A DNA stretch of 64,000 bases, from assembly GCF_032362555.1 (NCBI RefSeq), contig NC_083506.1, positions 2,093,501 through 2,157,500 of the forward strand. Reading direction: 5' to 3'. Below the pieces are notes generated by a model. It was given only the letters and a program-made list of their open reading frames with translations, did not search any database and was not told where the DNA came from. Below are positions 1 through 64,000 of the stretch, in pieces. Each line of letters begins with the position of its first letter. The stretch's first letter is position 1. The translations under genes and the position numbers were made by a program. The stretch is from Amyelois transitella (Eukaryota > Arthropoda > Insecta > Lepidoptera > Pyralidae).

Positions 1-152
1 AATTAGGATGGTGGTCGTAGCAGACGCTCGGTTGTTCTTCAATATAGCAGAAAACCATTACACATACAAGGCCATAGAGCGAATAAGGAGATGGCGCGTC
101 AATAATTGTTTACAAGTCAACACCAACAAGTTAATGTAATTGAATATCTTTT

Positions 153-418
153 TGCCGTGTGGTTGCCGGCACCAATAAAAAAAAAGAATAGGACCACTCC
201 ATCTCGTTTCCATGGATGTCGTAAAAGGCGACTAAGGGATAGGCTTATAAAGTTGGGATTCTTCTTTTAGGCGATGGGCTAGCAACCCGTCACTATTTGA
301 ATCTCAATTCTATCATTAAGCCAAACAGCTGAACGTGGCCTATCAGTCTTTTCAAGACTGTTGGCTCTGTCTACCCCGTAAGGGATAAAGACGTGATCAT
401 ATGTATGTATGTATGTAA
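153..418 (+). repeat. SINE-A short retroposon, full-length copy
   Basis: Near-complete copy of the commonest repeat in the window (over 30 copies). It has the head GCCGTGTGG, a middle with GGACCACTCCATCTC and GGCGATGGGCTAGCAACC, and an end reading CTCTGTCTACCCCG..GACGTGAT followed by (TATG)n. I see no tRNA-like A and B boxes in it. Confidence 0.85.
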
Positions 419-666
419 TACCTTTTTTACGTTTTTTTTATAGATAATATACTTATACTTCTCTGGCACACTCTGTAATATCGGTGTCGCATTGTTTGTG
501 AACAAACAAAAGAAGATTAATAATAATATGACTAGCTCTAGATATTTCGTCTATAGAAATTTATTCCGATTTCTATGGAATCTATCTAATTTTAAGATGT
601 TTCTTATATTCCTTACATTGCATTCAATCGCCTAAAAAATAACAAATCTTTCCATTTCTTTCACAG

Positions 667-1394
667 GAGCTGATTTCTTCCCCACGACATTAATGCGCAT
701 TGGACGTTCCCCGAGCGTTGCGTTTGGTTTCGGCAGCGGATTCAGCAGCAACATCGGCGGCATCGCGCACTCTACCGGCATCGGCTCCTCCTTCTCCACC
801 GGCGACGCCCAGGCTTACGGCTCCGGGATGGGTGGAAGCGACAACGCGTATGCCCGAGGAGTAGGCATCGCCAATGCCAGACCGTCCTACCCACGCTACC
901 CATTACCCTACAACAACGACTTTGGTCGCACATCTTTTGGATCTGCCGTCTCATCTGCCCAAAATATCGGAGATTACAGCTCGGCTGTCTCCTCGGCGCA
1001 GTCGCACAATGGCCGTCAATATGGAGCGGCAGCGTCAGCAGTTCAAAATGCTGGACCAGCGCGTTACCAATCAGCTGTGTCCTCAGCTCAAAATACGGGC
1101 CTAGATTACCAATCCGCAGTAGCTGCTGCTAATAGCAATGATGGACATTACGGATCAGCCATGTCAGCGGCTAATACTGGCAACTATGGTGATACTTTTG
1201 CCCATTCTAGAAATAATTTCGCTGGTTATGGAGCCGCTGTATCTGCTGCTGAAAATATCGGTGGATATAGAGCCAGTACAGCTCAGGCCGTTCAACAGCA
1301 AGGTGGAGCCCTTCAACAAAGTGGCGCTTCTAGCATCAACGCGCCTGGTATCCAGGCAGCCCAGTCACATGCCATGAACACTGGCTATTACTAG
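667..1394 (+). CDS. G1: secreted Ala/Ser/Gly/Gln repeat protein, last exon (5' end outside window)
   Basis: This is the 3' coding exon of a small secreted repeat protein; the exon encodes about 241 residues. It opens after a tttcacag acceptor in phase 1, the same phase as its paralogue G2 (4969-6381). No signal-peptide exon is visible between 1 and 660, so exon 1 is presumably upstream of the window. The N-terminal part carries a GFGSGFSS..HST.IGSSFSTGDA.AYG block shared with G2. The middle is a degenerate repeat of about 15-17 residues with consensus Y-x-SAVSSAQN-x-G. The C-terminus, GYRASTAQAVQQ..GIQAAQSHA, is also shared with G2. An AATAAA signal follows at 1518-1523. No enzymatic motif is present; a structural role in a secreted material is inferred from composition and neighbours. 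It converges on G1'. Confidence 0.8.
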
Positions 1395-1517
1395 ATAGAG
1401 TTTATTTTAGACTTAGTATACAATTAATATAAATTTTTAGATTACACTGACACTGAGATGACTATTGTAGTTGTACTTATCTCATTGTCTTTGTATAGAC
1501 TTAAATGAGGAGTTGTC

Positions 1518-1553
1518 AATAAAAGACTGACAGAAATATAAAATTTGTTTATT
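1518..1553. terminator. Facing poly(A) signals of G1 and G1'
   Basis: AATAAA on the + strand at 1518-1523 (for G1) and TTTATT at 1548-1553, which is AATAAA on the - strand (for G1'). Cleavage 10-30 bases past each signal would make the two mRNA 3' ends meet or overlap by a few tens of bases. Confidence 0.6.
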
Positions 1554-1601
1554 TGAAACTTAACAAAGTAATCGTAAACCTACATATCAAATTACACCTA
1601 G

Positions 1602-2398
1602 CTAAAGTGATTTGTTATCAATATTCAGAGTTTTGACATTACCATAAATATGGCCATTGTCATTAACGGCTGCCACTGTCGTGATGTGACCATTTCTTGT
1701 TAAGGTAGGATCATAGTAACCTTCCACTCCTCTCTGCCAATTCCAAGAGCTTGGATTCGTCAAGCCAATGCCCTCAAAATTGAGTGGAGCGAAGAAAAAT
1801 GGCAGTAGGAAAGGGTTGAAAGATGTAGAAGGAAATCCTCTGCCTGTATTAGCACTGGCTCCAGATATTGTACTTAATGCGGCTACACTTCTACCGTTAC
1901 TATTCTCACCATCTTTTGCTTCTGTGACAATGGAATCATCAGCATTATCCAGCTTTGGGAAGCCAAATCTCAAGTACTTCTCAACGTCTGGATTATCAGA
2001 CGAAATTGCGATGACGGCTTCTCCAGAGGGTGATGACCCTGAAATTGGGAGTAAACGTATACCTATTAATATAAATCTGCATTACTTTTTAATTCTTAAA
2101 ACTTATCGGCACTAATAATTTGTCTCGATTAAAATTGATAAGGTTTGCCAAAGTAGGTATTGCCAAAGCAGAAGCTGATTTATTACATACATATCTTATA
2201 GAACTTCTAATATTTACTGCTAATATTTTTATTAAGCAGTCACATTCATTTAATGCACTCAATTTAAGTTAAATAATAAAACCATTTTTAAAAATTATAC
2301 TCGTATTTAAAAATAACTGTACCTGACAAAAATATTGGAGTTCCTCGTATGATTGAAACTGAACATAACATAGACAATAATGTTATAGTAAAATCCAT
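1602..2398 (-). CDS. G1': small secreted protein, converging on G1
   Basis: Two coding exons on the minus strand: exon 1 2398-2323 (signal peptide beginning MDFTITLLSMLCSVS) and exon 2 2038-1602, joined in phase 1, giving about 170 aa. The phase-1 junction restores the motif SGSSPSGEAVIAISS, which matches G2' and supports the splice choice. Exon 2 holds three blocks shared with G2': the SSPSG..AV.AISS start, a TGR-F-x-STS-x-FNPFL-x-P-x-FF-x-PLNFEGIGL core, and a C-terminal AVNDNG-x-(I/V)-YGNVKT. A TATATAAG box lies at 2515-2522 and a poly(A) signal at 1548-1553, both on the minus strand. I do not recognise the family. It is a soluble-looking secreted protein with an aromatic, Pro- and Phe-rich centre, clearly paralogous to G2'. 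The function is unknown; its convergent pairing with a repeat protein is repeated at G2/G2'. Confidence 0.8.
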
Positions 2399-2514
2399 TT
2401 TTATGTTAACAATACAAGTAATAAATAACCAATAATACTTGTAACAATATTAACTGTACAAATCTTCTGAAGGACTATTGCATAACAAATGCGTGTATTC
2501 TCATCAAAACAACG

Positions 2515-2522
2515 CTTATATA
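2515..2522 (-). promoter_or_regulatory. TATA box of G1'
   Basis: TATATAAG on the minus strand, about 117 bases upstream of the G1' start codon. The sequence fits a core promoter; no transcription start is proven. Confidence 0.55.
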
Positions 2523-3095
2523 GTTTGGTATGATCTATATTATAGATCATTATAGATTCTATAATTTAACAATATGAACAGAACAGAGATCGGTGACCCC
2601 TGAATGTGAGCACGATTAAAACAAAATGTTTGCAAAAAATGTACTGTTAGTACTGATCTTACCAGGAGGCTGATTGACAGGTGCTTCTGAGGCAGGAAGT
2701 CAAGTGTTTATAGCTATCATTAATTTAAAATTAAAAAAAAGTAAAAAGTGATCGATAAAAATCCTGCTCCGAACCTAACGGGTCCGTCCGTCGCTTGGTT
2801 TCACAAAAATGAAAAAAAAAATACCGTAATTTTTTATTATTAAAGTAATTACGTTTTTGAAATATTTTAAAGGGGTTTGGAACAAAGAAGCTTTAATGAG
2901 TACTACATGCTGCATTGCTAAACCTTTCTTATATACCTAACAATGAAGATATTTTGTAATCAAAACGTAATATTATTTTTAAGTTGTACCTAGTCTTGTT
3001 CATTTGATAAATCGTATCACAGCACTCAAATGTATCTTTAAATTTCTTTTCTGCCATTCCTCTTAATTATCGCAATTAATGTATTTGTATTGTAT

Positions 3096-3274
3096 ATGTA
3101 TACCTAGTCACGTTTGCACCTCTATCCCTTGTGGGGTAGACAGAGCCAATAGTCAAGTCGTTCAGCTGTATGGCTTAATGATAGAATCGAGATTCAAATA
3201 GAGGCAGGTTGCTAGCCCGTAGCCTAAAAGAAGAATAGGTACCAAGTTTTATAAGCACCAAAGACCACGGCACC
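3096..3274 (-). repeat. SINE-A, partial
   Basis: Minus-strand copy. The tail end ..TATCCCTTGTGGGGTAGACAG is clear. The middle is shortened and the head is reduced to CCACGGCACC. Confidence 0.75.
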
Positions 3275-3350
3275 AAAGAAATCGAAATATTATAAGGTTG
3301 GCACAACTGGTAAATATTATCTCTCACATTACATCAAAATTAATTTAATC

Positions 3351-3609
3351 ATTCATTCATTCATATAGTCACGTCTATATCCCTTTCGGGGTAGACAGAG
3401 CCAAAAGTCTTGAAGAGACTGGTAGGCCACGTTCAGCTGTTAAGCTTTATTGAATTGAGATTCACATAGTGACAGGTTTCTAGCCCATCGCCTAAAACGT
3501 GAAACCCAAGTTTATAAGCCCATCCTTTAGTCCCCTCTTACGACATCCATGGAAAATGAGATGGAGTGGTCCTATTCTTTGTTATGTTGGTGCCGGGAAC
3601 CACGGCACC
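3351..3609 (-). repeat. SINE-A, near full length
   Basis: Minus-strand copy ending in the head complement GGAACCACGGCACC. Its tail is (ATTC)n rather than the usual (ATAC)n, which shows that the tail repeat unit drifts. Confidence 0.8.
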
Positions 3610-4446
3610 AATTAATTTAATAAACTAACTAATTACCGTAAAATATTCCTACTTTGCACCTTTAAGGTTAATTATGCTTCAATTTTCTGAAATGTTTTGT
3701 CGCTTGATATGTCCAAAACGGTGCGACATTACATTTAATTGTGAACGCACCTAAAAATATTTATTTATGAGTGAAGAAATATAACATTACTTCACTTAAA
3801 AGTATGATTTATTTTGATTTTTACAAATTTTTCGACACTTGTTATTATATAAAAAGGTAAACCATAACATTACCAGAGCATTTAAAAAGCAAGGCATAAC
3901 TTTTCACAAAAAGCTTCTACAATGAAGATTGGTCGTGAAATATACCTAGGAGAACATGCTTTCCTTATTGAAATAGGAAGTAAATATAATTTTTCACCTA
4001 ACTTCATCCTACGCATTTATGATATGGATCAAATTATTTTTTTTTCTTCTATCTGAAAATTCACTAAGCAAATAAACAAAGAATGTATGGAAAGGAAAGG
4101 CCTAGGCGAAGGTAACTTATCAAATCCGGGGAAGACCTGGGAGTAGGCGTACACGCATCAAATAAAGCTTCAATTCTGGTCTGGTAGTTAACAAAAAACT
4201 TGGACTGCCAAACATTTTACGCCTACGGGAAATAGACGGTATTTTATGTTAATGTCTATGTTTTGTACTTTCAATTGTTTCTGAAGTAGTTACAAACATA
4301 CAATTCATAATCTTAATTTGCTTTGAAACTTGCCGTAGAAAGAAAATTAGGAATAGAACTAGGTAACTTCTCCTAAGGAGTATTCCCGGAATTCCTTCAA
4401 AAGCGAAGACTAGTATTAATAAAAGTTTCTTATCAAATAACTTTTA

Positions 4447-4708
4447 TATACATACATACATACAATCACGTCTATATCCCTTGCAAAGACAGAGTCTACC
4501 TACAGTCTTGAAAAGACTGATGAGCCACGTTCGACTGTTTGACTTCATGTTAGAATTGAGATTAAAATAGTAACAAGTTGCTAGCCTGTCCCCTAAAAGA
4601 AGAATCCCAGGTGTATCCCAAGTCTATCCCTTATTCGCTTTTGACGACAGCCATGGGGCTGGAGTAGTCCTATTCTTTTTTCAATTGATGCCGGGAACCA
4701 CACGGCAT
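4447..4708 (-). repeat. SINE-A, near full length
   Basis: Minus-strand copy from the (CATA)n tail to the GGAACCACACGGC head complement. It ends about 170 bases upstream of the G2 TATA box. Confidence 0.8.
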
Positions 4709-4876
4709 TAACTTTTAAATAATTAAGCGTTATTCCACGTGCGCGCAATAACAGTGAAAGATTTAAGTGATACGATTTCGTTCGCTAGAACAAAGTTTCT
4801 ATAAAATTTATTAAAAGTACCGGTAGCTTACCTATTACAGATCTAGTTAGAATACGAGTGGGGGGCATTTCGATCG

Positions 4877-4884
4877 TATAAAAG
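4877..4884 (+). promoter_or_regulatory. TATA box of G2
   Basis: TATAAAAG, 92 bases upstream of the G2 start codon. Confidence 0.65.
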
Positions 4885-4968
4885 CATAGAGATATATTTT
4901 ACACCCATCCATTATAACTGGCGAAAGTCCAGACAGGTCATAAGAGAATCTAATTTGTTTTAATCATA

Positions 4969-6381
4969 ATGTCAGTAAGATTAGTTGCAATTTTTGGGAT
5001 ACTGGCGGTGGCGAATGCTGTTCCAATATGGGTAATTGGTAAGTTGCATTAATCTGTTCTTATATGCTTTTGCATTAGATTCCCGTGTGAGTTTTTATTG
5101 TAAGATACAGGATTTTTATATAGATATATTATATATTTATAATAATATTTATAATACATATAATAACGATTTTATTCCCCACGGAGTAGACAGAGCCAAA
5201 AGGAATTTTCATTTGTTGTATATTACTTTATTGTATAAACAATTAAGCGGACTAAATTCTAAATGCATTATCTAACAGTCAACAAATAGAGTAAGCGTTA
5301 AATAAAATCATCGTTGTTATTATATGGTAATGTTAATAAAAATAAACTCGATTTTGAAAGAATCAAAAGTGAATTATTTAGTTTTCAGTAAGTTTCATTA
5401 TACCAACTAAACGTGGACTTTGGTCTTGTGATGACTGGTTCCGTTTACCCCTTAGGCATCTGATCTCCGCCCGAATTAACTGGGTTACTGACTCATCCCT
5501 TCCTGGATCGTGGTCGCAGATTGATAAAACTGCAAACTAGAAGCATACTGCTAAAGTAGAGTCTGATGTCTATTTTTTGTGTACATAGCCGAGGTGGAAT
5601 TGGAACCTCTATGTTTTGTGTTGATGTTGTGATTTGTATCCCGAGGTAGTCAGATACAGTCTTTCTGTATAGTATTATTTAAAGGAAACTTATACATTTT
5701 CTACTTCCACCAGCTCCAAAAAACGACCCCAGCTTTGGTCAAGCGCCCAATGTGGCGTACGGCTTCGGTAGCGGCTTTAGCAGCGACGTGGCCGGAGTCA
5801 AGCACTCCACCAGCATCGGATCATCCTTCTCCACCGGCGACGCGTCCGCTTACGGCGAAGGCCTCGCCAACACTGGGAATAACTACGCAAGAGGAGTAGG
5901 CGCTGCCAACAACTACTACCAACCTACAAATCAATTGAGGCACTCTTTCCCCGCGTCCTCGTCACTAGCCCAAGCGTACAATAGCCCTCAATTCGGCTCA
6001 GCGATTTCCAACGTTCAGAATACACCTCCTTACCAACCCCAGTACCACGGCTACCGAGCCGCTATCACAAACACAGTGGACAATGGCCAGTACCAAACTG
6101 CTTTATCTTCAGCCCAAAACGTGCAAGGTCAAGATTACGAATCCGCCGTTTCCGCGACCCAGCAAGGTCTGGGTTACAACTCGGCTATTTCTAACGCTCA
6201 GTCAGTGAATGGTGGTGGCTTGCGTTCAGCCACTGCCGCTTCTCAAGACGTGAACGGCTACAAAGCCAGTACAGCTCATGCTGTCCAGCAAAATGGTGCG
6301 TCTCTTCAGAACAGCGGAGCTACTACCATCAATGGCCCAGGCATTCAAGCCGCGCAGTCACACGCAATTAGTTATTATTAA
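4969..6381 (+). CDS. G2: secreted Ala/Ser/Gly/Gln repeat protein
   Basis: Two coding exons, 4969-5038 and 5714-6381, joined in phase 1, giving about 245 aa. Exon 1 encodes a signal peptide (MSVRLVAIFGILAVANA) plus a few residues; the donor is G|GTAAGT. Exon 2 follows a cttccaccag acceptor and reads APKNDPSFGQAP, then the GFGSGFSS..STSIGSSFSTGDASAYG block shared with G1. The middle repeats a degenerate SAVS-x-AQ unit with Tyr and Asn, and the end GYKASTAHAVQQ..GIQAAQSHA matches G1. TATA lies at 4877 and AATAAA at 6725-6730. It is a complete paralogue of G1. Composition and signal peptide suggest a secreted structural protein, though no known domain is visible. Intron 1 contains a tiny SINE-A scrap. 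It converges on G2'. Confidence 0.85.
5172..5202 (-). repeat. SINE-A scrap in G2 intron 1
   Basis: About 30 bases (ATTCCCCACGGAGTAGACAG..) match the tail-proximal part of SINE-A on the minus strand. Confidence 0.5.
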
Positions 6382-6724
6382 ATTTTAAAGACTGCACTTG
6401 TGTAATGTGTTGAAGTTGCCTTACAAAGTCAGACCTTTGGTTAAAATTATTAAAGAAATTTGTTCACAGAAATGAACGTTTCAAAAAATTTGTTCACGGA
6501 AGTGTATGTATTATTTGTATTTGAATAGGTGACTTACGTTTTGGGCTGTGTTGAGATGTGAATTTCATAACATTTTTTTAATTGTGTAAAGTTTTGTCAA
6601 TATTCTGATAGATAGTCTGATTACTGAAAAATTGTAATTATATAATTTAAATATAGAGACGACTACATTTAAAGTACTTGTCTCTATTATTTAATTTAGT
6701 AAGTCTATCAAATTTATTTATAAT

Positions 6725-6768
6725 AATAAATAATAACAGTAACACAATTTCGTGTAAACTTATTTATT
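6725..6768. terminator. Facing poly(A) signals of G2 and G2'
   Basis: AATAAA at 6725-6730 (+, for G2) and TTTATT at 6763-6768 (AATAAA on the minus strand, for G2'). The spacing and arrangement match those of the G1/G1' pair. Confidence 0.55.
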
Positions 6769-6802
6769 ACCCTGTATCATCTACAAACAACAATAATTGT
6801 CA

Positions 6803-7905
6803 CTAGTTATTCTTAGGTCTACTGTTATACCTGATGGTTTTCACATTGCCATACACGCGACCGTTATCGTTCACAGCTGATACCGCACTAATCGCGCCCG
6901 GTCCCGAAAAACTTGCCTCTGGAAAACTCTCGAATCCTTTGAATAAATTCATTGGTTCAAAATTGCCCAATCCGATGCCTTCGAAATTCAAAGGGTTGAA
7001 AAATAGAGGGGATAGGAATGGGTTGAACGCTGAAGTGGAAACAAAACTACGGCCTGTGCCGGCCGCGGCTTGCCCAGGGGAAGCGATGCTGAACGATTTT
7101 CTAATAACTCCTGGATTTCTGTTTGAGACGGTTCTTTGATTAATAGTTACTCTGGGATTCCCGTTTGATATCACCCTTTGGTTCATAGACTTGGGGAACT
7201 TAGATGAGATGTATTGAAGGACTGCTGGGTCATTGGACGATATTGCTACCACTGCATTTCCGGAAGGCGACGACCCTGAAATATCATATTTAATCACTTA
7301 TTTCAAATCAGGCAACATGGGTCATTACAGTCATATTTACAATTTCAGTATGTACCAGATAAAAATTTTCTGATTTCTCTTGGAACTGAAAATGTAAATA
7401 AATAAACTTTAAGACATAATTTAAAAAGTAAACAATTAGAATAAATCAATACTTATTATTTTAACTTTAAAGTTAGGTAGATGCAATACAATTTAGGATA
7501 AAATCGTTTAAGACGAGATAATTTATTTGATCCTTTATTAAATACTGAGCCGGTCGAGGCTATTTATATTTAAGGAAAGAAACAAAAAAATCGGAATAAT
7601 ATATTATTTAGATTTTAGATTTTTTTAATCTCAGCTTATGCTGGTAACCTAATAACCATTACGGCCGTCAACCAAGTAAATGATACATAATTTATTCTGT
7701 ATGTTGTAAGTCAGTCGGTCCGTTTTCGTCAATTTGAAAAAACTTTCTAATTAACCGACATGTATTTATTTATATATATTTTTATTATTATAAGTAACAA
7801 AGATGACCCACAAAACCATATAAAGTACCAACCTTTCAAAACGACAGGGATGGCCTGTACATTGCAGAAAATCGCTATAAACACGACCACATTCAGCGAA
7901 CTCAT
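6803..7905 (-). CDS. G2': small secreted protein, converging on G2
   Basis: Minus-strand exons 7905-7833 and 7275-6803, joined in phase 1, giving about 181 aa. Exon 1 encodes a signal peptide (MSSLNVVVFIAIFCNVQA). Exon 2 begins with SGSSPSGNAVVAISS, as in G1'. The middle has an Asn/Arg-rich segment (NPRVTINQRTVSNRNPGV) absent from G1'. After it come the shared STSAFNPFL..FFNPLNFEGIGL core and the end AVNDNGRVYGNVKT. TATATAAA lies upstream at 7976-7983. The 24-codon signal exon and phase-1 junction match the rest of the cluster. The family is not recognised. The Asn-rich insert is the main difference from G1', so the duplicates have diverged in the middle and kept both ends. Confidence 0.8.
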
Positions 7906-7975
7906 TTTAAATACACAAAAATATTTGACAAGAACCAAATTTCACACAAATGATACACTAACACCTACACACTGG

Positions 7976-7983
7976 TTTATATA
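7976..7983 (-). promoter_or_regulatory. TATA box of G2'
   Basis: TATATAAA on the minus strand, about 71 bases upstream of the start codon. Confidence 0.6.
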
Positions 7984-8460
7984 CGCCAGTATAGCCAGGC
8001 TATTTGGAAATTAAAGAAATTCACCGTACATTGAACTCGAACTTGTAATAATAGGCTATATTATCTCTTGAAAAATTTGTATTATGGTATAAATTTGCAC
8101 TGTGGTCAAGAGAATAACCTCTACTGTTCATAAAATCTACCATAGACCACTTATATGGTCCCCAAAATACTGTTACCCGTTTAATCATTCAGCTTTATTT
8201 GACAAGAGAAATAAATAAAACTGCGTTTAACCTTTCCATTATTTATTCAAGTTTACAAAAGCTATATTTTAATGTGTCATCTTTTACTAGTGTTCTCGTA
8301 TTGAAAGGATTTTTATAACAATCTTATATACAATTTTATTTACACCTAGCATATTAATTAGGTATGGAATATATCTTCTTTAAAATCTATGAAAGAGTGG
8401 TCATGTTCTGCTCGCTCGGCTCACTGGCGGCTGTTACCACGAGCCTCTATTGGGTCAGTC

Positions 8461-8541
8461 AAGGTTCCTACAGAAACCGACTCCCGTCTGAACTTCGCAA
8501 CCTGTGCAGGGAATCATATTTGATGACTGTAACACATCCAG
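8461..8541 (-). repeat. SINE-C, left half, split by a SINE-A
   Basis: Matches the reverse complement of the SINE-C body (GACTCCCGTCTGAACTTCGC, ..GTAACACATCCAG). It continues at 8815 on the far side of the inserted SINE-A. Confidence 0.65.
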
Positions 8542-8814
8542 TGCCGTGTGGTTCCCGGCACTAGTACAAAAAAGAATAGGACCACTTCATCTCTTTCCTA
8601 TGGATGTCGTAAAAGGCGACAAAGGGATAGGCTTACAAACTTGGGATTCTTTTTTTAGCATCGCCTAAACCTAGCAAGCAACCTGTCACTATTTGAATCT
8701 GAATTCTATCATTAAGCCAAATAGCTGAACGTGGCCTATCAGTCTCTTCAAGACTTGGTTGGCTCTGTCTACCTAACAAGGGATATAGACGTGACCATAT
8801 GTATGTATGTATGT
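8542..8814 (+). repeat. SINE-A inserted in SINE-C
   Basis: Full-length copy from GTGCCGTGTGG to (TATG)n. ATCCAG(T) at 8536-8542 and again at 8815-8821 is a likely target-site duplication. Confidence 0.8.
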
Positions 8815-8996
8815 ATCCAGTTGCTGAGTGTATAGGTTTCTTCACGATGTTTTCCGTCGCCGTAAGAGCATCGGTTAGTATCAAACTAATGTATGTACAT
8901 AACTCTGAAAGAAGTCACTGGTACATTACTGCTTTAGGATTTGAACCTGCGCTTCCCTATGCATCATGCACTTTCATTCAACCAGTAACGCTATAA
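8815..8996 (-). repeat. SINE-C, right half with tRNA-like head
   Basis: On the minus strand the head carries a B-box-like GGTTCAAATCC, followed by ATGTACATTAG, ACCGATGCTCTTACGG and ACATCGTGAAGAAACC. The left half is at 8461-8541. Confidence 0.7.
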
Positions 8997-9282
8997 GTAA
9001 GTAAGGGTCACTAAGTATATGCTATGAAAAAAAAAATGGCAAAGTTTTTTTACCTATTTGGTTGTAAAATTTTATGACATATAATTTTAAAGTTTGAAAG
9101 TCAACAATATTAATAAACTATAAATTAAAATAAATATAATACATAGATCGTTTGATATATTCGATGTACGGATAGGTCAAACGATGTCAAAAATCTGTTA
9201 GTGTGCTCAAAATGCATTGCGCCTTAGAATCGCAATTCTAATTTTGTGAAATATTTACATATAAATTCATTTGTTTTAAAAG

Positions 9283-9555
9283 CGGTTCCCGGCATTGCCG
9301 TTTGGTTTACGGCACCAATAGAAAAAAAAAATAGGACCACTCCATTTTTTTCCCTAGGTTGTCGGAAAAGGCGACTAAGGGATATGCTTATACTTAACAT
9401 AACTTGGGATTCTTCTTTTAGGCTGAGCTAGCAACCTATCACTATTTGAATCTCAATTCTATCATTAAGCCAAATAGCTGAACGTGGCTTATCAGTCTTT
9501 TTAAGACTGTTGGCTGCGTCTACTCGCAAGGTATATAGACGTGATTATATGTATG
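9283..9555 (+). repeat. SINE-A with doubled head
   Basis: The head motif appears twice (GGTTCCCGGCA, then GCCGTTTGGTTTACGGCACC) before a normal body and a short ATATGTATG tail. Confidence 0.8.
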
Positions 9556-9838
9556 CTTTAAAAGTTATATGAGAATAAGTATAAAAATAATAGAAAATAG
9601 AACATTTCAACCTTGTTTCTTCTCAGACAATGCAGGTCAAACCTAATAAAAGCGGGTTAATAAACTTAAAATTCGAAAAAGCAAAATAACCGTGTATTAT
9701 ATTATTTTAGAATCGTGATTTACAGCCAAAATCTAACCTCTGAACTGTTTTTATCGCAGTATCACTATCATTAAGAGAATTTATTCAATCCTAACTACCT
9801 GCTATATTTAAGAATCATGTCACTGACTGAGTTATTAC
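9556..9838. other. Unassigned AT-rich DNA
   Basis: No gene or repeat recognised. Confidence 0.5.
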
Positions 9839-10107
9839 ACACATACATATAGTCGCGTATACATACATATAGTCGCGTAAACCCTTGCGGGGTAAACAGA
9901 GCCAACAGTCTTGAGAAGGCTTAAAGACAACGTTCAAAAATGTAGCTTAATAATAGAATGATATACAAATTCTCAAATTGTGACAGGTATCTAGCCTATG
10001 CCCTTAACAAAAATCCCATGTTTATAATCCATCCCTTATTCGCTTTTTACGACATCCATGAGAAAAAGATGGAGTGGTCCTATTATCTTTTATTTAGATT
10101 TATTGGT
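9839..10107 (-). repeat. SINE-A, first unit of a tandem duplication
   Basis: Minus-strand copy that ends at its head side in TTTAGATTTATTGGTGGAAA, an atypical end identical to that of the next copy at 10123-10372. The tail region is itself duplicated (ATAGTCGCGTATAC..ATAGTCGCGTAAAC). Confidence 0.75.
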
Positions 10108-10122
10108 GGAAATTATTTTATG

Positions 10123-10372
10123 TATATACATACATATGTACATATGGTCATGTCTATATCTCTTGCGGGGTAGACAGAGCCAACAGTCTTGAAAAGACTG
10201 AATGGCCACATTTAGCTATTTGGCTTAATGATAGAATTGGGATTCAAATTGTGAAAGGTCGCTAGCCCATCGCCTTAAAGAAAAAGCCCATCCTTTAGTC
10301 GCCTTTTACAACATCCATGAGTAAAAGATGGAGTGGTCCTATTATTTTTTCTTTAGATTTATTGGTGGAAAT
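10123..10372 (-). repeat. SINE-A, second unit of a tandem duplication
   Basis: Minus-strand copy with the same atypical head-side end, TTTAGATTTATTGGTGGAAA, as the copy immediately before it. Confidence 0.75.
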
Positions 10373-10623
10373 TATTTGATGCACCAGTGTATGTTTGTGG
10401 AATAATCAAATTACCAAACACCGACATCAAGACATAATTTAATATTGGGATTTCAAATCATCTACATAGATACAGTTATCCAATTGACTCTTAAACATCT
10501 TAACATGAAGCAAAAAGCCGATAATTGCATCGACAATTGCTGGTTTCAATCTACTGTCACAACTTAAAGAGGTACTAGATATACATATATCGGTTACTTT
10601 AAGGGCTTTTTATCTGAAGAGTA

Positions 10624-11025
10624 CATACATACATTTAATCACGCCTTTTTACCGGAAAGGTAGGCAGAGACTACATTAAGATCCCCGGTAAAGTCTCACC
10701 AGGGAGCCAGTAGGCATCATGGTAGAATGCGTAGTCGAACCCATGATGCCTTCAAAATGGCAGGAAGGCAGCGCCGGAGGGGTTTTAGTGCGGTAGGCTG
10801 TCCTTAGGTGCCAGGAGTCCCACACTCCCCTGAATGAAGACCCAGGGGAATCCGTAAAAAGGAATTCCGTTCCGTCAAAAAAAAATAATAGGCAGAGACT
10901 ACATCTTTCCACTTGCCACGATCTCTACATATTTCCTTCGTTTCATCCACATTCATAACTCTCTTCATGCAAACTCGGCGGCAAAGGGTCAGGTCAAGAG
11001 TACCCGAAACCGCTGAGATGAAGAG
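10624..11025 (-). mobile_element. RTE LINE 3' fragment with inverted end and nested insertion
   Basis: Positions 10624-10676 and 10889-10985 match the 3' end of the RTE LINE at 43343-45969, minus strand (AATCACGCC.., TTTCCACTTGCCACGATCTC, ATTCATAACTCTCTTCATGC). From about 10986 the sequence flips to the + orientation of the same element (AAAGGGTCAGGTCAAGAGTA..), a 5' inversion. The element is split at 10677-10888 by another retroposon. Confidence 0.75.
10677..10888 (+). mobile_element. 3' tail of a different non-LTR retrotransposon, with 16-bp target duplication
   Basis: A 212-base insert ending in GTCAAAAAAAAATAA, flanked by perfect copies of TAGGCAGAGACTACAT at 10661-10676 and 10889-10904. 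The body (CCGGTAAAGTCTCACC, GGGGAATCCGTAAAAAGG) looks like the 3' UTR of a lepidopteran LINE that ends in poly(A), unlike the RTE it sits in. The clade is not determined. Confidence 0.75.
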
Positions 11026-11171
11026 TACCTACATATGAAAACCTTGATATGAAGTTACCTACGTTCGTCTTTTACGTCATTCCCTTTTCAGCTTTCACCA
11101 CTTACACTAGTATATGTATATAATTTCTTTTTTATAAGTGAAGTATTTATATCAAAAATTTAATTAAATCT

Positions 11172-11290
11172 TTAGACAAGCAACCTGTCACTTTTGAATC
11201 TAATTACCATTATTAAGCCTGCACGTGGCCTCTTAGTCATTTCACGACTGATGGCTCTGTCTACCCCATAACGAATAAAGAAGAGATAAT
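11172..11290 (+). repeat. SINE-A, 3' half
   Basis: Starts at CAAGCAACCTGTCAC and runs to the CTCTGTCTACCCC region. The head is missing. Confidence 0.65.
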
Positions 11291-11306
11291 ATGTTTGAAG
11301 AATATC

Positions 11307-11423
11307 GACGAACTTGCATGAAGTGACTTATGAATGAGTATGCAGGGATTGTGGTAAGTGGAAATATGTGTTCTGTGCCTACCCCTACAGCAAAGAGGCG
11401 TGATTTATGTATGTATGTATGTA
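11307..11423 (+). mobile_element. RTE LINE 3' fragment
   Basis: Diverged match to the last ~115 bases of the RTE (GTATGCAGGGATTGTGG.., TGCCTACCCC..AAAGAGGCGTGATT) with a (TATG)n tail. Confidence 0.7.
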
Positions 11424-11646
11424 GAATACATGTTGTAATGTCAGAAAATCCAACCCACTTACTCATTCTTCTGCACTATAATTATTTTGTGCCATCAATT
11501 CAATAATTTCGAATCTCAACATGAATATTTATACTAATTCCTAGGTGTTAAAATGGTAATCATAGGAGAATTATAGTTATAAGGCTCCATGCTATTTCAT
11601 CTTTTGGAGCCAAATTAACGTGTATTAAGAACCGTTTTGTGATAGA

Positions 11647-11653
11647 TATAAGG
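11647..11653 (+). promoter_or_regulatory. TATA box of G3
   Basis: TATAAGG, 52 bases upstream of the G3 start codon. Confidence 0.55.
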
Positions 11654-11698
11654 TGAGAAGACTATGGTTGTCGTGCATTGAGCCTTGGAGCCTGCACC

Positions 11699-12687
11699 AT
11701 GAGGTCTTTTTCAACTATTATGTCATTGTATTATATAGTTACGATTGCATTCGCTGGTAGAACAAGTAAGTGCATTTTAAAACCAGTTATATATACTCGT
11801 ATACACACATATATATATATATATAATTGGTGGTTTGTTAAAAAAAATATTATCAACATTCAGTTACCTTACTTTTGACAATTTCATTTGAATACTGTTG
11901 AACTAACTATATATACCAAACCTTTGTTTTCTGTCAAAAAATTTGACTAAATTTTAGCAGTAATAGAACATGGAGCTAATAAACGAAGAATAAGTACTTA
12001 CACAAAGTTTCAATTAAAAGTAAAAGGATTTACCATCTCTCTCTTCTTTAGTCTAACTTAGTCTTAATGTAAGAGAGAGTGTTAGTGTGTTCTTGATTAT
12101 CAGCTGCATAATTTTAAGTTCAGAGCGATTAATTTGCCACAATTTTTACCACACCTCATATTTTTTATAACTGGAAGATTTATAACAATTTCGACCTTAC
12201 AGATGACCACAGAAAGATAGATCGTCGAGATATCCCACAGTCACCTAACAAGATAATAGGCGTCGCAAGCATTGCCGGTATCACAAACAGAAATGGAAGA
12301 GTTTCTTCCCTCACTGGGATAAAACTAATCCCCGGGATAGATTCCCCAGATTTAATAACCCGAGATACATCACCATTCTTGTATCCACTGACAGTAACTA
12401 AAGAATTCGGGGACAAATACGCATCAGGAACGATCCAGGTTTACCCAGGGTCTGTCATGGTATCCTCGACTGCAGGTTCAGGGTATAAACCAGATTGGAA
12501 GTGGCCGAAGATCAATATGCCGTTGGATGATGTTTTCTTACCTCATCTAGATGTGTTTGACGACCCAAGGAGCTTAGATCCGTGGTTCCCGAAGGATGTA
12601 TTCAAGGCTGCGCCACCACCAAATTTTAATGTACCAGCGAGCTGGATGTTTCCTCATTTTAATCCGTTTTTAAACCTTTGGCGTTAA
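11699..12687 (+). CDS. G3: secreted protein of unknown family
   Basis: Exons 11699-11765 and 12203-12687, joined in phase 1 (donor A|GTAAGT, acceptor cttacag), giving about 183 aa. Exon 1 encodes a signal peptide (MRSFSTIMSLYYIVTIAFAG). Exon 2 starts with a charged DHRKIDRRDIPQ segment, then GVASIAGITNRNGRVSSLTG, a Pro/Asp/Lys/Trp-rich stretch (KPDWKWPKINMPLDD) and a C-terminus FPHFNPFLNLWR. The NRNGRV and FNPFL motifs echo the VNDNGRVYGNV and FNPFL motifs of G1' and G2', so this may be a distant relative on the opposite strand; that link is weak. There are no cysteine patterns or catalytic motifs. The shared gene structure places it in the cluster. Confidence 0.75.
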
Positions 12688-12843
12688 CCCATGGCATTAA
12701 TTAAAACTTTTCGCATAAATGTATGAAATTTGGGTGTATAAAAATATTAATAGACTTTTTCTTAATTTTTCAAACCTGGAAATCATATTCATAAATTGTA
12801 TGACAAATAATTGTAATGATAACAATTTTAACGGTTACTATGG

Positions 12844-12881
12844 TCAAGTTTAGTAAGAATAAGGATTCTTACTAAACTTGA
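12844..12881. repeat. Perfect 17-bp inverted repeat
   Basis: Arms TCAAGTTTAGTAAGAAT (12844-12860) and its exact complement (12865-12881) with a 4-base loop. It lies about 150 bases past the G3 stop, so a transcript extending this far would carry the hairpin. Confidence 0.8.
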
Positions 12882-13403
12882 TATATCTTTATTTATTTTC
12901 TTTACTTATATAAATAAATTAATATCTGAAAGTTAAATGAATTTTAGTAAGTAAATAGAAATTTATTCCTCGATGAGATCATCCAGGTGAATTGTTGATG
13001 CAAATGTAATTTCAAAATAGTTTGACATAAAATCATTACAAATCCCAATTTCCAATGTCATTTATTTATATCAAAACATATCAAATACTCTTAAATGACC
13101 GATTGGTAGTTAAAGTGTTTTGCTCTATAAATCAAATGACAAATTTAAAACGCCGTATAAATGACATCAACGCGTCATTATAATAGTTTTTCTAACCCAC
13201 TTCAAAAAAGAGGTCTACAATTTGGTGTGTCAAATATTAAATTAAACAAATAAAATCAGTTAACGTATCAACAGAGCTACATTCGTGCTTGTTGCCTCAA
13301 GATTATGTCAACATTGGAAATCGCACACCCACTCTGTCCTTATGCAACTTGTGAGGTTATTCTGTTAATACGATAGTTCTTTTATAATATTATCTTTTGC
13401 ACA

Positions 13404-13447
13404 GACAGGTTGCTAGCCCATCGCCTAAAAATGAATCCCAAGTCAAG
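13404..13447 (-). repeat. SINE-A scrap
   Basis: GACAGGTTGCTAGCCCATCG..AATCCCAAG matches the middle of SINE-A. The flanking DNA from 12,900 to 13,890 is otherwise unassigned AT-rich sequence. Confidence 0.55.
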
Positions 13448-13899
13448 TTACATGAGTACATTTATTTATTTGTAATATAATATAATAAACTATGACCAAT
13501 AAATATTGATAACATATAGCTTGACCTCTGTGACAACATAATGAATTGATAACTCTGACGTGAAATGCGAAAGAGATACAACATAATATGCTAATCTCAC
13601 CAACTCACTCTTGTAAGCTGTAACTGTGACCTCGTTTAAGAAATAATAAAAATACATCATTATTTTATTATATCGTTTGTTATATTGTGTTTATGTATTA
13701 TGGCTATTAAAGTATATTCGTGAACCGATTTTGATCAATGTAATTAATTGTAAACAGGTTCTGATTATAAATTTATTTTTAACAAATAAATATTTTTTAA
13801 TATCATCTTCTATTGACTGATTGGCTGAGAATAACCCAACAAGCGACAGGGCCGCGGCATCCAACTCTCACAGTTACTTCGTCACAGTACACGCCACAG

Positions 13900-13907
13900 T
13901 ATAACTA
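13900..13907 (+). promoter_or_regulatory. Weak TATA-like box of G4
   Basis: TATAACTA, 52 bases upstream of the G4 start. It is a weaker match than the boxes of its neighbours. Confidence 0.4.
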
Positions 13908-13951
13908 AGTATTTACGCGGAGCAAGCAGTCTACAACATACAAAAACTACA

Positions 13952-16632
13952 ATGCGTGTGTCACTTTTTTTGTTGCTCGCCACAGCCACATTTGTTGCGT
14001 GCCACGCCGCGCCACAGCGACAGTCGGGTTTGCAAACCGGCCACACTGGTAAGTCTTAATTAATTTTCTTGACTGTCGATTGAAGTACAGCCATTTTGAG
14101 GTCAAGTACGTGATGAGTTGGTCGTGTGTTTGAATAAAATTTATTAAATAACTTCTCAACTCAACATACATACATATAGTCTATATCCCTTGCGGGGTAG
14201 ACAGAGCTAGAAGTCTCGAAAAGACTGAAAGGCCACGTTCAGCAATGTATGACTCAATCTTTTAAATTTCATTTATTTTCTTTTTATTTATTTATAACTG
14301 TTGAATGTTAACTTTGTTTACTATTTAACTCAATGTTCTATCAAAGCGAACAAAACTCATATAAATACAAACATATAGTCACGCCTATATCCTTTGCGGC
14401 CAACAGTCTTAAAAACTAAAACGTTTAACATAATAAAATTAGAAAACGGAAAACTGGTTATAAGTATAAAAACCTAAATACCATTTGTGGAATCTTAATA
14501 TAGCCCTGTAATTACTTGAACTAAGGCAATTGACATGTTACTTATAACTCGTGTACAGTCAACAACAAAACATTCATTAGAAAGCGTTTTATTTTTATTT
14601 TACATTTAATAACATCTCGCCTAAGACTGTTTGACAGCAAAATAATTTCGCAAAAAATTTTAATATTTGCAAAACATATACCTACAAATTCAAGGTCAGT
14701 AATTCCTTATGCGTAGAGAAAAACATTGTATTAAAAAAACATTGTAGTGAGTCACACGTTACCACATAACCTATTGTTTTACAAAAATGGCCTGGAAATG
14801 ACCTATCATACATAGTGTAAAATCGCTGCCAGACACTTAGTGTTGAGATTTATGGTGTTTGACCTAAAAAAAGGAGTTGCTTATCAAGTTGATGCCATAT
14901 TAATTGATCCTGTATACAAACATACATATTATCTATTTAAAATATTGAAAGGCCACCTTCAACTGTATGGCTTAATGGTGGAATTGAGATTCAAATAGTG
15001 ACAGGTTGCTAGCACATCGTCTACAAAACGAATATAATCCTATCCCTTAGTTGCTTACAACATCTATAAGAAAGCTATGAAGTGGTGCTCCTATTCTAAT
15101 ATGCCACACCACACGGCGATTCTATATACCTTGTTATTAACCAGAGTTCCATAGTTAAATTATCTCAAAGATTTATAGTTTATTCTTTACAAACAAAAAC
15201 ACAAAAGCAGTTTTACAGAAAAGATAAAATTATGAGAACAAAAGTTTAAAAAAATCTTTAAATATTCTTGCCTAAAAGCGTATAAAAAATGTGAAAACTT
15301 ATCGTTTCAGATTAATCTCTGACTGTACAGATAACATCACTCAATTCGCCTCTGTACAGATCCAAAAAAATTTTTTTTTTAATTTGCAAAATAGCGTAAA
15401 AAAGTTATTATTCCAGATAACAATACTGACCACCAAGAAACCTGTCTTTTATCGTAAACTTGGCGATCCGCCATTAATTCTAACTTAAAATAAATTGAAT
15501 AACGGTGCTTTAAGTGGACACTAAACAGGTCCAAGGCAGTTTGTGTATGAAATTAAGTTATTGCTTTTTTTGGTCTAGCTTTTACACTAGTTTAGTTTTA
15601 AATTTTTGAACAATCACATCGAGGTTCAAATATTAAATAGCAAGATTTGATTTGCACTTTACTCTTTTTTGAATGGAACTCGTGGGCTTCTTTCAGACAT
15701 TTTCTCTCCTCTTTTTCCGATCTTTCTTTACCTCGCTTATCATCTTTCGTCTTCGGCCTGCCACTTCTACCAGGGCCGACGGAGGTTGTATAGCCAGAAA
15801 TTTGTTCTCCAGTTCCATATTTGAATAATTTTATTAAGAATTTTAACTCCAGTTTAAATTTTCAGTGTGGTTCCCGGGATCAATAGAAAAATAATAGGAT
15901 CACGCAAAATAATAGGACCACTCTATTTCTTTTCCATGGCTGACGTAAAAGGAGACTTTTAGGCGATGGGCTAGCAATCTGTCACTACTTGAATCTCAAT
16001 TCTATCATTAAGCCCAACAGCTGAACGTGGCCTTTTAGTCTTTTGACGACTGTTGGCTCTGTCTTCCCCGCAAGGGATATAGACGTAAGTGTCAGATAGG
16101 TAGATAATTAGAAGTCAAGTTGAAATTTAAATACAGAACAAAACAAGTCATACGAGTATTTAAACATACATTTGAGACCATATGACTGCAATTAAACCTC
16201 AATGACAACGAGCAATGCCTTGTGGCGCAGCGGTAGTGCGCTTGTCTGTAACACCGAAGGGTCCGGGTTCGAATCCCGGCCAGGGCATGATGAGAAACGA
16301 ACTTTCTCCGATTGGCCTGGGTCTTGGATGTTTATCTATATAAGTATTTATTATAAAATATAGTATCGTTGAGTTAGTATCTCGTAACACAAGTCTCGAA
16401 CTTACATCGAGGTTAACTCAATCTGTGTTATCTGTCCCGTATGTATTTATTTATAATGTTATCACTTCCAGAAGGCGACAGCATACCATTCATAGAGGAG
16501 GTGGTTGTGGAGTCCACTCTTCACGTGAAGAGTCCCACAGCTGGACGGCAAGCCCGCACCAACACAAAGACCAGCCTTCAAGATGGTGCGCGAGTGTCCG
16601 AGATGAAGCCTAAATATGTTAATTATTCATAG
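13952..16632 (+). CDS. G4: small secreted protein, about 85 aa
   Basis: Exons 13952-14048 and 16472-16632, joined in phase 1 over a 2.4-kb intron (donor G|GTAAGT, acceptor tatcacttccag). The start MRVSLFLLLATATFVACHA is a clear signal peptide, followed by APQRQSGLQTGHT. Exon 2 reads EGDSIPFIEEVVVESTLHV and ends ..MKPKYVNYS. AATAAA follows at once at 16633-16638. The mature protein would be about 65 residues, with an acidic/hydrophobic patch, Lys/Arg/Thr-rich middle and no cysteines. It is not glycine-rich and no family is recognised, but it keeps the cluster's signal-exon and phase-1 layout. The intron is full of SINE-A pieces, and a tRNA-derived SINE ends just before the exon 2 acceptor. An extra small exon in the intron cannot be excluded. 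Confidence 0.7.
14164..14255 (-). repeat. SINE-A, tail half, in G4 intron
   Basis: (CATA)n tail, then ATATCCCTTGCGGGGTAGAC and the following ~50 bases. The head is missing. Confidence 0.7.
14367..14415 (-). repeat. SINE-A scrap in G4 intron
   Basis: ACATATAGTCACGCCTATAT..GCGGCCAACAGTCTTAA is a short internally deleted tail piece. Confidence 0.55.
14918..15117 (-). repeat. SINE-A, diverged, in G4 intron
   Basis: Reads GGCCACCTTCAACTG..GACAGGTTGCTAGCACATCG..CACACCACACGGC. It is clearly related but older than most copies. Confidence 0.65.
15868..16085 (+). repeat. SINE-A with partly repeated head, in G4 intron
   Basis: Starts at GTGTGGTTCCCGGGATCAAT. AATAATAGGA(T/C)CAC occurs twice, then a shortened middle and an end CCGCAAGGGATATAGACGTAA without a (TATG)n tail. 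Confidence 0.75.
16216..16450 (+). repeat. SINE-B, tRNA-derived, in G4 intron
   Basis: The ~72-base head is tRNA-like, with an A-box region TGGCGCAGCGGTAGTGCG and B-box GGTTCGAATCC. The body runs TATAAGTATTTATTATAAAA..GAGTTAGTATCTCG and ends TCTGTCCCGTATGTATTTATT. The exon 2 acceptor of G4 lies only ~20 bases beyond. Confidence 0.85.
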
Positions 16633-16691
16633 AATAAATGGAACCCTTATTTTGTTTTTTATTTATAATAAAAAATTCTTAGGATAAATGT

Positions 16692-16812
16692 GCCGTGTGG
16701 TTCCCGGCACCAATACAAAAAAGAATAGGACGACTCCATCTCTTTCCCATGGATGTCGTAAAAGGCGACTAAGGGATAGGCTTATTAAATTACGATCCAC
16801 TTTTTTAGCCTT
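16692..16812 (+). repeat. SINE-A, 5' half only
   Basis: The head TGCCGTGTGGTTCCCGGCAC and the next 100 bases are well preserved. The element stops after TTTTTTAGCC. Confidence 0.75.
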
Positions 16813-18004
16813 TGAAGCCTAACTCATATTAGATAATGGTTACACATTCATTTGCCTGAATGTATAATCCCATAAGCGTTGTAGTGTAGAGTACATTGAA
16901 ATCCTTATAGTACCTACCTATAAGAAATAAAAAAAAATTTAAAAAAAAAACTTTTAATTTTTTTATCTGTGAAACAATATAATATTCTAGCAATGTGACT
17001 ACTTATTACAATTTCTGAACTGTAATTATAATAAATGTACCTAATTAAATAATGTAAACATTACTGGAATTAATAATAAAAATTACATCAATTAAAAATA
17101 ATGATTACTGGAACACGTCCGTAGTGTGTCTGTTCATGTAAATCATTAAATCCTGTCTGATTGCATCCCACCCCATAAAACCATAAGAAAATTAAGGAAC
17201 AAATTTCAAATCTGTGGTTTAGGCTGTGCTTTCTCTATCAATCAGTCTGTGAGTGTATTCTTCTATTTATAAAAGAAGACAGAAGATTTACACAACCCGT
17301 GTAAAACAAAATAAAAACAAATACGGAACAACTACACAGATTGAGTTAGCCTCCAAGTATGAGAGAAACTTGAGTTACGAGATACTAACTCAACGATACT
17401 ATTTTTCATAAAAATTACTTATAATAGATATCCAAGACCATCATGCCGACACCGGTATTCGAACCCAGGACCTACAGTATAACAGTCAAGCGACAACCAC
17501 TGCGCCACAGTGGCCGTCTATTGCAATAAATCTGTCTTTTTTCTCCGTTGCAAACAAAATTAATTGACATCAAGTACAGTAGCTGAATGCTAAACTTTAA
17601 GTATTACAATAACAATTAAATTAGACTTTTAACTGCGCAGATGTCGTTTTGCGAATTATTTGCGCATTGTAAAGTTTTTTTTAAAGCCTCATTACATTTT
17701 TTTTTTCAATAGGTATTTCAATACTTAATGTACTTTACATGATAAGTAAAGTGTAGGAAAAAGATACAAAAATAATATTAAAATCTTACTTATTTACCAC
17801 CAATAATAATTTTGTGTTTGGCTGGGAAAATCTTGGCTGGTTGTCACGAAAAATTTTATGCGAGCCAATGTATGACCGGACAAAGTGGAGAGAGAAAAAG
17901 CGAATCCCCGTCCTGACGCATTCTGATGAAAGACAGAGTTCGGCAACTCAAATGTTACAGTAAAACTCAGAACCAAAGAGACTTTATGTGGTGATATGCA
18001 ATCT
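16813..18004. other. Gene-free stretch after G4
   Basis: Holds a diverged SINE-B copy (17335-17519) and otherwise AT-rich DNA with no credible exon. Confidence 0.5.
17335..17519 (-). repeat. SINE-B, diverged
   Basis: Minus-strand copy whose head complement includes TTCGAACCCAGGAC and ACTGCGCCACAGTGGCCGTC. The body has several substitutions. Confidence 0.75.
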
Positions 18005-18303
18005 TGCCTTGTGGTTCCCGGCAGCGCCGTGTGGTTCCCGGCAGTGCCGTGTGGTTTCTGGCACCAATACTAAAAAGAAAAGGACCACTCCATCTCTTTC
18101 CCATGGATGTCGTAAAAGGCGACTAAGGCATAGGCTTACAAACTTGGGATTATTTTTTTAGGCGATGGGCTAGCAACCTGTCACTAGTTGAATCTCAATT
18201 CTATCGTTAAGCCAAATAGCTGAACGTGGCCATTCAGTCTTTTCAAGACTTTTGGCTCTGTCTACCCCGCAAGGGATATAGACGTGACCATATGTATGTA
18301 TGT
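18005..18303 (+). repeat. SINE-A with tripled head
   Basis: Three consecutive head units (CCTTGTGGTTCCCGGCA, CCGTGTGGTTCCCGGCA, CCGTGTGGTTTCTGGCA) precede a normal body and a (TATG)n tail. Confidence 0.85.
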
Positions 18304-18378
18304 GTATGTTTATGCAATCTTCACACTAGTTTTGACACCCTTTCATTTATATTTCATTTGTGTCACATACTCAAGTCA

Positions 18379-18581
18379 TCCTACTAATATTATAAATGCG
18401 AAAGTTTGTGAGTATGTCAGTATGGATGTTTGTTACTCTTTCACGCAAAAACTAGTTAACCGATTACGATGAAATTTGGTATGTAGGTAGCTGGAGACCC
18501 AGAATAACATATAGGCTACTTTTTATCCCGGAGTTCCTGCGGGATTGATTCCACGCGGACGAAGTCGCGGGCGGCCTCTTG
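18379..18581 (+). mobile_element. Helitron-like non-autonomous element
   Basis: Begins TCCTACTAATATTATAAATG after an A and ends ..CGCGGGCGGCCTCTTG before a T. The TC start, CTTG (CTAG-like) end and A/T flanks fit Helitron insertion. It has no coding capacity. Confidence 0.6.
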
Positions 18582-19074
18582 TACTGTATAACTTTATTGA
18601 ATAAAGCCATATTTACTGCGAAATGGTTAGTTATTCTACACTGTACTCTATACACTGTCCTCACCTTTAGACATTTACGACAATGATCCTGGATTAGCTG
18701 AATCAGGTATGGCTGGGTCACAGATGCAGCTGTACTCTCTCGTTTTGTGATATTTAACTGACGTATAACGCCTTATGGAATTGAAAAGCAAAGTAATGTT
18801 ATCTGTGGTTTTGCTATGAAGATCTTACTAAACGTATTTTGGAATGTTACGCAACAACATTCTGATTTTATTATAACTTTGTATGCTGTTCTGGACCCCA
18901 AAACGCAGTAAAATTTAGATTACGATATTTCCGTACCTATCCTGAGTGTCGGTGAAGGGTAAGGGATTTAAATACCTATACGATAAATCAATACTCTGTC
19001 ACAATTTTAATTGCGAACTTTCAGGTTGCTTAAGGCGAACCAGAGAGATTTAATTTTGTGTGGTCTTCTTCTTC

Positions 19075-19197
19075 CTGGCTATAGTACCGGTGGCATCCTT
19101 ACCAATCTGAGAGGATCCCGATGTAAAATCTTGACAATGGATCACCATAAGAGCATCGGTTAGTATTCAAACTAATGTACATAACTAAACAAAATGT
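19075..19197 (-). repeat. SINE-C, internally deleted
   Basis: Both ends of the body are present (CTTCTTCCTGGCTATAGTAC and CATAAGAGCATCGGTTAGTA..ATGTACATAAC); the middle is lost. Confidence 0.65.
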
Positions 19198-19674
19198 TAT
19201 AAACAAAACTATTTATAGTCACGACCAGATGTTTCCTAAAACAGTGCCATAAATACAAAAAGCATAAATAAAAAGGCTATATATCTAGACAGTCCCGTCG
19301 GTGTATCATAGACGATGCGTGTCCAATTGTAATGTATTCCAAACAAGCCACGCGACAATGAGATGCGCACGCGCCGGGAATAATGTGAACGGCTGCGCGT
19401 GTTCCCGGGATACAGGGGGATCTTGCATACATACGACCAAGTTTCATACAAAGCAACCACTGTTTCACTCCTTTAGTACCTAATTAAATTTCACAACTCC
19501 TTTTAATAAATATTCTCTTTACTGGCGCAGACGTTTTCCAGTGTTTATCGCTTCGTGGACGTAATAATTTATTGGAAAGCATTATTTGACCAGGTTTAGT
19601 GACTTTTAATTCTGCCCTAAAAATCTCAAGAAGGGTCGTAGTAACGCATCCATATGACGTGGACATATGTTACA

Positions 19675-19879
19675 CTAGAGGCCGCCCGCGACTTCGTCCG
19701 CATGGAAACCCTATCAATCCCGCGGGAACTCTGGGATAAAAAGTAGCCTATGTGTTATTCTGGGTCTTCAGCTACCTACATACCAAATTTCATGGTAATC
19801 GGTTCAGTAGTTTTTGCGTGAAAGAGTAACAAACATCCATACATCCATACAAACTTTCGCCTTTATAATAGTAGTAGGA
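19675..19879 (-). mobile_element. Helitron-like non-autonomous element
   Basis: Minus-strand copy of the element at 62065-62261: on that strand it starts TCCTACTACTATTATAAAGG and ends GCGGCCTCTAG, next to A and T. Confidence 0.65.
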
Positions 19880-20997
19880 TATGTTATTAGGATGCTCGTC
19901 ATCGTACCGAACTTAAATTCGACACTAGCAAAAATAAGCTCCCGATGTAAGTACATAATTTTGATTGTCATAGTAAGAAGCAATTATAAGTAAATAAGTA
20001 AAATAATTAAGTACCAAGAGAAATCTAAACTTTGCTTGAAACAATATGCAATGATATATGGATTTAATTAGTTAAGCAAATTCTCATCAGCCTGTATAAA
20101 TCGCCCAAATAAAAACCATATCCATTTGAATACAATCATGTTAAGTCTTGTGTTGCCACGGTAAAGAAATTAAATTCTCTAGGGTTGTAAAATATTATAC
20201 GGTACAAATACAAACTTTTTCTCTGGAATAATTACAAAAATAAAATATTATACAATAACAAAATAATTTTTAGAAGAACTAGTTTATGTCTTCCAGCAGT
20301 TTAGTCATGAAAGACCTTAAGTTTACGTAACTTTCGCATATTGTTTATATTGTTATAGAAGTGAGGATTAAGAGAAAACAGTTCTATGTATGTAAATTTG
20401 TTGGTGCTAATAAGGCGGTTATATCGCATTTTGCAATTTTGTCCGGGCAATATTTTGGATATTGTTTTTTTGAGAGATGTATAACAAATTTCGCTTTAAC
20501 ACACTATGATTTTTCAAAGTATACTAAAAAAAATTAAAATAAAATTAAACTTCCTGTTACAATTTCTAGGTAAAATTAGACTTGGGATGTATTTTCGTGA
20601 TAAAAGACATGGGTACTAGCGGGAAGAAAATAAAAAGTTCAATACAACCTTAATTTAGATAAATGTATTCATTATTGTATAATAAATATATTTCCAAACA
20701 AACAAAAAAACAGTTGAGTTATTTAATTGTAAAATTAATTAACATTTAAATAGACAACCCTATAATGTTGATATGTTGAGCGGACAAGAATTTTGCGATT
20801 AGTTATTTTACAAGTATAAACGCGACTAGTTTCTAAGAAAGCGATAATTCCTATTCTGGCTTGAAATACGTATGAATTTCTTTTTTACGACTACGATGAA
20901 TATTCAGCTAACAATTATAAAGGATGGTCGCGCAGGCGCATATATTTTTACTGCTTTTAATATACCTCGATCGAATCGGTGATATCCTGGCGAAACT
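19880..20997. other. Unassigned AT-rich DNA
   Basis: No gene or repeat recognised. Confidence 0.5.
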
Positions 20998-21125
20998 AAC
21001 GAGCTTGAATGAAGAGAATTATTAATGCAAATGAAGTGAATGTAGTATGCAGCGATCGTGGCAAGTGGTAAGATTTGATCTCTGCCTACCCCTCTGAAGA
21101 GAGGCTGATATAAATATATTTTATG
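20998..21125 (+). mobile_element. RTE LINE 3' fragment
   Basis: GTATGCAGCGATCGTGGCAA and CTCTGCCTACCCCTC..GAGAGGC match the last ~130 bases of the RTE. The (TATG)n tail has decayed. Confidence 0.65.
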
Positions 21126-21571
21126 AGTCAAATATATAGAGGTATGAAGAAATCACATCTATTGAGCCAACCGAAATATTAGTTCGAGCCTTGTATAATG
21201 ATTAACAAACTCCTTAATATATTTGTTTAGTTTTTTTTTAAATATATGAAAAATTCATTAAGGAACGTGCAGTACCTATTGTGTTTGCGAAAATTTACAA
21301 TGTGTCTACAAACAAAAAATTCAGCGATGACCTTAATCGGGATTTATATTCTACCGCAGTTATTTGCAGCTATTTCGGTGGATTTATTTCATAGAAGGAC
21401 AATAAAATTATGGCGACACGTATTGCATCTTAAATAAGGAGTTTCAATAAAGAAATAAATTAGAAATAGTCTGCCTCTACGCTACAATATTCGACTAACA
21501 AACAGCTTCCTTGGAATGTAAAAATTGGGGAAAAAAAATGATGTTTCTACCCATAATTCGCGTATGTAGGT

Positions 21572-21638
21572 TTAACTGGCGTTCGTCTCGATTTTGACTT
21601 ATAGATAATAAGTCAAAATCGAGACGAACGCCAGTTAA
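21572..21638. repeat. Perfect 31-bp inverted repeat (foldback)
   Basis: Arms 21572-21602 and 21608-21638 are exact reverse complements around the loop AGATA. The arms begin TTAACTGGCGTTCGTCTCG. The transcribed form would be an uninterrupted 31-bp hairpin. Confidence 0.9.
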
Positions 21639-22328
21639 CTGATAAATGACATAGATGTCTGTAAATTATTTTATAACCTTTTATCAAGTGAGTAGCCGAG
21701 CGACTATAAAACCAAACCATAAATAAATGAATAATAATAGTTGCAAAAGTGGGATCCTTTAGTTTATTGACATATCATCACTCCTCTTTTCCGGCATTCC
21801 ATTACTAACCAGCACTCTTTTTCCTCATCTAAAATCGTCATTTCCTGTATTTAAATCGGATGATAATGACGTGTTCTTCCAAAACATTCCGCTGAAACAC
21901 TTGGATGCCTCCACAAAATTTTGAATCTGAAATGAGAGTAAAAGCCTAGGAGTTGTGGTGAGTAATCGATGATATAATCTGTGGAAGGATCAAACAATAC
22001 AATAGCGTCATAACACGCCTTAGTATCAGTCGCTTGTTTTGCATGACGTCAGCCAGAAACCCGCGGCCCTATAGGGCATTGGCAGTTTTTGTCTCAAGGA
22101 TTGAAAAAAAATAACCTTATAAATCACAAAAACCACACAAAAAATGTAAATAAAACAAAAGCGAAAAAAATTTTTTTTTTATGTTGGCTTTTGTGTAATT
22201 TGTTGCACCCTCCGCCACAAATACTGAGGGTCTGGGGTCCGTTTAAAAGCAAGTTCGCTCTAAAAACAATATGAGTGAAGTAAATACGTATTTATACAAA
22301 AATAAAATATCATTTTTACACTAATTGA

Positions 22329-22560
22329 CGGCCTCTGTGGCGCAGTGGTAGTACGCTTGTCTGGAGGAGGTCCCGGTTTCGAATCCCGGCCGGGGCATGA
22401 TGAGAAAATAACTTTTTCTGATTGGCCTGGGTTTTGTATGTTTATCTATATAAGTATTTTTTATAAAATATAGTATCGTTGAGTTAGCATCTCGTAACAC
22501 AAGTCTCGAACTTACTTCGAGGCTAACTCAATCCGTGTAATTTGTCCCGTATATATTTAT
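22329..22560 (+). repeat. SINE-B, tRNA-derived
   Basis: The head GGCCTCTGTGGCGCAGTGGT is followed by a small deletion before the B-box-like GTTTCGAATCC, then the usual body and a CCCGTATATATTTATT end. Confidence 0.85.
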
Positions 22561-25500
22561 TTATTTATTATTATTATTATCGAGAGAGAGGATAAAAACG
22601 TAATGTACGTTACGTATGTACGTAATAAATATCACGTGTGAAAAAAGATGCAGTATCTAAAGACTTGACCAAACTCCAACGATGACGTTGATGTCTTTTA
22701 TACGCGCGTATCAAATACTCAAATGAGGAAAAGTTAATTTCACTTCACACAGGATAAAATTCCCGATTCTAGGCGAGTGCCGATTCAAAATCGATAAATC
22801 AAATCGTCGTCGATCGTCAACGCAAGCACGTCCACTCTAGTCCACACTTCGAATCCAGAGGAAAATTTGCGTATTTAATTTTTTTTGCACGTTGGCTCTA
22901 GTGCAGGTTAAAAAATTAAACAAAAAATTTGAACATAACCTCTGCGTTTACTAACTTTATATAGTTTATTAGGTGATATAATAGTAGTAGTAGTAATGTC
23001 TGTCCCTTTTTGAACGTCGCGCTCGTGTAAGTAATTATAGATATATAAATAAATTGACTATTACAATAAACATTGTTATTTGAATTTTTCAAAACTTACA
23101 AAGCAAGTAGGTCTGGCAGGAATTTTTTTTTATAAAAGTCAGTCAAAGAGTCTTGACATTCTTCTATTTGGCAGTAACATATATTCCGAGATATACATAT
23201 GTCTTTTCGAGACTTCTTAATGTGTCTGGCCCGTAAGTGATAAAGACGTGTCGTATACATACATGTATGCAGAAATAATTTTCAGGCAGGTCCTCTTAAT
23301 ACTAACTCCAAATTTCTGACTGTAGGCCTATAAGCATCGAATGCAAATAACCCGATGTGGACAGCACAAAGAGCAGGAAAATGTCTCGTTGACGTCAAAT
23401 GACAATATGCATTGAATGGCCGCGTCGAAGACCGAGCCAGACGGGGTGGACACGACGTCACAGCACTTTTACAATTCTAATGTGAGACATGTGTATCATC
23501 ATGCAAATATTGTGTGAATCATTTATGATATTCACAGCATTTTTAAAAAACTTGGTATTTTGGGGTATGGGTTTGTATCTATAAACCTGAATTCCATGGA
23601 ATTGAAACGAGATGGTTTAATAGCTATTCAGCCAAACTTAGCATCATGAGACTAACTTGTAAAATATAAAATGTGGTATGATGTAGGGTCCTGTTGTGTG
23701 TCATATGTAAGGTGGCTACTGAATTTAATAACAATTTTTTTTCATTATCATCACCAAGTTGTGTTCAAGTTGACTCCTTGCGGTGTTCTTTAGATAAATC
23801 TGATCTCTGATGATACACGGTAAGGTTTTCAGTCAAGCCTAGTTCTAATACCTTAAATAAGTTGACAAAATTACTAGTGCTAACACAACAACTCTACAAC
23901 CCAATAGCTAGACCAGAACCAAGCCGAGAATAAATTTGCGGTTACATTTAGTTGTTTTGTAAAATCTAAGTTTTCAATAGGATAGAGTGTGTCTATTTTA
24001 ATTGAGTTTTATCAAAATTTGAAAAATTGTTTAAGCCAAATGCTCGCGATCCGTCCGAATCAATAGAATTAAATTATGTTACCAACATCGACACTCGTTA
24101 AATATCCATAATATCGACCTTACAAGAGGCGGGTTTTAAAAAATAGCTTTTAAATTAAGATCAGATATGCATACGCATGTTATCCGGACTACTAAATATT
24201 GGGAGCCGACAGATATTCAGGTGTTCGGACATTTGGCAGTCCACAGAGTGAATCAGACGTTTATGCCGACCATACTAATGACCCTATATGTTTCCGGCAA
24301 AATTCGTCCTATTCGTTTGCGAATTTGTAGTGGCTCATTAAAATTTGATAAATCAACCAACGAACTGTTTATTCTTATATAAATTTTTTTCATAGGCAAT
24401 AAATATAACACGTATTAAAATCAATTAGATTTAAAATAGTATGAAACCATTGATGATGGATGACCTTATGAAATTTTTGCCTAGAAATGGTTTTGTTTTC
24501 ATCAATATTGCAATAGGTTTTATGACATTATTCATCTATTTACTTAACACTTCATACATACACTACATACCACTGTCTTATATAAATTAGATGCCTGGAA
24601 GAGATTGTAGTGCGATAAGTCCCCCGCCTTTTGTGTAATCATAAGATATTATCTGTCATCTTGTCTTTTTAAGGTGAAATTAATTGAAAAATAAGTATAT
24701 AGATATTCCGACAACAAAAAATAACCAGCTTATTCCAAACTCAGTCTGGGATTTGGCAGGTTTTTCTTTTCTTGGTTCGTCATCTCACAGCCGAGTTATA
24801 TTGAGGTATATTTCGTAGAATGAATATTTTACATTTAAAAGAGTTTTCACGGATACAGTTCGTTGCATACTTATAGCACACATATGTACGTGTAGACTCG
24901 CAAATTTGACCGACCATTTAGCGGCGAAATGCCGTGATACAGATGGTATCACAGCAAATGGTAAACGAAGCCGAGCGATACCATCAGTTAAGCTACTACC
25001 GTCCCCAAATGTACAGCATGGACTGAATACGGAACGTGAAATATCCCGACAAACGCTCGTTTTGTGTGATAGAAGCACATATCAACACATTCAGAACATT
25101 TATTGCTATAGGACCTGGGTCATAAATGCGCCGCGCTTTTGACATACATATCGTATTTCTTATGATGTTAATATCACCTGTATTCCACCAGAATAAAATA
25201 GGATATTTTACTTCTGCATGCAAATTTTACGAATTCTCTCCTAAGTTCCTGTGACGAACATAAAGGAGTCCTCAGGCTAAAATTTTTGCAAAATTATTTA
25301 TGTACTTTTACTATATAAAGTTACTTGTTAAGCTTTTCCAAGAACGACCCATATCTAGAGGGAAAATATAACACTTCGATCTTTATCCTCTGGTTGTATC
25401 GTTTCCAAGAACATGTTTGTATTTTATAGTAAACAATGTTCTCATGTTGGGAATAAATGCATTTCAAATTGTCATGAATGAACCCTTTTATGATTCTAGG

Positions 25501-25983
25501 CATTTCAAATGATGCGAATTCGATTATACATAGTTTTTTATTGAAGAAAAATTTTATGCCAAAATCATGAGCACATAAACGTCTATATAGAGATTGATTA
25601 AGTATGGTACATAAATATTGGGTTGATAATCAAAATGGAGTATAAGCCAAAATATATCATGCTAGATTCCAAAAGAAGAAAAGAGATGTAGTGTGTTTGC
25701 ACTGGCCCAAGTTTTTGCCGCAAAAGGAACATTGTGTGAAGCTTTTTCTAACTCCCATCCCAGCTTTTTATACATGCATGTTCCCAATAGAATATCGGTA
25801 AAAAGCTATCAAATAGTAAAAAACAAAGCGGTTCACCCAAAAGCAAACGTGGCTTGCATCTCCAGGCTAGGATACCCAAATATCCAGTTCTCCATAACGG
25901 AGAAGTACGCCTGGTAAAATGACTGCCGAGACGTGCACTGTGCCTCCGTGGTTTGCATCCCAATGAATCTAGATCGTCTGGAC
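22561..25983. other. Gene-free stretch upstream of G5
   Basis: Only a SINE-A scrap (23190-23268) is recognised. Short open frames near 24.2 kb and 24.9 kb lack splice or homology support. Confidence 0.5.
23190..23268 (+). repeat. SINE-A scrap, tail end
   Basis: TCTTTTCGAGACTTCTTAAT..AGTGATAAAGACGTG with a TATACATACATG tail is an old 5'-truncated copy. Confidence 0.5.
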
Positions 25984-25990
25984 TATATAA
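25984..25990 (+). promoter_or_regulatory. TATA box of G5
   Basis: TATATAA, 78 bases upstream of the G5 start codon. Confidence 0.6.
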
Positions 25991-26061
25991 CGCCGGGTGT
26001 GTCTGAAGTCCACAATAGACTGGTAGCTGTTTATTGGACAACACCAGGTTGCGAACTTGTA

Positions 26062-27467
26062 ATGATGAAGTATTTGGTCCTAATTTGCGTGTTGTGGTTA
26101 GCCGAGGCGTACCCGACTTATCCTTATTATGGGACAGATTTGGATACATGTAAGTTATTTTTAAAATATTTGGTATAGATGTAGAAGGAAGGAATAGTTA
26201 TTTTTAAGACTAAGAGTTACGAACATCAGGAAAAAGCATAATTAAATACAATACTTTTAGTTATTCTTAAAAAATTACGAAAGATGGCTAAGGGATTATA
26301 TTTTACTGTAATTTAATTGTAAATTATTAATTTAATGTCAAAATTCTTTATAATTTCCATAATTTTTGAAATCGTTTATACCTATTTTCCTAAGTTTTTT
26401 ATAATAGCTTATGCACCATGGCGAAAATCAGCGCCTTAGGTCGCGGGCGGCTTATTTTTGACGAATCATCATGAGCGGATCATATCAACCAGATACATTA
26501 TGAAGCTGCAAAAAATAAAGATTTTGTTTGAGAGGACTATATTCTATTTTTCACGTCAATGATAGTTAAATAAATCTTGTATCAAATTCTTTAGAATCAC
26601 ATCTTTTTATTATAATTTTTATTGTTTCGCTTATTGTTGGTCTTGTTAATTATTTAAACAAAGGCCTAAAATTCCATGATATTGAACGTTTGCTTTCTTA
26701 TCATTAAAAAAAATACTAGATTTGATATTCTATTGTAATGAAATACAATTGGACAATATTCATCGGCTGGTGTAAAAAATATTATAAGAGAATTTTGTTT
26801 AGAGAACAGGTATTTTATTTATAAAATTGTTACAGTGTCTTATGGATCAAGTGACAGCTCCCGAGGCGGCATGGTCCTCAGCCGATACTACAACCCCTAC
26901 TACAACCCTCGGGCAGTAGGCGGTGGCATGGCAGCATTCATGTTCAGACAACCCGAGGAGAACCAACCGCCCTCCAGCCAGTACTACTACCCCGACAGGC
27001 GCAGACAGGTTCAACCAGAGATCAACTACCCTCCACCACAACAGAACGAAGTATTCTTTCCACAGGTCCCAGAAAAACCAATCGTAACTGAAGCGACAGA
27101 AATCGCTGATCCAACTGAGAAGACAGAACTATTTTCCACGACACTAAGGTCTACTAGTCCTGAAATATTTGAGCCTGAAATCGACGATGAAGAGGTAGTA
27201 CCGAAGCCTAAAAAGAGGGTGTCGAAGAAGAAACAAGTTAAAAGACCTGTAGACGATGAAGACGAGGAAGAAAATCAGCCAAAGATGCCTGCCGGGGCGT
27301 ATTTCCCTATGTTCTTTGGGTGGGGAGGCAGGTCTGCTGGGAGTCCGGGAGGAGCTACTGCAATAGCCAACGCTTACAGCACGGGTCGAGGAGGAGTGGC
27401 CACCAGCCACGCAACAGCATACGGGGTGCCCCAACGACCAGAACTGAGAGAGAAGTTACAGCAGTAG
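26062..27467 (+). CDS. G5: secreted Pro/Thr/Lys-Glu-rich protein with Ala/Gly tail
   Basis: Exons 26062-26149 and 26836-27467, joined in phase 1, giving about 239 aa. The signal peptide begins MMKYLVLICVLWLAEA; an alternative Met is the second codon. The mature protein opens with Tyr/Pro-rich YPTYPYYG, then RYYNPYYNPRAVGGG. A Pro/Gln/Tyr segment follows, then a Thr/Glu region with probable O-glycosylation sites, then a strongly charged block (EPEIDDEEVVPKPKKRVSKK and DDEDEEEN). It ends with AYFPMFFGWGG and an Ala/Gly/Ser/Thr motif GGATAIANAYSTGRGG. That last motif resembles the IGSSFSTGDA-x-AYG block of G1 and G2, so these genes may share ancestry. AATAAA occurs at 27975-27980, implying a ~500-base 3' UTR. 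The domain family is not recognised; a secreted matrix protein is inferred. Confidence 0.8.
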
Positions 27468-28048
27468 ATAAGATTTTAATGTAGGATGCTCCAGTAATAG
27501 AACCTAGTTATAGTTTTGTTAAGCCAAAGCCTCGATATCTTGGGAATATTAAAGTTTTAATCTTGTATCGGTCATATTAATATCGATCGGGTAAAGATTA
27601 ACCGAGTTTTGGTTCAAAACAGCGTATCAAGACAAAAAGAACACAATTTCACTATAATAGAATTTCAGCGTTATTTCCATAAAATCTGTATCAAATTTTA
27701 TGATAATGCATCGAAAAAACACAAAATAAATAATTTTGTGGTAAATAACCATTTTGGCTTTGATTGGTAATTATTATAAAGAACCTATGTCTAGCCAATT
27801 ATCAGATACAACTTAAAGTTTTATTACCTCTTTATATTAACAATGGTTCGAGCCTTTTCATTGGAATGTTAAACATACATGTAAAGCTATAAAATGTTTA
27901 TACCACGCCGTAAAAAAACTATGAAAATATGTTTTTAATCATTTGTAAATCAACAGTTACAATTAATTTTATTGAATAAAATGCTCAATATTCGTCTTTT
28001 TGTTTTATTAAACATTGCAAATATACTAAGCCACCAAGGCTATCTAAG

Positions 28049-28155
28049 TCATACAAACATATAACACAGACAGAACCAACAATCTCGAAAAGACTGAAAG
28101 ACCAGTTTATCTGGGTGACGTTATGAGAGATTCAGATTGACAGGTTGCTAGCCCA
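28049..28155 (-). repeat. SINE-A, tail half, diverged
   Basis: Reads ACAGACAGAACCAACAATCT..GAAAAGACTGAAAG..GACAGGTTGCTAGCCCA. Confidence 0.6.
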
Positions 28156-28667
28156 ACTGATAAACCAATATTCAGAGATTTTCCTTTTCTTAAAGAGCTA
28201 ACTCTTGTCGGTGGAGTTGAGTGGAGCATCGTCCATTCATCTCTTGTCTCTGTCTTTTTTTTGTTAGTATGTTGTAACATTAACTTTTCAGGGATAAATT
28301 TCAATATTACATCAAGACTTGAGTTTTATTATCACAAATAATTAATTGTACTTTAAAACGTCACATGTAGTAACTTTAGGTATTCATTTAAAACCCAAAA
28401 CAATAAAATTACAAATTTTTAACAGACGTACTTTACGGAAACTTTCAAAAATAATCTTAATTAATAATGAGGGAATCCCTGTAGGGGTTTATTCTGTAAA
28501 TTATAGTATTTTAATTGCTGCAATTAAAATATTTTGACAAACCGCATAATAACTAATGCAACATTTGTAAAAACTAACTAGAAAATAAGTTTATTATACT
28601 CAGTGTTTTTTTTAACTCTCTACCGAGGCCATTATACCAATGACTAGGTATATTGTGGTTCACTTTA

Positions 28668-28856
28668 GAATAGGAATACTCTATATTTTTCCCATGGATG
28701 CCGTAAAAGGCGACTAAGGGAAAGACTAATAAACTTGCTATTCTTCTTGTAGGCGGAGTCCTATTCTGTACCTGGCACAATCTTAATTCTATCATCAAGT
28801 CATATCTGAATGTAGCTTCTCAGTCTTTTCAAGACTGTTGGCTCTGTCTACCCCCC
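28668..28856 (+). repeat. SINE-A without head
   Basis: Starts at AATAGGAATACTC, keeps CCCATGGATG and GTAAAAGGCGACTAAGGG, and ends at CTCTGTCTACCCCC without a (TATG)n tail. Confidence 0.7.
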
Positions 28857-28899
28857 TTTCATCAGGTCGATTTCTAACCAGCGGCTTTAATATGCCCTT

Positions 28900-29040
28900 A
28901 TGGCAAGAGAAACGTCCTGACCTGAGGAAACCTGCAAATTCAGGCCATTGGACGTGTTACGGGAAACTTGGTTAGGTTCCCCAGCAAGATGTCAGATTTA
29001 AACCCATATGTTTTAGTGGATCCAATAGTCCACGTCCAAC
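28900..29040 (+). repeat. SINE-C, diverged body fragment
   Basis: GAGGAAACCTGCAAATTCAG, then GGACGTGTTACGGG, TTGGTTAGGTTCCCCAGCAA and AGATGTCAGA follow the order of the SINE-C body. Confidence 0.5.
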
Positions 29041-29439
29041 ATCATACTAATAATTGAGTAGATTGTTAGGTATTATTATTCACATAGTTACCTAAAGTAC
29101 AGTTGACCACATATAATAGTATACCACACATATCGTATGTATACTTATTTCTGTGACCCATTGTACCCCAAAAAAAAACAACAACAATAATATCAACACA
29201 AATATAATATCTACTCCGGAAAGTCCATTTAAAATCATACAACACCCGGATGTGGTTTTTTCTGCATCTATTGCACATCGTGACTGATAATTACTGATTA
29301 TTATCTCTTTACTCCATTAGCATATGAGATCGCCCATTATATTTTTATTAGATCCTGCATACAAGCTTCACTTCGGAGAATGTGGCCTATAATTGCATAA
29401 TTTAATTCCTCTTGCAGGATTCGAATATCGAACGACGAC

Positions 29440-29661
29440 GCGCAATGGTCACTCGCCAAATCTTTTATCATGTGGCAGGCTGTGATTTTGAATAAATTCC
29501 CACATCTCTCCCCCGATACATACAACTTGGGAATTTTCAAGGCAATAGTGAATAGGCATTATTTGAGTTTGCGTGCATTACGTACCTTAGGCCTCATCTT
29601 GCTTACCATCAGGCTGATTGAAGTCAAATGCACTCAACTTATTATATTTAAAAAAAGATGA
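29440..29661 (+). mobile_element. Remnant of a CR1/Jockey-type LINE ORF2 C-terminus
   Basis: The reading LSPDTYNLGIFKAIVNRHYL resembles the F-P-x-x-YN-x-x-x-FK-x-x-VN-x-x-L signature near the end of many CR1/Jockey-like ORF2 proteins. Upstream, a WNxLP-like region is frame-broken. The 3' part (CATCTTGCTTACCATCAGG) resembles common lepidopteran LINE 3' ends. The clade is inferred by eye. Confidence 0.45.
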
Positions 29662-29904
29662 GGTTCTAAATGGAAAATTTTCTTAAAAATGGAGTGCTTG
29701 CTAAAGTAACAAGAGACATTTTGGAAAGTAGACCCCGAGCCACGAAGGGTTACGGGTATAGTTGCAACTAGGAGCACGCAAAGATAAGTGAAATCAATAT
29801 AAGAAGACATCGTGCAGTGTGAAAGTGATGGTTGATGATGGCACTACAAAGTACATGGGTTCCATTCCCGCTACGGTCATGTGTGGTCATATGTATATGA
29901 CTTC

Positions 29905-29990
29905 TTTCTAAGTTACGTTAATTAGTTTGAATGTGAACCGATCTTACGGGTAAGGTAAAACTTCGCGAAGAAATCTTTACATTTGGATAA
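29905..29990 (+). repeat. SINE-C scrap
   Basis: TAATTAGTTTGAATGTGAACCG..CTTACGGGTAAGG resembles the ATGTACATTAGTTTGAA..ACCGATGCTCTTACGG core. Confidence 0.45.
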
Positions 29991-30581
29991 CAGAATGTGT
30001 GAAAAGACTTATATGATCCAATGCGTTATAGAGCTCATACAGTAATTCACTCCTGACCTCCTGACCTATCAAACGCCATTAGGACAAATATCAGAAGAAT
30101 GATGATGGTAAAGTGTGGACAAATTAAAATTGCAAAGCTGCGGGCTTATTCCAAGACATCTGCAATTAACCAGCTCGAATTGAATGTAATGATTTTTAAT
30201 TTCTTATTTTATTATTTTTCCCTAGAATATAAAATCATTCGAATTCTGCAGTTTCTTTGCTCTGTTACACAAACAAGTTTAACGCCGCCAGTTAAACTGT
30301 ATAAAGTAAGTCGTACAAAAAATATTTATAAGTATGTACTCAAATAAAAAAATGTTAACGAGATATAAACATTTTGTTTCAAGAATCGAATACACGTTTG
30401 GTATTCCCAAGGCCTCAAGTCCCGCTGAGCATAGATTTTAAGATTACGACCAGCCTAATCAGACCACAAAAAAGTTGGAGCCTTATTCACCTACTTGGTA
30501 CAACCACAGCATAAAAAGTAATTTGTTTCCCCGTATTTACGCGCGTATACTGGCCACACGTTTTCTCGATTATAATAATGA

Positions 30582-30590
30582 TATAAAAGG
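30582..30590 (+). promoter_or_regulatory. TATA box of G6
   Basis: TATAAAAGG, 52 bases upstream of the G6 start codon. It is the strongest core promoter match in the window. Confidence 0.65.
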
Positions 30591-30633
30591 ATGCTAAATG
30601 ATACATCTTTGTTAGTTAAGCTACTAAGTAGAG

Positions 30634-32492
30634 ATGAGGCAGACGATTTTAAGTGTGGCTTTGTGCTTAGCGGTAAGCTTCAGTGATGCCTCAGGTAAAT
30701 ATAAAAGATTCTTATGTTCGGCGGTTGTCTGGGTTTGATGTTAACAGGTCACGGAGGTCAGGCAGGAGTCGCTCTGTAACTTACCTGGCACACTCTTTAG
30801 ATAAAATGTACTATGCAATCTATTTGCTATCTCTTTTAGTTTTAAATTGCATAATGATGCATATTCGCATTTTGGTAATTTAAATTAAAATAAAAAACAA
30901 TAAGCCAAGCATAGTTTCAATACGGATAATACCTACTTTATTTTTAGTACCTAATTAAAATACTATAATATTTTATCCCATTGCAATTTAAATTTTAATG
31001 TCGGCTGTTGTAACTTATCGTCGATTGGTTTAAAATCTTATTTATTATTTACCTTCATTGTCTAAGTAAACAAACATATACGGGACAAATGTAGGTAACT
31101 ACTAAGCAAGCAACACTAACTTTCAAACTTTCATAATTTTCAGTAAGAATACGCCGCGGTTACGGAGGTAGCTACGGCAGCGACGGAGGCGGAGGCGGAG
31201 GAGGCGGAGGCGGTTTTGGATTCGGCGGAGGCGGTGGGTATGGCGGCGGCGGAGGAGGCGGATTCGGTGGCGGCTTCGACGGCATCCAAGAAGGCGTCGG
31301 CCAGATCTTGGGAAAAGTAAAAGAGGGATTGAGTCATCTCGGAAAAGGATTCGGCGCCGGCGGCGGGCTAGGAGGGGGTTCTGGCGGATTTGGCGGAGGA
31401 AACGAGAAAGTGATTTATACGAAATCTGAAGACGGAAACTCTGGAGGCTTCGCTTTCACTGGCACTCTTGGAGGCGGAAAAGGCGGATATGGCGGCGGAG
31501 GCGGATATAGTGGGGGAGGAGGATTGGGCGGTGGAGGAGGATATGGCGGCGGCGGAGGACTGGGTGGTGGAAGCTCTGGCGGCCATGGAGGCAGCGGCGG
31601 ATATGGCGGTTCTGGTGGCCTTGGCGGTGGAAGTGGAGGCGGAGGCGGACTCGGCGGCGGTTTTGGTGGGGGAGCTGGTGGTTCATTTGATGGAGGACAT
31701 GGTGGATCTGCCAGCTATGGAGGCTCTAGCGGCGGAAGTCATGGAGGTGGCGGTGGACTCGGAGGAGGTTATGGCGGAGGAGCTAGTGGCTCGTTAGGTG
31801 GAGGTCATGGTGGATCTGCTGGATTTGGAGGTTCCAGCGGTGGAAGTCATGGAAGTGGCGGTGGGCTTGGAGGTGGATACGGTGGAGGCGGCAGTGGACA
31901 TGGCGGATCCGCTGGCTTTGGAGGTTCTGGAGGTTTAGGAGGTGGTAGCGGACTTGGTCATGGAGGCGGTTATGGTGGAGGCCAAGGAGGCTCTGGTGGT
32001 CATGGGGGTGGCGCTAGCCTCGGATTGAGTATTGGGAATTCTCTTGACCATGGCGAATCTGGTGGTTCAGGGGGCTTAGGGGGAGGCCATGGCGGAGGAG
32101 GAGGCTTAGGCGGTGGATACGGCGGCGGCGGAGGATCTAGTGGTGGTCTTATTTCCGGAGGTGGGATTGGAGGTTCTGGAGGATTCGGAGGAAGCCATAG
32201 TGGTGGTTACGGGGGTGGCTTAGGAGGTGGTGCTGGCGGAGGTTTAGGTTCAGGCCATGGTGGTTCCGGGGGCTATGGGGGTTCTGGTGGAGGCCATAGT
32301 GGTGGTTACGGGGGTGGCTTAGGAGGTGGTGCTGGGGGTGGTTTAGGTTTAGGCCATGGCGGCTCCGGTGGTTCTGGCGGATGTAGCGGTGGTTGTGGGG
32401 GTTCCACTGGGGGCTATGGGGGTTCCAGTTCTTTTGCATCAGCCAGTGCTAAAGCCTCCGCATCAGCCAGTTCCGGTAGTTACGGAAAGTAA
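30634..32492 (+). CDS. G6: large glycine-rich secreted protein
   Basis: Exons 30634-30694 and 31144-32492, joined in phase 1 (donor G|GTAAAT, acceptor attttcag), giving about 469 aa. The signal peptide is MRQTILSVALCLAVSFSDA. Mature sequence: a short basic start (VRIRRGYGG), a Gly-rich block, then an amphipathic segment at about residues 66-91 (GIQEGVGQILGKVKEGLSHL). A NEKVIYTKSEDGNSGGFAF stretch follows, then over 300 residues of GGLGGG, GGYGGG, GGHGGSGG and GGFGGS repeats. The C-terminus leaves the glycine pattern: SSFASASAKASASAS..SYGK. AATAAA is at 32599-32604. Such glycine-rich repeats occur in insect cuticle, silk and egg-coat proteins; the tissue cannot be read from sequence. Near-identical blocks around 32160-32340 show recent internal duplication. 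All antisense open frames here are shadows of the repeat. Confidence 0.85.
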
Positions 32493-32647
32493 TGAGGAAA
32501 TACCGAATTTGTGATTTGAAATGTGATTATGACATTGATGTTCTCATGTTAGTGAAACTATCTTTTAAGTACATACCTACCTATTTATATGTTTGTTTAA
32601 TAAAATATTAGTCATTTTTGTATTAATTATTTGTTTATTAAAACATA

Positions 32648-32757
32648 TCATAACATAACATATAGTCACAAATATATCCCTTGCTGGGTAGACAGAGCCA
32701 ACAATCTCCAAAAGACTGAAAGGCCGCGTAAAGAATAAAGACGTGATTATATGTATG
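32648..32757 (-). repeat. SINE-A chimera with inverted end
   Basis: Starts as a minus-strand tail (AACATATAGTCACAAATATATC..AGACTGAAAGGCC), then flips to a plus-strand tail (AAAGACGTGATTATATGTATG). The arrangement is like twin-priming inversion. Confidence 0.6.
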
Positions 32758-32761
32758 TCTT

Positions 32762-33075
32762 CTTCCTCCTGACTTTAGTTCCAGTTGCATCCTCACAACT
32801 CTGGAGAGGAGCCCGGGGTAGGCCTTTGATCATAGATAAAAGATTGAGTGAATCAGGTTTTAACGTAAAGCGACTCTGATCTGAGCTCCGCAACCACTGC
32901 AGGGAAGCCCGACCCATGATGTGTATGTTTCCTCACGATGTTTTCCCTCAACTAATGTACATAACTTTGAAATAAATCTTTGTAACATGGCCGAAGTGGG
33001 ATTCGAACCTGTGCCTTTAAGCGCATCACGCATTTTAACCGGCACCTTACCGATTCAACCAGCGACGCTCCAGAC
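32762..33075 (-). repeat. SINE-C, most complete copy
   Basis: On the minus strand it begins with a tRNA-like head, A-box region TGGTTGAATCGGTAAGG and B-box GGTTCGAATCC. The body ATGTACATTAGTTGAGGG, ACATCGTGAGGAAACA, GCAGTGGTTGCGGAGCTC follows, and it ends CTAAAGTCAGGAGGAAGAAG. This copy defines the family locally. Confidence 0.75.
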
Positions 33076-33769
33076 ATGATTATATGTTTGTATGTATGTT
33101 TTATGTCATCTCGAGTCAATCACTCCACCTTGCTTACATATTGTACGATTTATTATTATGATGATTTTTTTCTACTGATATTTGTACTAAAAATTTTCAT
33201 TTGATAGTATTTTTCTATTTAATTAATTTTTTTTTTTTCAACAGTTTTATTTTGACTGGCTTTGGATATTATGTCTGTCAATCTGTAATTTTTTTAATGA
33301 ATAAATAAATGAATATAAGTAACTCTACGAGTCATGAGAAGGTTTGAAAAGCTTTGATAGACGAAATTAATTTTTTGGCATCTACTTTAATATCTTTGTT
33401 ATAAAAATGCTTCCTAATGCCTAAGATTAGACCAATATATTTAGAATAGTTCTAAATCTGCTGGAGACCGCACGGCCAAACTGCATCTCAATAATAATAC
33501 GTTATGATGCTTTTTATAGATACTTAATTACAAATACAGTGTTTTTACTGTAGAATAAAACATGGAATCCTTGTGACCTTCAACTTAGACCTTCATTAGT
33601 TGCCAACTGTAACTTATGTACTTATACCTATATCTACAACCTAACAAATACTTATGAGCAAGGTTTGAATTAATTTTATTCATAGCAATTAATCGAGACA
33701 ATAAAGTGTTTCCGTAAGTACCTTAATAGTGTGTCATTGTAGAAATGAAGAACTAATTGTCTACCTATA
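33076..33769. other. Unassigned AT-rich DNA
   Basis: No gene or repeat recognised. Confidence 0.5.
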
Positions 33770-34008
33770 AAAAAGAAATACGAACAATCCATCTCTTTCC
33801 TATGTGTATCGTAAAAGGCGACTAAGGGATAGGCTGTTAAACTTGATATTCTTCTTTTAGGCGATGGGCTAGCAACCTGTTACTATTTGAATCTTAATTT
33901 ATACTAGTCCTAACAGCTGAACATGGACTGTCAGTCTTTCAAGACTGCTGGCTCTGTCTACCCTGCAAGGGATATATAATGGTTATATGTATATGTATCA
34001 TGTATGTA
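33770..34008 (+). repeat. SINE-A without head
   Basis: From the AAAAGAAATACGAACAATCC region to GGGATATATAATGGTTATATG with a degraded (TATG)n tail. Confidence 0.75.
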
Positions 34009-34299
34009 TAAATAAGCAACCTGAAAATCGACTGAAAAATTATCTCGAATTACCTTTTTTCTGTCCACGACTAAGTATCAATTACTAACTGAGACATTTT
34101 ACACTTCAGTGCAATGTTAGTGGTACCTAAAATCTTGCAAATTATTTCAATAAGCCTTTGAAACGCCCACTGGGAATTCGTGTACGTATTGTAGAATTCA
34201 CGCGAACAGGCAACTCTACTCATATTTTAATGTCAGGGGCTATCTTTGGTCATATAGTCATATTAGTGTGAACTTTTGAAACATGTTATTTATTTATAT

Positions 34300-34675
34300 A
34301 TTTATTTATATAAACTTTATTGCACAAAATACAAAACACAATTGGCGGATTTAATGCTAGAAGCATTATCTACCAGTTAACCAGTGGGTCTAAAAGAGAA
34401 CTTTAATTAATATATTTATACCTACACAAAATATAAAATAAAATAATTATAAGAAAACTACATAAAAATTACAATACATAAATAAATAGCAGTGCTAACC
34501 GAAATGAGAGAGAGAACTGAGAGTTATAGGTATTAAATACCCTCGCGACTCAAGAGAAACCTGTACACCCGTGATTTGAAACTAAAACAACTTGGGGATG
34601 TCCTGATGGACTCGGGAAGTGAATTGGAGGCAAAACCTGGACGGTGATAAGGGGTACCAAGAGTTAACTTATTTT
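34300..34675 (-). mobile_element. Probable 3' fragment of an unclassified non-LTR retrotransposon
   Basis: The plus strand starts with AAACTTTATTGCACAAAATA, GGCGGATTTAATGC and CATTATCTACCAGTTAACC, which I recall as a frequent lepidopteran retroposon 3' end read in reverse. The clade cannot be assigned by eye. Confidence 0.4.
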
Positions 34676-35002
34676 TATTTTATTTGAAGAACGTAAGATT
34701 ATTTCGTGATTAAAACTTAATAGTTGGCAGTCTTTTTTATAATGGTAACTAATAGGTATTAGACGCTACTTATACTAACAGTAGTATCCAAAATAATTTA
34801 TTTATTAACTAATTTATGTACACAGACACAAACACAGGAATCAAAATTACATAGGTTCTGCTTATTTCAAAAGAAATCTCTTCCAGACTCTAGATAGGAG
34901 ACATGATGGAAAGGGTGACAGGTGAATAATATGTTGGAATACATTTTTTTACAGATTAAAAACCTACTTCACATCATCCTCCGAAAATACTTTTTTTTAT
35001 AA

Positions 35003-35165
35003 CATACATAACATACATGTAGTTCACGTCTATATCCCTCGCGGGGTAGCCTAACTAGCTAACAGTATTGAAAATACTGATTGGCTACGTTCAACTGTTT
35101 TGGCTTGTAATAGAATTGAGATTCAAATAGTGACAGGTTGAAGCCCATCGCTTAAAAGAAGAATC
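35003..35165 (-). repeat. SINE-A, tail half
   Basis: CATACATGTAGTTCACGTCTAT..CGCGGGGTAGCC, then ATTGAGATTCAAATAGTGAC and AAGCCCATCGC. The head is missing. Confidence 0.7.
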
Positions 35166-35184
35166 CCTGATTTATTATTTAAAA

Positions 35185-35432
35185 TTTATGGAAAAGGTAG
35201 AGCTGTCTGTGAAAGTGAGACAGGGCCAGCCACGTCGAACTTTCAAGGACCAAATTTCGAATGTTTTGAAAAAGGGAAATGTTAACGGTACCCTTAATCG
35301 TCGAATATGCATGAAAAGCGTAATGAGTGTGAAGGATAGGTCTGTAAGGATCGTAGCAAGTGGAAATCAATAGTCTCTCCCTACCCTTACGAGAAACAGG
35401 CGTAATGGTATGTATATATGTATATATAAAAA
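35185..35432 (+). mobile_element. RTE LINE 3' fragment with readable ORF end
   Basis: The plus-strand frame reads VRQGQPRRTFKDQISNVL, the counterpart of VGVGRPRRTYLDQIKDVL at the C-terminus of the 43-45 kb RTE, followed by a diverged 3' UTR and a TATG tail. It is 5'-truncated. Confidence 0.75.
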
Positions 35433-35834
35433 TAATATTTAATAATAAATAATAATAATATCTATGTAAATATAATAAAATTCATTATATAAAAATTTAT
35501 ATCCTGTATAAAAAGACATAATACAACTAAAACGATCCACTTCACAAAATAAACAATATAGTCACCATGTTTATTGAATCCTTGAGACTCGCTAAATAAA
35601 AACCAAACTCCTTCTGATTGAGGAAATATCTGTTTGAAATAAATTAGATATATTTTCATCCAATCAATTCGGAGAATTATTGAATTATAACTCCTTAAGA
35701 TGAACAAAGACAAAAACTGTTGAAGAACAAGATAAGAAGGTGCAAAAACTTAAGATAAATATACTGTATTATATAGATTCCTAGTACAATAATCACATTT
35801 ATATCTAGGTTTACACTTACTATGACAATTGTCA

Positions 35835-35926
35835 AATAGCTGAACGGGGCCATTCAGTCTTTTCAAGACTGTTGGCTCTGTTTACCCCGCAAGGGATATG
35901 GACGTGACCATATGTATGTATGTATG
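35835..35926 (+). repeat. SINE-A, 5'-truncated, with clear target duplication
   Basis: Only the last ~90 bases of SINE-A are present (AATAGCTGAACGGGGCC to the (TATG)n tail). TATGACAATTGTCA flanks it at 35821-35834 and 35927-35940. The first four bases could belong to the tail. Confidence 0.85.
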
Positions 35927-36211
35927 TATGACAATTGTCACATCTTTGGTCCAAACAAGATATAGAGCCGGTAGTTTTACTCTTGGGTTTTTTAAATAGT
36001 AAGATATCAGCGTCAGAACATGATCTGAAATGTAAAACAAACAATAATAGTTTTAGACTTTTTAACATACCCAGCCTGATGAGATGGACATTTTAATTAT
36101 GTTTTTGCGAGAGTCATATTTTAATCCTTTACGGAACTAGTCTTTCTGTTAAGACTCCCGTTAAACGTTTCCTCGCACGTTACTTAGAAAAGATTATTAC
36201 CTAAACACAAA

Positions 36212-36468
36212 AATGTGCCGTATGGTTCCCGGCACTAATAGAAAAAAGAATAGGACCACTATATCTTTTTCCAATGGATGTTATAAAAGGGAAAGATATA
36301 AGCTTATAAACTTGGGATTTTTCTTTTAAGCGATGGGCTATCAACCTGTCAATATTTGAATCTCAATTCTATATTCAAGCCAAATAGCTGAACGTGGCCT
36401 CTTAGTCTTTTGACGACTGTTGGCTCTGTCAATCCCGCACGGGATATAGACGTGATTACATGTATGTA
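36212..36468 (+). repeat. SINE-A, near full length
   Basis: GTGCCGTATGGTTCCCGGCAC head through GACGTGATTACATGTATG. It lies about 500 bases upstream of the G7 TATA box. Confidence 0.8.
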
Positions 36469-36687
36469 TATACAAAAAACGATCACACAAAAAATATGTG
36501 TATGAACGAGTCACTCAGACTCAGCCAGTAACCAGACGAAGTAATGCGTTGTAAAAAATATAATAAATTAATGTTTGTGTTTTAGTTGTTATTTAATAGA
36601 AGCCTTTTGTCCTCGACTTCGTCCGCTTGTAGATGTTGTAACTCTTCCGTATATAATAAAATATTTTATTAAAATTCAGATTCACAT

Positions 36688-36796
36688 AATGACAGGCTAT
36701 TCAAACGCCTAATCCTATCTCTTAGTCGCCTTTTGTGAAATCGAAGGAGGAGTGGTCCTGTTCTTCTTTTCTATTGGCGCCGGGAACCACAGGACA
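36688..36796 (-). repeat. SINE-A, head half
   Basis: Minus-strand copy covering CCTTTTGTGAAATCG..AGGAGTGGTCCTGTTC and the head complement GCGCCGGGAACCACAGG. Confidence 0.7.
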
Positions 36797-36997
36797 CTTC
36801 AAATACAAATTGACATTCATCCATGTTGATTCTACTTTATTACAGTCGACGAATCAATATTACCCGATCCTTTCGCACGTGAGTCTGAGCAGCGGAACAA
36901 AAACAAAAAAAAAGCAAAAAGTATCGGCAAAAAAACGCTGAAGAGGATAGTAAACATCAGGTTATGAAGTATGACATAAGCGGGTGTATGCGGTCGG

Positions 36998-37006
36998 TAT
37001 ATAAGG
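36998..37006 (+). promoter_or_regulatory. TATA box of G7
   Basis: TATATAAGG, 40 bases upstream of the G7 start codon. Confidence 0.65.
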
Positions 37007-37037
37007 CAGTACCTAAAGGACACTAGCACAGTCAAAA

Positions 37038-39356
37038 ATGGCGCGGCTGGTGGTTGCCGCTTCGGTCCTAGGACTCCTGGCCTACTCTCATGCAGCTCCA
37101 GGTATAATTATATTTTTATTGCATTCGCACTTGTTAAGTTATCATTGGCTTAACAGTTTAAGACCGTTGGCTCTTTCTAACCCGTAAAGGATGAATGCGT
37201 ATGATAATAACAAAGCGATATGATAAATTGCCAGGGTCAAGATGCTAAGGAGATCTCTTACGTACACTCCTAAGTACACTTTCAGTAAAGGAAATATATT
37301 TTTTGCTTCTGTTATTTGTTATACATACATACATATGGTCACGTCTATATCCCTTGTGGGGTAGACAGAGCCAACAGTCTTGAAAAGACTGAAAGACCTC
37401 GTTCAGCTATTTAGCTTAATGAGATTCAAATAGAGACAGGTTGCTAGCCCATCGCCAAAAAAAAGAATCCCAAGTTTGTAAGCTTATCCCTTAGTCGCCT
37501 TTTACGACATCGTCCCATTCTTTTTTGTATTGGTGCCGGGAAGCACATGGCACAGTTATAAAAGTAAAATGTATATTTCAGGTTATGGAGGTGGAAGCCT
37601 CGGTGGTGGAGGCGGTGGGGGCGGTGGATTTGGCGGAGGCGGCGGTGGAGGTTTCGGAGGAGGCGGCGGTTTCGGCGGAGGCGGCGGCAAAGGGGGCGGC
37701 GGTGGCCTAGGTGGGGGTCTAGGCGGTGGACACGGCGGCGGACTTGGAGGCGGATCTGGAGGCGGTTTAGGCGGCGGTGGTGGATTAGGCGGCGGCCATG
37801 GGGGCAGTGGTGGTCTTGGAGGCGGAGGCGGAGGCGGATTAGGCGGCGGCCATGGAGGCGGTGGAGGACTTGGAGGCGGACTTGGAGGCGGCCATGGCGG
37901 CAGTGGCGGATTAGGCGGAGGCCACGGGGGCGGCGGTGGCTTAGGCGGAGGCGGCGGACTTGGTGGCGGTGGTAAGCATTAAAAAGTATGATTACCGTCA
38001 AACTTTCTGGATAGGTTGTGAATCACTACATAGTACTTATAAAACAAAGCCGCTATTTTAGTCTGTTTGTCTGTATGCTTAAATCTTTAAAATTACGCAA
38101 CGGATTTTGATGCGGTTTTTTGTAACATGTAGAGTGATTCAAGAGGAAGGTTTTTATGTAGAATTTTTTCCGAATTTTGCACCCGTGCGAAGCTGGGACG
38201 GGTCGCTAGTTGTATATAAAACATTTAGATACTGAAAAAATATTGTCGACCCCTTTTGGATTTCTTCCTATGGATATTGAGGAGGAGACTTTAGAATAAT
38301 ATTAAAAACCAGGACAACAATCAGGGACAATGTAAAATAATTGCCAAATCTTCATACAGGGTGTAAATTTCGACAATGAGAGATACCTAAACTAATAAAT
38401 ATTTTTAGCCCTAGTATTGATTTTGTGGCTAAGCAACTATCTATCCTTGTCACCTTTTTTAATTTTATTCGTATACGCGAAGTCTATTTTAAAAGTTTAT
38501 TTTTAATGTATTTAATTTCGTTCAGGCGGCGGTGGTCTGGGCGGCGGCGGCAGTGGCGGATATGGCGGACATGGCGGCCATGGGGGCGGCGGGCACGGCG
38601 GCAGTGGCGGCTTCAGCAGCGCTAACTCGCAGGCCAGCGCCAGCGCTAGCGCCAGCGCCGGCGCAGGTGGCGGCTATAAGAGCGGATACGGGTAACAATA
38701 TCAATCATTCCTAACAATTTTAGTAAATTCCAATCAATTTAATTTAATCCGTGCCGTGTGGTTCCCAGCACCAATAGAAAAAGTAATAGGACCACTGCAT
38801 CACTTTCCCATGGATGTAATGAAAGGCGACTAAGGAAAAGTCTTGTAAACTTGGGATTCTTCTTTTAGGCGATGGGCTAGCAACCAGTCGCTATTTGATT
38901 CTCAATCCTATCATTAAGCCATACAGCTGAACATGGCCTATCAGTGCCTGAATCATTATTCCATAAATTTAGCTATTCAGTCAAACGTGACCTCCTATTG
39001 TCTGTCTACCCATAAGAATAAAGACGAGATATCTTTCTTATGTATGTAAAGTTTACCAAAACAATACAAACCGACGAACTTTCATGAAAAGTTGAAAAGA
39101 TAAACCATAACAGTACCTAGATGTTATGGTAGTCTCATTCTATGCCAAATTTCTTCGCAATCAGTCGAAATTATTTAAATCTTTTAATGCAATACGTTAT
39201 GATTAGGGAGATGATTTCTTTTCTTAATAAATATAACTATCAATAATACTAAATAAATAATTCATAATCAAGTAATTATTTATTGTTATTGTTGTTACAG
39301 GCGGTGAAGAAGTCAACGGAATGAAGAATAATGAATATTCCAGAAGCTCAATGTGA
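37038..39356 (+). CDS. G7: glycine-rich secreted protein with two candidate last exons
   Basis: Exon 1 37038-37101 (signal peptide MARLVVAASVLGLLAYSHAA) joins exon 2 37582-37971 in phase 1; exon 2 is about 130 residues of GGGF, GGGLGGG and GGHGGSGG repeats. Two in-phase continuations exist. Exon 3a, 38526-38695, adds more Gly/His repeat and an Ala/Ser tail (SSANSQASASASASASA) ending SGYG, for about 207 aa. Exon 3b, 39301-39356, adds GGEEVNGMKNNEYSRSSM, for about 169 aa, with AATAAA at 39360-39365 directly after. Exon 3a cannot splice in frame into 3b, so they look like alternative ends. The donor after exon 2 (G|GTAAGC) is strong; reading through it would give a stop within three codons. The role is presumably structural, as for G6. 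Introns carry SINE-A copies and a Helitron-like piece. Confidence 0.75.
37323..37553 (-). repeat. SINE-A in G7 intron 1
   Basis: Near full-length minus-strand copy with an intact (CATA)n tail. It ends at GTGCCGGGAAGCACATGGC, about 30 bases before the exon 2 acceptor. Confidence 0.8.
38043..38209 (+). mobile_element. Helitron-like 3' fragment in G7 intron 2
   Basis: Ends GTGCGAAGCTGGGACGGGTC then GCTAG before a T, another Helitron-like terminus. The body (TACGCAACGGATTTTGATGC) differs from the copies at 18.4, 19.7 and 62.1 kb, so this is a different subfamily. Confidence 0.45.
38751..39047 (+). repeat. SINE-A between G7 exons 3a and 3b
   Basis: Head GTGCCGTGTGGTTCCCAGCA to AAAGACGAGATATC..TATGTATG, with extra sequence in the region before the tail. 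It separates the two alternative last exons. Confidence 0.75.
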
Positions 39357-39823
39357 TATAATAAATGTATTTTGCCATAGTTCTGTACATTGTTCGTTAT
39401 GTATGTAATATCTTAAATACAGTAGCATAATTAAAAATATATACACATATTTTAATTCACGACGACGTTACGCAACGTAAAAACCCAGATTAAAAACATA
39501 ATAAGTTCCTACTTGTAAAAAGACAGCCAAGTAGGTAGGTACTTTTTAAATTCACGCGCCGAGGGTTAAAATTTTAATGCCATAGAAATCGGAATAATTT
39601 AAGACAATGGACGCCACATTGTACGCGAAATAAGAAATTAAGGTGACGACTAGTGGTGCTGAATGATGACGTTTAGTTGCTATCACCACCTTGTTGCGAT
39701 ACCACTCTTTAGTCTTACATTATTCCTAAATTCTAATGAATGGTTGCCTTACTTAGTAACATTAAGAAAATACTGATCTCATACGAGTATAATCATTGCG
39801 CGGGGCCATATACAATAAATTGA

Positions 39824-40063
39824 TGCCGTGTGTTTCCTGGCACCAATAGAAAAAAAAGGACTACTCCATCACTTTCCCATGGATGTCGTAAAAGGCGACT
39901 AAGGGATTGGCTTATAAAGTTCTTCTTTTAGGCGATGGGCTAACAACCTGTCACTATTTGAATCTCAAGTCTATCATTAAGCTATACAGCTGATCGTGGC
40001 CTGTCAGTATTTTCAAGACTGCTCGCTCTGTTTAGCCCGCAAGGGATATAGACGTGATGATAT
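39824..40063 (+). repeat. SINE-A, near full length
   Basis: TGCCGTGTGTTTCCTGGCAC through GGGATATAGACGTGATGATATG, with a small internal deletion after CTTATAAAG. Confidence 0.8.
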
Positions 40064-40367
40064 GCATAAAAAATATCAATATAATTAGGTATATATGCAT
40101 ACATACGTAAAAGTATTATCTAGTAATAGGTAGGTACATTACCGTCGTTCTTGTTCCAGATACCCTTTGACACGCTGGCCAATAAATGTGTTTAAAAAGA
40201 TACGATAATTACTAAAAACCTATATATACATACAAAAATCGCAACGAACTTTGAAGTTCACACACCGAGAAAAATATTAAACGCCGCTACCTTTCAACAT
40301 TACAGGCAATAAGAATTGCAACATCTTTGAATTTATGAAACAAAAATTCTGATTTCAAAAGCAAAAT

Positions 40368-40480
40368 TAGGCGTCACGACGCTTTCCCGGAGGGGTAGGC
40401 AGAGACTACATATGTATTTCCACTTGGAACGTTCTTTGCATACTTCTTCCGTCTCATCCACACTCAAGAATAGGCTTTCT
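40368..40480 (-). mobile_element. RTE LINE 3' end, short
   Basis: GCTTTCCCGGAGGGGTAGGC, AGAGACTACAT and ACTTCTTCCGTCTCATCCAC match the last ~110 bases of the RTE on the minus strand. The (CATA)n tail is missing. Confidence 0.7.
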
Positions 40481-41234
40481 TTTCTAATATGAACAAAATT
40501 CTAGGTCTAGTTTGTGACCTATAAATTAAGTAACTATGTTATTAGAAGTTATTTAGCCATTTGTCTTAATTCATATAAGTTGCAACGGATAGTTAAATCC
40601 AAGCCCCCACCCCTCCGCTATAGATATTTTTTGAGATTTCAATTCACCACAGCCTTAATCCAGTCTAAAAATTAAAACATCTTAGCAACCATTGGACACG
40701 CCTTTACTTTAACACTAGTTGTTGCCCGCAACATCGTTTGCGTGTTCACTGTATACTCAAGGTTCGGTTCATATTGCAGAGTAGCTAGTCCCATTGGCTT
40801 CTATATCAAATGATCCAGATCTTCCACGCCAGCAGAAAATGCTCATCAGGTTGAACAACTTTTGTTAAGACGTCATTTCGATATTGCCTATAGTTTAGCT
40901 GAGTTGTTATGGTTCGATAAACTTAACTCAACTAAAACAACTCATTGTTATGGTTCGATATCAGCTGTTCCAGATTCCAAAACAAATTATACTTACCCTA
41001 TATGTTGGCCAGGCATAAGAGCTATGCAACAAAAAAAGTTTCATACAAAAGCGTACGTGTACAAACAAACAGACTTTTTTTTTCAAATTCATGCTCGGTT
41101 ACTATTCTTTATCGAATTTTTTTTTTTTTTTATATATACTCAATTTAGTTACATACAATTTTTGTATATGTATTGATTATGTTTATTCCTGTAGGTGACC
41201 CAATCTCATTGGGGCATGATTACGGCTTGCCTGA

Positions 41235-41243
41235 TATATATAA
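41235..41243 (+). promoter_or_regulatory. TATA box of the serine protease gene
   Basis: TATATATAA, 43 bases upstream of the start codon. An ATCAG initiator-like motif lies about 30 bases downstream. Confidence 0.55.
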
Positions 41244-41277
41244 TGCCAGAGCAGACATCAGCTTGCATATACAGAGT

Positions 41278-44200
41278 ATGGCACGGTTTGCAGTAGCCGC
41301 TTTAGTCCTAGGGCTCCTTGGGTGCTCTTCAGTAACAGGTATTATGCAACTTCATTGGGAAACACCAGGAAATTCGCAACACATTTCGCATATCTGTTTC
41401 GAATGTTTTTAAATAAAACATACAATATTCTGTGACGAAATATGTCAAGTGGAAAAACTCAGGAAGAGTAAAGTTCCCGTGTCTCTTACATAAATATCTT
41501 ATAAGGCAATGCATGTTTCTTAACTAGATTAAAGCGTTGCGAAAATTCAATTGTTGAAAAAACGTGACCCGTTGGTAACTATTTTAGACTGTGGCGAGGT
41601 GAAAGACGATATTTTACATATCATCAGTAATGGAGTTACTGTTTATCAAAATGAGATGCCTTGGCACACTGGCATTTATTTGAAGACGACGACTCCGTAC
41701 AAGCAAATCTGTGGAGGGTCTATAGTGAGACCCAGCATCGTCATATCAGGTGAGATAAACGTTCTCTCTTCTCTTTTGCAAAAAGTAGTAAGGCACGCAT
41801 CTTATGAGTCGAATTTAGGAGTAGGAAAACATAGTGACTTTCAAGTAACTGAATTCCAGAAGATTAACAGAGTCAAACGACAATCGCTCCTCGTTATAAC
41901 CGAAATTTTGAATCTCCTAAAAAGGAATTTTCCTATGATCATAAAAATCGATCATAAGAGGACTTCTTTCTAGAGATTCTGAGACGGAATGAAATTCTGA
42001 TATGTTCTCAAAGATATCTTAAGCGAGCATGGTCCAGACGAGCAATAGTATTCAATATAACAGAGGCTGTTTCATTCAGCCGCTCATTGCTTCTGGAGCG
42101 ACAACAAAGGGGTGTTACCAGCCAACAATTACGCTGTGGCAGCGGGCAACATCTACCGACCCTGGAACGACCCTCAGAATAACTCTCAGAAGGCTGACGT
42201 GAGTTTACTTATTAATTAAAATATACATAAAACAAAGCGCTTTGCAACCAAATTGGGACGACATCTGGGAGCGCTGGGGTGCCCCCGCCATGACTAGCCA
42301 AGTCAAGCGCAATGCCACAACCGTACTTTTTCTCGAAAGGATTCGCCTTTTTTAACTTTCATTACTTTTACATATTTTACAAAGTTAATCCTAAATGCAT
42401 AGCTGATACTCATTTATCAAGTTTTAACATATTGGTATCTGAATGATTACATGTAACTATTTAGAAAAATTAAATTTTACTTAGATTATTCTTGAACTTT
42501 TTAAGTAATACTTGAGTTAAATAAATCTAGCACGACTATGTACATTAACGTGGCTGTTCACTTCTCAGCCTCTATTATTAGTTTGTAAGTTTATTATTTT
42601 AATCGGTACGAGTATCTACATACTATGTATGTGCCTAGTTGGTTTAACTAAAATAATAAATAGGCTCCAACTCCAACGTCAAAACTAACTTCTAACAATG
42701 TTATTTTTATTATTATAATTCATTGTTGTATTTCAAATTACGAGTACGTACGAGTTTATTGGCACATTCCATGATAAACAAACGTAATATTGTTGACACA
42801 TCATTTTCCCTTCAGGTGGAATCAATCAATATCCCTGATCGCTACCGCGGCGTCGCCACTAATTATATGGAAGACTTGGCCGTTCTTGTGTTGTCGAAGT
42901 CCTTCGATTATGCGCCAAATGTTTCACCAATCACCCTCGATTTTAATGAGAATTTGGACCGACTTCAGCTAACCCCTGGTAATATGGGAAAGGTAATTTA
43001 TGAACACGGCGGAAAGTTTCAAAAGGAATTTCTATATACGAATTGTGTGATCCTTCCATAAATTCTTCCCAATGAAACTTTCCAAAGAAATCTGGATCAA
43101 AAAAATTAATCAAATATTTTATGTTATTTTTTCGCACATCCCATAAGAATAAAACTTATAGGTAGGTATTAAGTAGTTTATATTTCACACACACACATAC
43201 TTAAGACTGCCAATAATGGAATTAGTAAGATACTATCATTCTCGAAAAAGTACTTCCGAGGGATTTTACCGATATCCGGTGAAAACTTATATCGTATATA
43301 AGTTTTCACCGGATATCGGTAAAAGCAAGTTGGACGATGTACATACATACATACATACATAAAATCACGCCTCTTTCCCGGAGGGGTAGGCAGAGACTAC
43401 CTCTTTCCACTTGCCACGATCTCTGCATACTTCTTTCGCTTCGTCCACATTCATAACTCTCTTCATTCAAGCTCGGCGGTTTCGGGTACTTTTGACCTGA
43501 CCCTTTACCAGGACGTCCTTAATTTGATCAAGATACGTTCGTCTAGGTCTTCCCACTCCGACCTTTCCCTCCACACTCTCCTTGTATATCTGCTTAGTCA
43601 ACCTGCTTTCATTCATCCTCTCCACATGACCGAACCATCTTAACATACCCTTTTCTATTCCTGTAACTACATCTTCTTTCACATCACAACATTCCCTTAT
43701 CACGCTGTTCCTTATCCTGTCACTCAATTTCACACCCATCATACTCCTTAACGCTCTCATTTCCACTGCATTTATTCTGCTTTCATGCTTCTTTTGCCAT
43801 ACCCAACTTTCACTCCCATACATTAATGTCGGGACCAACACGCCCCTGTGCACAGCCAGTCGAGCCTTTTTGGATAGTTTCTGACTGCTCATAAAGGCAT
43901 GCAAAGCTCCATTCACCATGTTCCCCGCGTTCACTCTCCTTTCAATATCACTATCATACTTGCCATCTGATGTAAACTTTGATCCTAGATATACAAACTC
44001 TTTCACTTGCTCCACTTTTTCTCCTCCAATCAAAATATTACATGCTGTCATTTCTTTCTCCATTTCAAAAACCAGTGTTTTAGTTTTACTTACGTTCACT
44101 TTCATTCCTTTCTCTTTTAAAGCTTCATGCATACAGTTTACCATCTCCTGTAACTCCTCCGCTGATGACGCCAGTATAACCTGATCGTCGGCATAGAGCA

Positions 44201-47145
44201 GACATTTGACGAGTAACTCATTCATCCTTAATCCACTTTTAGACTCTTTCAAATCTGTCAAACAGCTATCCATAAATAGGTTGAACAGCCACGGTGACGC
44301 AACACATCCTTGCCTAACGCCTTTCTCAATCTTAAACCACTCAGTGTGCGCTCCGTTTATCCTGACACAAGCACTCGAATCCTCATATAAGGATTTCAGT
44401 GCTCGTATTAAGAGACTGCTCACCCCATGCATAGAAAGTGCTGACCACAATTCATTCCTCTCAACTCTGTCATAGGCCTTTTCCAGATCTATGAAAGTGC
44501 AATAGACTTTTTGACTCTTGGCCAAAAACTTTTCGGCTATGCACCGCAAGGAAAAGACCTGATCAGTACATCCCATTCCCTTTCGAAATCCCGCTTGAGC
44601 ATCCCATATTTTGTCATCAGTTTCATTCCTGACTCTATTAATCAATACCTTAGCATACAATTTGCCGACGACGCTAAGCAGGCTTATACCACGATAATTT
44701 TTGCAGTCCAGCTGTGACCCTTTTCCTTTGTAAAGTGGCACGATAACAGCCTTACACCAATCTTTTGGTACTCGGCCGCTTCTCCAACACAAATTGAAAA
44801 GGCAGTACAACTGACTAGCTACTACGCCTTTTCCTGCTTTAAGCATCTCGACCGACACTCTATCACACCCAGCAGCCTTTCCCGCTTTCATACTCTTAAG
44901 TGCTTCCACAATTTCGAACATTTCAATTTCGCCTTCCATCTCATTCTCTTTTTCTTCGCTATAGCAGAAATCTTTCTTATTTCCTTCCTTTTTTTCAAAT
45001 AAACTTTCAAAATAGTCCTTCCATATCTTAAGTACACATTCTTCTCCTTTCACAACGCTACCATCCTGGCATCTGATCCTAGTCAGCTCTCTGGTTATAG
45101 TCTTTCCTCGGGCTGACCTTACGGATTTCCAGAATACTTTCAGATTTGACTGAAAGTCTTCTGATAGCCTTTTATCAAAATCCTCTTTATACTCTTCTTT
45201 CTTTCTAATCACAGCTTTCTTAACCAAATCTTTCATTTTCTTATATTCCTTACGTGCTTCATTCACATCTTCATCTATAACCTCTTGCATTCTTAAGTTA
45301 GCTTTTGCTGCTAACAAATCCAGCCATGCTTTCTTCTTTAATCGCACAAGTTCTTGCACATCTTTACTCATCCACGCATTTTTGTGATTTTTCCTTTCCT
45401 TCTTCTACTTACACCACACACTTCAACAGCTACTTTCACAATTCTTTCTTTAAATTCCTTCCATCCATCTTCAATATCGCTCATTTCCTCTAAATCTTCA
45501 AATTCATCCTTCAGTCTATTAATATACTTCTTACCTACATCCATATCTTGCAAATTTTCTACTTTTACTCTTTCCAAAGCGCTGGTTTGCTCCCTTACCC
45601 TGTGCCGCCAGCGATTGAAGATACCCCTTATCCGGGATATCACCAGTAAATGGTCCGAGTCAATGCCAGCACCGCGATATGCACGGGTATCCAGCACTTT
45701 GTTCTTCAATCTTTCATCTACAATCACAAAGTCTATCATACTTTCTAAAATACCTTCCACTCTTGTGTAGGTGTGGATCTCTTTATGTTGAAACATTGAG
45801 TTCGACACAAAAAGATCCCACTCTAGACAAATTTCTAATACACTTCTTCCATTATCATTCACCTTTTCGTCACCAAACGCACCAAGCACCTTTTCATATC
45901 CATCACGCTTTACACCCACCCATCCATTAAAATCACCTAACATAATATAACGATACCTACACATATATAACGATGTACCTATATATATATATATATATAT
46001 AGTATATACATGTATATATATGATGTATATAAATATACATCGTCCAGCTTGATATATATATTCTTGGAAATAAGACCAGAAGTGATTTTTTTAAAAAGAC
46101 AATTTTAATAACCTAAAGGAATTAAACAATTTCTTACAAAACAAGTTAATTTTAAAACTACCCGACCAAATTACTATGCTTCTTACAAAGCGATTGAACA
46201 ACCAAAATAACTATTTCTCGATCAAATTAAACATAACTCATTAATCAACGACAAAACTAAAGAATTGACAAAATAAAACAATAACGCAACGTATTAAATT
46301 CTAAATTTAAATGGACAGAGTAACGACCGCGCGGGACGAGTGTTGCTCAGCGACTGCGTGCGGAGCAGACGATGCGTCCCCTTTTATAGTTACTTTTGGT
46401 TTCTTATCCAATAATATATATTTTGTTATTTTGGCCAACAACAAATGTTTGCAACAAGTCACCAATTTATCTTTCAGATCGTCGGTTGGGGTCTAACCGG
46501 GAGCAATGGACCCGCGTCACAGGTCCTCAAACAAGTGCAGCTGCCCATCGTCTCTTTCAAGCAGTGCTTCGACGATTCACCTCCCAGCTTCCGTCCGTTT
46601 ATCGGCTGCGATAAATTCTGTGCGGGGTATACAGATAGTGGTAAGTTTGTAACATAGTAGAGGTATTTGGTTTTAGTGCAAGATAAAAAAAATCCTAAAC
46701 ATGTTACTTGTTCTTGGGAGAGAAATAAATGCTTATGATTATTATATTGGTATACAAATGTGTATCTTTCCAAAAATGTGCATATCTCACTTGAGAGGCA
46801 ATCACGGGGCCAAGCCAATATGAAGAGGTTCTTTTGTACCTTTGGTTCTAAACTGAGATAATGATATGGAGATCTATCCGCTGATGTACGAAAGGGATGG
46901 ACCAACCCACAGTCTGCCAAATTATTATTATAATATTATCATTTGCAGACATCGCGGTGTGCAGGGGCGACAGCGGCGGCGGGCTCGTGGTGGGCATTGA
47001 GGAAAATGGTGAAATCCACTACTATTTTCGCGGCGTGGCGTCCACAGCAGCTTCGGATGATAATCTGTGCAACGTCAATTCATTCTCAACGTTCACTCAT
47101 TTGCAGAAACATGAGTCTTTTATCAAAGAGTACTTAAAAGATTGA
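41278..47145 (+). CDS. Secreted S1-family serine protease, like the catalytic domain of modular serine protease/HP14
   Basis: Six coding exons: 41278-41338, 41588-41749, 42080-42198, 42816-42992, 46478-46640 and 46949-47145. They join in frame to about 292 aa. Exon 1 is a signal peptide (MARFAVAALVLGLLG). The chymotrypsin-fold triad is complete: His77 in VISAAHC, Asp134 in MEDLAVLVL and Ser236 in CRGDSGGG. The S1-pocket base position is Ala, not Asp, so trypsin-like specificity is unlikely. A CGE motif near residue 23 and ISNGVTV around residue 33 mark the likely short propeptide and activation site. By recall the catalytic half resembles insect modular serine protease/HP14 (ICGGSIV, YRPWN, NMGK-IVGWGL). 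The LDL-receptor and sushi modules of those initiators are absent. AATAAA is at 47154. Intron 4 (3.5 kb) hosts an RTE LINE. A silk- or cuticle-processing role would be inference from position only. Confidence 0.85.
43264..43324. repeat. Perfect 29-bp inverted repeat in protease intron 4
   Basis: Arms 43264-43292 and 43296-43324 are exact reverse complements around a CGT loop. The arms begin TTTTACCGATATCCGG. It lies 10 bases from the target duplication of the LINE. Confidence 0.9.
43343..45969 (-). mobile_element. RTE-clade LINE, 5'-truncated, one frameshift
   Basis: A 2.6-kb minus-strand insertion flanked by ACGATGTAC at 43334-43342 and 45970-45978. The 5' open frame (45964-45368) is the C-terminal half of an apurinic-like endonuclease (MLGDFNGWVG; later IDSDHLLV with the catalytic His). 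A one-base shift in an A-run near 45390 separates it from a 634-aa frame (45371-43467). That frame has reverse transcriptase motifs: VPLYKGKG..NYRGISLLS, FIDLEKAYD (292-301), GVRQGC (351-356) and the YADD box (393-396). The C-terminus RWFGHVERM..GRPRRTYLDQIK is typical of this lepidopteran RTE. The 3' end is GAGGCGTGATTTTATG plus (TATG)n. Most of the endonuclease and the 5' UTR are missing, so it is inactive. Confidence 0.9.
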
Positions 47146-47354
47146 CATATGTGAATAAATGTTACTGATCAAGTGCGTAAATGTGTTTCTTATTACTTTA
47201 TAGATACGTTGAATTTAGTTTAATTAATATTTTGCTATTTTTTAAATTGTCACTAGGTACATTATTTTTCTTTGTACGAAGAACGAAAAAGGTTTTTTTT
47301 TAATAATTTCGATTTGTACACAAGTGAACTTTTTAATCCCTTACTATCCTTTAT

Positions 47355-47480
47355 TATATTAATAAGATTATAAATACGAATATCTGTCTGTCTGTTCCGC
47401 TTTCACATGTATGCAATAAGAATAGACCTTAGGGAGTAACATAGCTAGGCTACATTTTTTTTGGAATTTCAAACGGAAGC
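47355..47480 (+). repeat. Decayed Helitron-like fragment
   Basis: AAGATTATAAATACGAATATC..CTGTTCCGCTTTCAC resembles the 5' region of Helitron-like repeats. The 3' end is not seen. Confidence 0.3.
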
Positions 47481-48643
47481 GAATCACAAAAGGTAGCTAG
47501 ATATTATTACCTATTTTTTACACTCTGCATAGTCCTTATGATAAAGAGGTACTTATTTGTAATTTAACTTTGTTTGGTTGGTTGTAATGGCAATTCTTCG
47601 GAAGTCCGATCCGGACAGATCATGAAAAATCTTTTACCGTTAAGACGACTATAGCTAATTAAGACTTTTATAATGCTTCGATGATTGACTACATTGATTC
47701 TTTCCAAAAAAAATATATGTAATTCTAGGGGACAAATGTTAGTGAACTACTAATCTCAAAACATGATAATAATATTTCGATGAAAATACGAAATTTCATT
47801 ACCATTTTCAAACTAAATCTAATGTTATACCTGAGGTATCCGATTTTATATAGTTGGGAGCAATTGTCTGAATATTATTCTCAAACCACTTTTTATCTCA
47901 ACTAAACAGAATTGCAAAAACTTTCGAACAACAGATAACGAATAAAAAACAAGGTAATGACCGAATCGCGCTAACAAGGTCAGATAAGTTTATATTGCTG
48001 AGTTGAAAGAAATCAAAATCCAACAAAATATTTTTTGATCCATTGTAAAACAACTGGCGGCTTCTCGTATGATGACGACTACTAGTCCTGATTTATAATT
48101 TTTGACAAAATAAAACTCTGGACATGATAAATAGATTTGTATCCGGTCAGCGTCGATCATGTCACACGTCCAGTTGCCTGCATGTGCAGGTTTCCTTAAG
48201 ATGTTTCCCTCACTGCGTTCTAGAGCAAAGAATGGGAGCACTCCATATCCTCTTGTTAATGTTGTTAAAAGCGAGTAAACATAATGTCAAAAACCACTCT
48301 AAAGGTTACAGTTGACTAAATTCAGAAGTATCATTCAGTATTTAAAATTAAAAAAGCGGTAAATTGGGTAAGTAAATAAATTAAATATATGCTTAAGTAA
48401 TTTAAAAAAAAACGATATCACGTGCAAAGGGCAAAATGGCGGCCCTAGTTTTTTGCAATTAAAAAAATACCTACTGGTGTTTTTTTTTTTCTGAATGTCA
48501 AGGGCAATCCAAAATTTTCGGCGAATTATGTTGTCCGTCTACCTTTGTGTGTCAGTCACCGGTGTCACCCAAATTTCGCGGTGACCGTGACGCGTCCATA
48601 GACTAATTTGATGCAGCGTGACCATCCTGTATGTGAACATACA
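47481..48643. other. Gene-free stretch upstream of G8
   Basis: Contains a SINE-C scrap. No exon with splice support is visible. Confidence 0.5.
48150..48205 (-). repeat. SINE-C scrap
   Basis: CACACGTCCAGTTGCCTGCA and AGGTTTCCTTAAGATGTTTC match the SINE-C middle on the minus strand. Confidence 0.5.
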
Positions 48644-48650
48644 TATATAG
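48644..48650 (+). promoter_or_regulatory. TATA box of G8
   Basis: TATATAG, 40 bases upstream of the G8 start codon. Confidence 0.5.
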
Positions 48651-48683
48651 GGGGCTCTGAAACAAGGTCTTCATAGTAGCACC

Positions 48684-49843
48684 ATGGCGAAGTTTGTGTC
48701 GACCGTGGCTCTCTTGGCTTTGTTAGCCATCAGTATCTCTGCTATTCCTGGTAAGGCTTTTGGAGGTTTTAAGTTTACAGGATTCGTATTGTTTGTGTGT
48801 GTGAATAGGACCACTCCATCTCTTTCCCATGGATGTGGTAAAAGGTGACTAAGGGATAGGCTTATAAGCTTGGGGTTCTTCTTTAAGGCGACGGGCTAGC
48901 AACCTGTCACTTTATATGAATCTCAATTCTATCATCAAGTACATTAGTGAGACTATTGGCTCTGTCTACCCCGCAAGGGATTTCGACGTGATTATATGTA
49001 TGTATGTATGCGTTTCTAACAAATAACAGAACTACATACTATGTTTTTTTCTCCGCTTCCATACCTACCAGCATGGAAACACTGGAATAAATATATTAAA
49101 TCTTAATCTCTACATAACGATAATTAAGAAATAAATAACAGAGAGGAAAACGATAGTATTAAATTTTGTACATTGTATTTCCCAAATTACTGCCAATAAG
49201 TTTAAATAATTATAATTAACAATGTGACCATGTGTACTTCCAGGAAAGAGGACAAGACGCGGCTTTAACAATAGCGGGTATAATAGCGGAGGCGGGTACG
49301 GTAGCGGGGGCGAGTACGGGCGCGGCAGTGACGAGCGAGACACCAGTAGCCAGGAGGGTAATGGATGCAGCAGCGAAAATGGCAGGAGGTAATTTTCACT
49401 ACCTCTTATATTAGAGAATTCCTTTCTTGTGGATTATTGGAAAATACAGGCAAAACAAGCCAGATTTATCCAGGTCATAGATAGAGACATCCCTTAGAAA
49501 CGTTGCCCAATCATCAGATTGAGCTTACAATTCTTTCTCACAGTAATATAATTAGGTACTACCCACTTTCAAGAGCTGAACATTAAGAAAGTAATAAGTA
49601 TATGCGCTTAGCGAGACGGAAAAATCTATATTTATTTTTATTATGAAACCTATCAGAATTGTTCATTAAATTAATTTAAGAGAAAGAGTTAAAATTGGTT
49701 CCAGCCGAGAATACGCCTACAACCGAGATGGCCGACAATTCAACGAGAACAGCCGTGGAACTCGATCCTTCGCCAAGGCGTCCGCCTCAGCTGCCGCTTC
49801 CGCGTATAACATAAACAGTGGCTCAAAAAATCTTTTAGCATAA
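48684..49843 (+). CDS. G8: small Gly/Ser/Asn-rich secreted protein
   Basis: Three exons: 48684-48750, 49244-49388 and 49705-49843, giving about 116 aa. Exon 1 is a signal peptide (MAKFVSTVALLALLAISISA) ending in phase 1. Exon 2 (KRTRRGFNNSGYNSGGGYG..) ends in phase 2 and exon 3 continues it (SREYAYNRDGRQFNENSRG). The mature N-terminus is preceded by a basic KRTRR site that could be a furin-type cleavage point. The protein ends with FAKASASAAASAYN, an Ala/Ser tail like those of G6, G7 and G9. One cysteine is present in exon 2. AATAAA occurs at 49864-49869. A SINE-A sits in intron 1. Simple ORF scanning misses this gene because each exon is short. A structural or matrix role is inferred. Confidence 0.8.
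48806..49012 (+). repeat. SINE-A without head, in G8 intron 1
   Basis: GAATAGGACCACTCCATCTC to GGGATTTCGACGTGATTATA plus (TATG)n, with a deletion before the tail region. Confidence 0.8.
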
Positions 49844-50580
49844 TTGGCAGTTCATTATCTTCGTAATAAATGGTTTGATTGCTGGGAAGTTTAAGGCGAA
49901 GAATGATGTTGATCTTATATACAATATACGTAAATTAATTAATTTTGAATTGAATTTATTTATTTGAGTTTGATTTGATAAATTTACGTTACGGATATTA
50001 GTTTTTTTAATACTTAATTATATGATAATGTTACGGTCATACCCACTAATTTACCTTTGGGGATACATATTTTTTAGTTTAGTTAAAATAAGTATGTTTT
50101 TAATTTAGTTAGTAGGTATAATAATAAAATAATAAATTAACTATTGTTATCAACTGTAAACTTATAATAAAAGTTCTTTGCAATGTGTGTGTGTCGTTCT
50201 TCATGTCGAATCGTAAGAATATAATTCTTAGAGTGTCTTTATAGATAAGTAAAAAAAAGCATTGATTGTGGACAGTTTATTAAAGTAAATAATTAACATT
50301 ACTTAAATTAATCTAATGTGCACATAAATTATTTAAAATATCACATTATAATACATCGGATAGCGCACTCTCAGTAGATAATTCTTATAAAATAAATTTC
50401 GTGTGTAAGATATCTGAAACAAGAAGAAAGTTTTATATACCTTCAGAAAAAATATTATAATAACACACAACGTTAACGTTTCGTTAATGTTTTAACGGCT
50501 TATTTTTGTGGTTTTGATTTGATTGATTTGACACTAATAGGATATAATTATTTTTTTATTTAAAATGCAGTTTTAAAATG

Positions 50581-50850
50581 TACCGTGTGGTTCCGGGCAC
50601 CAAAACAAAAAAGAATAGGACCACTCCATCTCTTTCCCATGGTTGTCGTTAAAGGCGACTAAGGGATAGGCTTATAAAATTGCGATCCTTTTTTTAGGCG
50701 ATGGGCTAGCAGCCTGTCACTATTTGGATCTCAATTCCATCATCAAGCCGAGCAGCTGAACGTGGCTATTCGGCGGCGGCGGTGGCAGGACTGTTGGCTC
50801 TGTCTACCCCGTAAGGGATATAGACGTGACTATATGTATGTATGTATGTT
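50581..50850 (+). repeat. SINE-A with a GC-rich internal change
   Basis: Full-length copy from ACCGTGTGGTTCCGGGCAC to (TATG)n. The usual TCTTTTCAAGACTG segment is replaced by CGGCGGCGGCGGTGGCAGGA. Confidence 0.8.
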
Positions 50851-50958
50851 TTAAAATAAATAAGTAGTGCTCCTACTGGAATGGTGCTGAATCAGGACAG
50901 AACTCCGCTGCATACCTTATTTATTTTTAAATTTGATGTTATTTTAAAAATGACTTAC

Positions 50959-51372
50959 TTATTTACGGCCAACCGCTCCCCCCACCGATGAGGAGCTAGC
51001 ACTAGCCGTGGACTTGGAGAACGATTGCGCCGCGCCGCCCGGGAAGTGGGGCGCCCCGAAGCCCTGCCCCCCCGGCACGTAGCCCAGGCTGCTGCCGCCG
51101 CCGCCACCACCACCGCCCCCGCCGAATCCGCCGCCAAGGCCTCCCTCATAGTGCCGCCTTGCCCTTTCTCCTAAACCAAGAAAATATTAAAAAAGAAATT
51201 AAAAGTAAGTACAATTTTCAGCAGGCTCTTTTTATGAGTGTTGAGAAGAACGGTTAACCACAACACAGTTTCATGAATTTCAAATTGCTTAGTTAAAATT
51301 TAAATTACCTGGCGCGGCAAAAGTGGCGACCACCAGAGCAGCTAACAGAACGAACACCACCTGTCGAGCCAT
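50959..51372 (-). CDS. G9: small glycine-rich secreted protein
   Basis: Minus-strand exons 51372-51309 and 51170-50959, joined in phase 1 (donor G|GTAATT, acceptor tttag), giving about 91 aa. Exon 1 is a signal peptide (MARQVVFVLLAALVVATFAA) resembling the MAR-start of G7 and the protease. Exon 2 begins ERARRHYEGG, a basic start like those of G6 and G8. It continues with a run of about ten glycines, SSLGYVPGGQGFGAPHFPGG and an Ala/Ser tail AQSFSKSTASASSSS. A TATAAATT box is at 51423-51430 (minus) and AATAAA at 50920-50925 (minus). The open frame visible in another phase here (starting near 51149) is a shadow. It is convergent with G8. Confidence 0.8.
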
Positions 51373-51422
51373 ATTGTGTGCCGGGATTGTCACAAGAGTG
51401 CCCAAAACGACTTCCCACTGCC

Positions 51423-51430
51423 AATTTATA
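51423..51430 (-). promoter_or_regulatory. TATA box of G9
   Basis: TATAAATT on the minus strand, 51 bases upstream of the G9 start codon. Confidence 0.6.
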
Positions 51431-52074
51431 CCACGCCCGCAAACTGTCCACTCATCCTGGCTTGTTCACGCCAAATCACAATTTTCATAGTCATCCAGTT
51501 TTTTAGGTCGGTTGACACCAGTGTCTGATGATTTCTGTGTCCAGGTAAGCAAAAAATTTATTGGACACGTATCGCTATTACCTATAAAAGGTGTATGAGG
51601 TGTGGCTAATGGGATATCGGAAAAAGACCTCAATATTATGGGATGGAGGGATGTCGAGGGGAGAATATCCCTTACTCTTTCGATGAGAGCTCACCCCGAT
51701 TTTGTTTTCATAACAATTTTGTAATAAACTAAATATCATTTATTGGTTTGACAGCAACCTTAGAGCTGATGCTTAGCGAGAGCTGTTAAAAATTGTCAGT
51801 AGTAACCCAACTATAATAACATAGGAACTAAAATATTTACAAAATTTGGTAAAGCAGCGCTCACTAACTAACTTTTAGGGGTGTATAAGGAAAAATTAGG
51901 ATTATAATACGAATTTCTACGTAAAATTTGACGCCAAAGGGAACCCCGCGCCGACCGACACGCTCATTTTGTATACAAAGCATTACGGTCACGCTTTGAC
52001 GAAACAATGGCCAGTGCAGAGCATCGCAAAAACATTTTGAAACACTATTTCAACGGACTCGTACTTACATTGTC
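51431..52074. other. Unassigned DNA upstream of G9
   Basis: No gene or repeat recognised. Confidence 0.5.
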
Positions 52075-52475
52075 GTGTGGTTACTGGCATGTCGTAAAAA
52101 GCTACTTATGGAATAGACAATTAACTAATGCTTTTCTAATAACGAAGAAAAACCATTCTATATATCTTTCCCATGGATGACGTAAAAGGCGACTAAGGGA
52201 TAGGCTTGCAAACATTACTTCTCTATTCCATCACGAAGTTGCAGCGGGAGCGATGATTCCGGCTCGACCGCCACCAAATAGGGAGATCTTCCGCCAGGGT
52301 AGGTGTTATGCCTGGGGAAACGCGGCTCAAACACAGTTTTTGACTGATGCGTCGCATGATTGATGAGATGTCGCCACAAAGCTATACCTACACCTGAACG
52401 TGACCTTCCAGTCTTTTAGAAAATGTTGGCTCTGTTACCCCGCAAGGGATTTAGACGTGACTAGGTATGCATATA
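52075..52475 (+). repeat. SINE-A, rearranged, with foreign insert
   Basis: Pieces of SINE-A (TCGTGTGGTTACTGGCATGT; CCCATGGATGACGTAAAAGG; CCGCAAGGGATTTAGACGTG) are separated by about 150 bases of unrelated sequence around 52230-52385. The (TATG)n tail is missing. Confidence 0.65.
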
Positions 52476-52969
52476 AGAAAAAACTAAAGAGTGTGCCAGC
52501 AGTTTCTCTTCTAGCGCAGATTATAAAAGTGGAAAACTGAGAAAGTGGCTGAAGAAAACGCAAAGATTTAGAAAGATACCATGCTCGAAAAAAGCTAGTG
52601 GCTGATATGAGCGAGCGAGAACATCAAATTCAAAAGCGAAGATGGCAAGAAGCTAATAAAAAATGAAGAGAGAAGAAAAAGAAGCTTGAACTTTTGAACA
52701 CATCGGCTCCATCGCCAACACCAGAAAGTCCAAGAGAAACTCCATGTGCAACACCGACTCCCTCTAAAGTCTCAACGCGCAGTTCCAAGGCAAGAAAAAT
52801 AATGAAAAGAGATAGAATAAAGTTAGTTACACAGAGATAATGTTAAGTATCAAGAAAAAATAAAACAGTGAAAACAAAAAGGCAGCAGCAAAAAAGAGAA
52901 AAATGATTAAATGAAAATAATAGTCAGAACACAAAGAAGTACAACGTTCTATCGTTTAATGGCATTATA

Positions 52970-54290
52970 CATTCAGTCAGAAAAGTATCGGGAATGGATT
53001 ATTTATTTATGGTTCCAAATTCAAATTTTTGTTTTTTTTGTTGTTGTTAGATTGGCACAACTGTTTTCCATTTTGGCGCGGAGTTTGAGTTGCATCTGTT
53101 GTTTACATTAAATACAGTGCTATTTTTAGTTATATCATATCTAGTGTGTATTGCTAATTTCATAATGGATAAAAACATCGAACAAAGAGTTTGTCTTAAA
53201 TTTTGCATTGCCAATGGAATATCGTGTTCGGAGTCACTGAAAATGTTACAGAAGGCTTACGGTGAATCGACTTTATCAAAAACTCTTGCTTATGAGTGGT
53301 ACAAAGCGTTCAAAAGCGGTCGAGATGTGATGGAAGATTTGCCTCGCTCTGGTAGGCCATCAACGTCTGCAACTGAAGTTAACATCGCAAAAGTGTAGGA
53401 AATAGTGACTGAAAATCCTCATTCAACTTTGAGAGAGATAGCCACCGAACTTTCTGTATCTCACGAGTCGATCCGTACCATTTTAACTAATAATTTGGGT
53501 ATGAAACATGTTGCCGCTCGGCTAGTCCCAAAAGACCTGAATTTTTTTCAAAAACTCAATCGCATGAGAGTCGCTGAGGACATGCTAGAACGAGTCAATT
53601 CCGACCCAACATTCATGAAACGCATTGTTACTGGAGACGAGACGTGGGTTTACGAGTTTGACATGCAAACTAGTCAACAAGCTTCGGAGTGGCGCCTTCC
53701 AACTGAACCGAAACCGAAAAAACCACGCCAAAGTCGTTCAAAAGTCAAAGTCATGTTGACTGTTTTCTTTGACTATCGCGGTGTTGTGCACTCGGAATTC
53801 TTGCCGGAAGGTCAAACGGTAAATAAGGAATATTATTTGAGTGTTATGCGGCGTTTAAGAGAGCAAATCCGACGAAAAAGGCCAGATTTGTGGAAAGAAA
53901 ATTCTTGGATTTTGCACCATGATAATGCACCTTCGCACAAGGCCATCATTGTGAACGAATTTTTAACCAAACACTCAACAAATACCATCGAGCAACCACC
54001 ATATTCACCAGATATGGCTCCAGCCGACTTTTTTCTTTTTCCTAAACTCAAATTACCACTTCGTGGCACCCGTTTTCAATCGGTAGAAGACATAAAAGAG
54101 AATTCGCGGCGAGAACTGACCTCAATTCCGGAAACAGCGTTTAAAAAATGTTTTGATGATTGGATTATTCGTTGGCGTAAGTGTATCGTTTCTAAAGGAG
54201 CATATTTTGAAGGTGATAAAATAAATTTGGATGAATAACAAACAGTTTGTGTATTATTGATCTTTTCCTGCTACTTTCTTGACAGAGTAG
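52970..54290 (+). mobile_element. mariner transposon with one premature stop
   Basis: About 1.3 kb between TA dinucleotides. Imperfect terminal inverted repeats (5' TCAGTCAGAAAAGTATCGGG; 3' complement TCTGTCAAGAAAGTAGCAGG) frame one transposase reading frame from the ATG at 53165 to the stop at 54236-54238. It contains paired helix-turn-helix DNA-binding regions (SESLKMLQKAYGESTLSKT; LREIATELSVSHESIRTIL). The catalytic Asp residues are in TGDETWV, HHDNAPSH and YSPDMAPADF, with 34 residues between the last two (DD34D). A TAG at 53396-53398 interrupts the frame in the linker between the two helix-turn-helix halves; the frame is otherwise open. The copy is young but inactive as it stands. Confidence 0.9.
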
Positions 54291-54350
54291 TATATATTTA
54301 TATATATAATGCCATTAAATATGGCATTATATATATTTATATATTTAATG
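54291..54350. repeat. AT-rich palindromic block at the mariner edge
   Basis: TAATGCCAT and ATGGCATTA face each other across TAAAT, extended by (TA)n. A further TTTAATGCCATTAAA follows. The left mariner flank carries TTTAATGGCATTATA, so the mariner may have landed inside a pre-existing palindrome. Confidence 0.6.
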
Positions 54351-54674
54351 CCATTAAAGAACGATACAAGACTGTCAAAAGTCGAAGAGAAAAACGCCTC
54401 ATTCAATAGGTTTTCCAAACCCGTATCGTAAAAGAGTCTTGAGTGCAGATCGAATTAGTAAGAGATGCAATAGGCGTAGACCGACCTTTGATATACAAGA
54501 GCGTTCTACCAAAGCATTCTGATCTTGTACGAAAGATTGTTCTTTTTGCGGGATGATGTAACGAGGGCTACAGCTCTCACGAGTCTAAGAAGCTCTAATC
54601 TCAAATGTGATTTCATTTATTGTTTCAGTTTGATCTCACCTTATCATATTATATGATAATATTGAAGACTGATT

Positions 54675-55408
54675 AAGGCTTATGACAGAGTTGAGAGGAA
54701 TGAATTGTGGTCAGCACTTTCTATGCATGGGGTGAGCAGTCTCTTGATACGAGCACTGAAATCCTTATATGAGGACTCGAGAGGATTAAACGGAGCACAC
54801 ACTGAGAGATTTAAGAATGAGAAAGGCGTTAGGTTGTGTTGCGTCACCGTGGCTGTTCAACCTAGGTATTAATGGATAGTTGTTTGACAGATTTGAAAGA
54901 GTCTTTTGGTCATTTGGTCCCGACATTAATGTATAGGAGTGAAAGTTGGGTATGGCAAAAGAAGCACGAAAGCAGAATAAATGCAGTGGAAATGAGAGCG
55001 TTAAGGAGTATGATCGGTGTGAAATTGAGTGACAGGATAAGGAACAGCGTCGTAAGGGAATGTTGTGATGTGAAAGAAGATGTAGTTACAGGAATAGAAA
55101 AGGGTATGTTAAGATGGTTTGGTCATGTAGGAGGATGAATGAAAGCAGGTTGACTAAGCAGATATACAAGGAGAGTGTGGAGGGAAAGGTGGGAGTGGGA
55201 AGGCCTAGACGAACGTATCTTGATCAAATTAAGGACGTCCTGGCAAAGGGTCAGGTCGAGAGTACCCACAACCGCCAAGCTTGCATGAAGACAGTTATGA
55301 ATGTGGATAAAGCGAAGGAAGTATGCAGAGATCGTGGCAAGTGGTAAAATGTAGTCTCTGCCTATCCCTCCGGAAAAGAGGCGTGATTTTATGTATGTGT
55401 GTATGTAC
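54675..55408 (+). mobile_element. RTE LINE copy with internal deletion
   Basis: Begins in the reverse transcriptase (AAGGCTTATGACAGAGTTGA, matching DLEKAYDRV), runs to DSCLTDLKES, then jumps directly to VPTLMYRSESWVW, skipping the YADD region. The C-terminal part LSDRIRNSV..GRPRRTYLDQIKDVL is intact except for a one-base deletion near 55131. It ends AGAGGCGTGATTTTATG plus a short TATG tail. Confidence 0.85.
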
Positions 55409-58368
55409 TGATTAAGATTTATAAAAATAAATGAATATGATTCTATAAAAACAAATGTATTTGATTGCAAACTATTGCAAAAGAGAGCCTGGTATCCCCT
55501 AGAATAACAACTCCGTCACACAAGTTACTACTCTGTCACAATGGTTGTCTCCTGTTAGGAAAATTGTTTTGGTCGTAAATATATTTAGTTATAACTAGTG
55601 CAACATTGGAGGTTTTTTATTTACAATATTTTATGAAATTGCCATCTGTGCAAAACTTATTTATTTGTAAATAATACTAAATTTTAATTTACAGCAAAAA
55701 TTAACTTTATATCAGCAGTAAATGTAACAGAGTGGTATTCCAACATCAATAAAATATATTTATAAATACAAATAAATAATATTATTATGTTTTTTTTAAA
55801 CTTCATTTTGGTTAATTTATGTTTTACAAAAGTAAAAGTTTTTTAACGAACAGCAGTTAATAGAATAAAATAAAAGGTTTCGTGACGGAAATGTAACTTT
55901 TTGAGTCGATTCTCTCTAAAAAGTCATGAAAATCCTACAAAAATCTGTAAACTTCGCGGCCAATAACTTTTTCTGATAGAGTAGAAAGTCGTCTATTAGG
56001 ATATATGTATATGAAGACGTTCATACAATGTAAATATTTTTTCAAAACTGTGCAAATTTTTATTCAAAATGTAGGTTTAAAAGAAGAACGACCCAAATAT
56101 ATGTATTCATAGGTCAATAGGTACGAGGTAGGTGCATATATTTTATAGCTAAATAATACAAAACAAATCTCTCTCAATACTTTTTTTATTTACAAATAAT
56201 TAAAAATATGTGACACGCGTCACTGTAACAAACTATTGTGTAGGTACTTACATAATAATTAGATTAATTGTGGTATTATATTACCAAGTATAAATTTTAC
56301 ATGATATACTTACGAATTACTACCGTAATTCATTTATTATTACATCTAAATTATCTTTATTTTATTTCTAAGGCAAAAGTACGCAAGGCGTAGGTACATT
56401 CTATTTCCATTATTATATAAGTGATGATTTGGTTCTTCATTACCTAAATTGTGATGAATTCAACTTAAAAAAAATACTTTATTTTTTTATTCAAAAAAAG
56501 CTTGATTTATGGATTATTACAAAAATAAGACCTGAATAGAATAAAAGTACACACAAATGTATTTTAAACTGGACCAAGATTCATAACACCAAGAAAATAT
56601 AAATTATATATCTATTAGATTTTTTATTCCTAGTTAAATAATGCAGGTAAAATTTAACTAAGTATGACAGAGATATTGTTTTTAATCCAGTATTTATTTT
56701 TTAATTTTATCAACATTATTGTAAAGGCGTAGAAATAAAAATATTTCGATACTTTAAACAGAACCCGAAAATAAAATTAATATTATCATGTTTGTTATGT
56801 CATTATTTTAAAAATTTTATAATAACATTAACTTTGTGTTAGTGTTATACAAATTATTCGTCCGAATAAGGCATCATATTTTTTTATATTAAAGTGTTGT
56901 GCGCCAAAGACGACGCTATAAGGTAAACGTTTTTATCGCTTTTTAATTTGTGTCACATTTATAGCTTGCTACCTTATTTATACAATACATAGTAAAATAT
57001 ATAATAAAAGTTTTGAAGCCATAAATGCCTTCATTTGTAAAGTTGTTCAAACAATTTAATTACATTGGTTCGGTTAAGTTATTCAAACAATTTTGTCAAC
57101 AATTCCTAAAAAGTAAAAAAACATTACGAAACTATACAGTTAAGAATTCATGTTAAGAAATTACAACATATAGTTATTTACAATTCATATAAAGTATTAT
57201 GCGATTGTTTTTGTTCCTATAAAGACTTGATCATTATTATGTTTATGTTGGTACAAAAAAAGGGCACGGACTAAAAAAATCATTGTTGTCATATAAATTT
57301 AAAACTATCAGAGGTATTATTTTCTAACACTAAAACATAGACTAGTAAAATTTTATTCACTATTACAAATATATTTTGATCTTATATTCGCTTATCACAT
57401 AAAGTAACAAACAACAATATTATCTAAAAAAAGCTACCACTGAGACAAGCACAATATTACTACTATTAATAATAATAATCATTACAGTAATGTAGATAAT
57501 GGCCCTTGCAACTAGATAGTAAAAATCATCAGTAATCGATGACATTATTTATGTAAACATTTAATATTTAGATAAAACTTTAAGTAAAGTTTTATTGCAC
57601 AAAGTTAATGCACAAATTGATTAAAATAAGGAATATATTTTCTTTATCAATTATAATTTATATAAGTGCTTTTTGGTATGTATAGAAATATATCAGCTAG
57701 GGTTGCTATTGAAAAAAAAATGCAATAATTAACCAAATTGTGCCAAAACACTCGGTATTATTTAATTTTGATGTACTTATGTGCTTGTGTGAATTTCTTA
57801 TAGCAGTCGTTCAAGACATTTTTAAAATAATACTTTTAAAAATGAATTTTAATTATGTTATTAACTTATGCAGTCAAACATGGCATTCGAGTCTTGCGAC
57901 GTTGCCACAATTGGCCTTGTTAGCCACGTTCGACATAAACTTATTAACTGTAATTATTTTCGATATTGATAAGTAGTATTTTATTTGTGAGATTGGTTTT
58001 TTCGATATTCAAATTGTTAAAATATCACAAAGGAACCTATCGCAAAAAAAAAACAAATTCCTAAGTAAAGATAAAAAAACTCATTATTTGAATTGACTTA
58101 GCAACTAAAAAAAACAAGTTACTCCTAATTATACACAAAATTTTTAGAATGTATAAAAATGAAAAACATTATGCCATTGAATAGTAACATTTTCTAGATA
58201 TTGCACGTGCAAATATACCTAATTAACGTAAACAAATTTATTTATTCAGTAGTATAGTGTATACCTATTTTATTCCATCACAGATTTCTGTTTATTCTGT
58301 AATAAAAAGAAACATTCATAGAATGCGTACAAAAAGGAAAGATAAATAAAGGGCGAATCGCGCACAGA

Positions 58369-58405
58369 GTTGCCGCAACCGTATTTCTATTACGGCTGCG
58401 GCAAC
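58369..58405. repeat. GC-rich imperfect hairpin
   Basis: GTTGCCGCAACCGTA pairs with TACGGCTGCGGCAAC (one mismatch) around a 7-base loop. It stands out in very AT-rich surroundings. Confidence 0.6.
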
Positions 58406-58656
58406 ACCATTACTATCAATTATTTAATACACGGACACTTGCATTCAATTAGGGTGATTTAACAGATGTTAAAATAAGTCATAGTTCTCCTGCACAGTCA
58501 TTTACAGTAGTATTTTAATAATAAATAAATATATTTGGGGAAAATAACTAAGATTGAAGTAGCCCCAAATAACTTGTAGAATTTTGTTATGAAATACAAA
58601 CTCAACAAAACCAAATTTTGTAAAAAAAATATATCAGGCTATTCAGAAGATTTTCA

Positions 58657-58738
58657 TAATGCCCTGGCCGGGATTCGGACCAGGACCCGGGGCCTTGTGT
58701 GTCACCGGTTACCACTATTACGCCACAATGGCTGTCAA
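58657..58738 (-). repeat. SINE-B, tRNA-like head only
   Basis: ATGCCCTGGCCGGGATTCGG through TTACGCCACAATGGCTGTC is the reverse complement of the SINE-B head. The body is absent. Confidence 0.7.
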
Positions 58739-60948
58739 AATAATAAATTTAAAATCGATGTATCTCACAAGAGATTGCAATACATAGCCATCATAAACGG
58801 ACATCAGATCGAAATTGTACGCGTTTTAGGAATGTTTAACATAAATCATATAATTTATTAGTAAAATCTACTTTTGAATTGAATATTATAGTTTAACTAC
58901 TAATTTTACACGCGACCCAGCCTTAAATTGTATTTTTATTAAAATAATATTTTAATTGAACTAAAGCTGTTCTGCTTATACCATTTTTGATATTATTTTA
59001 TTCATTATATAAATTCTTACCAATAAAATGATAACTAATAAAAATATTTTGTTAAAAACAAAAAGAAGTAAAAAGTTTAAGACACAAAAATCTTTTATGA
59101 AATAAAGCAGCCAGCCATAGTTCGTTGAAGGTATTGTGTTCCATATAAAAAGAGTATATTTAGTTTATTGTAAAAAGTACTAAATAACAGACCATTATCT
59201 AAAATCGAGAATACCATAAACTAAACTTAAATTATTGTGATTATACAATTTATTTATTTATATTTACATGTTTTAATAATATATTTTGTATAAAAACAAA
59301 CAAATCTAATATATCTAATCACTAGCCATATGCTTCTCAAAAATTGAATTATGCTGAATATACACAGACCATTGAAGATTAAAAAATATATATTGAGGAA
59401 TATATTTCAAGTTACGGCTTAAAAACAGCCGTAATTTTGTTAAATTTAATAACCCCGTGTATACTCAACCTATATATTTTGTATATTCGCTATATTCAGT
59501 CCCAGAAATTGTGATTATGTACAAAAAAATGTGATGTTTACGTACTGGCCAGATAAAATTGTTTTTTTTTTCCGACATTATTTACACATTTATTCAATTT
59601 TTTTTTAATTAGTCAGTAGTACCGGTTCTAGAAAATTTTTGATACGGTCATAAGATACCTTCTAAGTTGACCGCACATAACAAAGATAAAAAAATGGTTA
59701 AAAAAGAAGGGACTGGAATTGCAGCAAAGCAGTCAGCCAAAGTATCAAAGAATTTCATGCATTTATCTTAAATGTATACTATACCATATGTTTCGTTTAA
59801 AGAACAATATTGTTGTAAAGTTGAGCAGACATTGCTTACATTTAAGAAACTAGTGTACAAAATGCATAAATATCATAGAAAATGCACAGTTCCGTTTTTT
59901 TTTTCTTCAGTCATAAAATTATTCCAAAGTTATTACGAACACTTTAAACACTGGTTTAAACAATTATTAAATAGAAAATCGTTTATGAAAGAGGGCAGTA
60001 AATTTCATACATATTATTTTTACAATTATAGAAAGATTCATATATAAAATTAATTCATATAATGTCGCACACCAAATACGGTTTAAATATAATATTTAAA
60101 AAAATATATACAAAAATAACATTACAGAATTATTTATTTAGGTGTTGTTCGAGGCAATAAAACGGCCGTACTTTTAAGAAACAGGAGGTAATAAGGCCAA
60201 GCCTTTTGAAAATGAAATTCTGGAATAAAGCCAAATATGTAGTTAGTAAACAGATCGGAAAGAGGTAAAAGTTTAACGCAAATTTTTAAATAGTTCGAAC
60301 AACACTTTTCATAAAAATATGGATTTTTTATTTATTTATTGATTATATGCCATAGTCAAATAAAAAATGCAGACGGAGATTTACTATACGGCAAAATGAA
60401 GCACCAATAATATACAGTAGTATATACATGCCTCACTAACAGTGTGACAGTCGGCCGCCTCTACGTTATAGATGCGTCATAGTTTATTTCACGAAATGTC
60501 AATTTTTCTGTCACTCACACATGCATACAACGCCGCCATTACGATGCTTCACTTATTTTCAATCCACCCTCCGTCCGCCTTTTTTCTACGTCTGTGTTAA
60601 GTGCATCAACAATGTTGTGCTTATGCATTACATATTTAATGAAATATGTTAAAAATAAATTTGTTACAAAAATCCACCTCCTAATAATTTTATTAAGAAT
60701 TTAACCACTTACTGGTACGTTATATTTTAGGCTTGTGATTGTTAAACTGTATTAGCGTCGAGTCTTAATCCACACGTGCGATTAGTAGACTCCGTCCCTC
60801 ATACATTTGGCTTAGATGTCAAATTGATCATCAGTGTCGCGTATTCAGACATACGATTTGTAGCCGCTGTAAGCTACGTGCGATGTCTGATTGGCCAGCG
60901 TTGTGGCGTCATAATTCAGACGTGTGATTGGTAGATGGTGTGCTGACG

Positions 60949-63886
60949 TCAGAGCTGCGTGTCGGAGGGGGGGCGGCGGTGGGGCGCGCGGGGGCCGTCT
61001 GCCGGGTTCATATCGATTCGGCCCGCTTTACTCCATACTAGAAGGTCCATAATGAACGCCAGAAACATGAGGCCCGCTGATAGACCTGATAACAATAAGG
61101 TTATATTTATTTAATTTTCTTTAATTGATAATTAATAATAAATGGGAAAAAATCCCTGTGCTTTCACTTTACAATAGGAGCACTCCATCTCTTTCCCATT
61201 GATCTAGAAAAAGGCAACTAAGGGATAGGCTAGTAACCTATCACTATTGGAATCTTAATTACGCCAATTGAAAAGAAAAAAAACTTGAAGGAAACGTATG
61301 GCTATAAGTGACCTTCTAGTCTTTTCAAGAGTGTTGGCTCTGTCTACCCCGGAAGTAATGAAGACGTGATCGTATGTATGTATCGATAAAACAGTGTCAC
61401 ATAAGGTTAATTTAACCTTAAGCGTAAGAAAACGTTTTTTTGTAGTCAACCTGCCTTGGATTCCGGCTATAGGACTAATTTCGGAGTAATGTACATTATT
61501 TTGAAAACTAACCGATGCTCTTACGGTGCTAGAAAACATCGTGAAGAAACCTGCATATTCAAGCAACTGGATGTGTAACCATGGATCTAATACTGGTTAG
61601 GTTTACCTGCGAAGTTTACGGAGGTCAGATGGTAGTCGCTTCGTGTAAAACTCTGACTCACCCAATCTAGGATCCATGTTCAAAGGCATTCTTCAGGCTC
61701 CTTTATAGAGAGGTGAGAATGCAACCGGGACTAAAGCCAGGCGGAAGAAGTTTTTACTTTTATTATCTTCTTTCTGACGTCCACCGAGCACCTCTCGGAC
61801 AACCAGGTACTCTATATTAAAAAAAAAACGGCCTCTGTGGCGCAGCGGTAGTACGCTTGTCTGTGACACCGGAGGTCCCGGGTTCGAATCCCGGCCAGGG
61901 CATGATGAGAAAAGAACTTTTTCTGATTGGCCTGGGTCTTGGATGTTTATCTATATAAGTATTTATTATAAAATATAGTATCATTGAGTTAGTATCTCGT
62001 AACACAAGTCTCGAACTTACTTCGACGCTAATTCAATCTGTGTAATTTGTCCCGTATATATTAATCCTACTACTATTATAAAGGCGAAAGTTTGTATGGA
62101 TGTTTGTTACTCTTTCACGCAAAAACTACTGAACCGATTACCATGAAATTTGGTATGTAGGTAGCTGAAGACCCAGAATAACACATAGGCTACTTTTTAT
62201 CCCAGAGTTCCCGCGGGATTGATAGGGTTTCCATGCGGACGAAGTCGCGGGCGGCCTCTAGTTTATTTATATATAGTAAATGTTACCTAAGAAGAAGTGC
62301 CTCAGGCTGTGGTTGTCGTAGGAGGCGCAGGCGGCGAGCAGGCCGCAGGCGGCGTCGCGCAGCCGGCACGCCGCGTCCACGGCGGCGCCGAACACGATCG
62401 GGCACGGCACGTTGCCGAACACGCCGATCGCGAACTGGATCACGCCCATCGCCATTGCTTTGTCTGGAACAATTGGATGTGTAACTCTAAGTAACTGTTA
62501 CCTTCTTGGTATACGCCATAGCAACGGTTGCTATGGTTTTGTAGTTAAAAAAAAATAAAAAAATATTGCCGTGTGGTTCCCGGCACCAATAAAAAAAAGA
62601 ATAGGACCACTCCATCTCGTTCCCATGGATGACGTAAAAGGCGACTAAGGAATAGGCTTATGAACTTGGAATTCTTCTTTTAGGCGATGGGCTAGCAACC
62701 CGTCACTATTTGAATCTCAATTCTATCATTAAGCCAAACAGCTGAACGTGGCCTATCAGTCTTTTCAAGACTGTTGGCTCTGTCTACCCCGTAAGGGATA
62801 AAGACGTGATCTTATGTATGTATGTATGTACAAAAATATTTTTATTGTTAAATAGGTATTTATATTTTATATTCAAATATTCAATAATATAGTAATTTTA
62901 AACTGATTATTTCTCTCCTCTTTTCTCCTTCTATCTTCTGTAGGAATAACTAACTTTATAACTTTACTTCCTACATAACATACATATGGTTAATGAAATA
63001 AACGAATTTTTATTTATTTATTTGTATAACTGTTACTTACCCCGCTTGTCGGTGCAGCGTATTATGAGCAGCACGGCGCCCACTTCGCCGCTGGCGTGCA
63101 CGAACATGAGAGCGGCGAAGATCGCTATGAACGCGTATATCTTGTTGCAGGGGCCGCTACATTCGCCAGTGACGGCGAAACCGTCCAGCGCCGCGTCGGA
63201 TATGTCGTATTTTTCTAAACTGAAAGATAAATGAATATATAATCACATTTTATATAAATGTGTATGTTTGTTGTCTCTTCACGTAATCAACCTTATCGAA
63301 TTTTAATTAATTTGTAGTAGTACCAAAGTAAATGTACTAAAGACATCAAGTAATTTGAAAAGATTTTACTAATGAAGTAGACTTCGTGACACTAATGCAG
63401 GCTCGGGTCTACTGTGCCAAGTCAGAACTCGTCCAAGTTAGAACTCGTGAGTCTTAATTTTAACACGTGAACTACGACTACGACCGCACTTCCCTTCCAT
63501 TATTAGTATTTATTATTTTTATGGTTGGAACGCACTGGACATCACCTTAAAGACACGGTAAGCCAATAATTTATATATGTGATGACGTAACATTTACTGA
63601 AACATCAAAAATGTCAACATTGAAGTCAAATAAAAGATACGATTGATTTACTAACGAGATTCAGAGTTAGTTCCTAATACTTTGCTAACCCATCACCTTA
63701 TATAAGATTTATTTTATTTTATTTAAAAAATATAGTAAAATTATTAAAAACTTACGCTTTTATCGCCTTCTCGCCTATTCCACTGCTGTCAATACAAGTA
63801 CAGTTGGAGTATATCCATGTGTTGTTGTCCAACTGCCGACTTTCTGCGCACCCCGCTTGGCACGGAGATAGGTACGTAAGGGCATC
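60949..63886 (-). CDS. Organic anion transporting polypeptide (OATP/SLCO), last four exons, partial
   Basis: Minus-strand exons 63886-63756, 63219-63041, 62463-62287 and 61085-60949 join in frame (phases 2, 1, 1) to 207 residues and a stop. OATPs are plasma-membrane carriers of bulky organic anions, steroids and conjugates with 12 membrane spans. The first exon here (YLSPCQAGC..NNTWIYSNCTC) is the end of the large Cys-rich extracellular loop 5, with two N-glycosylation sites. It is followed by GECSGPCNKIYAFIAIFAAL, a membrane span, then IIRCTDKR. The next exon has KAMAMGVIQFAIGVFGNVPC and GAAVDAACRL, conserved in the family. The last exon holds the final span (GLMFLAFIMDLLVW) and a Pro/Arg-rich cytosolic tail ending DTQL. 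Exons further 5' lie beyond 64,000. Introns are filled with transposons. Confidence 0.9.
61163..61384 (+). repeat. SINE-A in last OATP intron
   Basis: Headless copy from AATAGGAGCACTCCATCTC to GAAGACGTGATCGTATGTAT, with a deleted middle. Confidence 0.75.
61435..61775 (+). repeat. SINE-C in last OATP intron
   Basis: Long body copy: AATGTACATTATTTTGAAAA, ACCGATGCTCTTACGG, ACATCGTGAAGAAACCTGC, GGATCTAATACTGGTTAGG, CGGGACTAAAGCCAGGCGG. The tRNA-like head has decayed. Confidence 0.75.
61831..62063 (+). repeat. SINE-B in last OATP intron
   Basis: Best-preserved copy: head GGCCTCTGTGGCGCAGCGGT, B-box GGGTTCGAATCCCGG, complete body, and end TTTGTCCCGTATATATTA. It directly abuts the Helitron-like element. 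Confidence 0.9.
62065..62261 (+). mobile_element. Helitron-like element in last OATP intron
   Basis: Starts TCCTACTACTATTATAAAGG after an A and ends GCGGGCGGCCTCTAG before a T. It lies 25 bases from the exon boundary at 62287. Confidence 0.65.
62566..62831 (+). repeat. SINE-A in OATP intron, best consensus copy
   Basis: Complete from GCCGTGTGGTTCCCGGCACC to (TATG)n, and nearly identical to the copy at 153-418. The two are probably recent relatives. Confidence 0.85.
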
Positions 63887-63951
63887 CTAAAACAAGGCGA
63901 AAAATATTTTATTGAATTATTTATCCGCCGCATAAACCTCAACTCATTAAC

Positions 63952-64000
63952 ATACATACAAACATACATCACACCTCTTTCCCGGAGAGATAGGAAACAT
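63952..64000 (-). mobile_element. RTE LINE 3' end running off the window
   Basis: (CATA)n, then TCACACCTCTTTCCCGGAGA, is the reverse complement of the RTE 3' terminus. The rest lies beyond 64,000, in an OATP intron. Confidence 0.65.

Follow-up and report, generated by a model that had tools for sequence, protein, structure and literature searches.

The window covers 64,000 nucleotides (2.09-2.16 Mb) of a contig 13.8 Mb long, part of a lepidopteran genome of 327 Mb. It overlaps a locus of about 68 kb that starts 16.5 kb upstream of it (window coordinates -16535 to 51372). The locus comprises 15 predicted secreted genes and one serine protease (SP), and is larger than the cluster of ten secreted genes given in a preliminary description, which we take to be G1, G2, G3, G4, G5, G7, G8, G9, G11 and G12. 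Four genes (u1-u4) lie upstream of the window and are followed by G1-G9, G11 and G12, the number G10 being unused. The locus is flanked upstream by a short-chain dehydrogenase gene and downstream by genes for an OATP transporter and a deoxynucleoside kinase. The gene models are all predicted from sequence. For each of the ten previously described genes a model can be built that has GT/AG splice sites and a first exon coding for a signal peptide and closing in phase 1. To these are added u1-u4, the small secreted G6, a third exon in both G9 and G11, and the intact SP gene. The second junction of G11 is one pick among several. The literature searched, as far as its accessible text extends, contains no description that we found of this cluster or of a ModSP without LDLa modules beside Gly-rich genes.

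Table 1. Predicted genes and features of the locus, in window coordinates.
Feature	Position	Exons	Strand	Description
u1-u4	upstream of window, from -16535			four secreted genes
G1		exon 1 -358..-289 (outside window), exon 2 667..1394	+	Ala/Gly/Ser/Gln-rich repeats; paralogue of G3
G2	1602..2398	2398-2323, 2038-1602	-	unknown protein, convergent to G1; paralogue of G4
G3	4969..6381	4969-5038, 5714-6381	+	paralogue of G1
G4	6803..7905	7905-7833, 7275-6803	-	paralogue of G2
G5	11699..12687	11699-11765, 12203-12687	+	unknown, not Gly-rich; no Pfam match; TATAAG only
G6	13952..16632	13952-14048, 16472-16632	+	85-aa secreted peptide; no TATA; weakest model
G7	26065..27467	26065-26149, 26836-27467	+	Pro/Glu/Tyr-rich body, Gly/Ala C-terminal part
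G8	30634..32492	30634-30694, 31144-32492	+	57% Gly, 52 GGxGG, alternating Ser/Ala tail
G9	37038..38695	37038-37101, 37582-37968, 38526-38695	+	Gly-rich, Ser/Ala tail, signal exon common to SP
SP	41278..47145	41278-41338, 41588-41749, 42080-42198, 42816-42992, 46478-46640, 46949-47145	+	intact chymotrypsin-fold serine protease
SP exon 1	41278..41338		+	shares 38 of its first 51 nt with G9 exon 1 (homologous)
LINE-type retrotransposon in SP intron 4	43467..46090		-	reverse-transcriptase-like ORFs, assigned by eye
G11	48684..49843	48684-48750, 49244-49388, 49705-49843	+	Ser/Ala C-terminal tract
G12	50959..51372	51372-51309, 51170-50959	-	Gly-rich, Ser/Ala tail

A signal-peptide exon followed by a phase-1 intron is common to all genes of the locus. 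Predicted exon 1 encodes the whole signal peptide, called from the hydrophobic core and not with SignalP, and ends in a phase-1 intron in 16 of 16 genes, including all ten described previously. A phase-blind scan recovered seven genes (G3, G4, G6, G7, G8, G11 and G12), with phase-1 donors only. A strict TATA[AT]A word lies within 125 nt of the ATG in 13 of 16 genes compared with 22% of background windows (binomial p 9e-7), and TATA together with an initiator-like word is found in 6 of 16 genes versus 3% of the background. Strict boxes are absent from u1, G6 and G5; the TATA box attributed earlier to every complete gene is present in strict form in nine of the ten (-40 to -124), with G5 having TATAAG only. 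No word clearly stands out among the 7-mers of the 16 promoters, the best by p occurring in four and another in seven where 1.4 are expected (uncorrected). Animal genes in general have an excess of phase-1 introns around the sites of signal-peptide cleavage, according to the accessible part of PMC1626468. Uniform phase is therefore a weak sign of common origin, and the step taken earlier from phase to duplication and reuse of the signal-peptide exon is weak as well. In a direct comparison of first exons, only G1/G3 and G9/SP of the 120 pairs beat all 1000 codon shuffles, and none of the other 118 pairs did so. Exon sharing between G9 and G12 (score 47, reached by 0 of 500 dinucleotide shuffles) was considered and dropped, as the similarity is not significant under codon shuffling (equalled in 35 of 1000, before correction for 120 pairs).

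Open frames rich in Gly, Ala and Ser (GAS) are concentrated at the locus. At a GAS content of at least 0.38 and a length of at least 60 aa, 17 frames are found in the 69 kb of cluster and 0 in 115 kb of flanks, counting both strands and including antisense frames; the corresponding numbers are 23 versus 2 at a cut-off of 0.33 and 21 versus 0 at 0.35. Because of the 17 frames in the cluster against none in the flanks, this clustering cannot be ascribed to chance. A Gly/Ala/Ser-rich make-up nevertheless characterizes some members and not all of the set: the GAS content of the mature proteins, with cleavage sites placed by eye, spans 19% (G5) to 81% (G9), and G2, G4, G5, G6 and G7 are not low-complexity proteins. 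Alternation of Ser and Ala is found in 6 of 16 proteins (u1, u3, G8, G9, G11 and G12; p <=0.008 each, uncorrected). A genome search with part of G8 returned only G8 itself. The Pfam scan gave a sub-threshold DUF3602 match for G7.

The pairs G1+G2 and G3+G4 are, judging from their alignment, copies of a single convergent block. G1 and G3 are identical at 108 of 217 aligned residues and G2 and G4 at 66 of 144, with pN < pS in both cases. The two blocks are collinear, with strong matches in exon 2 of both genes (E 2e-24, 7e-9 and 1e-6) and weak ones in promoter and exon 1 (E 0.02 and 0.008). Among the scored candidates of a genome search, the relatives of G3 were limited to G1, while G2 and G4 found only each other. 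The tails of u2 and u3 are also alike (score 44 versus a shuffle maximum of 33 in 500, G9 and G11 rows left out), and a 40-aa query from the u2 tail matched only these two genes in the genome (E 0.009), which shows u2 and u3 to be old relatives, an older pair than that of the G1-G4 duplication. Growth by duplication, as proposed previously, can consequently be traced in one convergent pair and the u2/u3 tails and not in the set as a whole; reuse of a signal exon is seen once between unrelated bodies (G9/SP) and nowhere else. A PDB fold search using a model of G4 exon 2 with G2 yielded no match at E 0.001 or better and carries no meaning because the pLDDT of the model is only 33.

The SP gene is intact, and its predicted product, a protease without LDLa modules, is plausibly catalytic. 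It matches Pfam Trypsin (E 3e-32) and its catalytic triad of His, Asp and Ser is intact, with AAHC, DLAV and GDSGG in place. Its protease-domain exon structure is shared with a ModSP/HP14-like gene of the same genome on contig C27: four exon lengths are identical (162, 119, 177 and 163 nt), as are 168 of 270 residues (pN 0.237, pS 0.878). The C27 gene has two LDLa matches upstream of its protease exons, whereas exon 1 of SP joins the protease domain directly; the gap between them is only 249 bp, which argues that SP lacks N-terminal LDLa and Sushi modules. For the C27 gene itself, no exon 1 and no Sushi exon were identified. Three weak genome matches to SP (28-32% identity) were observed on C19, C24 and C13.

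SP has a signal exon homologous to that of its Gly-rich neighbor G9, 4.2 kb away. The two first exons score 50 against a codon-shuffle maximum of 31 in 1000, more than any of the 96 cluster-control pairs (at most 27) or of the 15 control pairs (at most 38). In a two-strand scan of 184 kb they are reciprocal best matches with a score of 60, the next being 32 for SP and 38 for G9. The comparison establishes, at the level of sequence similarity, one signal exon common to two genes with unrelated bodies. Promoter homology, hinted at by the joint alignment, was dropped as a claim of its own: the 60 nt upstream of G9 and SP alone score 16, which is not significant, and a captured promoter is therefore unsupported. 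The top pairs in this upstream test were u1/G7 (0/1000) and G5/SP (1/1000). Genome-wide DNA searches with the 5' pieces of SP and G9 returned query places only and say little on further copies because even the SP/G9 match was missed. Within the C27 region the SP 5' piece reached at most 36, a little more than the 32 of its runner-up in the 184 kb, at an apparently unrelated place on the opposite strand.

We interpret the locus as encoding a secreted structural matrix, with a probability of about 60%: 15 genes of mixed sequence, a block duplication, a shared signal exon and a chimeric protease. That these genes form the set for a secreted composite material, as suggested before, is plausible. 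The sequences point to separate events, with no visible growth from one repeated template: the convergent pair was copied en bloc, u2 and u3 are old relatives, one signal exon is common to two genes with unrelated bodies, and ModSP/HP14-like protease exons lie behind a G9-homologous signal exon via a phase-1 intron. In the material itself, Gly-rich bodies may form flexible loops, alternating Ser/Ala tails (u1, u3, G8, G9, G11, G12) may make beta-strand contacts and Tyr residues may be cross-linked, while SP would be expressed alongside the matrix genes and act in or on the matrix. If correct, the locus would document the growth of a secreted composite in nature, through block duplication, separate low-complexity genes and signal-exon sharing, and would connect a melanization-type protease with the production of extracellular material; the chimeric protease is a specific example, open to verification and dating across Lepidoptera.

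The material is most likely a CPG/CPH-type cuticle, perhaps of specialised appendages, an assignment to which we give roughly even odds; the remainder goes to silk and, after that, to other products or to no joint function. CPG proteins are defined, in the accessible text of PMC10138643, by multiple GGYGG or GGxGG repeats. GGxGG counts are 52 in G8, 31 in G9, 4 in u2, 2 in G12, 1 in u1 and 0 in the other ten (G11 in two-exon form); since only G8 and G9 are rich in the motif, the definition applies to two of 15 genes and not to the cluster. The signal peptide, GGxGG repeats, high Gly content and often basic pI of B. mori CPG proteins are likewise found here, but most cluster members do not have many such repeats. 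None of the 15 non-protease proteins, G8 being scanned as an N-terminal fragment, matched the R&R (CPR) domain. A phase-0 intron near codons 4-5 is frequent in arthropod cuticle genes, as stated in the part of PMC1626468 available; this early intron of CPR genes is absent here, where all 16 exon-1 introns are predicted to be phase 1 and to follow the whole signal peptide. The mature G9 protein of the model used (13.7 kDa, 69.5% Gly, pI 9.3) is close in mass, Gly content and pI to B. mori Fmxg10C13 (AB839178; 13.7 kDa, 71.4% Gly, pI 9.77), a likeness in composition only. Expression of Fmxg10C13 was detected in mouthparts and antenna, and no internal organ tested, silk gland and ovary among them, expressed it, within what the available portion of the source reports (PMC4171585). 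The likeness hinges on the chosen exon 2 donor and the three-exon model: the five donor choices from 37903 to 37972 give 12.2-13.8 kDa and a two-exon reading ending at 37982, also possible, gives 9.6 kDa. Fmxg10C13 is itself a putative cuticular protein.

The main rival, which we regard as unlikely, is a silk-gland locus encoding minor silk or silk-coating proteins, with SP as a silk-conditioning enzyme. Sericin, seroin and zonadhesin genes occur in clusters in pyralid moths, according to the accessible part of PMC9745057, and repetitive secreted genes and local duplication are common to the sericin clusters and this locus. The P25 silk gene of this genome likewise has a predicted phase-1 signal exon, and u2 has a repeat body with 26% Gly and 23% Ser. 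However, P25 is located on another contig (C28), and the sericin repeats are Ser-rich while the bodies here are Gly/Ala-rich. The Ser1-type CXC motif described in the available text of PMC9684489 was not seen by eye in the predicted proteins, u2 having CSTC (CxxC) instead; the Sericin 1 combination of a CXC-type motif near the C-terminus with Ser-rich repeats was likewise not seen. In addition, Fmxg10C13, the nearest to G9 in make-up among the silkworm proteins covered by the literature consulted, is the protein reported as not expressed in silk gland.

Returning to the structural matrix, the history of its chimeric protease can be read in more than one way. The structural cluster may have recruited the catalytic domain of an immune initiator by exon shuffling, with ModSP exons landing beside G9 and taking a G9-type exon 1, perhaps with its promoter. 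Without pathogen-sensing modules, the protease would now serve the matrix, for example by phenoloxidase activation that cross-links Tyr/Gly-rich proteins in place. We put this forward as a tentative scenario. It is equally doubtful that G9 was the borrower and took over the protease's own old signal exon. Two sequences cannot give direction, and exon 1 of the C27 gene was not found, which leaves room for such borrowing, but synonymous sites between SP and the C27 gene are saturated (pS 0.88) while the SP and G9 first exons agree at 38 of 51 nt, suggesting that the link between SP and G9 arose after SP and the C27 gene had split. A link of that age would fit an exchange or conversion event within the cluster, whichever way it ran.

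It is improbable that these are unrelated, fast-evolving genes that came together by chance and share no function, their uniform anatomy being just the common animal pattern. The general phase-1 excess (PMC1626468, in its accessible part), the lack of a standout promoter 7-mer and the first-exon comparison, in which no pair outside G1/G3 and G9/SP beat all codon shuffles, are what such a gathering would predict. The concentration of GAS-rich frames, the local duplications with relatives found here only, and the Ser/Ala tails of six genes argue against it.

Chorion genes also form clusters that encode secreted, Gly-rich proteins on both strands, and an eggshell gene set would by analogy share the small secreted genes and early intron seen here, but this reading is highly improbable: all 16 Chorion_1 (PF01723) matches among the scored best candidates lie on contigs other than that of the cluster, C28 (15) and C8 (1), with none on C2, none of the 15 scanned non-protease cluster proteins (one a fragment) matches this family, and the five signal exons predicted at four chorion loci stop within the signal peptide, in phase 0.

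The cluster of secreted-protein genes proposed in the preliminary description is real and extends upstream of the window. Gene models, which are predictions rebuilt from splice sites and open frames, yield 11 non-protease genes in or starting into the window (G1-G9, G11 and G12, with G6 the weakest model) and four further genes just upstream (u1-u4); together with the serine protease gene SP the total is 16. The genome comprises 327 Mb in 33 contigs, and the cluster is located on the 13.8 Mb contig C2, where the window spans positions 2093501-2157500. With both strands covered and antisense frames counted, 17 open frames of at least 60 amino acids and at least 38% Gly+Ala+Ser are found in the 69 kb cluster versus none in 115 kb of flanks; the cluster/flank counts at thresholds of 0.33, 0.35 and 0.42 are 23/2, 21/0 and 13/0, respectively. 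The upstream flank contains mobile elements and then a short-chain dehydrogenase gene, and downstream of the cluster mobile elements are followed by genes for an OATP transporter, a deoxynucleoside kinase and a thioredoxin-domain (PDI-like) protein.

The predicted first exon encodes a signal peptide, is 61-97 nt long and ends in phase 1 in all 16 genes, the form described earlier for the complete genes among ten. The models were made with the earlier phase-1 claim in mind, but seven cluster genes also emerge from a phase-blind scan, and every donor it shows for them is phase 1. Of the 16 genes, 13 carry a strict TATA box no more than 125 nt from the ATG, compared to 22% of background windows, so that the TATA box ascribed to every complete gene is common in the cluster and is missing in its strict form from the other three. 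A TATA box with an initiator-like word 20-38 nt beyond it is found in 6/16 genes versus 3% of background. Uniform phase had also served as an argument for duplication and exon reuse. This argument is weak because animal genes in general have an excess of phase-1 introns at about the signal-peptide cleavage site (PMC1626468), and the shared template alone is therefore no mark of common descent. In arthropod cuticle genes, phase-0 introns are reported to be frequent close to codons 4-5 (PMC1626468). As read from exon 1 only, five predicted chorion signal exons at four loci of the same genome stop within the signal peptide in phase 0, and the predicted P25 signal exon ends in phase 1. The phase-0 introns of chorion and arthropod cuticle genes thus set the cluster genes apart from chorion and typical R&R (chitin-binding cuticle domain) genes.

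Direct sequence comparison takes the place of the phase argument and reveals a single block duplication, an older gene pair and a single true reuse of a signal exon, which involves the protease. G1+G2 and G3+G4 represent a duplicated convergent pair; their matches are collinear, strong between second exons but weak for the promoter and first exon. G1/G3 agree at 108/217 aligned residues (pN 0.35 vs pS 0.73) and G2/G4 at 66/144 (pN 0.39 vs pS 0.82); a genome search found no further relatives of either. The common C-terminal stretch of u2/u3 scores 44 compared to a maximum of 33 in 500 codon shuffles, and a genome search with the u2 tail matches u2 and, weakly, u3 only. Among 120 first-exon pairs, G1/G3 and G9/SP alone exceed all 1000 codon shuffles, while the runner-up pairs u2/G1 (7/1000), u3/G7 (11/1000) and G9/G12 (35/1000) are reached by shuffles and do not hold after 120 tests. 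Growth by duplication stands for the G1-G4 block and the u2/u3 tails and not for the set as a whole. Signal-exon reuse narrows to one true case, Gly-rich G9 and SP, with no other pair of unrelated genes surviving.

The predicted SP protein possesses the complete His, Asp and Ser triad and matches Pfam Trypsin (E 3e-32). A single close relative was found in the genome, here called the C27 gene after its contig, with 168/270 residues in agreement and pN 0.237 vs pS 0.878. The first four protease-domain exons are of equal length in both genes (162, 119, 177 and 163 nt), indicating a DNA-level copy with introns. The C27 gene resembles ModSP/HP14, an initiator of melanization cascades described as carrying LDLa and Sushi modules (PMC7215089, PMC10036332), in having LDLa exons upstream of the protease exons; these were recognized by eye, and the two scanned both match Pfam Ldl_recept_a. 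No Sushi exon or exon 1 of this gene was found around the C27 locus. The C27 protease part also starts at an acceptor compatible with phase 1. In contrast to ModSP/HP14, SP is devoid of LDLa and Sushi modules, as its protease exons begin 249 bp after the signal exon.

When the SP signal exon is compared with 184 kb on both strands, the best non-self match is the G9 site, 4.2 kb from SP (score 60, next 32), and reciprocally G9 finds SP first (60, with G12 next at 38). A 56 kb stretch surrounding the C27 gene gives SP no score above 36, which falls on the opposite strand. The first 51 nt of SP and G9 are identical at 38/51 positions. The SP/G9 exon score of 50 compares to at most 27 in 96 pairs of a cluster exon with a P25 or chorion exon and at most 38 among these control exons. 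The relationship between G9 and SP is inferred to postdate the divergence of SP and C27, which is saturated, in keeping with exchange or conversion within the cluster in either direction. Promoter transfer along with the signal exon is not supported: taken alone, the 60 nt that precede the ATG in G9 and in SP show no significant likeness, and the higher scores for this interval belong to other pairs. A SINE-like repeat of ca. 270 bp is dispersed over many places, among them the first introns of G9, G11 and u3, where it could promote exon exchange through recombination.

Mature glycine content ranges from 5% (u3) to 70% (G9), and a Pfam scan of the 15 proteins other than SP, with G8 represented by an N-terminal fragment, returned no family above its cut-off. 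Runs with Ser/Ala/Ile/Val at every second position are longer than in shuffles in 6/16 proteins (u1, u3, G8, G9, G11 and G12; p <=0.008, uncorrected), with u4 at p 0.04, also uncorrected. By inspection of the sequences, these runs sit in the C-terminal part; they would suit short beta-strands. The cluster proteins fit neither the chorion nor the R&R cuticle family; 16 Chorion_1 matches are reported in the genome, of which C28 carries 15 and C8 one, and the fibroin P25 family (PF07294) is likewise found on C28. Both families mark the genome as that of a moth or butterfly. With GGxGG repeats counted, G8 and G9 fit the definition of glycine-rich cuticular proteins, CPG (PMC10138643). The G9 protein has a mass of 13.7 kDa in the model used here; the five possible donors span 12.2-13.8 kDa, and a two-exon gene would give 9.6 kDa. 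In composition only, the model used is close to Bombyx mori Fmxg10C13 (13.7 kDa for both, Gly 69.5 vs 71.4%, pI 9.3 vs 9.8), a likeness that offers a lead rather than a test. For Fmxg10C13, on chromosome 5, expression is reported from the mouthparts and antenna, and all internal organs examined in that study, silk gland and ovary among them, were negative (PMC4171585). B. mori CPG1 contains GGY repeats, and tyrosinase is reported to cross-link their tyrosines (PMC2542385). Based on the CPG fit, the Fmxg10C13 likeness and CPG1 cross-linking, we tentatively lean towards cuticle over silk as the material. In the broad sense a secreted-material gene set is plausible, with function and tissue inferred from sequence.

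Coordinates of the features discussed (window coordinates unless a contig is named)
Feature	Position	Description
u1-u4	-16535 to -2285	four genes upstream of the window
SP	41278-47145	six exons, intact reading frame, 292 residues
C27 gene	C27 4930113-4935000	minus strand
L042	C27:4934851-4935027	truncated second copy of the first protease-domain exon of the ModSP-like C27 gene, immediately upstream of the complete exon
LINE-type frame	43467-46090	reverse transcriptase, inside SP intron 4
LINE-type frame	54786-55347	reverse transcriptase
Mariner-type transposase	53051-54238	two adjoining open frames, stop between
Bel/Pao-type frame (L008-L009)	66446-71914	retrotransposon-like long open frame, outside the window
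Palindrome	21572-21638	31 bp arms
Palindrome	43264-43324	29 bp arms
Palindrome	12844-12881	17 bp arms
Palindrome	54300-54336	16 bp arms

The mobile elements in the table were named by eye, and the Bel/Pao-type frame lies downstream of the cluster. The four palindromes are perfect, with loops of 3-5 bp, and by eye their sequences are mutually unrelated.
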